From positions 2,642,593 through 2,706,592 of the forward strand of contig NW_006917097.1 of the NCBI RefSeq assembly GCF_000516985.1: a stretch of 64,000 nucleotides of DNA, in the 5' to 3' direction. Of this stretch, positions 1 to 64,000 are shown in pieces; position 1 is the first letter of the stretch, and each line of letters begins with the position of its first letter. This stretch comes from Pestalotiopsis fici W106-1 (Eukaryota > Ascomycota > Sordariomycetes > Amphisphaeriales > Sporocadaceae). The translations under genes and the position numbers were made by a program. The notes under the pieces were generated by a model. It was not told where the DNA came from. It made no database searches and saw only the letters and a program-made list of their open reading frames with translations.

Positions 1-174
1 TGTAATCATCAAGCCCGAGATTTTTGTATACACCAAGTATATGCCAAAGGGCGATGTCATGGAAGTGGGTTGAGTGATGAAATTTCGAAAAACGGAGCAG
101 GTGGCATGGGTTCCGCGGATGTTTGCGTCTTTGGGAGTGGTTGATTTGAGATTGATCGCTATCAGGGGCGGCAA

Positions 175-1188
175 TCACCTAAACCACCAGTTGACAGAAG
201 CGTTGAGTCGTCCATCGTCAAAATTGCTTTGAACGCTGTGCCACCATCCCTTTGGAATGAATAGAGCATCTCCAGGCTCGAGCACAGCTTCTAGGATATC
301 ACCAGATTGGCCAACACCCCATATAGCATCATAGAGTGCAGCTCGCTCGGGGCCTGACATCATCTCTGCGCCCCTGAATCGAGAATTGCCTCGGAAGCCC
401 AACTGCTGCTGAACGCGTGTATATAGCTGCTGGCCCAAAGAAGGTTTCAAGAGCCGAACGGTCTTGTTACTTAGGAGTTGAACAAATAGGTTGGGATTGG
501 GATCCCTATGCAGAGGAGTGTAGGTCGGTTCTAAACCTAGCCAGATACTCGAGTCATAAACGTCACCCTTTCCAGCCCCTTTGACGATTGCCGGGACAGA
601 CAAATCGTCTTGCAGAGCCTGAGGAAGCTCGTTGAGTTGAGATTGAGCTATGTAGAGACGCTTGACCCGATGCTTGTCGTCGACCGTGGTATTATACACA
701 GTGGCTTGCTCTAGTAGACCTAACGGCGCATGGAACTGGTGGAAAGTGGCCTGCAACGTAGATGATGGGCGTGTGTCGCAGAAAACATTATTGAGCAGAT
801 GTAACGCAAGGTCAGGATGTTCAGGGCGAAGCCAATCTGCAAAACTCGATATGGGATCTTTTCGATGAGAACCTGTGCTTTGAACAAGCTCGTACGGGAA
901 AAGCATGTCATGAAAATGAGTGAGATGTGTACCGAGTGAAGCTGATGCCCCTTGCTCATGCGTGAACCATTTTGTTGCTGGTGTGAGTGTATGTGATCCT
1001 CGGATCAATAGTGGAAGCTCTGGAATGAAGGCAGCGTCCCTAAAGGCGTCCAAGTTTGCATTTTCAGAGTGCGAAACACTGCTGATGGCACGTTTGGCCT
1101 GGCAATTGCTTCCACTGTGGAACTGGCTGAGAGCGTTGAGTGACGATGTAGCTTGCCAAACGCTTCTTCGAAGTAAACATCCATGCAT
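175..1188 (-). CDS. JmjC / cupin-8 domain protein, putative Fe(II)/2-oxoglutarate oxygenase
   Basis: Single uninterrupted 337-aa frame. The C-terminal half is a JmjC/cupin-8 fold: the metal-binding HxD is His227-x-Asp229 (in PLHRDPNPN), and the distal His is His317 in PKGWWHSV, followed by the usual N-x-W-W ending (NWWF). This spacing fits hydroxylases of the FIH/JMJD5 type rather than large histone demethylases; there is no PHD, JmjN or other chromatin module. The first 35 residues are rich in Arg, Ser and Ala with no acidic residues, so a mitochondrial presequence is possible (inference). The ATG at 1188 is the first in frame. The gene is divergent from the CK2 beta gene across about 850 bp. 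The substrate cannot be told from sequence. Confidence 0.85.
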   Translation of the reverse strand: MHGCLLRRSVWQATSSLNALSQFHSGSNCQAKRAISSVSHSENANLDAFRDAAFIPELPLLIRGSHTLTPATKWFTHEQGASASLGTHLTHFHDMLFPYELVQSTGSHRKDPISSFADWLRPEHPDLALHLLNNVFCDTRPSSTLQATFHQFHAPLGLLEQATVYNTTVDDKHRVKRLYIAQSQLNELPQALQDDLSVPAIVKGAGKGDVYDSSIWLGLEPTYTPLHRDPNPNLFVQLLSNKTVRLLKPSLGQQLYTRVQQQLGFRGNSRFRGAEMMSGPERAALYDAIWGVGQSGDILEAVLEPGDALFIPKGWWHSVQSNFDDGRLNASVNWWFR

Positions 1189-2034
1189 GCTGCGAGGTAG
1201 AGGTTTCTCGTGAGATATTGCCTTTCGCGATTGGCTACAATATGAATGCCCGAGAAGAGAAATATCAAAGAATTAATTGAACCAAGGAAATTATTTGTAC
1301 TGAAATCAGTCTGCTATTTTCAAGGCCACTGCTTGAACCTTACACATTGTGTTGAAGCTCGCCTTCTTTTCATTGTGTGATATGGTGACAGCATCCAATA
1401 TTCATCTACCAAGAATAATGGTATGCAACTAAAAAGGGGTTTGGCTTGATAAGCATCAAAGATAAGCGTTAAGATGAGGGCGTTGGACGCACAGACCCGC
1501 TCCCATTGCAATTGAATTGGTCGCCTCAAATCTACCAACCGCCCAGGTCTTGTTAGGCTAGTAGGCTGGGCGCCTAGAGTCGCTGGTGTCCACTAACAGA
1601 CACCTGCAGCACCAAAATCCCAATTTGCGTGCGTGCGTGGGAGCGAGGCTGTCCCGCCATTCGTGCTCGCAACCTCGCTCAACCTAATAAGGCACTGTAG
1701 GGCACATTCCGTCGTTGGTGATCCTGCCGCCAGATCACATTGCGCCGTCATCATCAACAGCATCAACTACATTATTCTTGCACCTCGCCTGCAGGTCCTT
1801 GATACTATCGGACCGTTTCCTCGTGGCTCAGCCAAGGTCGGCTGCTGCGAAACCTAATTCAGCCTTCGTCGCCCCTCCTGTCGCAGTCTCTACTACATTT
1901 AAGGTAGTGCTACTTGCCGCGGGGTATCGTATAATTCACCTGCTACCCCTCCAAACATTGCACATCTCAACATCGATACTCGACTAAAGGCCCTTTTTAC
2001 CAAGGTTTTATAGATTTGGCATTTGCCAGAAATC
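1189..2034. promoter_or_regulatory. Divergent promoter between JmjC gene and CK2 beta gene
   Basis: About 850 bp separates two outward-facing start codons. I see no credible exon here. The CK2 side from about 1850 is C/T-rich, as expected for a fungal 5' leader. No TATA box or other recognised operator was picked out. Confidence 0.5.
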
Positions 2035-3107
2035 ATGTCTACCTCCTCGGGTACTCCCGAGTCGTGGATCTCTTCCTTCTGCTCGCTGCTGGGCCACGAG
2101 TATTTTGCCGAGGTGTCGGAAGAGTTCATCGAGGATGATTTCAACCTCACTGGCCTGCAGTCGCAGGTTGCCATGTACAAGGAGGCTCTGGAGGTGAGTT
2201 GGTGCTTGCTGAGTTGGAAGAAATTTGTCCGCGACCACTACTGACCTAATCTTTCCCCCCCTTTTAGATGATTCTAGATGTCGAGCCCGAGGACGACGAG
2301 GAGGAAGAGGAAGATGAGGAGGAAGAAGAGGACGAGTCCATCGAGGGCGTAGACCGAATGCGCTCGGGCGAGCGACGAAATCACAGTCGGATAGCCAGCG
2401 ACCTGTCCGTCATCGAGTCTTCAGCCGAGATGCTCTACGGTCTCATACATCAACGGTTCATATGCTCCCGGGCCGGCATTCAACAGATGTCGGAAAAGTA
2501 CGAGCTGGGCCACTTTGGTCAATGTCCTCGCAGCAATTGCGAATCGGCCAGAACACTGCCAGTTGGCCTCTCTGATATCCCAGGGGAGGACACAGTCAAG
2601 CTGTTCTGCCCCGCCTGCCTGGATGTCTACGTACCCCCTAATAGCCGCTTCCAAACCGTTGATGGCGCCTTCTTTGGTCGGACTTTTGGCGCTCTCTTTC
2701 TCCTCACGTTCCCGGAGTACGATTTGACCAAGAGAGGAGCAGAAGTTCTTCATGGAGGTCGCATTTCAGATGACGACAAGGAGTTGCTGAATGGCATGTA
2801 CGTCAGCAATATCGCACCTGGTCTGGGAGGCGCCAAGATCTATCAGCCACGCATCTATGGCTTCCGGGTATCTGAAGTTGCGCGATCGGGTCCTCGCATG
2901 CAGTGGCTTCGTGACAAGCCGGAGGATATTTCGGAACTAGACGAGGCTCGAAGATATGTCGAGGAGAACCCTGATAGTGAGGACGAGGATGATGCAACCA
3001 TGAATCTGAATGGAAGACCTATCCGTCGCCTCCGAGCCCGAAGACGAAATGGCCCCAGTGGGAGCCCCATGGCCATAGAAACCAATGGCGCCGAGTCGGA
3101 ACTCTAG
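2035..3107 (+). CDS. ckb1: Casein kinase 2 regulatory (beta) subunit
   Basis: Exons 2035-2193 and 2268-3107 are joined across a 74-bp GT..AG intron to give 332 aa. The N-terminus carries the CK2 beta signatures SWISSFC and EVSEEFIEDDFNLTGL. The zinc site is Cys139/Cys144 (CPRSNC) and Cys167/Cys170 (CPAC), with the same 5-23-3 spacing as in the family, and LSDIPGE lies between them. An acidic loop of 20-odd Asp/Glu replaces the shorter animal loop, as in fungal CKB1. The protein dimerises and docks two catalytic subunits; it acts in nucleus and cytoplasm. The C-terminal tail is basic, then Ser-rich. Fungi usually have a second beta gene (ckb2); the acidic insert and length favour the CKB1 type. 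Confidence 0.95.
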
Positions 3108-5090
3108 TTTGCCAACGACACAGCGCCTTGCCTACCACGACGGCCAACTTTTCGAGTCAAACAGCCTTGTGTGCTATGAGCGAGGGGTGACTGAGCCAAG
3201 TTGCCCAACTCTGGTCTACAAAATCTAAGCCGATGTGAATGGCTGGAATACGTCGCTTACCCCGTCAGATAGGCGTTCTGATCGCGGCAGAAATGTCAAC
3301 ATGAAAAAGGTGTTGCGACTACACCAACAGCAAAACCTGAGTTCAATTTCCATCCAAAAACACCAGCCAAAACTCTTTGCCCGGTTCCTTTACGAGATGG
3401 ATATGGGTCGATTGTCTGGAGTTTTTGGCTTTCCACCGTCCTGCATGGTCCGGCGTTCATGCTTGCGAGGGACGACAGTCTTTCAAGGATGATGGTCTTC
3501 AGATTAAGGTCTTGATATTGATAGCAATGAAGACTTGAGTGGCGAACTATGGAGGAGCCCTTTACTGATTACGAAGCTCCTATTGAATAGAGCAAAAGGG
3601 CACAGATATGCAAAGGAAGCATGGGCGAATAGACGGCAAATGCAAGCTAATTGATTATTGTTGTAAAACACTCTTACTAGAAAGGTGAACACAGGCCATT
3701 CCAGTCCATGTCATCCCGATAAGATGGTAGTACGGAGAGCGGAACTATTACCTAAATCCCTGGTCCTGAAGCCATGGGTTTCCGAAACATGAGTGGCAAC
3801 GATTCCGCACTCATCATGCATTGCATTTGGAATCATGAAGCAGACAAGGCGATCTAGTGAGACTGGCCAACAAAGAACCTTGGTTAAGAGCTAGGTAGTA
3901 CGCTCGAGTGCCGCGACTATCTGGGGAGAGGATCTGCAGGCCTTTTACCCCACAGACAAGCAGTACCTGCTTACACGAGCAGATCTGATGATATTCCGTG
4001 CTAGAAGCAAGAACTTTAGATAGGAAGAGATTTGCTAACGTATGATTATTCTCGTGGAGGCCTTAGCCTGGCTGGGGCGTGGGGAGCCGCTTCACTATAG
4101 CTTCAGGCTTAGCAAGATTGCCATGCGGGCGTTGCGGGGTAGCGCAAATTAGATGGTAATCAGTGGAATCACATGATGACCAGTCTGACTGCCTGGCTAC
4201 TTGACCGCCTTGCCCGCCATACCAACGATATGATAATAGACGTGTAGAATATCCTTGGATATTCGTTGCAAGATCTGCACCATTTAGCCATTCTGCCCTA
4301 GATGTGGACTTTCGAGCGCCCGTTCCCCCTGTGGGGGGAAATAGTTCAAAACTGGGGGACGGGGAGACCTTTTACATTACGAATGTGACCTGGGAAAAGT
4401 GTCAATTCACCCATCAACCCACGTATCTCTCAGCCTGTCTACCTACGCTAATACCGACTCCATACCAAGCATGCCGCTACTACTAACGTGAAGTACATTA
4501 CATTTCTTCCCCTGATTACACGTGTATACACTACGCAGTTTCCTCTCCCTTCTAGCGGATCGATGGGTCACCAAGCCATGAATTCATTGGATCGTTTCAG
4601 TGTATCAAGCTAGGCTTACATGAGCTACGCCACCTTCTTGCAGAGTAACTTGAGCACTATTGGCCCATGGACTCGGCCAAAAGATCGTCAACGCAGCAAC
4701 GTTGTCGATAGTGAGAGGACCCTTTTACCGCGGACCCCTTGTCCCTCTTGCTTATGCCGCTCAAAGGCACGTATGGGCTGGGTCTTGTCTGAATATGATC
4801 AGATACTACAGAGAATGACTCGGCCGATCCTTCCAAAGACAAGGGCATAGACCCCGTCAGGTGGATAGAGGCAAAACCACTCCATGGTGGCATAAGCCCT
4901 GAGCCCTGGCTATATTGCTCTTTACTGCCGCCTCAACCGTGGTTGAACATTACTTTCCGCGGTTGGATCATCTCACTACTCGGCATTCCAGAGATAGATA
5001 TAGTCCAGGCAGAGCCCGCTCTTGATTTCTTTTCCATTTTCATCTTTATTCATCAATACCCCTTGATTATTCCATACAATACTAGCGACC
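3108..5090. other. Gene-poor spacer downstream of CK2 beta
   Basis: About 2 kb with only short frames (60-85 aa) lacking recognisable domains or consistent splice partners. The first few hundred bases are probably the CK2 beta 3' UTR; the last 200 bases are the aldehyde dehydrogenase promoter/leader, pyrimidine-rich just before the ATG. Confidence 0.5.
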
Positions 5091-6654
5091 ATGACAGACT
5101 ACAAGATTCCCTTCACCGTAAGTCTCGCCCCCTCATCTGACATAACGCATGTACCTTTTACTCAACTTGTCCATAGACCTTCCACAATGTCATCAACAAT
5201 GAGTTGACAAGCACAGCCACCACGCGGCACTCCTTCTGCCCTAGCAACGAGGAGGCCCTGCCAGAAGTCCCCGTGTCCACACAAGAGGACGTAGACCGCG
5301 CCGTGGCCGCGGCCAAGGCCGCTTTCCCTGCGTGGAAGAAGCTCTCCCAGGATGAGCGGGCGGCGTACCTGGACAAGTTTGGCGCGGCCCTCGAGGCAAA
5401 CAAGGAGGAGCTGACAGCCACCCTTGGCCGGGAGGTTGGCAAGCCGCCACAGGCTGCCGGCTTTGAGATGTTCCTCACACAAGGCCTCGTTCAGGGAACG
5501 GCGGCGCTGCGTCTCAAGGACGAGAAGGTTATCGATGATGAAGACGTACGTGATCGTCCTGACAACCAACCCGTGCATTTGACGACTTGCTGACAAGTTC
5601 CATCTAGCGGACTGCCATCGTGCGTCATGTGCCCCTCGGTGTAGGCGTCGGTATCGTTCCCTGGAACTTTCCTCTTGCCCTCGGAGTGGGCAAGATGGCA
5701 CCCGCGCTCTTGGCCGGAAATACATTCATCTGGAAGCCGTCGCCATTCACACCCTACACGTCACTAAAGATTGCCGAGATCGGCGCCAAGGTGTTTCCCC
5801 CGGGCGTCTTCCAGGCCCTCAGCGGCGACGAGAGCCTGGGCCCGCAGCTCACGGGCCACCCCGACGTGGCCAAGGTGAGCTTTACGGGCTCGGTCGAGAC
5901 GGGCAAGCGGGTCATGGCGGCGTGCGCGGGCACGCTCAAGCGCGTGACGCTCGAGCTGGGCGGCAACGACGCCGCCATTGTGTGCGACGACGTCGACGTC
6001 GACGCCGTCGTGGCCAAGATTGGCTTCCTCAGCTTTGTGCACTGCGGCCAGATCTGCATGAACATTAAGCGCATCTACGTGCACGAGAACATCTACGACA
6101 AGTTCCTGGCCGCTCTCGTCGCCATGGTCAAGCAGTTCAAGCAGGGCGACCACGAGGACCCCGAGGCCTTCTTCGGACCCGTCCAGAACAAGATGCAGCA
6201 CGAGAAGCTGCAGGCCTTTTACTCGCAGATTGGCAAGCGCGGCTGGAAGGTGGCGCTCGGCGGCGAGCCGGGCGCCAAGTCGGGCAAGGGCTTCTACATG
6301 CCCCCGACCATCATCGACAACCCCGCCGAGGACGAGACCATTGTGACCGACGAGCCGTTTGGCCCCATTGTCCCCGTGCTCAAGTGGTCCGACGAGGACG
6401 ACGTGGTCCGCCGGGCGAATGCCTCGAAGCTCGGCCTGGGCGGCTCCGTCTGGAGTAAGGACGTTGCACGCGCGCAGCGCATGGCACAAGAGCTCGAGTC
6501 TGGTAGCATCTGGGTCAACACACACTTTGAGCTTGCCCCCAACGTGCCTTTTGGTGGCCACAAGGAGAGTGGCATGGGAATGGATTGGGGAATCGTCGGT
6601 CTGCAGGGCTGGTGCAACCCTCAAGCATACTGGACCAAGCACTCGGGCGCTTAA
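5091..6654 (+). CDS. NAD(P)-dependent aldehyde dehydrogenase
   Basis: Exons 5091-5117, 5177-5545 and 5608-6654 give 480 aa. The first exon is only nine codons; its splice sites (gtaagt / ccatag) restore the frame. Family marks: PWNFPL at the start of the nucleotide-binding fold, FTGS...TLELGGND with general base Glu248, and nucleophile Cys282 in CGQIC, 34 residues later as usual. DEPFGPIVPV and PFGGHKESG close the domain. It oxidises an aldehyde to an acid in the cytosol (no targeting signal seen). The codon third position is strongly GC-rich in exon 3, unlike most neighbours. It is convergent with a Zn2Cys6 regulator. If the downstream sugar cluster yields lactaldehyde, this enzyme could oxidise it (inference only). 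Confidence 0.92.
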
Positions 6655-6979
6655 GCAGCACCTGTTCGATGTTGAATGAAATTAATATAAAGTATAATTG
6701 CCAAGTCATTTCTCTGTGATTGTTTCATAATTATTCTCATACGTGTGATGGTTATCGTGTACCGTTTGTAGCACGGTTTTTGACCGCCCACGCGAGTTCT
6801 CATGTCTTTTCATTGGGTACCTATATATACATGTTATACTACACCAGTAGCGATCATGACAACAGCTGTGAGCTTGTGACATGGTTCTTATATGATCAAA
6901 GCTCCAGTATTAGTATCCAAGGTAGGCATGACAAGATAAAAAGAGTTTAATGTTTGGCCTTGACGTCAGCACGACATTA
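6655..6979. other. Convergent 3' spacer
   Basis: AT-rich stretch between the 3' ends of the aldehyde dehydrogenase and the regulator gene. Probably holds both polyadenylation regions; nothing else seen. Confidence 0.4.
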
Positions 6980-9441
6980 CTACTGCTCAAATCGCCAATC
7001 TAGATCGAACCAGGTTGACATGACGCCCAATTCATACCAAACAAACTCGGACGAAGCAGGCATGCCCGCGATATCACCATCGCAACCAAATACTGCACTG
7101 ATCAAGGGGTCATTCGTTTGTGTTTCCTGAGAAACGCCGGGCGCCTCCACCTCCCCTGACTGTGTTGCTGGGGGTCCACGTGCAGCGTTGACTGCCATTT
7201 CTTTCGATCGAGTGGCAAGTTTTGTGAACTTATCATTGGCATCTCTAGCTACCGGCCACGTCTTCCCTAGACGGGACAGTACTTCTGAACAATTGCTTAC
7301 AGCTTGGTCAAAGTCTGCCGACTCGGTGCCTCCAACAAGGTGCTTGGTGGCATCGGGCAATTTGAATATACTGTAAATCATTGTGATGCCACTGACAAAC
7401 ACCAAATGTGCAGCTAGCCAGCTTTCAATGATTTCCCCAAATCGGAGCTGTTCTGCGTGGATGCGAAGTACCTCTCTTGAGGACTCGTAGCACCGCCTGT
7501 AAGCCTCTTCCGACGGCTGGGATATCGCGGGCGACGGCCGGAATAGGAGGAGAACGCACTGGTGGTATTTGATCTCTAGACTTGGCAGCAATCGTCGATA
7601 ATGACTGGGTACCAAGACTTGCGACAGCAGTATCTCACGTGCTGAGGAAAGAAGGTCGTCGCAGCTGGCCAGTGCTTCACTTTGCCATTGTGGATAATTT
7701 GATGGCCACGGAAATCTCCAGGGCGCCTGGGCTACTCTGTATAGCATGAGTTTAATCTCTGCGGTGATACGATCGAAACGGAAAAAGAACGCTGAAGCCG
7801 TGTAACCAAGTCCGGTCGTTTGATCCAAACGCCGTCTCTTGGAGCTTCGTTCAATCTCTCTAAATCTTGCCAGCTCGGCATCGTATCCCTGCTGACTGGG
7901 TTGTGAAGCGGACATCACAGCATTGAAACCAGATGAGCTGCTTCCAATTTCGCCAGGGAAGTCTATATCGATGGCTTCATCACGCAAATTTAGTGGCCGA
8001 CCGAGGGTTGTGCAAAGCGTCCGATCGATCGAATACGCCGACCAGAATATCCCACAACGAACGTTTTCGAGTGCTTCAGTCTCAGGTTCATTTCCTTCCC
8101 GTTGAGCTGGAGGTGTCTTGTCAGGCTTAATGTCGGATGGGAATGGCGGGAATCGGCAGTTGCTTACCAGGAACGGACCTTCTTTGCAGTCCAAGATCCA
8201 CACAGCTCGCGACGATTGCAGACGAGAGAAACCACGCGTTAAGACTGCCTTCAGGAAAAATAAAGCTGGCCAACACCAAGAGAAGCATGACCTGGACACC
8301 TTGCACAGAGTCATGCAGTTGAAGCGCAGAGACATGGGCCATAGCCGATGCTAAATGTTCTGCGCTCTTCAAATCGAGTTGGCGACCCTGCTCCAGTATC
8401 CTGGCGCCAAGAGCAGCGACAAGAAACAGCATCGCATCATCCAAAGATGCTTTGTTGAACCCAGCTTGAGGCTCACGTAAAGTGACTTCCACGATTTGTT
8501 CAATCTTGCCTTCTTGGAGAAAGGGGTATTGAGAATGGAACGCATCTACATAAGCACCAATGAATCTATGCATTTCGGGTAGTGACGGCAAGGGAGCACA
8601 TCGTGGTGGTGCTGTATTTTGGCTGAAACCCGCATCCTGACGAGGAAGATCAGCAGCACTTGGTAGTCCTTGGCTTTGTGGTATAGCTGCATAGGTCAAA
8701 CGAGCCAGAGTGAATCCAGATGATGGGCCCAGATACTTTGGATCGCTGGCCGTATTACCAAGAGAGAGCAAGCCAACTTCGTGTGCCAAAGGCTGTTCTG
8801 GGCCGATTTGGCTCCCATGTACTGATGGACTTGGGACTGCATCAGTGCCTGTTGCGGTAGCACCCGAGCGCCCGCTGGTGGTGACTGGAGAAGATTCCTG
8901 AGGCGCCTTATTGGCTTCACGTGGCGGCTCGAGAGAAGCCTGAGCATGATTCTCGCCGACTTCTAACGTGGAGTAGTCGTCATGGCCCAAGTCATCATCC
9001 AGAGACACATGAGGAGCGTGTATTCTCACAATGCTTTCAAGCACCTTGATGCGTTCTTCTAATTGCTTGGCATGGCTATAGGATGTTCAGTACACTGGAT
9101 ACTACTATACATTATCCTTGGCAACGTTACACAGAATAAGGAGTCGTTGTGACGGGGGTGAAGCGAATAAATGTGTACTCACAGTTTGTCCGAATTGGCG
9201 GCTTGGTCACATTCAACGGCGGCCTTTTCACAATTGGAACATGTAGGCAGCCTGTTATCACACTTGACCTTTCGAGCACGACATCTATCATTTCACGGGG
9301 TCAGCGGCGTCGTAGCCGTAGTCGATCCCGGTGTCGAGTTCGGCATCGAGCGAGATCCCACACTACTACTAACCTTAGGCATGCCGGGATGCGTCGGCGG
9401 CCTTTGCCGGCAGCCGGCAGTTGATCAAGTTCTTGATACAT
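6980..9441 (-). CDS. Zn2Cys6 transcription factor with fungal_trans domain
   Basis: Exons (minus strand) 9441-9374, 9284-9183, 9075-8168 and 8106-6980 give 734 aa. The zinc cluster is split by an intron inside the codon after ACLR; joined, it reads C-x2-C-x6-C-x6-C-x2-C-x6-C. A short leucine-rich coiled coil (LEERIKVLES) follows. The middle region (residues about 200-480) is a fungal_trans/PF04082 domain, recognisable by FIGAYVDAFHSQYPFLQEG, FWSAYSIDRTL and GRPLNLRDEAIDIDFP. The start is the ATG at 9441, the nearest in frame before the cluster; an upstream start is possible. It is divergent from the ATP-grasp gene and convergent with the aldehyde dehydrogenase, so it may control this block. 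Ligand unknown. Confidence 0.88.
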
Positions 9442-10022
9442 TAATGCCTGAGCGGTGAATTCAGCGAAGCATCGCTCAATCACACAGGTCGGTTTTCTTC
9501 AAGGCATGAAAAAAAAAAAAGCGGTATCGTGGCGATTCCCGAGATGAATGATTTGAACTGATGCTGAAGCTCGGCATTAGACCGAGACGTCAAGACTCAA
9601 AACACTGTGGGGCCTCTTTAGTAGGTACAAAGTACTAGGTTAGGTAGTTACGGATCGCTCCTTTCCTGCTTCTCTCTCCTCAGAGCGGGTATCTACATTC
9701 TAAAACAGCACACCTACATCTAGCGACTCCAAAACGTGGTTACAATGCTTCAGGTCTGTTGTCTGCTTGAAGCAATGATTTATTCTTGACGTGAATCATG
9801 GAAACGATTGCCCACTTTTCGCTGCCAGTTTCAGTGGCGCCAGGAGCATTCCGTCTGCAGAAGGAAGACTCCGTCATAGTAGGCCAAACCGGTCCCCACA
9901 TCGGCCATTCGCCGAGGTCACGGCGGTTTCTAGTTTTGGGTCAAGTAGAAGGTCGAGCTGGACAGCACAATCACGGACAAGATCAACATTGATGAGCACC
10001 GATTTGCTTGCAAATCACGGCA
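9442..10022. promoter_or_regulatory. Divergent promoter, regulator / ATP-grasp gene
   Basis: About 580 bp between outward-facing starts. It includes an A-tract near 9510 and AGGT-rich segments near 9620-9650. No coding exon could be supported, although a frame upstream of 10023 leaves an earlier start for the ATP-grasp gene open. Confidence 0.4.
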
Positions 10023-11288
10023 ATGGCTGCACATACACGTTTGATTTGTGTGATCCCACGATCGAATGCCATCCGGCAACGGGCTTTTGGGCTGGCTGGT
10101 TGCTTCACTCGCTTCTACTCCAGCAAGACCAGTATAGGCGACAGCCCACGCGTTGCCGTATTGTATCAAGCTCTGGAGCCTCCCGTCGTCAACGGTGTAA
10201 GGAAACCAAAAAAGCCCGGCGGTTACCAGGACTCCGGTGCCGACATTGCTTGGACCCTGCGGCATTCTGGAACCAATGTCATCACCCCGTCGGCAAAGCC
10301 AGATCCAGGTACACATGAAGGCTGGTGTTTCCCGGATACTGAAGACGGATTAATGGCAGCCATTGATCAGGGCGCGACGCATTTTTGGGCGAATACTATT
10401 CTCTTCAGCGATCACCCACTGCAGACTTCCAGGCATCTGGATTCTCATGAGAAGAATGTTAGAGTGGTTGGGCAGCCGCCAAAATTTGTGCAGATGTACG
10501 ATGATAAACATCTAGTCAACAGCATACTACGGGGGCCTACTACAAATTTAACGCTTCCCAAGGCCGCAATAGTCGCCGACTTGGATTCACTGCGAAGAGC
10601 CGTTGCTCCAAATGGATCTCTGTCCTTTCCCATTGTGGGGAAACCTGTCCGCGGCCGTGGTAGCCATGGTGTGGCCGTTTGTGCCTCAATAAAGGAATTA
10701 GAAAAACATGCCGAGAACTTACTCTCTGAGTCGCCATCCATTATCCTGGAGGAGTATCTCGCCGGGCAAGAAGGGACTGTGACGGTGATGCCTCCATCTG
10801 CAGACCGCCCAGAATATTGGGCGATGCCGGTAGTGGTCCGATTTAATCACGTCGACGGAATTGCACCATATAATGGCAGCGTGGCTGTCACGGCGAATTC
10901 GAGGGTTGTGTCTGAGAGCGAGGCTCTCGCAGACTCAACATTTGGTGCTATTTCGAAGCAATGTGTCGAAGTTGCCCGCCTGCTCCGATGTACCGCCCCT
11001 ATTCGCATCGATGTCAGAAGGTTCCACGAGGATTCCGAGTTCGCTCTGTTTGACGTTAATATGAAACCAGTAAGTCTTTGAAACGATGCGAGGGGCTTTT
11101 TTCTAACAATCATGTAGAATATGACCGGACCAGGAAGACCCGGCCGAGAAGATCAAGCAAGCTTGACTGCCTTGGCGGCAGGTGGCTTGGGCTGGAATTA
11201 CCCAGAGCTGCTCCGCCAGATCTTGGGTTCCGCTAGCTTCCTATATGATCTCAGACGTGCAGAATTGCCAACGGGATTTCATCCATAG
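10023..11288 (+). CDS. ATP-grasp domain protein (D-Ala-D-Ala ligase / carboxylase-like fold)
   Basis: Exons 10023-11069 and 11118-11288 give 405 aa. The N-terminus (MAAHTRLICVIPRSNAIRQ) is Arg-rich and lacks acids, so a mitochondrial presequence is possible. The body has ATP-grasp marks: FPIVGKPVRGRGSHGV (the Lys and Gly-rich loop that holds ATP phosphates), IILEEYLAGQEGTV (adenine-side Glu pair), IRIDVR, and FALFDVNMKPNMTGPGR, where Asp and Asn bind Mg-ATP. The intron falls between NMKP and NMTGPGR. Such proteins join a carboxylate to an amine or other acceptor through an acyl-phosphate. Substrate unknown. It is convergent with the Dabb gene 110 bp away. Confidence 0.82.
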
Positions 11289-11397
11289 ATTCAATGCGTT
11301 CTATTAAATCTAGACATGTATAAATTGTAAAACCTAAAATGACATAAAAAGATTCTATAGAGTACATACATTTGATACTTTCTTCTCTGATCTCCTC

Positions 11398-11911
11398 CTA
11401 TGAACTTTTAACACCATTGAGACCGTTCGCGTCTTGAACTTTGCTTAAACAGTTTGCAATTTCTGTGAAATTGCACATGTACTCATCGTCTGCACCAACT
11501 TCAAAGTCAAATCGGCATAAATCCTCTTTAAAGGGGAACATGTATGTACTTGTCACCCTGGTTTCGTTAGAAGTTCCGTCAGCCTTAAGCAGGAATTGAA
11601 TACAACTTACCAATGATGCTCCTTACTTGCTTGATATTCTTCTAACGCCTTTATGTTCTCGTGATAACTGACCAAGCAAAATTCGAACCCTTTGCTCCTT
11701 TCAATTGGGTCTGTCACGGACGGGCCCCCTACAACCAGTCGTCCTTCCTTCACACAGGACAGATTTTTGAGCTTCTTGAGTTCCGTGACAAACGTTGCCT
11801 TGTGCTCCGCTGTTACCTCCGGACGAAATCTGAAAAGGACTGAGATCTGTCAGCCTCTAATTCATGAACAAGGCGGGCAATACGATTCTCACCGACGTGA
11901 ATCAGCGTCAT
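11398..11911 (-). CDS. Dabb (stress-responsive A/B barrel) domain protein
   Basis: Short split gene found by joining three exons (minus strand): 11911-11893, 11839-11611 and 11557-11398, giving 135 aa. Each junction restores the frame: gtgaga/tctcag, then gtaagt/accag. The joined N-terminus MTLIHVVLFRFRPEVT is the first strand of a Dabb ferredoxin-like fold. LKKLKNL, GGP, RSKGFEFCLVSYHE, ALEEYQASKEHH and MFPFKEDLCRFDFEV follow in the family order. Dabb proteins are small dimeric beta-barrels; in fungi and bacteria several act as cyclases, aldolases or decarboxylases on phenolic or polyketide substrates, others have no known job. It sits between the ATP-grasp and amidohydrolase genes, suggesting a shared pathway. 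Confidence 0.85.
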
Positions 11912-12932
11912 TTCCGGACCGAGTTGAATTCGAGTATGCCGGTGTGTACTGGTAGTAATCGAGCAATGATAATGACTATCGTTAGCGTCAAGCTATAGTG
12001 AAGATGCGACGATGGCTGGCAAGACTCGTCATCTTGCATTATATAAGCCTGATTTGTATGATCAATCATTCTCTTTGTAGCCGATGAGTAAAGCCCTATG
12101 ACTTCTGGTCGGCTAAAAGCCGAGATATACTCGCTAGGGCCGGCCGCCACCCGCAGTCAACCAACCCAGTGCGGCAAATAGTACATATCCACTCAAGAAA
12201 TCGTTTCCTCAACTAGTACTGTGTATTGTCCGGATGTAGTGTGCTGCATGGTCCCTTGACGCATAGTCCTACTGTCTCCAACTTCCCCCTCACAGTCTTC
12301 ATACGCCTATAGTGGGACAGCTACGGAATGTCATTCGTAGTACAGGGATGAGGAACATCTGCCGGCATAATTGGGAGGATGCTTTTTCTTTCCTTTCCTT
12401 CTTAATTGCGTTTAGGGATTCTCTACCAGTTGCGATCGGATCACACCAAAGTATTGCTCGTCAACTGGCCCATCAATTACCTGACAGGGAGACGAAACAA
12501 GCTATAAAATGAATATTTTAAGTGCGTGTAGAAGCATCGAATCTCGTCCAAAAGTTGCGAATACTGGCGAACATGATCGAATGATGGACGTGATCACTCC
12601 AGTTCCACACAGGGTGGAGATACGGATGCATGATGCTTCTGATGGTTGTACTGCACCACAAAAGTCGATGATCATTGCAGAACTTGTAGCTGTCATGGCA
12701 TAGGAATGTCAAAATACATGCATGAAGACGGGTAACATCCTCCGATGAGGGATAAATTCAAATGTCAGAAGCTCTCGTGCGCGCCTAATAAAATAGTTAC
12801 TGGGCGTTCTTCTCGTGTTGCTTGAATAACGTTTCGCATGACACAACTACACCTGCCATGAGAGTGTGAACAACAATCATGAGATTGCTTCAGTATATAA
12901 GTGTAGGGCACTTGTCATTATCGGCATTTGCC
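11912..12932. promoter_or_regulatory. Divergent promoter between Dabb and amidohydrolase genes
   Basis: About 1 kb, outward-facing genes on both sides. Short frames only (up to 80 aa), none with a recognisable domain. No operator could be identified with confidence. Confidence 0.4.
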
Positions 12933-13951
12933 ATGACCTCGACATTCCCTCAGTACGCATGGTATGGGCACCCTGAATGAGCCACGAGACTACTAAGAGA
13001 TTAATGAGGACCACAGGGACTCCCATATTCATATCATTGACCCGGAAAACTATCAATTGGACCCAAATAGAGGTAAGAAGCCATGATAAAGACATTGGGT
13101 TCTCTCTACTAATGCTCGTGCGAGACTACACACCAAAGGCGGCTCTCAAGGAAAATGCCACCGAGTTCCAAACATCGCGGGGTATAGCACACTCTGTCAT
13201 CGTGCTGCCGAGTGTATATGGCACCAACAACTCAATCCTTCTTGACAGTCTCGACTATTTCAACGGCACATGCGTAGGAGTAGCGGTGGTGGATCCCGAC
13301 AGCATCAGTAACGCAACGCTCGCATCCTTCCATGAAAAGGGAGTGCGCGGCCTGCGAGTCAACTTTGGCGATGGCGGAACCGACGAGGAAATTATTGATG
13401 CCGTTAGAAAAAACGCGAAATTGGCAAAGATTCACAACTGGGTCGTTCAAGTCTTTATACCATTGCGCACCTTTGTCGCTCTTCACGATGTGATTCCGAC
13501 ACTGGGCGTACGGATAGTTACTGATCACTTTGGACATACCCTGGTGGGATCACGGACGAATAATGCCTTGGATACCATCGATCCATATCAGAATGCCGGC
13601 TTCACCGAGATGGTTGATCTCATCAGGCGCAGGCTGCTGTTTGTCAAGATATCTGGGCCATACCTGGACTCCCTTAAGCAGCCGCTATACGACGATATGC
13701 GAGTAGTAGCCCAAACCATCATGTTAAATGGGCCAGAGATGGTCGTGTACGGCTCTGACTGGCCACACACGTCAAACAAGGAAGGGAATACGGCCTCTGG
13801 TGGTAGACTTGTACCGCAAGAGTTTCGCGAAATCAACGACGCTGCCATTGTCGAGGAGTTCAAGAACTGGGCTGCTACAGATGAGCAAATCCAACGCCTC
13901 TTTGTCGACAACCCCCGTCGACTTTGGGGCTGGACTTCTACGGATTCTTGA
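12933..13951 (+). CDS. Amidohydrolase-2 family lactonase-like hydrolase (COG3618 type)
   Basis: Exons 12933-12961, 13017-13072 and 13125-13951 give 303 aa. The first two exons are 29 and 56 bp; joining them gives QYAWDSHIHIIDPENY, the metal-binding H-x-H at the start of this TIM-barrel family, and the second junction gives PNRDYTPKAAL. Later marks are VTDHFGHT (metal His) and VVYGSDWPHT (catalytic Asp). Relatives include 2-pyrone-4,6-dicarboxylate lactonase, L-fuconolactonase and 4-sulfomuconolactonase, which open lactone rings. Expected cytosolic, no signal peptide. It lies tail-to-tail with a Dal5-like permease and upstream of nothing else on its strand, so uptake and ring opening of an acidic compound is a fair guess. 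A second family member lies at 50393. Confidence 0.85.
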
Positions 13952-14245
13952 ACATTGTGTGTGGTGTCTACGGTATACAAGAAGAACTCAGACAGTCATG
14001 AACAGATGAGGCGATCTGATTTCTGCGTGACTTCTGGGGAGGGTTCTCTTGGTACGATAGTGACTCTCTCCGATTGAGACGGGCTTTCATGGAAGGACAG
14101 TAAAGGTAGTGCGAATATCAATGACAACACATGATTTTATAAAGAGATACGCTAATCGTTCATATGTAACTTGCCCTCCACTAAGATCAATTTGCCCTAC
14201 ACTGTACCTGCACTTATGCTTTGCCAACCCATAAAGTTCCAATTC

Positions 14246-15906
14246 TCAAGTGATGTAGCGAAAAGCCTTGCGCCTCGCCAGTCGCTCTTCCTCATTGAGA
14301 CCGACAATCTCTGCCTGAGCCTCGCCCCTCATGACTTCGCCAACGTCGGCGCCGTCATCGAGCTTCTGGTTCGCTTGTCGGAGCACCATGCGCATGAAAA
14401 AGGCGGCAGCAATGGCCAGCAGCGCAAACGAACTATTAACGGACATGGCCTTGACGTAGCGGGACGCATCCTCTTCAGGCCACAAGTACGAAGTCCAAAC
14501 CTGCGAGGTATTGGCGACGGCATTGACAAACGCCACGGCTGCGGCGCGCTTGATTCGGGGTCGGAGAAGAGTCTTTTGCGTCCAGGCCAGCAGTACCGCG
14601 TTAGAGCCATGGCCCCCTCCAATCATGAGCATCATGGCAAAGTACCGGGCGCCGGTATTGAGGGAGGCGGCCCCAATGACAAAACCAATGATACTCATAA
14701 CCATTGGCCACATGATGTGGAATGAAGAGTTCTTGTGGCGATCGGCAGACCAATTGTTGGCGACGCCGACAATGAGCCCCAGGATATAAGGCGGGGCTGT
14801 GAGGAGCAGCGTGTCAACCGTATTGAACCCCAAGGTCTGGACAACAGTTGGAAAGAAGTTGGAAACGGCAGAAGTGACTTGGATGCAAATAAAGATGAAG
14901 CCAAAGATGTAAAGACGCCAGTCTGTAAAAGCAAGCTTGAATCCATGCATCCAGTTGCCATCGTCTTCATCGACCTGGCCTGCATCCTGGATCAGACGCC
15001 ACTCGGCCACGGCACGTTCCGTGGGAGTCAACCAGCGAGTGGTAGATGGCCAATCCGGCAGTATAAACATGGAGCAAAAGGCAATGAATATGGTAATGGA
15101 GCCCTCGATGAGGAAAAGCCATCGCCACGACTCCAACCCGCGAGCACCATTGAGACTATTGTGTATACCGGCACCAATCAACCCAGAGAAGGCACTGCCA
15201 AGCTGTGAAGCCGAGAAAAGAATGGCACTGCGAAATCCCATCTCAGAGCGACGGTACCAGGAGGATATAAGAAAGAGGGCACCGGCTATAGGGTACAACA
15301 GTTAGCACTTGAGAGATTCGCAATTGATAGAAGAGTGAAAGGTGTGAACTGACGTAAAAACGCAGCTTCAACAATACCAAGAAAGAATCGTACGGCATAG
15401 AGACCGGCAGCATTATGGACAAGCCCAGTCAGGACGGACAGTAGTCCCCACAAAGCCATGCAACCTGGAAGATAGATGGAAGGACGAATGCCGGCCAAGA
15501 ACATATCGGAAGGAATCTGAGCCAGGATATATCCAATGAATAAGATGGCTACTGCAGTCGCGTATTGAGTCGATGTCAATCCCAAGGTCTTGGCAATGCC
15601 AGCAGTCTTGGCCGCCGCAATATTGTTCTGCGTGTTTGATTACAAGTTAAATGCCGTCACTGATGTAAGCCCGATGCTTTATTGCGAGAGATTACTTACT
15701 CTATCAAGATAATTCATGACAAAAATGAGCCAGAAACAAGCGAGAAGGCGTACATCGAGCTTGCGCTTGAGGCTCTTTTCGGCGTCCAAAAACTCTTCTT
15801 CTGACATGCCTTGAGCAATGGCTAGACGATTGTCCGTCTTGAGCTCATCTTCCTCCACCATAGGTCTCGCTTGAGCCGATGACTCTTTGCTATTAATGCT
15901 CGTCAT
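14246..15906 (-). CDS. MFS transporter, Dal5/Tna1-like anion:cation symporter family
   Basis: Exons (minus strand) 15906-15700, 15627-15354 and 15285-14246 give 506 aa with about 12 membrane helices. A charged N-terminal tail of about 50 residues precedes KLDVRLLACFWLIFVMNYLDR. The family hallmark NYLDRNNIAAA spans intron 1; EAAFLPGALFLISSWYRR spans intron 2. A long central loop and an acidic C-terminal tail (VGEVMRGEAQAE) are typical. Members carry allantoate, nicotinate, pantothenate or other organic anions with protons across the plasma membrane. Its neighbour is an amidohydrolase, tail to tail about 300 bp away, so it may import that enzyme's substrate (inference). Confidence 0.9.
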
Positions 15907-18900
15907 TGGTATCAAGGTTAAAGAGATGACTGAATATGTATAATTATAATGGTCAAGAGGTGGGTATTGGTGAGTACAGAGACAAGAAATCTGGATTCAA
16001 CTTGGAGTATGATGCCCTTTTGTATTCACAAGGGGCATGGGTCCTGAAAGCAGTCTGTATGACTTAGACCTTGTCTATGGACATCCCACACGAGCTACCT
16101 GCATTAGTATGGAACCAAAAGTCTGGGGTAGTTGGGCGAAGCTCTGTGGGTACTAGATCAGCCTTGGCTACAAATCATTTGGCATGTCTTGGACATGATA
16201 CGGCTTGACACCGACACTTGGTTGCAGTAAGTGGCAAGGACTAGTGTCTCATACCTTGAGAAGGTTGGTGGCAGTTCAACTCGGACAATTATGGCGTCGA
16301 TCACCTATCATTGAAACAAAATTACCAAACCACGTTGAAGATATCCGCTAATAACTACCTAACTCTTGTAGAGACTATGCTTGCAGAATGGATATTGTAC
16401 TGACTTCGCCAATGTAGGTACAAAGTGTGGGTATTCATTTGTAGTACCGAAACTTCAAGAGGACCAAACCCTCTAGAATCGTGTTTCCAATGTTTTGTCA
16501 ATCACTCGAAGCCCGAACATGGCGCCTCTCCAGTATTTTCGAGGGATCATAGCGCTTGGAGTACTCTATAACTGGTCTTCAAGTAGTTGTAGGCAACTGA
16601 TATCTTTTGAAAACTCAAACGAGGTAGCATGAGAGAAGCAAAACAGGGGCAGAGTAGTCCTATCCAGCTTTCGTTTGTGCTGTCAATCTCTTGATAGATC
16701 CCATGCGTGAAACGCAAGCCATCTCGATGACCACCCTTGAAAGTTTCGTCTGTTAAAGTGGTCGTCTTGAATGTGTCTAGCATTTAATTGTTTCACTTGA
16801 TACTGCAAGACACAATGGTGATTTTAATCTCTGGCAAAATCCGCAAACTCCGGTCAGGTACTTCAGAACAGTGGAACTCTTCGGATACATCAGAAGGTAC
16901 GCACTCTGCCGAATCAATACGCTGTGCACTAAATCCGGTTATAAGGCAGAATGACTATCCACACGTGCGGACTTCGGTTTCCTGACATCGAACACAGCAT
17001 GTGGGGAGTCCAATTGCAAAAGGGTTTCCTGCATTTATTGTCAAACGTTTACAGTTTGGGTGTCATGGCGTCTAATGAGTCGCTGATCGTCGGTGTTTGG
17101 CCGATCATTTAGAGTCCGTAGAGTGTATGAACGGGATTTCGCCGAACCACTCGCGGATGGGAAGGAGGACGAGCCACGCCGTCTACGGTATGGGAAAGTC
17201 TTGCTGAAAGCGAGTGCCTAGCTTTCCATACCCTGGACGACTTCTGTGAAAAACAAAAACACGCGTTTGGTTTGTACTTGCAACATTAGTGCAGAGCACG
17301 GCGCAAGAAAATACCTTGCATTGATGAAGATTTCACACCTCAATCGCCGCCAAATGTTGTAAGGGCCGCAGTCGATGAGCGTGTGAATATACTATGTAAG
17401 CTGCTTCACTGCACCTCCATCAAGTGTTCCTCATCATATCAGCACAGGAAATCTCGAATTTGTCAAATCCATGATCGAGTTGATGCAAGCGTCTCTCGTT
17501 AAAGCTGAGCCCGAAACCAGTCGTCTCAATCTAATAATGGGTACGGCGATTGCCTCAATATATTGATAGCTAGATCCAGCAACCACTCCTAAGCCTTTCC
17601 AAGGAATGCTATGGACACTGCGAACCTATTGCGCGGGCGTATGTTGATTGCTGGCATCGTCACACAAAGCATGGATGACATATCACCAAGGTTTGCCAGG
17701 AGTGATGAAGGGCGGACTTTCCATGCATCGTCGACACTTTGACCTTCTCACCGCAAACAAGAATAAGGGCTAATTCGCTGCAATGAAATGGTTCATACTT
17801 TGCTACCAGAACAGGGCGTATGCGAGAATATACGCACTATGAAGAGTCAGTTTGCTCGAAGCATACGTCGTAGCCGAAAACAGTGAATGTAACACGCGAG
17901 GGATTGCATAAACACATGCCTTTTTTCTTTCTTTTCCTTACTGGGATACTTGTACGAAGTCTGTGTCTCAGCGACTAGGATTTTGCGAGCAGGGCTTGCA
18001 ATATTGTTGCTGCGCCATGAGGGACTACACACTTTTACGTGATTCGATTAGTGCTGGGTAGATCAACACAGAGCAAGGCTGATCAGGCTGGCTGGGCAGG
18101 TGATCGGATGTCTGCGACTAGAATAATATTGTAGTCATCCCATGAGATGATTACAATGGAAACAAGGATGAGGGTCAATCATACCTTAAGCACGAGCCAT
18201 TAAACCTTTTCCTTCTTTTTGGATGAATAAAACGGGCTCGTTGCTCCGAATTTGTTGCGAAGCGACGTGTTAATTCGCACAGACCACCAGAGAGACTTCT
18301 TTTAAAGGCACGCGTAATTTTCAATCGACCCTTGTCCTTGATCTAATTCTGCGAGCATCCAATGTATGTTAAGCAATGATAGGGTGGTGCTTTGCTATTG
18401 GAATCTACACTGGTCTACTTGTTACTGGGTGCGGGCAGGCAGTGTAGGCTTATAATGCAGGTATCATTTTCAGTAGAGTGATGCCAAGCTGCAGGTAACC
18501 GGGCTTAGATTTACGCCCCACGGGTACGGTAATTGGCAGGGCGTAACTGAAAAAGTCGTCAAACAGGGTTAGGCAGATTACCTAGGTAACCTTAGGTTAC
18601 TAGGTTCGGTACTGTATTGATTTATTGATTCACATTTCCCCGCGGCCTGCGTCTTAGTTTGAGGCGCGGGCCGATTCGAATACCATCTGACGTTGCCAGT
18701 AATGGTGAGCCTAGAAGGGCCCTGCCAACCTGCTTGCTCATGCGGGGTTCGTCAATAACGAGGCTCAGTTAGGCCCTATGCGTCGTCAGATCGACATCAC
18801 GGAAGCAGAGACATTCCCTTCCCTCAACCAGTTGCATCGGAAAAGAAACAGTAATTCAAATATTATTCGCGATATGGACGCGCACTACTCGACGGTAAAG

Positions 18901-18981
18901 CCGCCAAATTGCTCCTAAATCCTGTTAACGGATCTGTCAAGCTTTCATTTGGCCACGAACCGGACTACCCCATCTGCGACG
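15907..18981. other. Gene-poor region
   Basis: About 3 kb with only short, domain-free frames on both strands. The start is the permease promoter; the end is the leader of the double-HET gene. An interrupted inverted repeat at 18580-18605 is listed separately. I saw no transposase or reverse transcriptase remnant. Confidence 0.5.
18580..18605. repeat. Interrupted inverted repeat with CCTAGGTA core
   Basis: ACCTAGGTAACC is followed after three bases by GGTTAC-TAGGT, an inverted copy with one base missing. It lies about 380 bp upstream of the double-HET start codon. A related perfect palindrome precedes the other HET gene (40516-40529). Confidence 0.6.
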
Positions 18982-21573
18982 ATGCGGCTTCTCCATTTTT
19001 CTGACGACGGCGAGCTAATTCTAACCTCCTACCGAAATGACCCTCCACCGTATGCTATTTTATCGCATATGAGGGGACCCGATAGTGAGGAGGTGACTTT
19101 CCAAGATATATCGAACGGAAATTGGAAAACTAAGTCTGGCTATGAAAAGCTTTTTCTCTGCAGGCAGCAGGCAGAGTGCGATGGATTGAGCTATTTCTGG
19201 GTGGATTCCTGTTGCATTGACGCAACATATCCGGTAGAGCTGACAGAAGCCATTAACTCTATGTTTCGGTGGTTTCAAAATGCAGCGAAATGTTATGTCT
19301 CCCTACAGGATGTTGGCGGAAAATCTCACGAGGACCGCCTACAAATGATGCGCCATAGTAGATGGTTTACTCGTGGATGGATGCTGCAAGAACTTCTCGC
19401 TCCAACTGTGGTTGAGTTCTACTCGGCGGATGCCACCATGTTAGGCGACAAACAATCCTTGGAGCATTTAATTCACGACATTACTAGAATCCCCGCAGAA
19501 GCTCTTCGCGGTGCACCATTATCCGACTTCACCGTTGCGGAACGCGAGTCATGGGTCCATGGTCGTTATACATTACGCGAGGAGGATATAGTATACTGCC
19601 TCCTGGGCATATTCAATGTCACCATGCCAGTGGTTTACGGCGAGGGACGAAAGAGGGCACAGCGGCGGCTGCGAAATGAGGTTGCTCGAATGGATTTGCG
19701 ATCACTGTCGGCCGGGTCCCGCGATGCAATATACAGCATAGGCCTTGCAAAATCGGAGTTTCGGGTTCTAGTCCTGGAACCAGGCGTCATGGGAGAGGAC
19801 ATCGATTGTTACCTGGAGATTAGCAATCTTGAGCAGCCCCCAGCATACCATGCGTTGAGTTATGTCTGGGGGGAAGAACCCGCAATTCACCTTTGCTATG
19901 TCGATAGCAATGCGATTATGATAAGACCAAGTCTTCTACAAGCTTTGCAGCGCCTCCGTCGACAAGAGGGACGGATCAATATCTGGATAGATGATTTATG
20001 TATCAACCAAAAGAACACGCTCGAACGGAACGCGCAGGTGAAACAGATGGCCAAAATCTACTACCAGGCCAGCCGTGTGTTCATTTGGTTGGGAGAGCAC
20101 AACTCGACAAGTTCTCTTGCCATGGACCTCATCAGAAAAGTGGCCGAATCGGACTATGTATGGGAAACAATCCGGTGGAAGGATCACGAGTTTACAGCTT
20201 TGCTTAGTCTTCTGAGTAGAGTGTGGTTTCAACGTGGTTGGATTGTTCAAGAAGCAGCATTTGCGCAGGACGCAACACTCTGTTGTGGAGATCGTCAGGT
20301 TCATTTGACTGATCTCCTAAAGACTGTGATTCAAATCCAGTCGCAGCTTTTGCTAGGGCAATCACCTGTCGTAGATCTACCGGAGACAGTGGATAATTAT
20401 TCCATCCACAAGTTTAACGATTCATCCGCAGTCAGATTATTCAGTTTGATTAGCAAGGCAGTCTCAAGGACTTCACATGCATCTACATTGGAACGCCGGC
20501 TGTCCTTGGAAAACCTTGTGGACGCTGCTAGATTTACTGAAACAAGCGACAAGCGCGACACCATCTACGCATTACTTAACCTGGCTAACGATCTCAGATC
20601 GTCTCCTTTCAAACCTGCAGATAATTCTGGTCTCATCGAACCGAATTACGACAAAAGCGACATGGAAGTCTTTGCCGACTTCATCCTTCATTGCTGCAGA
20701 AACGGATCCCTTGATATCATTTGCCGGCCCTGGGCACCAGTCTCTCCAGACGAAGGATATCCGACGTGGATAGTTAGCAGACACTATCTGCCGTTTGGTG
20801 ACCCTTGCAGACGTTTGACGCATCGGCTAAATGGAAAAGAATTGGTCGGTACCAGCGAAAGCCGCTCGTATAATTGTCATGGTGGAAAGAAACCACAAGT
20901 CACGATAGAACTGCATGGCAAAGAAGGCGCTTTCAAAGGCGCCTTGATTGCAAAGGGTTTTATTATTGGTGAAGTGGTACGAAGATCAGCAAGAATGGCA
21001 GGTGCAGTTATCACCAGGGATTGCTTAGCCATTCTTGGGGCGACTCCTGATTCGGATGCTAACGAGTTGTCTCGAATCATCTGGCGCATACTTTGCGCAG
21101 ATCGCGACATGGCAGGAAATCAAGCACCAAAGAAATACCCAAAGTTGATACAACTATTGAAGCAGCTCAGTACCAACGGCCGTCACTCACTTGGTCATCG
21201 ATCTGCGTTTGATCAATTGCTGGATGTTGACATTCTGGAGTTACTCGACGATGACATTCCCAGCAATCTGCGAGAATTTCTTGAAAACTTGAGAGATACA
21301 ATCTGGGACCGGCGGGTGTTCCAATTGAGCGCGATTGATTCTGTAGGCACGGCATTAGTAGGCATTGGTCCTCGAGAAACCAAGATTGGCGATATGCTCT
21401 GTATCCTCTATGGATGTAGTGTTCCAACTGTATTACGTCAATTCAAGACGGATGATGGAGTGCAAATCTGGAAGTTGATTGGAGGGGCTTACGTCGATGG
21501 AGTGATGAATGGAGAACTCTTCCAAGACCGTACTCGTGGGGATAAAGATGAGGCATTGTTTGATATTAGGTAG
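18982..21573 (+). CDS. Tandem HET-domain protein (heterokaryon incompatibility-like)
   Basis: Single exon, 863 aa, no intron needed. Residues about 1-235 match the HET-E/HET-D-type HET domain: MRLLHFSDDGE, PPYAILSH, EEVTF, YFWVDSCCID, AINSMFRWFQNAAKCYV, RGWMLQELLAP, LREEDIVYCLLGIF and MPVVYGEG. From about residue 265 a second, HET-6-like domain starts: YHALSYVWG, LLQALQRLR, IWIDDLCINQ, RVFIWLGEHN and RGWIVQEAAFA. In the first domain the usual HTWG motif reads HMRG, so its key Trp is lost. HET domains drive incompatibility cell death when triggered; here a second HET stands where NACHT-WD repeats usually follow. The start ATG at 18982 is the first in frame before MRLL. Confidence 0.85.
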   Translation: MRLLHFSDDGELILTSYRNDPPPYAILSHMRGPDSEEVTFQDISNGNWKTKSGYEKLFLCRQQAECDGLSYFWVDSCCIDATYPVELTEAINSMFRWFQNAAKCYVSLQDVGGKSHEDRLQMMRHSRWFTRGWMLQELLAPTVVEFYSADATMLGDKQSLEHLIHDITRIPAEALRGAPLSDFTVAERESWVHGRYTLREEDIVYCLLGIFNVTMPVVYGEGRKRAQRRLRNEVARMDLRSLSAGSRDAIYSIGLAKSEFRVLVLEPGVMGEDIDCYLEISNLEQPPAYHALSYVWGEEPAIHLCYVDSNAIMIRPSLLQALQRLRRQEGRINIWIDDLCINQKNTLERNAQVKQMAKIYYQASRVFIWLGEHNSTSSLAMDLIRKVAESDYVWETIRWKDHEFTALLSLLSRVWFQRGWIVQEAAFAQDATLCCGDRQVHLTDLLKTVIQIQSQLLLGQSPVVDLPETVDNYSIHKFNDSSAVRLFSLISKAVSRTSHASTLERRLSLENLVDAARFTETSDKRDTIYALLNLANDLRSSPFKPADNSGLIEPNYDKSDMEVFADFILHCCRNGSLDIICRPWAPVSPDEGYPTWIVSRHYLPFGDPCRRLTHRLNGKELVGTSESRSYNCHGGKKPQVTIELHGKEGAFKGALIAKGFIIGEVVRRSARMAGAVITRDCLAILGATPDSDANELSRIIWRILCADRDMAGNQAPKKYPKLIQLLKQLSTNGRHSLGHRSAFDQLLDVDILELLDDDIPSNLREFLENLRDTIWDRRVFQLSAIDSVGTALVGIGPRETKIGDMLCILYGCSVPTVLRQFKTDDGVQIWKLIGGAYVDGVMNGELFQDRTRGDKDEALFDIR

Positions 21574-23483
21574 AAATGCAGACCCGGGCACATTGATGGC
21601 TACATTAATTAAAGACAATCTAAAAAACACTATAATACAGTGTTCGTAGTGTAACTAGAAAGTTGATAGAGAGTTCTATTATCTTCATCAGTATTCAACC
21701 TCATCAGGGCCGTAGATCAAATGGTACCTAGTGAAGGTATCTCAGAACATGCTCTCATGGTGGTGGTGATGACACAGCCCACCTCACTGTCCACCCCCGA
21801 GGCTATCCTTCAACGATGAGTGGTTGACTCCTACATGGCTTGCTGCAGGCTATTCAGGTGTTATGGGATTTTTATAGATGATTGCCCAAATCAGCGTCAA
21901 AGTGGTCAGCTGCAAAGTCTCTTGGAGATCCCACGACTGATGAGCCTATAAGAGCGTTCTTGAATTGCAGGACCCCTGATGAAATCTGCAAAAATCGAAA
22001 TAGCCGCGTTCGTCTCTGGACGTGAGACAGATACTTTCTTGCATAACTTCTCTGTCGCATGCTTGGTAATCTTTGCAACGTATACAGCTCAGTCACGTTC
22101 GTATGGACTCAACAGACGTTTGTGATCATATGTTGATGCAAGCATTGTTTTGAAAAAGAACACACGATTCTCTTATCATTGCATGAGAAACGTCAGACCA
22201 CGCTTCATTTACAATTATGCTTCGTGGAATTTTTGGTTACAAATTGACGCCCATGTCCGCCACACTGGCATGAGAGAGTGCAACATCATAGGTCCAATGC
22301 ATGAGGACAGCATCAGGCATCCCGTGAATGATAACAAAGCTGCGAGACTACAGGATTCACAGCAAGGCCCGAGTAGCGTTTCAAGGCTACCGAGATGTCG
22401 TGACGTTCTTGTTTAAAAAGCTTGATAGTCTTGGCCCCAATTAGCATTGTAACGCCGCCCCACGACTCAATTGAGCCTCAAAGGCACGATCGGAACACCC
22501 AGCTATGGCGTAGATTAGAACCTGTAGGCCTAGTCGGGTGGTCATAGTGGAAATTTAGCTAACTGGCGAGGTGATCTGGGCCTACATACAGCAAAATAAT
22601 TAGTCGCAATACATGATTACATGCATCACTTTAATACAGACAGAGCTAGGCGACGACAGACAGACCCATCCTGCCGGGTCCCGAATCGGGGGTCTCAATT
22701 CGGACGACTTTCGCTTGCTTGCTTAGATGTGGGCCTCAGTCACTGGACCCCTGGATGGAAAAATGACCTTGTTGCTGATTGATTAACCACTAGTGGTTGT
22801 CGAAAGTTGAAACAGAACTAAGAAAAGGGCCCCCAAAGCTCCACGGACAACCGTTGACTTTTTGGGGGCAAGAGAGCTACTCAACTTTATATTTCACCGC
22901 CAGCATCCAGCTGGTTTCTTTGACTGCTGAGAATTATCGTGGAGCAGTTATTACTGACCTACTACCTGTTCCAAACCTCTACTTTTTGCTTTTTGCTCTA
23001 AAAGCGATCTATTTTGGGCGCGCGGCGAAAGCTCCCGGAATGAGCATCCAGCAGTAGTGCTCCGAGCGCTGCCACAGGGGGGAAATGCTCCACGTCCGGA
23101 AGACAGGGTCTAGGGCCTGTATTCCGTCGTACCCACAAGCGATCGCGTAGAAACATGGATATAAACACCGTACGACTTTCAAAAGGAAACATGTTAACCT
23201 GTTTGGAGTGAATGGCGACAGGGGAAACTTTCCTGCAATTAAACGAAGTCAAAGACGTATTTATGTAATCCACGAGCGAAAGTAAGGTCGATGGTTATGA
23301 CATAAAAAGCGATGGACGTCTTCCATCTCTCTGGTACTCGTTTCTGGTCCTATCCGACAACATCATTTACACCCTACCACATTCATTCTTTTTCTTACTC
23401 AGTGGCAGGCCCCACATATCTCTTGTAACTCATACAATTCACACATTCTCTCGTTGATCGATTCCATCTCACACTTCATCGAT
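21574..23483. other. Gene-poor region
   Basis: About 1.9 kb. Frames of 60-90 aa only, without domains or consistent splice partners. The last 150 bases are probably the leader of the secreted protein gene that follows. Confidence 0.5.
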
Positions 23484-24655
23484 ATGTACTCAAGAGTAGC
23501 AATGGGCAGCCTGATGGTGTCGGCCGCAGCCTCGGCCGCGGCCTCTTCCATGTTCGGAAAGCGTGACTCCTGGGGACCGGCCGTCAGTTTGGGACCGGCC
23601 AAACAGGAGATCATCAGTACCACCACCACCATCTACCCAGGAAAGATGCCTTCTGGCCAGGAGGGTCTGCTGTACCTTTGGCTGGGAATCTCCAATGGCA
23701 CCGGTGATCTCATCCAGAGTGTCATTGGATCATACCCCGCCGGCCAGAGCGAGTGCAGCGGCGCCGATGCTGATAGCACCTGGTAAGCATTTTTCATACA
23801 TGATTTCTGGAGGTATTTGAGGCTGACTCTCAAGCAAAGGTGTATCTCTTCCGAGGTCTACGGAAACACTGATGCCGGTGTTCCCAACCAATGGGTTGGA
23901 GAGCTGACAACCGCCGACGTCAACTACGAGAACGGTATCCTCCTCAACTACACTCTCATCGACAAGGAGAGCTACCTCTGGCTGCAGTGAATACCCCGAG
24001 AGTCCAAACAAGCTAGAATGCACACTGACAAGCTGAAAGGACCATGACCGATGCAGTCACTGGTGATCTGCTGTCTACCTTCAACAAGACTTCTGGTCCC
24101 ATGCTGGGCTGGGGCACCGCCATTGAGTGCAACGACGACAATGGCAGCGAGTGCACGGGAACCATCTCCGAGCAGACTTGGGTCAACTCGACCATCATTC
24201 TCGAAGCCGCCGATGAGACCTTCATCGACACCCTAGGTGCTTCCAACGGTGCTACCTATAGCGATATGCTCACCACGGACGGCGGAAAGACCTGGACATT
24301 CGCGAAGCTCACCATCCCCGCCATGACTTCCCAGGACGATAGCAGCAGCAGCAGCAGCAGCAGCAGCCAATCTGTCTCGTCCGTTATCGCCGCCGCCAAG
24401 ACATCAACTGCCTCCAAGACCGCGACATTTTCCCAAGCCATCTCTGCCCCGACTGCCAGCTCGGCGGCTGCTCAGGCCAGTGATGCCACTGGTGGATTCG
24501 GTGGGTTCGGTGGATTCAGTAGCTCTGGTTTCCCCAGCGTTCCCAGCCAGACTGCGAGCCACCAAAGTGGACGCCCAAGTCAGAGCGCCTCTCCCTCAGG
24601 CCACTTTGGCGGTCACCGGGGCGGCGGTCGATGGTTCGGTAACGGAAAGCTGTAA
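23484..24655 (+). CDS. Secreted Ser-rich protein of unknown function
   Basis: Exons 23484-23782, 23840-23986 and 24040-24655 give 353 aa; both introns are 53-57 bp and split codons cleanly (phase 2). The N-terminus MYSRVAMGSLMVSAAASAAA looks like a signal peptide, and a Lys-Arg Kex2-type site follows (FGKR). Residues about 40-270 form a beta-rich domain with paired Cys (ECSG...WCIS, IECNDD...ECTG) and several N-glycosylation sites. The tail holds a nine-Ser run encoded by AGC repeats, then Ser/Thr/Gly/His-rich sequence. No C-terminal hydrophobic segment is seen, so a GPI anchor is unlikely. The folded part is vaguely lectin/glucanase-like, but I cannot name the family. Confidence 0.8.
24341..24367 (+). 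repeat. (AGC)9 trinucleotide repeat inside the secreted protein gene
   Basis: Nine AGC units in the Ser frame. Length changes by whole units would alter the Ser run without breaking the frame. Confidence 0.9.
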
Positions 24656-25249
24656 ATGCGGATGATTTGCAGCCGCATTGATTCTTTTCGACGAAACCCG
24701 GCGATGAGTAGCTATTTTCTTGTACATATACATCACTTTCGTGCGCAACTGCACCTTGAATATATATTTAGCTCCAAGAGGTTTATTAAGCCTCGTGACA
24801 TAATCAGAATGGCCCCCGTTACTATTTGAATCGTGAAAGTGTCCATAATACTGAGGCAATGTGTATTTAACCACTGAGATGATGGGAAGCGTGGCGTAAT
24901 TCAAAAGCGAAATATTATAACGGCGTTGCGATACACTCCAGCTCTGAGATTGAATTGGTTGGATAGGATGTTAACTGTTCGTTGAATTGATCCATGCTGC
25001 ACGCCTCTCGTGGTCGTTATAATGACACAATCCACTCAATTCTTCGCCCCTGAGGTTATCCACTGTTCTGGCAAAGCTTTTATCCATCAAGTATACTTCA
25101 TGCCCGCCAATTATTTTAGGTTTGACGGGCTTAACCCAATTTCCGGCTTAACCCCGATTAGAATTTCCCAACGTGGTGAAAAAGCGAAAGGTATTCATTT
25201 GTATGAACATTTGGTCTGGTATACTCAAACAACCAGGTATACGTACACA
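24656..25249. other. Intergenic spacer
   Basis: About 590 bp between two genes on the same strand; contains a probable 3' UTR and the promoter of the NmrA-like gene. Nothing else recognised. Confidence 0.4.
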
Positions 25250-26358
25250 ATGGTCAAAGTCGCGATCGCAGGAGGAACGGGAGCTGTCGGGCGGGCTCTT
25301 GCAGAGACGCTTGCCCAGCAAGAGGTACATGAGGCAATCATCTTGAGCCGTCGAGTAAGTACTTGATTCCGTCTCTTCCAGTGGCTTAGGTAATAATCAT
25401 ATCAGGAGTCAAGTAATGATACTGCTGTCCTCCCAACAGTTCAGGCCAATTATGATGACTTGGACAGCTTGACCAAAGTTCTTGCAGAACATAAAGTCCA
25501 CACTGTCATATGCGCGTTTGCTATCACGGGGACTTCACTCAAGAAGTCCCAGATGAACCTCATCAAAGCCTCGGCTGCCGCGTCTTCTGTGGCGAGGTTT
25601 ATTCCTACCAGCTTTAGTATTGACTATCCCAGGGAGTAAGACTGTTCCAACCACGCAATGCACGGAGGTTTACAGCTAACAGTTTCGTTGCAGTGGTGTA
25701 GATATACTGCCCCCTCTGCAGGACTACTTTGACTGCCTGGATGAGCTAGCAAAGGCTGAGCTCGAATGGTCCGTGGTACTCAACGGGATATTTCTGGATT
25801 ACTTTAGTGCTCCGCCCATCAAGTCATATCTGGCGCCGAACGCCTTTGTTATTGCCATAGCAAACAATGCCGCGGCCATTCCGGGTACTGGTGATGAAAT
25901 GGTAACGTTTACACATACTTTTGACGTTGCCAGATTCCTAGTCGCAGCCCTTGACCTAGACAAGTGGCCCAAAGAGCTTCGGATTTCTGGCGACGAGATG
26001 ACATTCAAAGATTTTGTCAAGCTGGCGGAAGAATTCAAAGGTAGATAAACCCCCCAAACCCACTTTCAACGATGATTTATTGATTTGATATGAAATAGGA
26101 ACCAAATTCACCGTATATTACGATTCCATGGACAAACTGAAGAAGTTTGAAATAACAGAGCTTCCTCAACACGAATCTCTGTACCCGAGATTCCCGAAGC
26201 AGAGATTCCAGTGGTTCCAGTCCATTTTTGAACAGTGGACAGTTGCTGGGCTGGCACATATTCAGAGGGAGGGATCACTAAATCAGACATTTTCTGATCT
26301 GAAGCCTTTGAATATTCGGGATATGCTCGAGCAGTGCTGGAAGAAGTCCCTCGAGTAA
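25250..26358 (+). CDS. NmrA-like NAD(P)-binding protein (isoflavone reductase-like)
   Basis: Exons 25250-25354, 25406-25635, 25694-26040 and 26099-26358 give 313 aa. The start MVKVAIAGGTGAVGR is a Rossmann-fold nucleotide loop (G-x-x-G-x-x-G). HTVICAFAITGTS and RFIPTSFSIDYPR follow as in atypical SDRs of the NmrA/isoflavone reductase group; the substrate-side region includes WSVVLNGIFLDYF and FTHTFDVARFLVAALDL. There is no Tyr-x3-Lys pair of classic SDRs, as usual for this group. Members either reduce phenolic compounds or sense NADP; which applies here cannot be told. All three introns are short with good splice sites. Confidence 0.87.
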
Positions 26359-27550
26359 CCTGATTTGAAGGATCTTTACGTTGCGACAATAGTCAGGCGG
26401 TGTGTGGGAGTAGACCAAGGTACATGTTGTAACTGAAGTAGGCTGCTAGATCATTAGAAAAACCATCAAAGTGTGATATTGTGGCGCCACTCATAGCTCA
26501 TCATGAGCTGTGCCCGTATTGAAATGAACAAGATTGTAAATCTGATTTATCTCCAAAGTACATGTGCATATTAGTCAGCAATCGCCAATTTCTACGAAAT
26601 GCGATGAGAAAATGGTTTACTGTCTGCTTTCCAGTTCATTGCAGCGTTGAGCTCAAGGCCGTTTCCAGTGACTGTAGCTGCCATGCCCTGATTGAGGACA
26701 GTTTAGTAAATATGTACATACCCATATAAATCAACAATCACGTTAGTAGTCTAGTATGTTGAGGACTCTGGTCGTCACAGTTCGTAGTTAATTTTGCTAG
26801 TAACATCATCCCTAGGGTACGTGATTAGACATCGGAGTACAGTAGCCACCGTTGAAGCCCGAAGCCTAGTGCCCGACCACTTGCATCTTGAGCGTCTACT
26901 ATAGCTCTTCTAGGGATACACTAGCCTTGTACCACCCGGATCGATGTTTGATTCGCCAGCCAATAAAGTGAGATAAGTTACAACAAATCTACATATGGTT
27001 GGAGGCTGGCATTTTTTGCGTAGAATTCTCGATACGAAGTCCACGACCCGAAAGCATGTCGCGACGATCAATTCAAGCACGCAATAAGGTTTTCCTTGCG
27101 ATTGTCCTCGCATAGATCCGTTAATGCCTAAGTCCGGCCGAGTCATGACTATATCAACCTGGTAAAACTTTTCAGGAGTGCTCCACAATCAATGTCATTG
27201 TTATTTAGCAGCATTGATATTTTAATGTTTTCAAGGAGTCTTCGTCGTGAGCATGGAGTATGGGCCATGTCCATGAGGCAAACTGTGGCCCGCATGCTTT
27301 TGATGGTTAGAATTATTCAAGAGCATCCACGGAGATAAAGACAAAAATGCATCCACTCCTGAGATTCTTGGCAATGCTTTGTAACTTAAAGTGGTGTCCA
27401 TCCAAATGTGGGGCAGCGCAATTCCTCAAGTGAATCTGGAGATCTTTATATACGTTTCCTGGCATTCGTCGATTTTACATCTTCCTCTTGCCAGATCCGT
27501 CAAACTCATCTACTGAATTTATCTGGCTTACTGAGAACAGCCTCGCAAAG
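26359..27550. other. Intergenic region upstream of the SMP-30-like gene
   Basis: About 1.2 kb, AT-rich, with no supported exon. It should contain the promoter of the propeller gene. A CGG..CCG pair with the N7 spacing found elsewhere in the cluster was not seen. Confidence 0.4.
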
Positions 27551-28555
27551 ATGCTGCCATCGACGTATTTGCGTGGCCTTGTTGGCCTTTCAGCCGTTCA
27601 AATAGCCTATGGGCGACCTCATTCCATCAGAGGCGATACCGACCAAGCGATGGTAATACAATTAATACCAGAAGTTCCATCCCTTGAAAACCTCGCGATC
27701 CGTCGTAATGGAGATATCATCACCACATCTACCCGGTCTTCCTCTCTTTACCTCACTTCTCCACGCAAACAGTACGGGGCTGATGCTATTTTGCTTCACC
27801 AATCCTCGAATCTCAATGCTCTTCTCGGCATAGCAGAGTTGGAGGAAGATGTGTTTTACATTACGGGTGGTGCTGCTCTCACTATGCCCAATCCTTTCAA
27901 TGAGGTGTGGAAAGTGGACCTGCGTGGTCTTCAAATTTCTGCCAATGGTACAATTGTCCAACCACCTGCCATCGTTCTTGCTGGCAACGACAGCACCGGG
28001 GGCTTATATAATGGCATGACACATTTGGGCACCAACGACACGAATAATATTCTCTTGGCTGACTCCCTGCTGGGCACTGTCACACGTCTCGATGTTACGA
28101 CTGGGGAGTTTGCAGTAGTCAGCCAGGACCCGCTCCTCGCCACGCCCAATACAACTAACCTCGCGGTCGCTGTCAATGGAATTCACACTTACGGCAATTT
28201 TATATACTTTACCAACCTGAACCAGGGAATATTCGGCCGCATGCCGATATCGCTAGCTACTGGCGAGCAGACAGGCGCCGCAGAGATCCTTGCTACAGGA
28301 CTCTGGGTGGCTGACGACTTTGCGCTCTCCGTCGATGGTCAAAAGGCTTGGGTTGCTATGAACGGACCAGACGTCATCATCGAGGTTGATATCGTGGAAA
28401 AGACGAGCCGTGTTGCCTTCAACTCCAGTCTACTGGGCGCCGCCTCGTCAGTTGCCAAGGGCCGCGTTTGTCAAGATTTGCAATATTTATACGTCACCAC
28501 ATCACAGTCCAATGGCAACTCCACCATTGGCGGTATTGTCAGATTGCCTCTATAA
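27551..28555 (+). CDS. Secreted SMP-30/gluconolactonase-like six-bladed propeller protein
   Basis: Single exon, 334 aa from ATG 27551. The N-terminus MLPSTYLRGLVGLSAVQIAYG is a likely signal peptide. The body shows repeated blade strands such as PSLENLAIRRNGDIITTS, NNILLADSLLGTVTRLD and VADDFALSVDGQKAWVA, as in SMP-30/lactonase-type propellers, with many N-glycosylation sites. Several fungal relatives have no proven activity; lactone hydrolysis is only one option. It ends 333 bp from the end of the GH95 fucosidase gene (convergent). If the sugar is oxidised outside the cell it could open the lactone; otherwise it may bind another ligand. The metal ligands could not be assigned by eye. Confidence 0.78.
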   Translation: MLPSTYLRGLVGLSAVQIAYGRPHSIRGDTDQAMVIQLIPEVPSLENLAIRRNGDIITTSTRSSSLYLTSPRKQYGADAILLHQSSNLNALLGIAELEEDVFYITGGAALTMPNPFNEVWKVDLRGLQISANGTIVQPPAIVLAGNDSTGGLYNGMTHLGTNDTNNILLADSLLGTVTRLDVTTGEFAVVSQDPLLATPNTTNLAVAVNGIHTYGNFIYFTNLNQGIFGRMPISLATGEQTGAAEILATGLWVADDFALSVDGQKAWVAMNGPDVIIEVDIVEKTSRVAFNSSLLGAASSVAKGRVCQDLQYLYVTTSQSNGNSTIGGIVRLPL

Positions 28556-28888
28556 TATTTTGTTCGGCAATGGCATGTCTGGCCTGGAGTTACGGAGTAG
28601 CAGTCAACGACCATAAAGCCCTACTTTGTACTTGGGGATTCTATTCATCTAGTTTATGGTTATGGTACCAGTCTTCTCAGCATCAAGGATGACCCACGAA
28701 TCTGCTTGATCCCAATGGAAGTTTTACGTGGCGTGTTCCGGGCGTGTATTGGAATTCCTGAATAGTCGCAGCTTTGATGACAGTTGTTCAGATGAATGAA
28801 TTGCTTTAGACAACATTTGCCAATTAGCCTGGTCGCCTCCAAGAGGATTGTGCAGTTCTTTTTACCATACAAGCTAGAGTGAAAGGTT
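28556..28888. other. Convergent 3' spacer
   Basis: 333 bp between the 3' ends of the propeller and GH95 genes. Presumed polyadenylation regions; nothing else seen. Confidence 0.4.
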
Positions 28889-31438
28889 TTAAGGGTACAG
28901 CACATCTCCCTCAATATTCAGCAGGCGTACATTCGTAGCCAAATCCCGTGCGGTAACCTGATGGACGACACCGGCGTCGTCCCAGTCAAAATCAACGGAA
29001 CCCCCACCACGAATGCGCAGCCCCTGAACATTTCCACCAGCCCAGGCTGCGGGAATGGCGGGACCAAGAACTACTTCTCGAGTCCCGTCAAAGCTGCTCG
29101 ATACTGGTAGATCCACAGCCAACATGCTCAGCCCAGCTCCGACAAGGCCAAAATTGGCGTCAATCTGAAAAGCACCATATGGCTGTAAAGATCCTGGCGC
29201 ACCACTGGAAAAGGACAGACCGTTGGAGGCAAAATTTTCGTCAATCGTATAGCGGTATTCGTAATACGCACGCTCAGTGTTGTTCAACAAGGCCCAGCAA
29301 GCTGATCTCCAGGCCTTGGCCCAGCCCGGGTCCGAGTTCTCGAAGCCGGTACCACGGCTAGTAAGAGTGGTGTTGACGGCCGTCTGAATTGTCGAATTAC
29401 TATAACCGCATTGGAGCGAGTTGATGGACCAGCCAGGGTACCATCCCACAAGCTCGGAAATATGCCGGTGCTGGTCGTTTTTGTAGTCATTGTAGACAGA
29501 TTCAGGGACCTTCCACTCCTTGATCTGCCCCCAAGTACCGAAATGCAGACCCTTGTCGACAGACGCTAATAATGTCGTAATGTTGGCCAAGAATTCATTG
29601 TCATTATCGTTCGCGGCTGGAGCCCCAACAAGAACGATTTCAAACAATTGGTGAAGAAGTTGCTGCCAGTGTGTGCATCCAAAGGTCGCCGGTCCGTGCT
29701 CTGGGGATATACAGGGCACCACGACCAGCGAACTATCGTTGGAAAACTGATCGACCTGGAGCTGATTCAACCAAAACTCCGCTGCTCCTTTCAAGAGGGG
29801 CCAACCCTGTTCAGACCACCACTGAGAATCCTGCGAGTACTCGTAATTGTCCCAAACATGTTGCATCATCCAGGCCGGTGCAATAGCATAGTCTGCAGAC
29901 GTCTCATATGATTTCATTCTGCATGGCTGTTAGCGTCTTCGACTATTAGGTAGCAAGCATGCGCGCAAGCAAACCATAATGGCTTCCCCAGTGTGTCCGA
30001 AAATGTTCATTTCGTCATGAGTGACCCAACCGCTGGCTCCGTATAGAAGCTGAGCTGTTTCGGTACCGCGGGGAACCCAAGTATTTTCCATGTAATTCCA
30101 CACGCTGACAAGCAACTCGCCCAGCCCCGTCTGTTGTGCTGGCCACAGATTCATCTGCAAGTTTATATTTGCATGGTAATCGCCGGACCAAGCCGCGCTG
30201 TCAAGATTGGACCACACTCCCTGTAGGTTTGGCGGCAAGCTATTGTCACGCGAAGAACCGATCAAAAGATGTCGGCCATAATCAAACATGAGTTTCTCCA
30301 AATATGGGTCGCCTGAAGTCAGATTGGAGTTGTAATTGGTGAGGAGCAGATCAAGGCTGACACCAGAGGAGCCCTGCGTGTCGGGCAGACTGAGCAGAAA
30401 ACGGCTCTCGAAATTGCTATAGTCGGCAACATGGGCGGCGCGCAGCTCTTTTTCGGGAATTTGAATAGCTTTGGAAACCGTCTCGGCAACTAGAGGTGCC
30501 GGGTCAGCACCCTGAAAGCTATAATTGTACTCCCTGGTGCCCTTGGTCTGGTCGTAGTTGGTCCCCGCCCCTATAACAATGGTCAACGCTGAAGACGAGT
30601 TTCCCGGCACGACAAGTGTCCCGGTCTCATTATTGCAGGTACCCGGGGTGGAATTTTGCGCAATGATGTCCCACTTCATTCCAATCGGATTGCTATTCTG
30701 TGTATACCCCGTCAAACTGGCCGATTGGGAGTTGCACCCCAAGGTAAGTCCTCCTTGATTGCTGGAGACAATGTTTCCCAAGGCTATAGCTACCTGCGGC
30801 AGAAAGTCTGAAGATTCAAGATTGTAGACGCATACTTGATCTGGCAAAGTGCAATATACCGTCGAGGTGAAGTTGGCAACATCTGTAGAAAAGGAGGTCG
30901 TGTGAATGCCAGTTTTCAAATCTAGAGACCGGTTGAAGCTACTGAAATCGTCTCTGATGCCATCAATTGTGACCGACAGGTTTCCGGCAGCCTTGAAACT
31001 ACCATAGGCCGATGTGTCACCATGGAGCGCAGTATCGTCTGGATATTGTGAGCTTTGAATCGCTTTCGAACCGAGTCACATAAGCTCACTCGTTATTCCA
31101 GTTGACCAGGTCTCGGCACGGACTTCTGCAAGCACGTCTATCATACTTGTGTTGGGGTTTCCCCCATTATAAGTCTTCTTTGTTAGATTTTGGCCCATCA
31201 TTAGAAATTGCGGGAGGCAGAAGCTTACGGAAAGCTGGAATGGTCCACCAGACCAGAGGGTGTCAATATTCAGATTGAGCATCTCTTGGCCAGGTTGACC
31301 GAAAGGCATTGCACCAAGCCTTCCATTCCCAACGCAATATGCCTGGCGCATCACATCCGTGGAGACTGCTGGGCTGGTTGACCAGAGCGCCCCAGCTGCC
31401 GCCAGACGGGCAAAGAGGAGCAAGAAGACTTTCACCAT
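28889..31438 (-). CDS. Secreted GH95 alpha-L-fucosidase (or alpha-L-galactosidase)
   Basis: Exons (minus strand) 31438-31229, 31177-31090, 31038-29975 and 29926-28889 give 799 aa, the usual GH95 length. [19 protein letters not shown] is a signal peptide. Family marks in order: [37 protein letters not shown] (the NxN pair that binds the attacking water), [37 protein letters not shown] (general acid Glu), [13 protein letters not shown], and FQIDANFG with the conserved Asp. GH95 enzymes invert alpha-1,2-L-fucose (xyloglucan side chains, glycoprotein glycans) or alpha-L-galactose. The third intron (48 bp, gtttgc donor) is the least certain junction. Promoter side faces the 3' end of the FucP-like permease gene. 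Confidence 0.92.
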
Positions 31439-32741
31439 CCTGGAAAATAAATGACGGCGAGACAGATGGGGTGGTCATGGAGTCACGGTGGGGCCAATTT
31501 TGAAAGTTCTCATCAGTCTTTAGTATTTGGCCACAGCCACAATATGTTGGTATCTTGAAAGTGGCTAGCGACCCGCGACAACTGCTGATGATTTATCCGA
31601 CGGATTCGTTGGCAAGAAAAGGGCATTGCGAATTGTCCCTTGACTTGTTAGTACATAGGCATCGTCTCGGTGATCAATGTTGCTCAATCGCCTATCTGGT
31701 GATTATATCAAATTACGACTGCATGCATTATTGAGCAGTGGCTGCTACATGCAGCAAGTCTCAACGAGAAATGTCCTGCCTCCCAGCCCGGAGTATTGCA
31801 GCGGTACCTTGGCAATCAGTAGAAATTGAACATTGCCTATCAAGCGCCACGGACCGAAAACTATTCGATATTGCACGTAGGTGTTACCTGCAGCTCCGCA
31901 ACAAATTATTGGTTTCCTACATGTGTGCAAAGAACTGCAAATACCCGGTGTTATAGAATTGCACTTGGTATTTTTGGTTTGCCACCATTGGCGCGCAAAG
32001 GTCCCCGCACAGCACCCCGCCTGGAAGTAAAAGCCACCGCTACCGTAAGCTGGGGTGACCTCGGGATGCTGCACCTTAATAAATTCGCACAAGGTTACCC
32101 CAATTCCCCCCAATTTGTGTATGCCTATGAGGTGATACAAAGATTCACAGAGGATTAATTAGAATGGTAGTCTGTTCAAATCGGGCACTCCAATCATCCG
32201 TGTGTGGGTGTGGAAAGGCTGCATTCTGGGCGCGGAGGTGGTCGGTGGTCCCCTAAAACTTGCAATCCCCAATGTCCGATATGCACGGGGTACAGACAGA
32301 GCCTCCTTTAAGCGACGGGATTTCTGCGCAATAAGCCAGCCGTGACAATCTGGTCCGATTCGTGTGCTTTCATCTTGACCTCTTCCGATTCAAGGAACAT
32401 AATGTTCTGTGGCAAAAGCAGTCACACAGCAGCATTTGGATCAAACCTATTCGTGCAGCCACTATCCCTTCCTGGCATTGTGGAATTGAGTCGATGTGGG
32501 ATGGACTTTTCTCAAAACGCCGCACTGCTATGGATGATTGAAAGTGATGTAGAAAAAGATATTCCCGGCAGCGTATTCAAATACCTGAGGGTTCCAGATT
32601 GATATAGACGTATTGACAATACCAGCGCGTGCAGTTCATTGTAGCCATAACCGTCTGGGGTACTCTGTCAATGATCATTGACCCTTTATCGACGCAGAAT
32701 CTACCGAGATAACGAAATGTCCAGAACAGTGATGTTAGGCC
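31439..32741. promoter_or_regulatory. Upstream region of GH95 gene
   Basis: About 1.3 kb between the GH95 start and the permease 3' end. Short frames only. It must hold the GH95 promoter and the permease terminator. I looked for CGG-N7-CCG and found none. Confidence 0.4.
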
Positions 32742-34418
32742 TCAGACAGTCGCCTTTGCGGCCCCCTTCTCCTCAGCATGTTCAACAATCTCGGCTTCAG
32801 CATCAATCTTCCCAACAGCCTGAATTTCAGCCGCATGACTCGTTTCACTGAACGAGTCGGCTACATTTCTGTAGGCCGGAACAAAGTTCACGGCGATAGG
32901 ATACGTCAAGGCGGCCACGAAAAAGATGAGAGGGATGAACATGGAGAGACCTGTGCCGTACAAATCGGCAACGTATCCCATGAGCGGTGGACCGACAGCT
33001 CCGCCCAATACTGCGCCAACCAGAAACCCAGAACCGACCTTTGTGTGGCGGCCCAGCCCTCTCATGCCGAGTGCTACAATGGTGGGGAAACAGATGGACT
33101 CAAAGAGTAAGATACAGTATAGCATCGCAATACCAGCATTGCCGCGAAGACCAATGGACAAGGCAGTAAAGACGATGACTAGGGTAAGGAAGCCCAAGAA
33201 GACCCATCGAGGTCGCATGAGATATATCAGCCCGACACCGACAAATCTTCCAACGGCGAAAGCTGCTTGACCACCCGCGAGAAGTTGGGAGCCCATCCAG
33301 TTGGGAGTATCGGCGCGCACCTCCGTGACGTAATTGATGAAGAAGCTGATCAGAATGTAAGCCAGAAATAACACAGCTTCCTAGGTCATTGGTAGACACT
33401 CACCTAGCCACGGCGACTTGACTTGCAACGTAGCAAAATTGAGCAAAGGCTGCGTGGAACAGCCTGTATTGCTTTTGCAGAGGCAGGTCAGAGGCGCCAA
33501 CGGTGCTTTGCTCTGCTTGAAGCTGCATATCCGCGTCCGTTATCTCTGGAATGACTGAGAAGAAGAAAATCGCTGCCAGGATGAATACAAACACGGCAAT
33601 GGATAGATATATCCATTGGACATTTTCGAGGGCCGTTTGGTCGTCAAAAGTGAAGAGGACATAGGAGCCAAGTACTGGAGCAACGACAGTTCCAATGCCG
33701 TTGAAAGCTTGGGAAATGTTGATACGGATTTCGGCCAGCCTAGGAGGTCCGCAAACTTGAAAAGTATGATTTGTTAGTAATCAAACTTGAAGTTGTTACG
33801 AATAAGACCAAGGGGTTCCTACCAGTGATGTACGGATTGGCTGCAGTCTCCAGAGAGCCAAGCCCGTTGCCTATGATGAAAATGCAGGCACAAAAACCGC
33901 CAAAACTCTTGGCCTTGATCGCCGCAATGGCGAGAAGCGCTCCAACTCCTGTTCGTCACATTTTAGCTCCGCTGCCATAGTGTCGCAAGCATCAAGAGAC
34001 TGGTGGACTGACCGTATAAGACAAGGCCATAAATAAAGACAGTCCGGTAGCCAAAGTGCCGAAGAAGCCAAGCAGCATGGCCCAAAGATGCTAAAGGATA
34101 TGCACTGCATGGAGTAAGCTCAATTCATATAAACAAAAGCACAAATCGTGTCACGATGTCTGCATCAGGACACAAGTGCGGAGCCTACCCAAAGTACGCG
34201 GCTTGGAGCCCCGAAGATCTTGCCTTTGTGATGTTGAGTGTGACTTGAAAGTGCTTATTCAGGGTATCGAGAAGGCCGTATGAAAATCCCCAGAGAAAGA
34301 AAAGAGTGGTAACAAGACAGATGGGCCAAATGGAGTTGCGAAGAGTGATTTGTGGATTTTGTCGCCGTTCATCAGGTACGCGCAGAGCCCTCTTCTTCCA
34401 GAAACCACCTGAGGCCAT
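32742..34418 (-). CDS. FucP-type sugar permease (FGHS family MFS, L-fucose:H+ symporter-like)
   Basis: Exons (minus strand) 34418-34189, 34104-34013, 33948-33823, 33755-33404 and 33345-32742 give 467 aa. The first helix carries LFFLWGFSYGLLDTLNKHFQ, the signature of the FucP/glucose-galactose permease group, with the acidic and Asn residues used for proton and sugar binding. Next come GAYPLASLGHAAWLLRHFGY, IIGNGLGSLETAANPYIT, RINISQAFNGIG and CYVASQVAVASFFINYVTE. About 12 membrane helices, plasma membrane expected. Bacterial FucP carries L-fucose, L-galactose and D-arabinose. It is divergent from an ARA2-type dehydrogenase that uses just those sugars and 1.3 kb from a fucosidase, a strong functional hint. 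Confidence 0.92.
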
Positions 34419-35203
34419 GGCTAGGATTTCAAAAACGATTTAGTCGTGATCGTGATGCAGTGGAGGAAAAGGAAAGGTAAAGCCGAGACTGAGACCCGCA
34501 GTATCAATATGTTACTTTTTTGTGACTGCGGAGCCGGATTTTACAAACCGAAAATCCAAATTCCTAGATATTTCAGGACAATTAACTCTTGGGTTGCCCA
34601 TCCAATGATCCAATGAGGCGCTTGTACGAGGGAAATCATATACCTCGCTGGGTAGCCTGAGCTAGGTGTGGAGCGCACTGTTTGGGATATGGCCTGGCAG
34701 TACATCGTGATAATACATCACGAGATAAGCGAGCAACCTAAAGACAATCTCCAAATCAGATAATGTTTCCGTCGCGTAAATTCTCTCCAATTGTAAGCAA
34801 TGTTGCACTTTTGCGCGAATCCTCGTTTGCAGCCCACCAATCGGGCCTAACAGCTTAGCATGGCTTCCGCTACACAGGGCCTCATGAGCCCCACGAAATT
34901 AAGCGTCGGGTAATTAAATATGAGGAGGTACCAAGGTACTATGCAGGCTCGGGTATTATACACCACAATCACTTCGGCTCCCCTTGGTCAAATCAGGAGC
35001 CCAGACAACAAAATATGTTTAATGCAGTGGAGTTACTGAACAAATGCTACACCTAGTCTCGGGTCCGATGCAGCAAAAAGCACGGCATTTGTCGCTTTCG
35101 GGTAATCTCGAGGCGTCTGATAAGAGGTTCTTAGCAACAAGGCACGAATGTTATCTTTCTCGAGTATCATAATGAAAATATTATCTCTGTGGATTTGTCA
35201 AGC
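34419..35203. promoter_or_regulatory. Divergent promoter shared by FucP-like permease and ARA2-type dehydrogenase
   Basis: 785 bp between the two starts. It has two direct CGGGTAAT copies (34907 and 35099 regions) and further CTCGGGT elements near 34949 and 35058. CGG triplets are typical half-sites for Zn2Cys6 regulators, but no CGG-N7-CCG is present here. A short upstream frame (ATG 35172) lies just before the dehydrogenase. Confidence 0.45.
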
Positions 35204-36457
35204 ATGACGCAATGGGGCCAATATAGACCAATGTCATTCCCATCTCAGTCGCCTTCCTTACAACCAAGACAGGTGCAGCCACCCATTGTATATCTCGTCA
35301 TCAGTCACAGCGTGGCAATGGTCGATCGAATCGCTCGAATTCCAAACCTGGTGATGGGTGGTGCAGGCTTCAGCTACCAGCTTCATCCAGATCCCGAGTC
35401 TCTACCAATTCGGGAAATACTTCTTCGCGCCTTCGACTTGGGCCTTCGTGCTATTGATACCTCTCCCTATTATGAGCCATCGGAACAGCTATTAGGGGCA
35501 GCACTGTCTCATTCCGATATCAAGTCCAAGTATCCACGGAAGGATATCATACTCATGACAAAGGTCGGCCGGATCAAGGAGAGAGAATTCAACTATTCGC
35601 CATCATGGGTTCGCAAATCGGTGATGCGTTCACTAGACAGATTCCAAACAACGTACCTTGACGTTGTCTTCTGCCACGATGTCGAGTTTGTCACCATGAA
35701 AGAAGTCATGGGTGCTATAGAAGTGCTTCTGGAGTTTCAGCGCGCGGGCAAGATTATTCGCGTAGGAGTCTCGGGCTACGACATTGAGACTCTAGGTCAA
35801 ATAGCCACCATGGTGCGAGACCGCTACGGAAGACCGCTAGATATTATTCAGACTTGGGCGCAACTTACCCTACAAAACACCAAGGTCGAGTCATGCGGGC
35901 TTGACCTGTTCCAGGCGGCCGGAGTTGCATCTGTCTTGTGCTCTAGCCCGCTGGCAGTGGGACTCTTGCGCAACGGCGGCATTCCCACCGGGCGGACTGG
36001 CGACTGGCACCCAGCACCGCATGCATTGAGGGAGGTTGTGCAAATGGCAGCTGAATGGGTCGAGGAGCAGTCTGAATCCATGGCATCTGTTGCTTTGAGA
36101 TACGCCATTGCCAAATCGGTTTTGAACTGTCGTTCACACGTGGCTGTGTCAACGGTGGTGGGAGTCAGCACCATGGCCGAGCTGGAGGAAAATGTTGCCA
36201 CAGCTAAATCCATTCTCAAAGCCGTTACCGTGGATTCGTGCGCAGGGGGTCTGGGCGACTACACAGAGGTCGACGAGATTGCCTACCGGCGCGACCAGCC
36301 ATTGTACAATCATATCCAAGGTGCATTGGGGCATTGGCTTGATTACGATTTTGGTAGCACAAAAGTTGGATCGTCAAAGCAGCTGAAAGACGTCGGCATC
36401 ACAAATGGCAGCGATTCGATTGAATCAGTGAAGACATCGTCTGTAAGATTGGGTTGA
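35204..36457 (+). CDS. ARA2-type aldo/keto reductase, L-fucose / L-galactose / D-arabinose 1-dehydrogenase-like
   Basis: Single exon, 417 aa from the first in-frame ATG; a start at 35318 (379 aa) fits the conserved domain better, since homology begins at PNLVMGGAGFSYQ. It matches NAD-dependent arabinose/L-galactose dehydrogenases of the AKR superfamily: AIDTSPYY (catalytic Asp and Tyr), MTKVGRI (Lys), YLDVVFCHDVEFV (His), then VGVSGYDIETL, QTWAQLTLQN and VVGVSTMAELEENVATA. The enzyme oxidises the C1 hydroxyl of an aldose to the lactone in the cytosol. Yeast Ara2 also takes L-fucose and L-galactose, whose C2-C4 stereochemistry matches D-arabinose. It would be the first intracellular step after uptake by the divergent FucP-like permease. 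Confidence 0.9.
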   Translation: MTQWGQYRPMSFPSQSPSLQPRQVQPPIVYLVISHSVAMVDRIARIPNLVMGGAGFSYQLHPDPESLPIREILLRAFDLGLRAIDTSPYYEPSEQLLGAALSHSDIKSKYPRKDIILMTKVGRIKEREFNYSPSWVRKSVMRSLDRFQTTYLDVVFCHDVEFVTMKEVMGAIEVLLEFQRAGKIIRVGVSGYDIETLGQIATMVRDRYGRPLDIIQTWAQLTLQNTKVESCGLDLFQAAGVASVLCSSPLAVGLLRNGGIPTGRTGDWHPAPHALREVVQMAAEWVEEQSESMASVALRYAIAKSVLNCRSHVAVSTVVGVSTMAELEENVATAKSILKAVTVDSCAGGLGDYTEVDEIAYRRDQPLYNHIQGALGHWLDYDFGSTKVGSSKQLKDVGITNGSDSIESVKTSSVRLG

Positions 36458-37133
36458 TCGAAGGTATAGACATACACTATAGAAGGCCGAACACTTGGCG
36501 GAAGCGCAGAGTGACCTTGGTTGCTGTATCGGACATCCAGTCAGCTAAATAAAGTGCGCCACAAGGTCACAGATTAAGAAATCACAGCTAGAATGTAGAT
36601 ATTCCTCGCATCGATTGAATATATCGTTCTTAAATCTATCCATTGGACAAATAAAAGGCCGTATAGTCTTGGTTCGTATGTCGTGCAGTGGTAAATGGTA
36701 TTCGACTCCAATTGAGACAATGCGTGGCGCTGGCAAAAAGTCCCATCACCAACAACTATTGGTGGCTTAACACACCACCCACCCACGTGGCTAGAATGTG
36801 GAGGTGGCCCTTCCCCAACCCTAAGCCGCATTACACTCAACCCGCTTTAGGTAGACCCGACGCACCAAAACGTTAGCTAAGGCCGTACCTGGCAGAAATT
36901 GGGGATTTCCCCGCGTTTAGGTCCCTTGCTCCGTCATCGTCGTGGCTCGCCGACGGATAATAATAATAAATAGGCGGCACAATGCCTTCCTCTCCACAGC
37001 GCCATCAGCAGCAGCCCTATCTGGTATCCGCTGGCATGTAGCGAGGCCACTTTCTACTCTGGCACGGGTCAAGCAGCAAAGGGAGCGATCGCAAGCAGCC
37101 AACCAGATCCATCATAACAAGCGAGGAGCAGGC
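36458..37133. promoter_or_regulatory. Upstream region of XlnR/AraR-type regulator gene
   Basis: About 680 bp between the dehydrogenase stop and the regulator start, with GC-rich segments near 36780-36960. No exon or operator could be supported. Confidence 0.35.
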
Positions 37134-40041
37134 ATGGAGTCTACGGAGACGGGCCCCCAGTCAGCAGCAACTAAGCTACTGGTCGAACAGCCACCAGATC
37201 AACGTATGCCGCGGATGCGCAAGAGAACTGCTCGGGCTTGCGATCGCTGTAGCAGCCTTAGGGTGCGCTGCGATGGCAGCAAGCCATGGTAAGTTTTCAG
37301 CAATGTACCCTGCTCTTTTCCCTGCCTATTCAAATTTTTCTTCTTTTTTCGTCTCCATTTACTAGCCTTCCCGGCCGCTTGATCCGTACAAATGGAGTGT
37401 CTGCTCATTCATTTGGACTGTTTCTTTCAGCCGCCGTTGTCGAGGTAGGCATATACTCCAAACAGCCGTCTCTGTTTTTGCACGGCAGTGATTACCTGGG
37501 CGATTAACTTTCGACGGCGCGGTTTAGAATATGAGCAAGCCTGCTTTTACACCCGCACTATCGGGAAGAGAGGGCGCAAACCGCACTCGAGCTTTCAGAA
37601 CACGCTGCCGTCTCCTACATACCATAGCCCGAGTCAGGATTCTCCAGACAATACCACGAATCTTGACGAGGGAGAAGGGCACATCCCGGCTCAGCCTGCC
37701 TACCAAGAAGAATTCCACGTCATCACAGTTGCAGATCGTGGCAATACACAATGTCCCATCCAGTCCGATACTTGCAATCGACCGCAAAACGAATCATCCT
37801 TTTCACCTCTGGATTTAACTCCCGGCACCAGTCCCGAAACCTATACCAGTCTGGTGGCATCAAGTGACAGCAGTAATAATCCAGATGTCCCTGAACTATC
37901 GGTCTCTGGACTTCCAGGAGAAGTTCTTGTGCACACGAACAATGATGCAGTTCGCAGCATTCCTTTGGCCCAGCAGATGCCGGCTGGACATGCGCGACAA
38001 CTCACACCGCCGAAGGATTACTCAGGTAACGCACGGCCCAGCGACCTTCTGCTCTCCAGATTCAAATGCCTTCAACCAGTTCTCCCAATGCTACAAGGCA
38101 TCATCGACGAAAGTCTTGCCTGCAAGCTTCTCGAGTCATATTTCAGGGAACCAGGCCGGTCTTTATTCGAATGTGCATCGCCATATGTGCTGACACATGT
38201 ACTTCGTAAAGAATCAGTGCTGCGATCGGATAGTCCACGCCGCACAACCTGCGCATTGTTGGTCACGATTCTTTGGGCTGCTTCGCAGACTGCAGATGAC
38301 GACTTCTTCCTCGCTCCCGGCCGGAAAGCAACAGTATGCGAGGAACTGAGGAAATTGATGATTTCACTCATTCACCAACGCGATCATGACTCCTGGGATA
38401 GGGACACTTGTGAGAGCCTCTATGACTTCAATGTATGATAACTAGGTGATCAGGTGTGCTGATATGCATTAGCCGGCATGTACGTGAGGAACCAAGACTC
38501 TGATACGGGCACCACTGGTCAGAATTGGCAATCAAACAACACTTTGCGGCGGCCGGCCTCCCAGGAAGCACCTCCCGTCCCATCTGTTGACGACGTACTC
38601 ACTCTCTTACTTCTAACAATCGTTGTCTCCGGGGGGGACTTCAAGGCTGATTGTTTTCGCTGGTGGCATAAAGCCTTGCGTCTCTCTCGCCTCATGGGCC
38701 TAAATCGCGAGGATGGCTTTGCAAATGCCTTGATGTCCTGCTGCACAGGAGGCACCAATTGCGCGTGCCGCTCCTGCGATGCCATTCGGTCGCGTATTAG
38801 CGTGCCCGAAGTTCAAGAAGAGAGGCGACGCGTGTTCTGGCTCATGTTTTGTCTGGATCGACACTTGGCGCTGTCACTCAACTCACCAGTGCACATTCTC
38901 GATCATGATTGCCTTATATATCGCCCAAGGCCAGATGACGAATGGGAAGCCCTTGACCCAAACTCTTGCGCGGACTATGGCCTGAGAGGCAGGGTGTTAG
39001 GACCACCCACGACCATTTCAGGAACGAGCTTTTGTGACTACTTTTTACCTTTGATGGCAATTCTAGGTGATGTGATACATTTGCATCGACGTAAGTCTCA
39101 TCCACGCTTCTCTGGAGCCCGGCAAAGCAATGGGCTTGATGCAGATACTGCAACTGTCGAAGGTGTGCTTGATGATTGCGAGAGAAGCATTGACAATCTG
39201 GCACGACTGTACGGCGTAGATACTCTCGATGGGGTTCCAATTGCAATGTCAAGCGGTCATATGACATCGTCTCCCTTGGGCATATCGCAGCAAGGATTGC
39301 CTGGAGCGCCACCGCTCACCCCTCTGCCTCAGCATCCAGTTTCCTCTATAGGTCCACCTTTCGCACCGTCCCATGACCTGCCAACAGATCTTCGTCCTGG
39401 TTCTCCGGACCAGCCCACGAATATCTCCGAGGCCAGAAAGCGGTCGAGTGAAGCAGCACACCGTAGCCAGGCGCGGCTCGTCACCGTGTACAGCAAATTC
39501 ATTCTGCATGTGCTGCATGTTCTCTTGCACGGCAAATGGGATCCCATTTCAATGTTGGAGAATGCCGACGGCTGGATCTCCTCGGTCGGGTTTGTCAAGT
39601 GCGCATCGCACTCAATTGCCGCCTCTGAGGCCGTCTCGGAGATATTGGCCTGTGATCCGGAGCTGGCTTTCATGCCGTATCTCTTTGGTATCTATTTACT
39701 GCATGGAAGTTTTATTTTATTGCTCTTTGCAGACCGTATGCCACAAATCGGACTAAATGAGTCGGTGGAGCGAGCATGTGAAATAATCATCCGTGCTCAC
39801 GAGGTTTGTGTCGTAACGCTTAGCACCCAGTTCCAGGTACGTCTGACATGGCAAACATGCCTAGTAAGACGGTGATGCTAACATTCATTTCCCACAGATA
39901 CGATTCCGAAAGGTGCTTCGATCTACCTTGTATAGTGTTCGCAGTGCGGGAGAACCGTCTACAGCGGAAGAGAGTGCGTCTCGTCTGCGGGTATTGTCCT
40001 TGTATAGATGGAGTGGAGGGTTCACAGGACTTGCGGCATAG
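37134..40041 (+). CDS. Zn2Cys6 transcription factor of the XlnR/AraR family
   Basis: Exons 37134-37288, 37431-37444, 37528-38409, 38473-39836 and 39898-40041 give 852 aa. The zinc cluster is assembled from three exons, including a 14-bp microexon: ACDRCSSLRVRCDGSKPC, then RRCREYEQAC, i.e. C-x2-C-x6-C-x5-C-x2-C-x6-C. The order and neighbouring residues match XlnR (sugar-catabolism regulator). The fungal_trans domain runs over residues about 300-480. The C-terminus CEIIIRAHEVCVVTLSTQFQ, then FRKVLRSTL and SLYRWSGGFTGLA, is also XlnR/AraR-like. Such regulators switch on plant-polysaccharide or pentose genes when a sugar is present. It lies inside the sugar block, so pathway-specific control is likely. 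The exon 3/4 junction is the least certain. Confidence 0.88.
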
Positions 40042-40824
40042 AAACGGCCCAGTGCAAGGACGAGAACATACGACCGTATATGCTACAGAGTTCGAGGCTC
40101 CTCGCAGGAGGATGCAGCCATATCAACTGCGCCTCGATATACGACCCGTATGTTCTTGAGCTATCTGTAGAGATGAACATGATGACCATTAGTAATTAGC
40201 ATTGTCTTAGCTTGTAATGTTAATAATCGGGATCTTCATACACCGTCGAGTTTCTTTATCGATTCGATTTCTCGAACTTGTCACAAGTCCAGATGGTGGG
40301 ATGAGAATCACCCCGTTGGACGGAAATAGCACGTTCACACCATGCAAATCCGGCCTGTCCTATTGCGACGGGTTGACGATTCCGGCGGCTCACTTCCCGG
40401 TTGAGAGAGTCCGACTTGTTCGGATAGTTGCGATCTCCGCTCAATATGTGGGCTTCTGCAACCACTCACAGCCATACCCGAGGCCGGCCAGCCATGCGCA
40501 GCCTCGCACAGTCTGCCTACCTAGGTAGGTAAATATCTACATATCGCAACAGCGACAGAGCGGGGAAAGTGCGGTTCTCTCCGATAAGGCTGGATTGCAT
40601 TTGTGTGCCAGACTTCCTGCCCGAAATACTCTTCGATTCCTGCTCTATGAGTCCTTATTCATTCACGATTGAGGTTCAACATTTTTCCATCACTGGAACA
40701 TCGAGTGCTGCTTTCCATTTCGCTAAGTTCTAGAGCGCGTAGTACCAGACCTGTTTCTCATCCGTTTACAGAACGTACCTGTATTTGACTACCATCTCGT
40801 CAATGCAACCCAAATCCTGTCGCA
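40042..40824. other. Intergenic region upstream of HET gene
   Basis: About 780 bp. Contains the perfect palindrome listed at 40516 and a pyrimidine-rich leader before ATG 40825; otherwise nothing recognised. Confidence 0.4.
40516..40529. repeat. 14-bp perfect palindrome CCTACCTAGGTAGG
   Basis: Perfect dyad about 300 bp upstream of the HET gene start. It shares the CCTAGGTA core with the inverted repeat ahead of the double-HET gene. Confidence 0.7.
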
Positions 40825-43222
40825 ATGCAAAAATACAACTACGAGCCTCTGCCTCCGCGGCACATCCGCATCGCAACTTTGCATTCTGTAAGAGATAGCG
40901 GTGATACCATGATCCAGATCACTTTGCGTCAAGCCATGTTCGATACTTATAACGATGATGAAATTGAGGATGGAGGGCCAATCAAAGATTTACAGAATGC
41001 CGGCAATGGGAAAAAGCCATCGCTTCTGTCGCGAATGCAAGACCTGCACCTCGGCTCTCGCGTGAAGCAGATGGTCAAAGGGCGCGACAATGCCACTGAA
41101 CTAGGCTACCCTTTGCGGCTAGGCAGCAAGAAGCCCCGGTATGAAGCATTATCGTATTCTTGGGGTCTTAGAGGGGCCGAGCCGCCGGTTGTGATGATTT
41201 CGGATACTCGCAGCCAAGACGCGTACCCATTTCAAGTCAGCGACAATCTTCTATCGGCGCTACGGCGGCTTCGCAAGAACAAGAAGCCCAGAGACCTCTG
41301 GGTTGATCAGGTTTGCATCAACCAGGAGGACGAAGAGGAAAAAGCGGTACAGGTATATATAAGGTCGATCCATATATGTTGCCACTTCTTTTTAGTTGAT
41401 ATAACACGTCTAGGTTGCTATGATGGGTGCGATTTATGCAAACGCTGATGCTGTTCTCGCCTGGATAGGCGAGGAGACCGACGATAGCCAGCTTGCCTTT
41501 TCCACCTTCACCAATATTGGGAAGTTCCTCTCGAACCCCAACAATGAACCTGGTTTATCTTTCGACGAAGAAAGGCCGGGCTTGTGGTTACCTGATGAAC
41601 CCAGCCCCGATGCGTTGGCTGCCGCGAATGAAATGTTAAAGCGGCCGTGGTGTAGCCGGCTATGGATACGCCAGGAAATCGCTCTAGCTAAGCAAGAAAC
41701 AGCCGTAATCGTTTGCGGATCTTTGACTATACCCTGGAAATATTTCCGTGCAGGTGGAATCTACATTGCGCATATTAAAAATCAGGCAACCCCCATCCCA
41801 TTTCCCGTCCTGGCATGGGGAATATACTTATTCGACGAATTCTTGGACCGGGTTCCAACAGGTCAAATCAAAGGTGGCGACGCAAGTCTTTCTGTTCTTC
41901 GGGAAATGAGCTGGGGCACCGGATGTGCTGATAGTCGTGATCGAATCTTTGCCAATCGGGCCTTGCTGGCATGGCCGGATGAGCGCCAGCGACTCCGCCC
42001 TAGTTACGCCAAAAAAAAAAAAAAAAAAAAAGCGCCTCAGGTTTATCAAGACGCCGTTGTTGCATATTTGAACTCACATAACGACCTGGTAGTACTTAAC
42101 CAGTGTCGGTGGAAAACGCTCAGTTCTTCGGAATGGGGAGCGCCAACTTGGTGGGTTTTGTCTACCTCACGGCTAGCTACCGCAACCACTCATCAAGTAT
42201 GCAGGGTTCCAGATTGGTCTGATACGAACGTCCCAACCATGCCGAAGTTCTTTATCACTGATAATGGTCTTAAAGCCTCTGTCAGGCTGGCTACTCCGTT
42301 CAAGATTGAGGGCAATGTTTTGCAGGTGGCAGGCGTTCATTTAGGTACAGTCAGCAGCAGGATTTCCCTGTCAGATGCAATGACAATTGAGAACACTCTC
42401 GAAGAGGTCCAGGAATTCTTTGCTTCTGATTCAAGTTCTTTGTGCGCTCATTATTGCACAAACCCGGCCGGGGTCTTTACGCTTGGCGATGCTTACATCG
42501 TGTCTCTGTCCGCATGCGACCTTGACTGGTCTTTACCAGCACCCACCCACCCCCATGATCTAGACGGAGATCTTTCTCAGAGACTTCAAGCTATTCGTCC
42601 CTGGATGTCAGCTTTAGGGCAGGCCAGCGCTGATGCTTCCTCCGTGATGCCAGAATCCTTAATCAACTGCATCCGAAAAGCTAGACAACACCAAACGCAG
42701 CTTTTTCGCACTAGCCATGGCAAAGCAGGCCTGTCTTGGGCACCAGCTATGGAGCTAGGCGATTGTGTCTGGATCTTATTCGGTTGTAATGTGCCCATGC
42801 TACTGCGTCCTGTGGCTTCTACCAATACCGGAGGCATGACGGCAGACCGTGACCCGCACCAATATCAGGTCGTAGGGCCTGCATATCTTCCTTGGGTGTC
42901 CGACGGGGAGCCCATCCTAGGCGAGCTTCATCCAAAATGGTATCGATTTGGTGCCGACGAATTTATCGACATGGGAGAGGGCGATGATGCGATTCAGTTT
43001 TTTGCAGCCATGAATGAATATCCGGGGGTCCGAGTCGGTCCCAAAATTCAGGCCCAATTCGATCCCCGATTGAAAGAATTGCCATTCACCTTGGATACTA
43101 TTCGGACGCGGTGGCCCAAGACGGAGCGGTTGCGGGATACATTCGTCAATGTCCCGTTCAATGAGTTGGAAACTACGCTGGCTGAACGTGGAGTCAAGGT
43201 TGAGCGACTGGACTTGGTCTAG
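40825..43222 (+). CDS. HET-domain protein with in-frame poly-lysine tract
   Basis: Exons 40825-41352 and 41414-43222 give 778 aa. After a variable N-terminus of about 100 residues the HET domain runs PRYEALSYSWG, LLSALRRLRK, LWVDQVCINQEDEEEKAVQ, IYANADAVLAWIGEE and RPWCSRLWIRQEIALAK. A HET-6-like C-terminal region follows. The intron splits the domain after KAVQ and restores the frame. Residues about 375-381 are seven Lys encoded by 21 consecutive A. The protein is expected to act in non-self recognition or stress-triggered cell death, as HET domains do. It sits between the sugar regulator and the LDH2-family gene, interrupting the catabolic cluster, which suggests later insertion or rearrangement. 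Confidence 0.88.
42011..42031 (+). repeat. 21-base A mononucleotide run in HET coding sequence
   Basis: Exactly 21 A in a row, keeping the frame as seven Lys codons. One-base slippage either way would truncate the protein soon after the HET domain. Confidence 0.9.
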
Positions 43223-43992
43223 TATTTGCTTATCAAGTGTCCTAGCATACAAGTGGCATTGAACCATAATTTCAATGCGGTACAGCATGTTTGTTGGTGA
43301 GAATTGGAATTCTTTCAATTGACTCTCGCAAGCAAGGCAGTCTCCCTTCCCCAGAATGAATCTCTGTCCCGGTATCAGACAGCGCACAACCGGACGATTG
43401 TCCACTTGAACCAATTAGGAAGAGTAATGCGACTGTGATATTCTGATGGATGTTTTGATCCAAATTGAAAACGCTTACTTGGGTCAAACGTCACATATCC
43501 CATTAGGCTCTATTGCCCGGTAATTCGAGGCTGTTTCCACATAAAAATGTTTTTCCAAGTTATGACTGACTTACGATTATAGGAAATGTAGACTTCAGTA
43601 CCATAATAGTAATCTCTCCGCTGGCCTTTGGCGGAGTTGTTATTTGAGTAGCTGGTAGTCATTGCTTCGCCTTCCCTAGCCACAACAACCGGAAAGAACA
43701 ACTTGCCGAGCCCTTCACCGCCAGCCACGACTTGAGCACCGGTGAGGCTGAAGGCTGTTGCATTCAAGCGGAGTAACCATTCGTGTCACCATTTTCGAGC
43801 CAATAGCTTGTGATGCGGATGAATCCCTGGTTCTTATCTGCTGCAGCTGGATGTCGCTTACCCCGCCCAGCCTTTATGAGGCACTGCTTCGTCCTGGCGG
43901 ACCGAATAAGGTTCTGAAAACATTTCCCTCAAAATCACTTGCTTACTTCCCACTGAAAATCGAATCGTATTCAGTTGTTGTGTTCATTAGCC
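43223..43992. other. Intergenic region between HET gene and decayed gene
   Basis: About 770 bp. An 85-residue minus-strand frame (43510-43767) starts without an ATG and could not be linked to a partner exon. Confidence 0.35.
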
Positions 43993-46900
43993 ATGGCCAA
44001 CCTGAATGGAACGTCTAGTTCGGAGGAATTTGCGGGCGATGAATTCTCAAACAATCTCTTCAGCGACCTCGCTCCTCTCCTCACGCTGTTTGGTGAACAG
44101 GTGACGAAACAATTCTTGAGCATGAGGCAAGTAGAAACCAAACTATGCTGATCATACACTGTGGTCCTGTTGCTAATGCTGCAGAATTTAGTACGTGATC
44201 TAACTGCTCTATTACCATTGACTTGTGCTCACCGCTGGCAGGTATGGGCTGGGCAGATAATATTTTACTGGCCATGGGACCCCTAGGAATCATGACTATT
44301 GTCGTCAGCGCAATCCGTGTTGGTCGTGTCAAGATGCTTAAAGCCATGGTTGGAAGGTAAAGCGCCACCCCTCTGCTTTAGAGGCTAGGTCAGTTGACTC
44401 ACATATGTTGGTAGGGCGCGAGGAAGTCAGTCAGATGCAGAGCAAGAACTTCTCTCTTCCACATCCGAGGACGTTTGCGAACTATGGAGTGGCCACGAAA
44501 TTGTCCGTGTCATGGGTCAACCAGCGGGCATGAAGACGTTGATCATTGTTGACGACACGGTTCATGATATCAAGTCTGGGGTGCGGAGACGTATTATTGA
44601 AGATTCTAATCCTGAGGATGATGCTCTCGACTCTCTGACTGACGCTGCCCCCAACCTAGCTCTCAATGTTCGAAACTCCACTGCTCCGTCTTGGGAGCTA
44701 TGATCTTGGCCGCAGTGGGAATACTCCTCCAAGTCATCGCGGTTGTGATACCTGGGGTAGCGACATACGTCTGGCAATGGCCCAAGGCCGGTGTCAAGGT
44801 TCAGAACTATGGGTATCCTTGTTTTGTGATTGGGACCACTCTTGTAGTTCTCGGCACAATGGTTTGTGGGCATGTCATTGAAGGAGTTACTACTGAGCAC
44901 AAGTTCACAAAGCACCCCGATGCGAGTAAGATGCAAGTGGTACGGCTTCAGCGGGCCTCTACTGTCAGCGGCCAGCATTTCTCGTCATACGCAATATTCA
45001 ACGATGAAGACAACCAAAGCATTCGAACATCTCGTTTGAACACTGCTGATTTTAGGTATGACCATTGCGCATACCCTCATTACGATACTTTGGCATAATT
45101 GGAATTTTTCCTATTCCGGCACGCCTCACATGACACCTATCTAGCTACCAACTGACAAACGCATTAGCACTTTGGCGGCCACTTCTTCACTTCTCTCTGT
45201 CGTGGGCTTCATAATACAATTCGTCGGTCTCAGAGCGCTTCACTGGTCGGCTACTATTATTCAACTTGGTATCACAATCATAATGACAGGAATTCGCGCC
45301 TGGGTCAGGAGAGGACTCGCCTCTGACCCTAAAACGAACGTCACTCTAGACGGGCACGAAATGGCTTGGCTGACTCTTCACATTCTCCCGAAAGACCGTT
45401 ATACTCGCCGACATCCACGTCGATCGAGTGAACGAGAGGAGCCTAAACCAACGAGTGATGCACCAGCACCGGACTCTGAGACCGACGTCACGCCATTGCA
45501 GAATTCGCGTGGATCATTAGAGGTCGCCGAAGCAACATCCCAAGGCGATCCAGAGCTGGAAAGACAACAGCAATTCTGGGACATACCATTTGATAAGACT
45601 TTCCAGAGTGCCGAGCAGATTATCTGGGAGCCAATTATGGGTTATGATTCTTATCGAGAAACAGCATGGAATGTGGTAGAATTCACTGAAAAACAAACAC
45701 TCAGTGAGATTTCCGTTGGTTTGGGAACGAAAACAGAGCACCTTTATACGTTCCAACAACTGTTTCGCCCACTCCAATTCGATAACTTTCTACATGTAGA
45801 ACCGTATGATCGCTATGAAGCGGCTGCTGATGGCGCGCTGGAGTTATACCAGCAGATTGCCAATATCATGCCGGCAAGCAATGCAGTGGTTAGTGCAGCC
45901 AACTCGTTGGCAACTGTGGTGGAGCGAGTTATGAAAATCGTGTGCGACGTCAAGGCGATAGAGTGGAAGACAAAAGACATCCCAATCGCCGAAACAAATG
46001 CCGACAAGGATAGTTCAGACTGGATAGCATCAGGCAACCGACTTTCTGATGACATATATTGGGGAGTTACCATCTCAACCCGTATGCCTTCGGAAGAAAC
46101 GGCACGGACCAGCAAGCTCTATTTCCGTACGAAAAGGGTAAATGAAGACCCCAATGCTTCGATTGCAAGGATTGGGACTGTCCCCAATGTTTCGACTGCA
46201 AAGACTGGCACGTTCCGATGGCAGTTTCAAGACCGAGAATCAATCATTGGCGTGTTGTCACTATGGTTATATTCAATGGCCAGAAGACAGAGCTCGATCG
46301 AAAAGTTCAATGAGTTTCTCGTCCGGGTTAGAAAAGAACGTTTCAACTATGTTGAGTCCGGAAGAATTGGGCGTATCGTTGCCACGAATTCGTTAGGAGA
46401 TTTCTCAGATGTTTGGCATCCCTTGTCGAAGTGGCTAGGCGTCCCGATAACAGAATTGCCATTACCGAATGGTCAGAACCGTGTCCAAAGCTTGATTTCA
46501 GAGACCCGTTCAGACATGACTTGGTTTCTGGGAATGTTCCTGTCACCCATGGCTGAGTAAGAATCCCGATATTAGAGTGGTTTTCAACAACTTCTAAGTG
46601 GTATATATGTAGCTAATGGGCTATCGCAGACCGAGCACGCAACCGAAAACGTCTGGCCAAAATGAAACTTCCTCTCAGAGGGGCACTTTGGTTGTCCAAA
46701 CACGTGATGATTCGAGCCTCGAGATTCAGTTTGCACAAGAGCTTTTCTCCTTGTTTATACTTGCCTTGGCAAAAAACATCAGCAAAGTGCTGGGAAACAC
46801 GGTCTATGACGCGGTCAGACATAATGTGTCCCGCGAACTGGGTCAACCTTCAATATCCATGCAGAATTCTGTCTTCAATGCGATCGCGGAAGAGGTTGTC

Positions 46901-47020
46901 AACAACGGACTAGCCCACGACACAACGGAAGCTTATTCGTTGATCATACCGGCTTTTCACAAATTGGATCTCCTACCTACCCCAGGAACACAACTTGAAA
47001 CTGCATCATCTACACAATAG
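43993..47020 (+). pseudogene. Degraded multi-exon membrane protein of the fungal ankyrin-associated N-terminal type
   Basis: Visible exons: 43993-44126, 44242-44356, 44415-45055, 45168-46556, 46630-47020; the coding remainder is about 880 residues. The N-terminus DLAPLLTLFGEQVTKQF, then GWADNILLAMGPLGI, DAEQELLSSTSEDVCELW and IPGVATYVWQWPKAG, matches the leader of large fungal ankyrin-repeat proteins of unknown function, with several membrane helices. Two defects: exon 1 has a GC donor (gcaagt) and joins exon 2 one base out of frame, and a single-base frameshift sits near 44701, where SWEL runs into TGA while the next helix continues one frame over. The first could be avoided by a 10-bp microexon (44173-44182 region). 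The last two exons are intact, and no ankyrin repeats follow. Sequencing error is the main alternative. Confidence 0.6.
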
Positions 47021-47599
47021 GTGGGACAGAATCCAACAGCCCATGCGGACAGCGAGTGAGCCAAACTAAATAAGGCTTGACATTTTAAGCCTCTGTGGAT
47101 TCTCGGCGTGATGCCGAGAGTCAGGATTCAGTCTATGGCAGTACAATAGAAACACATACCTAGACATCCCCAAGTGTTCCACAATTCCAGAAGTTGCAGT
47201 ACCCCTGTTACAACATATTCGTAGCCATGGCATTTCGTGATCCATAGTGCGTGCCTTCTTTAATGGTAGCCTTTTCAGGATGCCTGAATGAGTCGCCTTG
47301 GCGAAGTCTTAGCAGACTTGATGCGAATTGATGCGGGGTTTTAGGGAGCTTCACAGTTAACTCGGACCCCTCCAACAGCTCCATATCCACTATGAAATAG
47401 GCTTTTACAACAATTGCCCGCTCGGCCAAAGACCGAGCCCCTTCGATGAGGAGCCATGGGATATTGTGAAAAGACGTCACTGTCCTATTCATGACAGTTT
47501 GGTTTTTATACATGAGCAGTATTGCAGCATTTCCCTGATTGAGATGAGTCTTCACCTTCACACTCGTAGTGTTTTTCTTGTTTAAAGTGTGTCGCAAAC
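47021..47599. promoter_or_regulatory. Upstream region of LDH2-family gene
   Basis: About 580 bp. Holds the CGG-N7-CCG palindrome at 47104. A 132-residue minus-strand frame (47208-47606) covers most of it but has no recognisable domain and overlaps the LDH2 start codon. Confidence 0.4.
47104..47116. promoter_or_regulatory. CGG-N7-CCG palindrome upstream of LDH2-family gene
   Basis: TCTCGGCGTGATGCCGAGA is a near-perfect dyad with 7-base arms (TCTCGGC / GCCGAGA) around GTGAT. The CGG and CCG half-sites lie seven bases apart, a layout used by Zn2Cys6 dimers. It matches two sites in the RraA/lactonase promoter. Confidence 0.5.
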
Positions 47600-48735
47600 A
47601 TGACATCCCAAGCCCGCTATTATGTTAAGCCGACGGACGCCCAGACGTTTGCGCAGGCCGTCTTAAGCAAAGCCGGTTTGCCTCGGGATCACGCCAAGCT
47701 CATGGCCGATTGCCTTGTCCAGGCTGATGTACGAGGAGTAGTAAGTAGAAATTCTTTACAATTCCTCGAGGACGTCAACGCCTGACATGATTGTAGGATA
47801 CTCATGGCCTGGCCAGACTGCAGCAGTACATGGACCGTGTCTCGACTTCGCTCGTCAAGGCTCAGCCAGAACTCAAATTTTTAGAGAAGACGCCGGTCGC
47901 TGCGCATCTGGATGGCGACAATGGCTTTGGCTTCATTGTAGCGTCCAAGGCCATGGAAGATGCCATCCGGCGTGCTGAGACCTATGGCATTGGCATCGTC
48001 ACGGCCAAACATTCAAACCACTTTGGTATGGGCGCTACCTATGTGCTTCAAGCTCTGGAAAAGGGCATGATTTCGCTAGTGTTCACAAATTCAGCCAAGC
48101 AAATGCCGCCCTTTGGAGGCAAAGACACTCTGCTGGGCATCTCCCCATTCGCCGCAGGTGCACCAAGTAAGAACGAGGTACCGTACGTTCTCGACATGGC
48201 TCCTTCGGTAGTAGCCAAGGGCAAGATACGACGAGCAGCACGTCGCGGCGAAAAGATTCCTCTAGGCTGGGCATACGACAAGGATGGAAAGCCCACGGAG
48301 GACGCCAATGAAGCCTTGAATGGTTCCATGGCACCCATTGGCGGTCCCAAGGGGTCGGGTATCGCCATCCTGATGGACGTCATGTCTGGAGTCTTGTCTG
48401 GCGCCGCCTTTGGGGGCGAGGTTGGCGATCAGTACAAGGAGGCTCGCCCACAGAATGTGGGACACACTTTCATTGCAATCAAGCCAGACATCTTCATGTC
48501 CTCGGAGGAATTCCGCTCGCGCATGGATACGCTGGTGCAGCGTGTTCACGGTGTGACGCCAGCTGATGGCTTCAAAGAGGTCCTGTTCCCTGGGGAACCC
48601 GAACACCGACTCAGCGTCCAGAGATCTAGGGAAGGCATCCCTTTTGCGGATGCTGAAAAGGACATGTTTGAAGAAATTGCAAAGAAGTATGGCGTTGAAC
48701 CTCTGCCAATGTCAACCAGTGCCTACGCATTGTGA
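47600..48735 (+). CDS. LDH2-family (malate/lactate/2-oxo acid) NAD(P)-dependent dehydrogenase
   Basis: Exons 47600-47740 and 47797-48735 give 359 aa. The junction rebuilds ADVRGVDTHGLARLQQYMDRV, the family's signature with catalytic His. Further marks are AKHSNHFGMGATY, VFTNSAKQMPPFGGKDTLLG, YVLDMAPS and GGPKGSGIAILMDVMSGVLSGAAFG. This family (PF02615) is unrelated to classic lactate dehydrogenase and includes malate, sulfolactate, ureidoglycolate and 2,3-diketogulonate reductases. Cytosolic. It is the first of four enzyme genes to 52.9 kb, so it may oxidise or reduce a 2-oxo/2-hydroxy acid from the sugar, for example an alpha-hydroxy aldonate or lactate. The exact substrate cannot be named. 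Confidence 0.9.
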
Positions 48736-49134
48736 GTGTACATGATTTAGACGGAACAGTAAGAGTAGAGCTATGAATTCGCGAAGAATTGATGTTGAAT
48801 ATTACATCTTAACAGCTCATACCTAGCTCATAGCCACCAATGATGATTGTGGATTTCCAGTGTTGATTGCGCAGCTCACGCTTATGTTGTCCCAAACCAT
48901 TGCCAGTCATGGTGCTAAGATGCTAAAAGGCTCATTGCATGTCGCGCATATTGCTATGCATTTCCTCTTGTGTATGATGAGAATGGAATGAAGTCGTAAA
49001 CCATACTTGGCCACCGCCACAACGCAAGATATGATGCCAGTTCAGGATCTACATTTGAACTCCGAATATTCTCTTCCCGAATCTTATTTGCGCGCAGTCT
49101 AGTACCGTACAGGCTGGATGAAATCATCCTCAAT
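48736..49134. other. Convergent 3' spacer
   Basis: About 400 bp between the 3' ends of the LDH2-family and RraA-like genes; no gene seen. Confidence 0.4.
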
Positions 49135-50040
49135 CTATTTCTTCCCACGAAACTTGGCAAAAGCTTCCTGCACCGACATTCCCTCTTTGATGGCTTCAGC
49201 GCACTTCGCATCTGCATTCGCTATGGCTGGTATCGCATCAAGTACTTGCTCAGCCAAGCCAGCAGGCAGGCACACCACGCCGTCCTGATCAGCAATGATG
49301 AAATCACCCGGTTTAATGACGGCCTCATGTATCGAAGATTGCAGGGACACGGGCATATTGAGCTCAGACGGGAAGCATACAGCGCCGCCGGCAGTGGTAC
49401 CGACACAGCGTGCAAAGACCTCGAGTATACAAGTTAGCATGTATGTAGTTTGAGTCGCTTGTGCGCGTATCCGAGGAGTGTGAGAGAGTCTGGACAACGA
49501 ACCGGGAATTCAATATCTTGGTGTTCTTGTAGATCCCGTAGTCTGCCGTCAATGATTACGCCTGCCGCATCCAGATACTTCGCCCTCAGAGACATGAGGC
49601 CCCCGTAGCAAGCATTAATATGCGGTGCAGGCTGGGAGATGAAGACCACTGCGCCTTTTGGAATCTGGTCAATCTAAACATGTAGACTGAGTGAGTTGGT
49701 GTTTCCTATGCATATCTGCTCAGAGTAAAACCTACATAGTTGCCCTGTATTTTGGGCGCATTTTGGTCAGACTTGGGCGCAAATTTGACCGTCATGGCTG
49801 GTCCGACAATCCTCGTGGGCCCATTCTGGAATTGAGGCGAATACATGGTCAAGCCTTCAAGAAAGCCGCCGTGTACATGGCCAAGCTTTGAGAGTCCATC
49901 TGCAACCTGATTGTTGCATTGGTCAGATTCGATTGCAATGGCAATGCGTTGAAGTGAATCGGGGAACTGCTTAGCTTACTTACATCGCAGCTGGACCACT
50001 TTTGTAGTCTTTCAACAATGGATGACGTAGCAGAAGTCAT
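49135..50040 (-). CDS. RraA-like protein, putative 4-hydroxy-2-oxoacid aldolase/lyase
   Basis: Exons (minus strand) 50040-49984, 49906-49736, 49673-49503 and 49419-49135 give 227 aa. Marks of the RraA/HMG aldolase family: SSCDVADGLSKLG at the start, IVGPAMTVKF, GAVVFISQ, CYGGLMSLRAKYLDAAGVIIDGRLRD (Arg-Asp of the metal/substrate site), FPVFARCVGTT and VKPGDFIIAD-QDGVVCLP-like sequence. Fungal RraA relatives are not RNase inhibitors; characterised ones split 4-hydroxy-4-methyl-2-oxoglutarate or decarboxylate oxaloacetate with Mg2+. A 2-keto-3-deoxy acid from fucose has the same 4-hydroxy-2-oxo unit, so retro-aldol cleavage to pyruvate and lactaldehyde is chemically reasonable (inference). The third donor (gttcgt) is weak. 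Divergent from the lactonase. Confidence 0.88.
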
Positions 50041-50224
50041 GATGGAATGCCTCAAGATCCCGATTGATTATTGTATACCTCGTCTGTTGCAATGATTGAC
50101 ATACAGCGACAACTATTATGCCGACACTCGCACAGTCTATAGAGGTCTGGTCTGGGCAGCCCAATGACGGATGTGGTCCCACAGCATCTCCAGAGCGTGC
50201 CCACGGCGTAAATTAGGCGCTGGC

Positions 50225-50237
50225 CGGCGGTAGGCCG
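50225..50237. promoter_or_regulatory. CGG-N7-CCG site 1 in RraA/lactonase promoter
   Basis: CGGCGGTAGGCCG, flanked by GCC and AGCC. Same half-site spacing as the LDH2 upstream site. Confidence 0.5.
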
Positions 50238-50254
50238 AGCCAAATTGGAACTCT

Positions 50255-50267
50255 CGGTATTTGGCCG
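50255..50267. promoter_or_regulatory. CGG-N7-CCG site 2 in RraA/lactonase promoter
   Basis: CGGTATTTGGCCG, preceded by CTCT and followed by ACC. It starts exactly 30 bp after site 1, about three helical turns, so two dimers could bind the same face. Confidence 0.5.
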
Positions 50268-50392
50268 ACCACTAGCGGCAGCACCTTGGTTCAACCACCA
50301 CAATTGTATTGTGTTGGCACATTAGAACTGCTTGGCAGCGTGCATTCTAGGAAAATGAAGATCGAAAATTGTTTGCGCCTGTGGGGCTGGCT

Positions 50393-51382
50393 ATGTTAAT
50401 CCGCTTCATATCAAAATTATTCGAGAACAATCCTGACAGACCTGTCAGACAATCAATGTCTTATCCCCAGAAGCCAGTACCGAGAGGAGCTTGGGACACT
50501 CATCACCACATATTCGAACCACATCGATTTCCCTTTGCTAAAGGACGACATTTCACCCCGTCCACTGCAAGTCTCCAGCAATTGAAAGAATTTGAAAGAT
50601 CAATTGGAGTGGATCATGTGTGCATCGCCCATGGACTGTCGTACGGACCTGATTGCACCTCGCTCTTATACTACATAGAGCAGTTTAATGGAACCGCCCG
50701 TGGGATATGTGTTCTGGATTGCGCTACAGTGACGGACCAACAATTGGATCAATACCATTCTGCTGGAGTTCGCAGTGTGCGCCTCGATTTCTTTCGGGCA
50801 CAAGCCATGAATGATGTGGAAAAGCAGGTCTCGTTGATCCACGAAACCGCCAACAGATTGATCAAATGGGGTGCACACAGTAAAGCTTGGGGTATTCAAA
50901 TCCAGCAACCCAAATTATGTTATTGGAACAGGCTACGTGAAGTAGCTGCCAGTCTTGCCTTCCCACTCGTCCTGGACCACATGGGTCTCTTCAAGGCGGC
51001 CAGTATGGCACCAGCCGGCTCGACTCCCGTCACGCAACAAGCAGAGTGGCAAGACTTTATGGGAGCTCTGCGCGACGGAAACCTATGGATCAAGATCTCT
51101 GCCCCGTATCGCAATTCCCGGGCGGCTCCTCACTTTGAGGACTTGTACGATATTGTCACCCAACTCGTGAGAGCACGCCCTGATCGAGTCGTGTGGGGGA
51201 GCGACTGGCCGCATACTCAACGACATGAGGACAGGAGACCTGAGAATATCGGCAAGCAGGAGCCTTTTTTGGTGGTTGACAATCAGAGCTGGATAGTGTC
51301 TCTTAGCACGTGGTTGAGCGAAGATGAATGGCAGGCTCTATGGGTTGAGAACCCTCGCAAGTTATATGACTATTATTCATAG
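50393..51382 (+). CDS. COG3618-type amidohydrolase, candidate L-fuconolactonase
   Basis: Single exon, 329 aa from ATG 50393; ATG 50456 (308 aa) is an equally good start just ahead of the conserved domain. GAWDTHHHIFEPHRFPF holds the H-x-H metal site; LVLDHMGLFK and VVWGSDWPHTQRH carry the later metal His and the catalytic Asp. The family hydrolyses lactones; bacterial L-fucono-1,5-lactonase and related sugar lactonases belong here. In context it would open the lactone made by the ARA2-type dehydrogenase. It shares a 352-bp promoter with the RraA-like gene. It is a distant paralog of the enzyme at 12933, with little identity outside motifs. Confidence 0.88.
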   Translation: MLIRFISKLFENNPDRPVRQSMSYPQKPVPRGAWDTHHHIFEPHRFPFAKGRHFTPSTASLQQLKEFERSIGVDHVCIAHGLSYGPDCTSLLYYIEQFNGTARGICVLDCATVTDQQLDQYHSAGVRSVRLDFFRAQAMNDVEKQVSLIHETANRLIKWGAHSKAWGIQIQQPKLCYWNRLREVAASLAFPLVLDHMGLFKAASMAPAGSTPVTQQAEWQDFMGALRDGNLWIKISAPYRNSRAAPHFEDLYDIVTQLVRARPDRVVWGSDWPHTQRHEDRRPENIGKQEPFLVVDNQSWIVSLSTWLSEDEWQALWVENPRKLYDYYS

Positions 51383-51861
51383 GAGCCACAAACTAGAACC
51401 AAGACCAGACGAAAATATCTTGTATTTTATCCGGATTACTCTTTCGTAGATGACCAATTTAAGCGTAGAGAATAATTTAAGTAGCATCACTGAATCAAGG
51501 TGTGCGCTTGTGTAGTCTGTCGACCTTGGAGGCTTGTAGACTATCTGGTGGACGCTGAGCCTTCCCAAAAGGGGATTTCAGGGTAGACGTCAATGCTGCT
51601 TGTATACTGCGCAGGTAAACAATACTAAAATAAAACCCACGAGACTCAAAAGAACTTTTCATGAAGGAGACTTACAAACTTGGCAACGACAGTCTGACCA
51701 TCATCTCGCTTCGGCGTTTTGGCCGAACTAGAGCCACCAGGTATTCCTCGGCCTCGGACCGCACAGGTTGCAGCGAATGCCCTCATGGCAGAGTTGTACA
51801 TGAATGCACAAGCATCACGAACCAGAAATCTCGGACTTGTATTTTGCAGTTTGCAGTAATC
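51383..51861. promoter_or_regulatory. Promoter of class II aldolase gene
   Basis: About 480 bp between the lactonase stop and the aldolase start. The frame upstream of the ATG is open from 51661, so an earlier non-ATG region is translated in silico but not supported. Contains the dyad at 51712. Confidence 0.45.
51712..51725. promoter_or_regulatory. CGG-N8-CCG dyad upstream of class II aldolase
   Basis: TTCGGCGTTTTGGCCGAA has perfect 6-base arms (TTCGGC / GCCGAA) around a 6-base spacer. It is like the N7 sites but one base longer. It lies about 140 bp before the ATG. Confidence 0.4.
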
Positions 51862-52866
51862 ATGTCTTTCCCTCAGACCAATCGCACATGGCAGATCCTC
51901 GACGCTGCTGCCAAGGCCGGTTATGCAGTTGGGGCCTTCAACTGGTTAGTATCTAACCAGTCCAAGCGACGCGGGATGGTGTTTCGTGTCACATGTTCAC
52001 AAGGCTGACAATCGGTCCGCAGTTACAATGACGATGGCGTAATCGCCGTCATTCGCGCGGCCGAAGCCTCAAAATCGCCAGCCATCATCCAGCTGTTTCC
52101 GTGGACCATGAGATTTCAAGGCCCAGAGTTTGTCAAGTACGTGATCAATGCAGCGCACGCCGCCAGCGTTCCTATTGCCGTCCATCTCGATCATTGCATC
52201 GAGCCAGCCGACGTGGAAGCTGCGCTGAATCTCCCATTTGACTCGATCATGGTCGATGCATCAATACATGACCCGGAGGAGAACATTCGGCAGTGCGCAG
52301 CCATTGTGCAGCGGGCAAACGCCAAAGGGATCTCCATCGAGGCGGAAATGGGCCGGATCGAGGGCGGCGAGGATGGCTTGCCGCAAGTGGACTTGGACAC
52401 AATCATGACGCATCCGGACGGTGCTCAAGATTTTGCGCAAAAGACTGGCGTGCAGTTCTTGGCCCCCGCATTTGGTAATATCCACGGTCATTATGGACCA
52501 GGCGGTCCCGAGAAATACTGGAATCTTTCCCTGTAAGCAACCATCCCGGGCGTATTGCGCGTTTCGGCGTCGCTAAGTCTGCATGTTTCGTATAGGCTCG
52601 AAAAAGTAAGGGATGCGGTTCCTGGTATACCTCTGGTGCTGCATGGTACCCATGGCGTATCCAACGACCTCTTTCATGCTGCCCGGAGGCACGGAATGGT
52701 CAAGATTAACCTCAATCGCACAGTCCGCGACGAGTACACCAATTTTGTGGCCGAGAATGCCGGAAAACTGGAGTTGACTGTTCTCAAGATGAAGGCGGTG
52801 GAGGTGTACACAAAGTCGATCTCGAGGGCTATGAAGGGTATCCTAGGATCTGCTGGCAAGTCATGA
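51862..52866 (+). CDS. Class II (Zn-dependent) ketose-bisphosphate-type aldolase
   Basis: Exons 51862-51944, 52023-52532 and 52596-52866 give 287 aa. Marks of PF01116: AGYAVGAFNCYNDDGV at the first junction, VHLDHC (zinc His and catalytic Asp), SIMVDAS, IEAEMGRIEGGEDG, FGNIHGHYGPGGP (zinc His), LVLHGTHGV (third zinc His; the usual HGGSG reads HGTHG) and KINLNR. These enzymes split fructose-, tagatose- or other ketose bisphosphates by retro-aldol chemistry through a zinc enolate. The altered phosphate-binding Gly loop (HGTHG) suggests a different, perhaps non-phosphorylated, substrate. It is the last gene of the sugar block and could be a 2-keto-3-deoxy acid aldolase (inference). Confidence 0.9.
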
Positions 52867-55086
52867 TCAATTTTCACTGTTGTAACGAATGATTATACCT
52901 GTGGCCATGATGATTGCAAAGTCGTGTGATGAAATACTCCGTAATCACCTAACCTTGGGTGTTCATACGTGGCTGGCAAAGGAAGCTGAGGTTTGTTGCA
53001 GGACGTGGTGGGGTTGATGCGCTAAGCCATAGGCCGCTAATGCCGTCACAAAATGTAGGTGGCCGTCGTAGCCAGCGTTAGGAGGACCTTTTCGAAAGAT
53101 AGAAAGTAAAAGTAAAGGTTCAAAATGAATATCGAACAGCTTTCGCCAGAGTATATATCCAAATACCCAACAAGCAGAGATCTTTATTGTAGCCGATCCT
53201 CGTCATATGTGGCTCGGGACAGAATCTCACCTAGCATGCAGGTACTCTGTATCAATCAATTGGTGAGATGCCTCCCAAGGCCAAGTGACATGTCATAACT
53301 GCGGGCGGAACGGTCCGTTCTTACCCAAGTCGTAAGATTTATCACGTGAATTGAATGTATAAGAGAGCTGCTTACGTATATCTACCAGTTGGTGACGACA
53401 AAATGTGCTTCATTCATTACAATGTCGGCTTTTTGACATGATTCCCAGAGACAGAAATGTTGTCGCGCTTGACGGCCAGGGTTTAATACATGATGGTATT
53501 TTCAGCTGGCTTTTATTCCGTCTGATGGGTAAAAGTGGGCTTGTGAGGGGACCTGCCTGCATGCTGCTAATGCCATCGTGGCGCGACGGCAAAAATGGCG
53601 GGCGGATAGCAACAGGCAGGTCCTCCAGGCGAATATTTTGGTTCATTACTAATTCGGCGACCATCATTGTTCTGAGCGTGCCAGGTGACAGCTCAAAGTC
53701 TTCGTATTTCCATTTTGGGACACATGTCTGATGAAGAGTGTCCCCGAATGGAGAGCGGCTCTTCAAAACACTTTTGGGTCACGTCTCATCCTCCTCTCAA
53801 ATAGGGTCAAGGAACGCAACTGAGTGAGTGGGGAGCTTGATCAAAAGACTAATAGCCCTGGCTCGCATGGCTGTCACGTACGCAATACTGCCCAGGTGGC
53901 GGCCCCTTCCACCAAGATGCAAGGATAATGCGACAGGATGGCAGCCTTATCCTGCGTCTGGACTCTGCCACTTCAAGATGACATTGGAAACTCGCGCGCT
54001 CGAGGTAGCTGAAAGCAGTGGGTTAAATTGCGCAAGACATCGATAGTTCTGTTACGGAGCTGCTATTGGCGTTGCTCAACCTAGATGAATCCATAGAGAT
54101 CTGTAGCCACTTTCCTTGATTCGTCACTGGGTTCACTGAAATTTCAATCCTCACAGAGGATACTGGCTCAGAGCAGCTGTAAGGCAGTGGATGCCCACTG
54201 CGCAACCCCACGATAGTTTTGATCAAAGCTCCCCGTTCCTCCGCAATGCACTGCACTGCAATTTTAACCCTCACAAAGGGAACTGTACTGGCTCGGGGTA
54301 GCTGAAAGCAGTAGGTTGAGTCGGCGCAAGACATGACGATACTGTGCACCAAACGAAGGTTCCCCTACGCATGGCCCCAATAGCTGAGAGATGCAACCCC
54401 CCAGCCAATCACCACACCTACTTCCAGCAATCCCCTGTCCATAGCTCACTCAGCCCGCCGCATATGTACAGTATCAGAAGGTTTAGTTCTTGCTAGGGGG
54501 TGGGCGGCACATGCTGCTGCTTGGCCTTCTTGGGAGGCATCACTCAGCCTCAGTGTGACTCTGCGAAAGGTAGGGATAGGCCAAGGCAAGACGAGGCAGA
54601 CAGTCCAAGAGGTAGGATTGGGGGTCATCTCATAAGGAATCAGGTGGATGGATTGGAAAGAGAGAAAGGTGATAGGCAGGCAATAAAATGAGGAAACCGA
54701 TCATCACCGAAAAGCACGAGAGGGCTGAAAGTTCCCAGGCAACCTTGGCGACCCACAAACCCAACTCACCCTAGCTCGCTCGCTTGCATCAAGGTATAAT
54801 AACCTTGCCTGGATCGCTGGCCGCCCTCTAGAAACTAGAGTGTAATTTTGTCTCAAACGTAAACCTTTCACATGCTGCTGAGGATCATATTCTTTGCGGC
54901 ATAAGTGTGTCTACCAGTAAGTGACTTCATTAATCACGCCAGCTGCTGCTACATCTAGCTTTAATTCTATCTGTGATTCCTTATCTCTATGCACACTCGG
55001 CCCATAGAAATATAGACAGACATAAGCAGAACAAAGACCTTTCAACCTAGCGTACATCTGCGTATTCAACCACGATACTAACCAAT
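52867..55086. other. Gene-poor region with degenerate repeats
   Basis: About 2.2 kb. A 118-aa minus-strand frame at 53410-53766 looks partly protein-like but has no recognisable domain. The stretch 53990-54345 holds three related units (listed). The last 200 bp are the Ppo gene leader. Confidence 0.45.
53990..54345. repeat. Three degenerate direct repeat units
   Basis: Units near 53999-54052, 54162-54218 and 54287-54340 share the order gctc-(g/a)-g-(g/a)-(g)tagctg(a/t)aagcagt, then ggtt/gga, then (c)gcgcaa-(g/c)-ac, then cgata. Units two and three also share an upstream part (tca/aaccctcaca, then ggctc). Spacing is about 163 and 125 bp. Possibly an eroded tandem duplication or a non-autonomous element. 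Confidence 0.45.
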
Positions 55087-58000
55087 ATGCCTTCAAAAGT
55101 GGTCAACGGAGCAAACGGAACTCACGAGCCCCCGAGGCCACCACTGCCATCTGAGCTCGAGAAATGGCGCCAGAAGCTCCGCTCACAGTTTGAAAATGCA
55201 ACCAATATACTCAAGGCCATCCGTCAGCCCTTGCCAGATCAAACCGATGGCGGCAGACCACTGGACCCCAAGGAGGAAGCTCACTGGGTGAAGAAGCTTG
55301 AGAGCGACCTGGGCGACTTGGGTCATTTGGGAATCACCGATGTCAAGACCTTGGTTGAGATGAGTGTCAAGATAAAGGAAGGTGACATGATTGATGACAG
55401 AAAGTACCTGAGTAAGTCTGTTTTTTGCTCCATTTTATACCCAATCGGGCCTGTTCGATGGCCTCACAGGGGCGACCGTCGTACACAAGACGTGATTGTG
55501 TCCCATGTTATTGGATTAATGGCTGATACTTCTCAATGCTGTAGTGGAAGGACTCGTCAAGGTGAGAACTAACAATCCCACCCGCTATGATATACATGTG
55601 TTTAATTCCTTCTAGGCCGCTTCTCAGTTACCTCAAGGATCCATGACGGGGGAAACCATTACTAGTAACTTTTTGACCACGCTTTGGAATGACCTACAAC
55701 ACCCACCTCAATCGTGAGTGTATTTCCGTGGCTTTCATAAGCGGCTTCAGAGAATGCGAGACTGACTTTGCCAGAATGCTCGGTGATGAATGGGCGTATC
55801 GCTCAGCTGATGGTTCTAGAAATGTGCGGCTCCTAGCACCCATACACTTCCCCGCAACTGACTGTCCTACAGAGCCTGACAAATCCTCACCTCGGACGAG
55901 CTGGAATGCCCTATGCGCGAACTGTGAAGCCCGAGACCGTTCAGCCCGCAGTCCTCCCTGAGCCAGGCCAGATTTTCGACAGCATTTTTGCCAGAAAGGA
56001 TGAGAATCGGGAGCCTCATCCCAACCGAATCTCTTCAGTGCTTTTCTATCTTGGATCCATCATCATTCATGATCTGTTCAGGACCGACCATGACGACTAC
56101 CAGGTTTCCCAGACCTCATCCTACCTAGACCTTTCTCCGCTGTACGGCGCCAATGCAGTTGAGCAAAAGACCATGAGAACATACGAGAATGGCAAAATTC
56201 ACCCTGATTGTTTTGCGGACAAGCGAGTACTTGGTTTTCCTCCAGGAGTCTCTGTGCTATTGATCATGTTCAACCGCTTCCACAACGACGTTGTAAAGAA
56301 CCTGGCCGAAATCAACGAAGGAGGGAGGTTCACTCCTCCCATCAGGGGTGACCCCAAATACGCGAGATACGCAGATGCCCAATACCAAAAGCCAGAGAAC
56401 AAGCACAAGATACGTACCTACGAACTCGACCTGCAGAAGCGTGATGAGGATCTTTTCCAGACCGGGCGTTTGGTCACTTGTGGCCTCTACGTCAACTGCA
56501 TCCTCCTTGACTATGTTCGCACGATTCTCAACCTCAACCGCACCGACAGCAAGTGGCAGTTGAATCCTCGCATGGAAATCAAAGGAACTCCACTGGCTAC
56601 TGGAAATCAAGTTTCGGCCGAGTTCAACCTCGTCTACAGGTGGCACGCTGCCATCTCGGCCAGGGATGAGAAGTGGACGAATGAAAAGATGCGAGAGCTC
56701 TTCCCCAACTGCGATGACTTTAGCAGAATCACTGGCTTGCAGATGGTCAAGAAGCTTCACGAGTGGGAACAAAAGCTGAGCGCCGACCCCTTGAAGTGGC
56801 CGATTGCTGATGGCCTTGCTCGCAACCAAGAAACGAACAAGTTTAGCGATGATGACTTGGTCAAGATTATTACGGAAAGCATAGATGACCCGGCCAACTC
56901 ATTTGGCGCAAACCGCGTACCAGTCGTCATGAGGGCCATTGAGATCCTCGGTATCCAACAAGCCCGAGCTTGGAATCTTGGCACTCTGAACGAATTTCGA
57001 AAACACTTCCAGCTAGAACCTCACCGAGAGTTCACCGACATCAACCCCAATCCCGAAGTTGCAGATCAGTTGCGACATCTGTATGGACATCCTGATCTCG
57101 TAGAGATGTATCCTGGCCTCATGGCCGAGGACGCCAAGGTGCCAAAGTTGCCCGGATCTGGACTTTGCCCGTCCTATACCGTGTCTCGAGCCGTGCTGTC
57201 GGATGCCGTGGCGCTTGTGCGAGGCGATCGTTTCTACACAGTTGACTACCACCCCAAGAAGCTCACCAATTGGGGTTATCAGGCTGCAAGCTCTGATCTG
57301 AACATTGACAATGGCTGTGTATTCTACAAGTTGTTCACAAGGGCGTTCCCGGACCATTTCAAGTCGGACTCGGTCTACGCACACTATCCTCTTACTGTCC
57401 CCAAGTACATGAAGATTGCCCTCCAGGACCTCGGCAAAGAGGCAAACTACAGCTACGACAAGCCGCACTATCACGCGCCCGCGAAAATGGCATTCTCGTA
57501 TGCTGCAGCCGATACCATTCTCGAGGAAGGCAATGCTGACTTCAAGTTGAACTGGGGCAACGAAGGGCAGTTCCTCATGAGGACGCCAGAGTCACCCATG
57601 AATGGGAATTCGAGCGACTTGCTGAGGAATGGAAACAACACAGCCGACTGGGAGGCCGAGGTTGGTAGATTTTATGAAAAGGCCACCACAGATCTCCTCA
57701 AGGAAAAGTCATACAAGATTGCCGGCAAGAACCAGGTCGACATTATCCACGACGTGTGCAACCTGGTCCACGTCCGATTCTGTGCCGAGATGTTCATGAT
57801 GCCGCTCAAGGGCAGAGATATTCCTGGTATCTTTGACGACTATCAGCTGTACATGGTTCTCACAAGCTTTTATGCCTCAAACTTCATCGACCTGGATCCG
57901 ACGGCGGCATTCGCACTGAGCCAAAAGTCTCACCAGGCGACACAGCTACTCGGTCAGCTCCTGGGCGCTAGGGTGACGGAAACCAAGCTCGGAGGCTACA

Positions 58001-58938
58001 TCACCAGCCTTACCCAGCTGATATGGCCAAGAGACACGACCCTGCAAAAGTATGGCAACTCCATGATCCAGACGCTCCTGTCCGAGAGCAAAATGACTGT
58101 CCATTCCCTTGTGTGGGATCACATCATGGTCGCTGCCAGCAGCATAGTCTCTAGCCAATGCCAGGTATTTGGGGAGACGCTCGAGTACTTTTTGACCGGA
58201 GAGGGCAACAAGTATCTACCCGAGCTTCGTCGCCTCTCCAAGTCCGACGCACCAGAAGATTTCGATACGCTGATGCACTACATGCTCGAAGGCTCCCGGC
58301 TGCGAGGCGAGACGAGCGTCTCCCGCTACGCCGCGCGAGACCTGACCATTCGCGACAAGAACAGCAGTCTAGAGCTCCGAGCCGGAGGCCGGGTCACGGT
58401 CAACCTGCGCGCCGCGTCGCACGACCCGGCGAGATTTTCCAACCCCCAGGAGCTCGACCTCAAGCGCGACGTGGAGGCGTACATTCACCTGGGCTGGGAG
58501 ACGGACCAGTGTCTGGGCTTACCCATGGTCCGCACCTCGCTCACGTCCATGCTGAAAGCCATTTGCCGTCTCGACGGACTCGAGGCCATCCGCGGCCCGC
58601 AGGGCGTGCTGCAAAAGCGTGTTCGGCCGTTTGCTCCGGGCATTAAACCGCCCGGCAACGACAAGGTCTGGAGGGACGAGGACATTTATTATCATCAGTA
58701 CATGAACGAGATGCTCGACTCGTATCTACCTTTTCCAGTTTGTGAGTTTTTCTCCATCTTCCATTCACTGATTCGTATGCTAACCAATGTTTTTTTTTTT
58801 TTTTCCTCTATAGCACTCAAGATTACATGGGTTGACGAGAAGCCAAGACCGATCGCGACAAACAGAAACGGAGGTGGACATGGGAACGGGCATGCAAACG
58901 GGCATGCAAATGGGTATGGGAATGGACGTGCTAATTAG
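55087..58938 (+). CDS. ppo: Ppo-type fatty acid dioxygenase / cytochrome P450 fusion (linoleate diol synthase family)
   Basis: Exons 55087-55411, 55545-55561, 55616-55713, 55775-55823, 55873-58741 and 58814-58938 give 1160 aa. The N-terminal haem peroxidase-like half (to about residue 650) has IIIHDLFRTDH (distal His), LSPLYGAN, MFNRFHND and EFNLVYRWH, whose Tyr forms the radical that attacks C8 or C10 of linoleic or oleic acid and whose His is the proximal ligand. The C-terminal half is a P450 that rearranges the hydroperoxide; its haem Cys is in GWETDQCLGLP. Product: oxylipin (psi factor), which controls sporulation and interaction with hosts. In the I helix the usual ANQ motif reads SSQ (VSSQCQVF). 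The tail has a Gly-Asn-Gly-His repeat. Exons 2 and 4 are only 17 and 49 bp. Confidence 0.92.
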
Positions 58939-61230
58939 ATCTCACTGAGAACCTAGATAGATTTCACGTGTTTAATGTATAAACAAATTGTTATTATCTC
59001 CGTCACCAACCGACCCCCAAAGTTGTCAATATGAAGGCTCCATCTCTCAAAAGAGATCAGCGCGGAAAATTTACTGCCGGAGCATATATACTTATTGCGA
59101 CGTCGTTGGGACTTTTTTATCATCATACGTGCCGAAGCATCTCTCGGCTATGTGGCTTGGATGATGATGTCTATATTGATAAACTTTCGATGATGACAAG
59201 AGAGTTTGCTAGGTTCCAGAGCCTCGGATCACTCAGCTCACAGTCTTGTGCGAATTCACCTGCCGAGTCTTATGACAGAGTTGGACTGAGGTACACTATT
59301 TCCCAAAATCTTGGGCCCCATGATTGAACGCCGTGCTGTCAATTGTAAAAATCCAAAGCAGTTATGGAGTGAACACCTTTTCTACCTCTAGTCTTCTAGG
59401 TCTTGGCGGCCCGAGTGGCCCTTCCCACAAGGGGAATCTCTTGATCAGATTCTTTTTGTGCAAAGGGTCTAGAACCCGACCTTTCCGAGCCAAGAATAAA
59501 GACTGACTTTACCCCTCCTGATCCGGTCATCGGCCCTGTCACAATGTACTGTTATGTGTTGTGCTTTGAGTCTTGGAGCCTATGAGGGGCAACGAATAAA
59601 CTGGATAAACTGGATTACCCAAGCGCTGATGGCAGGACTTGTGTGTGTTTTAAGAAAGAAAGAAAAAATTCGTTTCCGGGACGGTGTCTTGGGATTCTGC
59701 ACCTCGAAAGTCTAAATCCGGATCTTCTCCACCAACCGTGGCCAGTAACAACGTGGAAAAGCACCGCTCCTGGCCTAGCAACTTGGCAGTGGTACGTAGG
59801 CGTGTCTTAGCAGGCAGCAGTTGAAAACATGCCGCCCGGCAAACAGCCATTGTACACGTACTGAGCGGTTATTCTGAGAAGATCCCGGACGAGCTGAAGA
59901 AATCCGCAGTTGACGACAAATCCTCTGCTCGGCATTCGTTGCTCAAAAGGAATTGTGGGTGATGATACGCAAGCCAAGCTTCTGTAAGGCGCAGATCGTC
60001 GGGGTCTCGAAGCGTCTGCGGAGCCCTGGGCAATGGGTTGCCAACGACCGAGAACCGATACCCGCTAATTTGGGTCATGATCCCTCTCGCACATCGCCGC
60101 ATATAGTCTTTCTAGAATAGAAGACATATTTCTTCTTTTGCTATGAAAGTGGTGCAGAACCTGCATTGATTGAAGTATAGAAGAATGTTGCTCGATTCAT
60201 GTCCTCGATGTGAATATTCTTCCTCTCTAGCATGGAACATTCTCTCCTAGAACCAAGGTCCAAAAGTGTGGCCGCGGGACGCGACGGTTGAGAAATTTTC
60301 AAACTAACCAACGGCGATTTGCCGCGTTCCTGGACTAAAACCGCACCATCCGTTTGGTCCGGCGTGGTGACCCAGGTCTTGGCCCAGCTCAGCAAGCTCC
60401 CGCGTGGCCGGCTCACGTCACTACGGCCGGGATAGGGGGCGGCTGAGCTTGGCACTGGGGGAAAACCAGCGACGCTACTGCAGGACCGTGAGTTGCGTGC
60501 AGCTTCTGCTGTTCCTGTGTGTGTGTAGGGCGGGACGATTACCGGGCGAGTGGGAGGAAGTGATCCGCAGCCAGGATCTGTTGTGGAGGAACGATTTGGT
60601 AACTGGAAACAAAATCTGAGTATCCGATGCCTCCGACCTGCAGCAGACATCGGACCTTCTAACGAGCAGCAAGCCAAGTTACCGAAGCCACGTTTGGCAA
60701 TGCCTCGAAGCCCTACTGCGTAATCTTTACCACATTGTTACATGGCGCCTGGCATCTGAGGAACAAAAAAGACTAGAGATCCATACTAATGGGACCTGGA
60801 CTTGTGGTGGCGCGGGGGGCCGCGAATATTCGAGTCAGCACACGGAGGAAACTCGACTGATTGGTGCATACTATTCCCAGGGGTAGCGGATTGCTCCATT
60901 GCTACCCATTCTATACTGTTCAAAGTAGACATGAGACTGTTAACGTTGCTAGACTGACGCGGAATTTTGGATGGTGCTATGTAATCATGAGTCGTTCTGA
61001 GAGTTCTGGCCAACCAACCCCATCATCTCCCATGTTTGTATGAGATGTATATAGACCAGTGCCTTCCCCCTCCATAATGGAATTGGTTGTTGATCCTCAA
61101 GTTGCACTTTGACAGTCCTTCCTTCATCTGTCACCTACATTCATTACTTTGTATTTGCCTCGTGGCAATACACTGCATTCATTACCATCACAGCTACCTT
61201 CTTTTATAGCTAGCCTATACCAACATCAGG
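58939..61230. other. Gene-poor region
   Basis: About 2.3 kb. The longest frame, 178 aa minus at 60141-60677, is rich in Ser/Pro/Arg and shows no domain, so I do not call it. The last 150 bp are the leader of the secreted gene. Confidence 0.45.
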
Positions 61231-62085
61231 ATGTTGTTCTCAGTTTCTACCGTAGCCATGATGGCGCTGACCGCCTCAGCCATTCCCTTCCAGCCGGCTG
61301 GTTCCCTTGTACGCAAAGAGTTTCCCTCCTTGAACGAGACAGGCCCCGGCAACTCAACTGGTATCAACGGAACACACCACAATGGAACACACCACGGCAC
61401 CCACCAAAGCAACGCAGCAAAGCGCTCCGTCTCTCCTTTCTGGAAGAACCACAGCATGGAGAAGAGGACGGATTGTGTCAGCACCCCTTCATCAAGCACC
61501 AGTGACACGGACGATGGAGGAAGGGGCATCACCATTACAAACTCGGACAGCGAGAGCCGGGGATACTATGTGTATGCCAACGGCTGCGACACTGTCCCCT
61601 ACCGGTACCTGTGGATCGACGCCGGTGACTCGGCCTTTATCACCCTGCCCGAGGCCTTCCAGGGCCGCATCACCCGCGGCACCGACGAGTACAACCTCGC
61701 GGGCTGCACCTCGGATGAGTGGCTCGGCACCTGGTTCGAGATTGGCTACGACAGCGACGGCACAGGCTGGGCCGACGTGAGTCTGATCCGGGGCTGCGAC
61801 GGCGCCATCACCATTGACAGCGGCGACGGCACGGGGGCCTCGACGGGCTTCAGCGAGTGGATCCTCGACGGCGCCCCCGACTCGGCCTACGCCACCAAGC
61901 CCAGCGGCGCCTCGGTGCTCGCGGCCAGCGAGGGCCTCGACGGCGTCCTCAACACCGTCGTCCGCGACTGGTACATTTCCGAGCTAGGCACCACCCAGGC
62001 CTACGTCGACGACTACCACGGCAACCCCGTCATCACCTCGAGCAACGGCCGCTTCAATACCACTTGGCTCGAGGGACGACCTTAA
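61231..62085 (+). CDS. Secreted Cys-containing protein with His-rich pro-region
   Basis: Single exon, 284 aa. MLFSVSTVAMMALTASAIPF is a signal peptide. It is followed by about 60 residues with repeated N-G-T-H-H units and glycosylation sites (NETGPGNSTG, NGTHHNGTHHGTH), then two Lys-Arg processing sites (AAKRS and MEKRT). The mature part (from about residue 82) is a beta-rich acidic domain with an ordered Cys set: GCDTVPYRYLWI, AGCTSDEWLG, WFEIGYDSDGTGWADVS, RGCDGAITI. The layout is faintly thaumatin/Bys1-like, but I cannot assign a family. The third codon position is strongly GC-biased in the mature part. Function unknown; a cell wall or secreted effector-like role is possible (guess). Confidence 0.82.
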   Translation: MLFSVSTVAMMALTASAIPFQPAGSLVRKEFPSLNETGPGNSTGINGTHHNGTHHGTHQSNAAKRSVSPFWKNHSMEKRTDCVSTPSSSTSDTDDGGRGITITNSDSESRGYYVYANGCDTVPYRYLWIDAGDSAFITLPEAFQGRITRGTDEYNLAGCTSDEWLGTWFEIGYDSDGTGWADVSLIRGCDGAITIDSGDGTGASTGFSEWILDGAPDSAYATKPSGASVLAASEGLDGVLNTVVRDWYISELGTTQAYVDDYHGNPVITSSNGRFNTTWLEGRP

Positions 62086-64000
62086 CGAATTTGACCAAAA
62101 GAAATGAAATGAGAATCAGCAGGATATAGAATGGGAAAATAAATAAAATTACATGTTGACTGACACTTGTCCAACGAAGCATGTATCTTGTTGCTGTTCT
62201 GTTCCCATTGTCATGAATGCGTGAAAACAAGTGTGGTATGATGATAGCTCCTCAAGACATGGAATTCGTCGTGTTGATGAAATGGAAAGAGATTAGCAAA
62301 GTATCTGTCTCGACGCATCTTGGTATTTGAGATCGAGCTCAACATAGATGATGTCTAAACTCTGGCAAAGTGATGCTTAGCCCTATAGTAAGCCACCTGG
62401 CCTGGCTAATCAAATGCGGTAAGGTGTCGCGAGGCCCCTTTCTGCGCCATACTGCAGAGGCGTGTTTCGACGCTGGGATATTCTCGAAATAAATTGAATA
62501 TGATGAGGCTTGCGTATGCAGCTCCCAACTCAATTCAATTGAAAACATTGTTGTGAATAATGGAACACCTGGCTTTGAGTGTCATTTGGTGTAAACTTAC
62601 ACCGGTATGCCAGGCGAACAATCTACCGGTCAAGTAGTATAAGCTGCAAATAGGTACGAACTATAGCGGGGAAACGGGCAATCCTCGCAAAGCATGGACG
62701 TTGAAAACAACAAGCCGTTGGGTGCAAAAAGGAGACTGAGATATGGGGATTCGCACTCACCTGAAGAACAAAGCGTATTCAGTATAATGACCGCAAAATG
62801 TCAAAGTGTAAAATGTGTATGTCTTGTCGAAATGTTGGCTAGCCGCTTTACTCGGGACCCCATATGCGCACTACCGGTAGTGCTGTCCAAGCACTTTTAG
62901 CGGTCAATATATCTCCTAATGCCGCCGGCACTAGGATTCCTTACCTCATGTTGATTCTTCAGTTCCAACGTTGAAGCACTGCCGTACTCTGGAAAAGGCT
63001 CGGCAGTACTTGGAACTGGCGGACTTCTCTTCGGACGAGCAATCGGATTACCGGCAATCTCGGCTCGGTCCATCAAGTCGTCTCCTTCTGGGGTTTCCCA
63101 CCGTATGTTGCTTATTCTGTGCAACTGCAACGATGATCGCAGTCACGACTTGGTCCCCTTGCCCGAGATTGACTGATGACAAGTCAAATAGACATCCGTT
63201 GTCACCTTTTACCTAATACCCGCATATGTTGACTTTGACAACTAAGTGATCCAATTTATTTGGTTATGCGCGCAAAAAGAGCAGAGGATCCCTTAGTCTC
63301 TCCACATGTGCCTTGAGTGAGAATCTCAACACCAAGAAAAAGGTCGCTTTCATGACCAGGGGTAAATGTACGCAATGTCATCCCATCGTTCGAATATACA
63401 AAAGGCTGAGCGCAAATGCAAATGTACATCCGAAAGGCATGAAGGCGCAGCCTCTTGTTTAGTCAATACCCCGAACAACTCGTATTGCTTGGTCTCGTCT
63501 CGAAACAATGTGTTGTTCAGGTAGAACGCACCGCATAGGCACGCCTATGGGTATTATGGATTCGGTTCACCCCGGGCGGCAGGGAGGCCGGTAGTGCCAG
63601 CGCCAAGAGAGCGTGCGTAATAAGCCGCCGTTGCAGGCGTAGTAGTATCGACCCCAGATTTATTTTTGTCAGACCCGGTATCCTCTGGACGTACATCGTA
63701 GCAGGTAATTATCACTTGACATGCCGAGGCCAAAATGGACAAACGAAGCGCCTTCTATGGACGGCCTCTTTGGATACTTTTCTCCAAGCGAGCTCACTTC
63801 CCTGAACATGTTCTCCAATACGGCCCCTTGCGCTCATTGAAAGACTGTCGATCACTCGAAACTTCAGACGACGGGAACCGCCAGCGCGTTTATCTGCTAA
63901 CCTTAATCCTGGCGAGTAGCTCTTGGCACAGGGGCACTGCGTGGTTCTGCTAGATTGAAAGTGGAACCAGGAACATGGAGCCGCATCTGTTAGCGCAAGG
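62086..64000. other. Gene-poor right end
   Basis: About 1.9 kb, mostly AT-rich. Only frames under 90 aa and no recognisable domain or RNA gene. The window may cut a gene beyond its right edge. Confidence 0.4.

What the first reader, a model, noticed from the sequence alone, without database searches (positions are those of the whole stretch)
27551..52866. Candidate fungal cluster for L-fucose (or L-galactose) breakdown by an oxidative route
Seen: GH95 fucosidase (secreted), FucP-type permease, ARA2-type aldose 1-dehydrogenase, XlnR/AraR-type regulator, COG3618 lactonase, LDH2-family dehydrogenase, RraA-like aldolase/lyase and class II aldolase, within about 25 kb. Known: bacteria such as Xanthomonas use dehydrogenase, lactonase, dehydratase and aldolase steps for L-fucose; yeast Ara2 accepts L-fucose. 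Inference: this fungus has a dedicated non-phosphorylating route from glycan to pyruvate. I do not know of a characterised fungal L-fucose cluster.
Basis: partly seen in the sequence, partly recalled or inferred. Interest (0 to 1): 0.9.

Follow-up and report, generated by a model that had tools for sequence, protein, structure and literature searches.

The report
Two adjacent fungal sugar-breakdown gene clusters
The eight genes are real, but they are best read as two neighbouring sets: a fungal L-fucose uptake-and-control cluster of a kind described in 2025, and a separate set of enzymes that probably turns another, unknown lactone into pyruvate.

Summary
Observation confirmed: all eight genes are present with open, spliced models. 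The host is Pestalotiopsis fici W106-1. Interpretation partly supported.

Left set (GH95, FucP, ARA2-type AKR, regulator; 28.9-40.0 kb): the regulator groups with Trichoderma FUR1-like proteins (46-47% identity), not the genome's own XlnR (35%), and has FUR1-type I/S residues. In T. reesei FUR1 is needed for growth on L-fucose, and fur1 neighbourhoods with fucosidase and permease genes are reported for two other fungi (PMC12370193). FUR1 core sites lie 159 and 178 bp upstream of GH95 and the regulator. An L-fuconate-dehydratase-family gene lies on another contig. A new member of a known kind.

Right set (LDH2, RraA, COG3618, class II aldolase; 47.6-52.9 kb): 7.6 kb away. COG3618 is nearest LigI in the PDB. 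LDH2 and COG3618 share 15 contig lengths in other assemblies; FUR1-like proteins share none with either. Of 80 bacterial LDH2 loci, 11 have COG3618 within 3 kb and 31 an HpcH aldolase. Most likely an independent lactone-to-pyruvate module with unknown substrate.

The parts
28889..31438 (-). GH95 alpha-L-fucosidase-type hydrolase, 4 exons, 798 aa; one of four GH95 loci found in the genome
   Evidence: (383 bits)
31597..31603 (+). FUR1 core site CCGACGG, 159 bp upstream of the GH95 start; CCGTCGGATAA on the gene strand
   Evidence: motif from PMC12370193
32742..34418 (-). FucP-type L-fucose/H+ symporter, 5 exons, 467 aa
   Evidence: L-fucose-proton symporter 3o7q, E 1.6e-50
35318..36457 (+). ARA2-type aldo-keto reductase; candidate L-fucose 1-dehydrogenase
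   Evidence: (8k1i, then L-galactose dehydrogenases)
36950..36956 (+). FUR1 core site CCGACGG, 178 bp upstream of the regulator start, AT-rich 3' flank
37134..40041 (+). Zn2Cys6 regulator, FUR1 orthologue (XlnR/XYR1 paralogue), 5 exons, 852 aa
40789..43222 (+). HET-domain gene lying between the two sets (extent from open frames, not a finished model)
44398..47020 (+). gene of unknown function between the two sets; no Pfam match to its main frame (extent approximate)
47600..48735 (+). LDH2-family dehydrogenase, PFICI_10442, 2 exons, 359 aa
49135..50040 (-). RraA-like class II pyruvate aldolase / oxaloacetate decarboxylase candidate, 4 exons; G-x20-R-D-x2-E present
50393..51382 (+). COG3618 amidohydrolase, LigI-like lactonase
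51862..52866 (+). class II (FBA-type) aldolase, 3 exons, 287 aa, one of several paralogues

Best explanation
Two functional sets lie side by side. (1) A FUR1-type L-fucose cluster: a secreted GH95 enzyme releases L-fucose, FucP imports it with protons, the ARA2-type AKR oxidises it to L-fuconolactone, and the FUR1 orthologue activates the genes through CCGACGG sites. The lactone opens spontaneously or by an unidentified lactonase; L-fuconate is then dehydrated by an unlinked L-fuconate-dehydratase-family enzyme and cleaved by an unlinked DHDPS-family aldolase. (2) An independent lactone-to-pyruvate module: COG3618 opens a lactone of unknown identity, LDH2 oxidises the 2-hydroxy acid to a 2-oxo acid, and RraA (perhaps also the FBA-type enzyme) splits it into pyruvate and an aldehyde or oxo acid. 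Shown here: gene structures, families, FUR1 relationship, site positions, contig-sharing patterns. Inferred: every reaction and all regulation in this species.
For: Regulator: 46.9% identity over 620 aa to a Trichoderma atroviride homologue against 35.3% over 586 aa to the genome's own XlnR; I/S where own XlnR has V/A; the Trichoderma homologue P0046 has the I at residue 758, one from the published I757. [quoted passage not shown] Core sites 159 and 178 bp upstream of GH95 and the regulator, the only two of 8 within 1 kb upstream of any of the eight genes; the 11-mer they share occurs 31 times in 51.7 Mb. Dehydratase-family gene on C12: 426 bits to L-fuconate dehydratase, 458 to ENOSF1, 495 to the uncharacterised 4ip4. 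Twelve DHDPS-family matches, none in the window. Separateness: 16 shared contig lengths between COG3618 and LDH2 rows (15 besides this genome), 0 between 93 FUR1-like rows and either. Bacteria: of 80 LDH2 loci, 13 hold a COG3618 relative above 80 bits, 31 an HpcH aldolase relative, 9 both; none has a FucP or GH95 match at 1e-4. COG3618: LigI first in the PDB. An RraA-COG3618 pair also lies on C1 among other genes.
Against: The two sets are only 7.6 kb apart here, and a lactonase is just what the left set lacks. The FUR1 sequence itself was not in hand, only Trichoderma homologues. T. reesei uses an SDR (FDH1), not an AKR, for step 1. A. [quoted passage not shown] Core sites are not more frequent in the window than chance (8 vs mean 5.13; 13 of 100 shuffles reach 8), the 11-mer is not enriched genome-wide (31 vs 41 for the reversed control), no site lies between FucP and the AKR, and one lies inside the LDH2 coding sequence. 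The linkage test uses the length of a cluster's longest contig as a stand-in for the contig; in 4 of 13 species LDH2 and COG3618 differ, and 5 of the 9 that agree are on contigs of 0.7 Mb or more. RraA and FBA linkage in other fungi was not tested. No background set was run for how often HpcH lies near any LDH2 gene.
Confidence: 0.72

Rival explanations
1. One cluster: COG3618 is the L-fuconolactonase, LDH2 a 2-keto-3-deoxy-L-fuconate dehydrogenase, RraA or the FBA-type enzyme the aldolase.
For: Same 25 kb; the left set lacks a lactonase; a known L-fucono-1,5-lactonase is a COG3618 protein (title in a reference list).
Confidence: 0.13
2. The left set is tuned to D-arabinose or L-galactose rather than L-fucose, with GH95 acting as an alpha-L-galactosidase.
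For: The best PDB match of GH95 is 4ufc, an alpha-L-galactosidase; the A. [quoted passage not shown] the AKR matches L-galactose dehydrogenases.
Against: The only PDB matches of FucP are L-fucose-proton symporters, and fucP is its best NCBIfam model, ahead of gluP and NagP; T. reesei delta-fur1 grows normally on D-arabinose and L-galactose. The His/Thr residue near the catalytic Asn pair is His here and Thr in the three other GH95 loci, but it is not a reliable marker.
Confidence: 0.12
3. Chance neighbourhood on the left as well: generic carbohydrate genes beside an XlnR-family regulator.
For: GH95 and FucP both have paralogues elsewhere in the genome.
Against: The same gene classes adjoin fur1 orthologues in other fungi; core sites lie upstream of GH95 and the regulator.
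Confidence: 0.03

Closest known systems
FUR1 / FDH1 L-fucose system of Trichoderma reesei and fur1 neighbourhoods of Fusarium oxysporum and Metarhizium robertsii (PMC12370193)
   Same: FUR1-type regulator; fucosidase and permease genes nearby; CCGACGG upstream of some genes; candidate dehydratase and aldolase encoded elsewhere
   Different: The gene beside the regulator is an AKR, not the SDR FDH1; function not tested in P. fici
Bacterial non-phosphorylating L-fucose route (dehydrogenase, COG3618 fuconolactonase, fuconate dehydratase, then aldolase or dehydrogenase plus hydrolase)
   Same: Overall logic of oxidation first
   Different: None of the eight genes is a dehydratase; the COG3618 protein here is nearest LigI
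Bacterial HpcH/HpaI aldolase - COG3618 - LDH2 gene groups (e.g. L066, L068, L075)
   Same: LDH2 51-56% identical and COG3618 29-35% identical in the 11 loci where they lie within 3 kb; a class II pyruvate aldolase nearby in 9 loci
   Different: HpcH fold in place of RraA; ABC transport genes in L075; only weak RraA matches (20-62 bits, 7 of 80 loci) and no FBA match
LigI / LigK of the protocatechuate 4,5-cleavage pathway
   Same: COG3618 lactonase and RraA-family aldolase in one pathway (pathway recalled)
   Different: Low scores (LigK model 78 bits vs cut-off 304.5); ring-cleavage genes were not searched for

Membership tests
FUR1-type L-fucose cluster | Regulator orthologous to FUR1 rather than XYR1/XlnR | tested here: met
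   46-47% to three Trichoderma homologues, 35% to own XlnR; I/S vs V/A. FUR1 itself was not in hand.
FUR1-type L-fucose cluster | alpha-L-fucosidase and L-fucose permease genes beside it | tested here: met
   (by family; substrate not assayed)
FUR1-type L-fucose cluster | NAD(P)-dependent oxidoreductase gene of the AKR or SDR kind beside fur1 | tested here: met
   an AKR; the paper names two InterPro classes, whose identity as AKR and SDR is recalled
FUR1-type L-fucose cluster | CCGACGG sites upstream of target genes | tested here: inconclusive
   one each upstream of GH95 and the regulator, none between FucP and the AKR; window total not above chance
FUR1-type L-fucose cluster | Growth on L-fucose depends on the regulator | not testable with these tools
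   needs a deletion strain
L-fucono-1,5-lactonase (COG3618) | Closest solved relative is an L-fuconolactonase | tested here: not met
   LigI best; nothing labelled L-fuconolactonase up to E 10. That such chains are in the PDB copy is recalled, not checked.
LigI 2-pyrone-4,6-dicarboxylate lactonase | High similarity to LigI | tested here: inconclusive
   87 bits; His and Asp positions conserved in A1, residue roles recalled
RraA-type class II pyruvate aldolase | G-x20-R-D-x2-E/D motif (recalled) | tested here: met
   residues 101-126
L-sulfolactate dehydrogenase | NCBIfam cut-off | tested here: not met
   278 vs 500 bits

The most novel reading that the evidence does not exclude
In this fungus the right-hand module has been placed beside the FUR1 cluster and runs L-fucose without any dehydratase: COG3618 opens L-fuconolactone, LDH2 oxidises C2 of L-fuconate, and the RraA or FBA-type aldolase splits 2-keto-L-fuconate into hydroxypyruvate and L-lactaldehyde. 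That would be an undescribed route, built from a lactonase/LDH2 pair shared with bacteria whose HpcH aldolase was replaced by an RraA-fold one.
Probability: 0.06. Interest if true: 0.75.

Novelty: new member of a known kind. Interest (0 to 1): 0.4.

Why it matters
The left half puts the recently described FUR1 system in the order Amphisphaeriales and offers an AKR as a candidate alternative first enzyme, which a single enzyme assay could test. The right half points to a catabolic module shared by ascomycetes and alphaproteobacteria in which the aldolase appears to have been exchanged between unrelated folds; the one search made for it found no description, so its substrate is an open and testable question.

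Tried and rejected
Gallate / protocatechuate 4,5-cleavage for the right set: LigI-LigK resemblance suggested it, but the scores are far below the family cut-offs. The A. niger gallate paper (PMC10512348, passages) reports a hitherto unknown pathway in which 17 ring-cleavage genes are dispensable; the word aldolase does not occur in it. Galactarate catabolism: the seven genes chosen for deletion in A. niger (PMC5153877, passages) are not of the right-set families. GH95 His/Thr residue as a marker for fucose against galactose: looked good, dropped because two papers say it is not decisive. A Pseudogymnoascus protein (P0082) joins a FUR1/XlnR-like part to a GH29 fucosidase domain; its regulator part has V/A and is ambiguous between FUR1 and XlnR, so it was not used as evidence. 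Of the other homologues read, P0065 has L/S and P0087 (XlnR-like) V/A; P0001, P0004, P0032, P0035 and P0046 have I/S. A regex tally over all 93 hits was badly anchored (25 gave I/S; Trichoderma rows were misread) and was not used. Enrichment of the 11-mer: none (31 sites, reversed control 41); the 11-mer was also chosen after seeing the two sites. First splice trials by a script missed most GH95 introns and were replaced by hand-chosen sites.

Full report
Host and genes. The LDH2 model matches PFICI_10442 of Pestalotiopsis fici W106-1 at 100% over its full length, on a contig of 3,552,968 bases, the length of the contig that holds the window. The span also holds a HET gene and a gene whose main frame has no Pfam match, between 40.0 and 47.6 kb.

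Left set. The regulator search gave 93 homologues (only the 7,996 candidates sharing most words were scored). Eight of them, the window protein and one open frame of the genome's own XlnR were compared. The window protein is 69% identical to a Pestalotiopsis homologue, 50% to one from Fusarium oxysporum and 46-47% to three Trichoderma ones over 572-620 aa, but 35% over 586 aa to own XlnR. At the two positions changed in the constitutively active FUR1 strain (I757, S760; XYR1 V821, A824) it has I and S, own XlnR V and A. PMC12370193 (abstract and outline, results, discussion and passages read) shows that FUR1 is needed for growth on L-fucose in T. reesei, binds CCGACGG, is needed for induction of four GH95 genes, and lies near fucosidase and permease genes in F. 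oxysporum and M. robertsii. It adds that genes of InterPro classes IPR020471 and IPR002347 are often beside fur1; that the first is the aldo-keto reductase class is recalled.

FUR1 sites. The exact core occurs 8 times in the window, not above chance (mean 5.13, 13 of 100 shuffles reach 8). Only two lie within 1 kb upstream of any of the eight genes: 159 bp before GH95 and 178 bp before the regulator. The 2,878 bp of left-set intergenic DNA should hold 0.23 sites at the shuffled rate (0.36 at the observed rate), so two is suggestive only (Poisson 0.023 or 0.051). Both continue as CCGWCGGATAA, which occurs 31 times in 51.7 Mb against 41 for the reversed control; this longer form was noticed after the fact, and none of the 31 lies at the three other GH95 loci.

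Missing steps. The PF13378 search gave six matches, five over the cut-off, none in the window. The one on C12 is in the L-fuconate dehydratase / ENOSF1 family (426 and 458 bits; its best match, 495 bits, is the uncharacterised 4ip4). Of the others, two pass the galactonate dehydratase cut-off, one falls just short of the L-rhamnonate dehydratase cut-off (390.7 vs 393), and one is glucarate-dehydratase-like well below the cut-off. Twelve DHDPS-family matches exist, none in the window. So the downstream steps can be met by unlinked genes, as proposed for T. reesei; which DHDPS gene would serve was not determined.

Right set. COG3618: a PDB search gives LigI first (E 9e-24); a 20-sequence profile gives three LigI sequences, 4i6k, 2ffi and 4mup, then four weak matches up to E 10. 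RraA: nearest YER010C; the metal/pyruvate motif (recalled) is intact. A second RraA-COG3618 pair lies on C1 beside a carrier-like frame and a secreted lactonase-like frame (these two labels by eye).

Linkage in other fungi. Contig length was used as a fingerprint. Searches list the best 120 of 688 COG3618 and of 4,118 LDH2 homologues. One search used 76 COG3618 rows (43 lower rows and P0102, which has no contig, left out), 93 LDH2 rows (27 lower rows left out) and all 93 regulator rows; one search added the 70 rows left out, P0102 apart, with the same result. COG3618 and LDH2 share 16 lengths, one being this genome and one (2981) doubtful because the sources differ. Several contigs are short (9.7, 12.9, 14.6, 20.2, 25.7, 71 and 73 kb), and in Cylindrodendrum and Neophaeococcomyces the gene numbers differ by three. 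Of 13 named species with both rows, 9 share a length (5 of these on contigs of 0.7 Mb or more, where sharing says little); Thozetella, Fusarium nematophilum, Niveomyces and Neopestalotiopsis do not. The regulator shares none with either. Of five species with both a regulator row and a COG3618 row (Thozetella, Dactylonectria macrodidyma, Diaporthe amygdali, Colletotrichum chrysophilum, Halenospora varia), none share. The length shown is that of the longest contig of a cluster, so misses are possible.

Bacterial counterpart. A scan with a 10-sequence LDH2 alignment gave 137 relatives, of which the best 80 loci were kept. Thirteen hold a COG3618 relative above 80 bits (11 of them within 3 kb on the same strand), 31 an HpcH/HpaI relative above 60 bits anywhere in the locus and on either strand, 9 both. 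Seven loci gave RraA matches of 20-62 bits, one an AKR match, none FBA, FucP or GH95. In L075 the order is HpcH, COG3618, an SsuA-type binding protein, LDH2. No background rate for HpcH near other genes was measured. RraA-family proteins are likely class II pyruvate aldolases, and a cited title calls the HMG/CHA aldolase evolutionarily convergent with HpaI (PMC5065237, passages), which is why I read the module as lactone, hydroxy acid, oxo acid, pyruvate.

Literature limits. Seven paper searches were made. That the right set is undescribed rests alone; one search found one paper holding both Pestalotiopsis fici and fucose (listing only, not read). PMC10481521 (passages) reported in 2023 finding no fungal homologues of L-fucose dehydrogenase or L-fuconolactonase.

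Noticed in passing
27551-28555 (+): Protein at the left edge of the finding with a signal-like N-terminus (by eye); no Pfam or NCBIfam match at 1e-3.
   Followed up: partly
12977-13951 (+): A second Amidohydro_2 gene in the same window (107 bits), outside the finding.
   Followed up: no
18919-21573 (+): Large HET-domain gene (130 bits), in addition to the HET gene inside the finding.
   Followed up: no
55837-58938 (+): Animal haem peroxidase domain protein (102 bits), possibly a fatty-acid oxygenase of the Ppo kind (recalled).
   Followed up: no
L049 (C1:2598000-2607900): Second RraA-COG3618 pair in the genome, of another COG3618 clade (37% to the window copy).
   Followed up: partly
C14:245165-246790, C3:2456818-2458120, C11:478002-479387: Further FucP-like genes, 55-71%, 48-51% and 30-40% identical to the window copy by segment.
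   Followed up: no
L050 and L051 (C10, C6): Two pairs of galactonate-dehydratase-like and DHDPS-type genes.
   Followed up: partly
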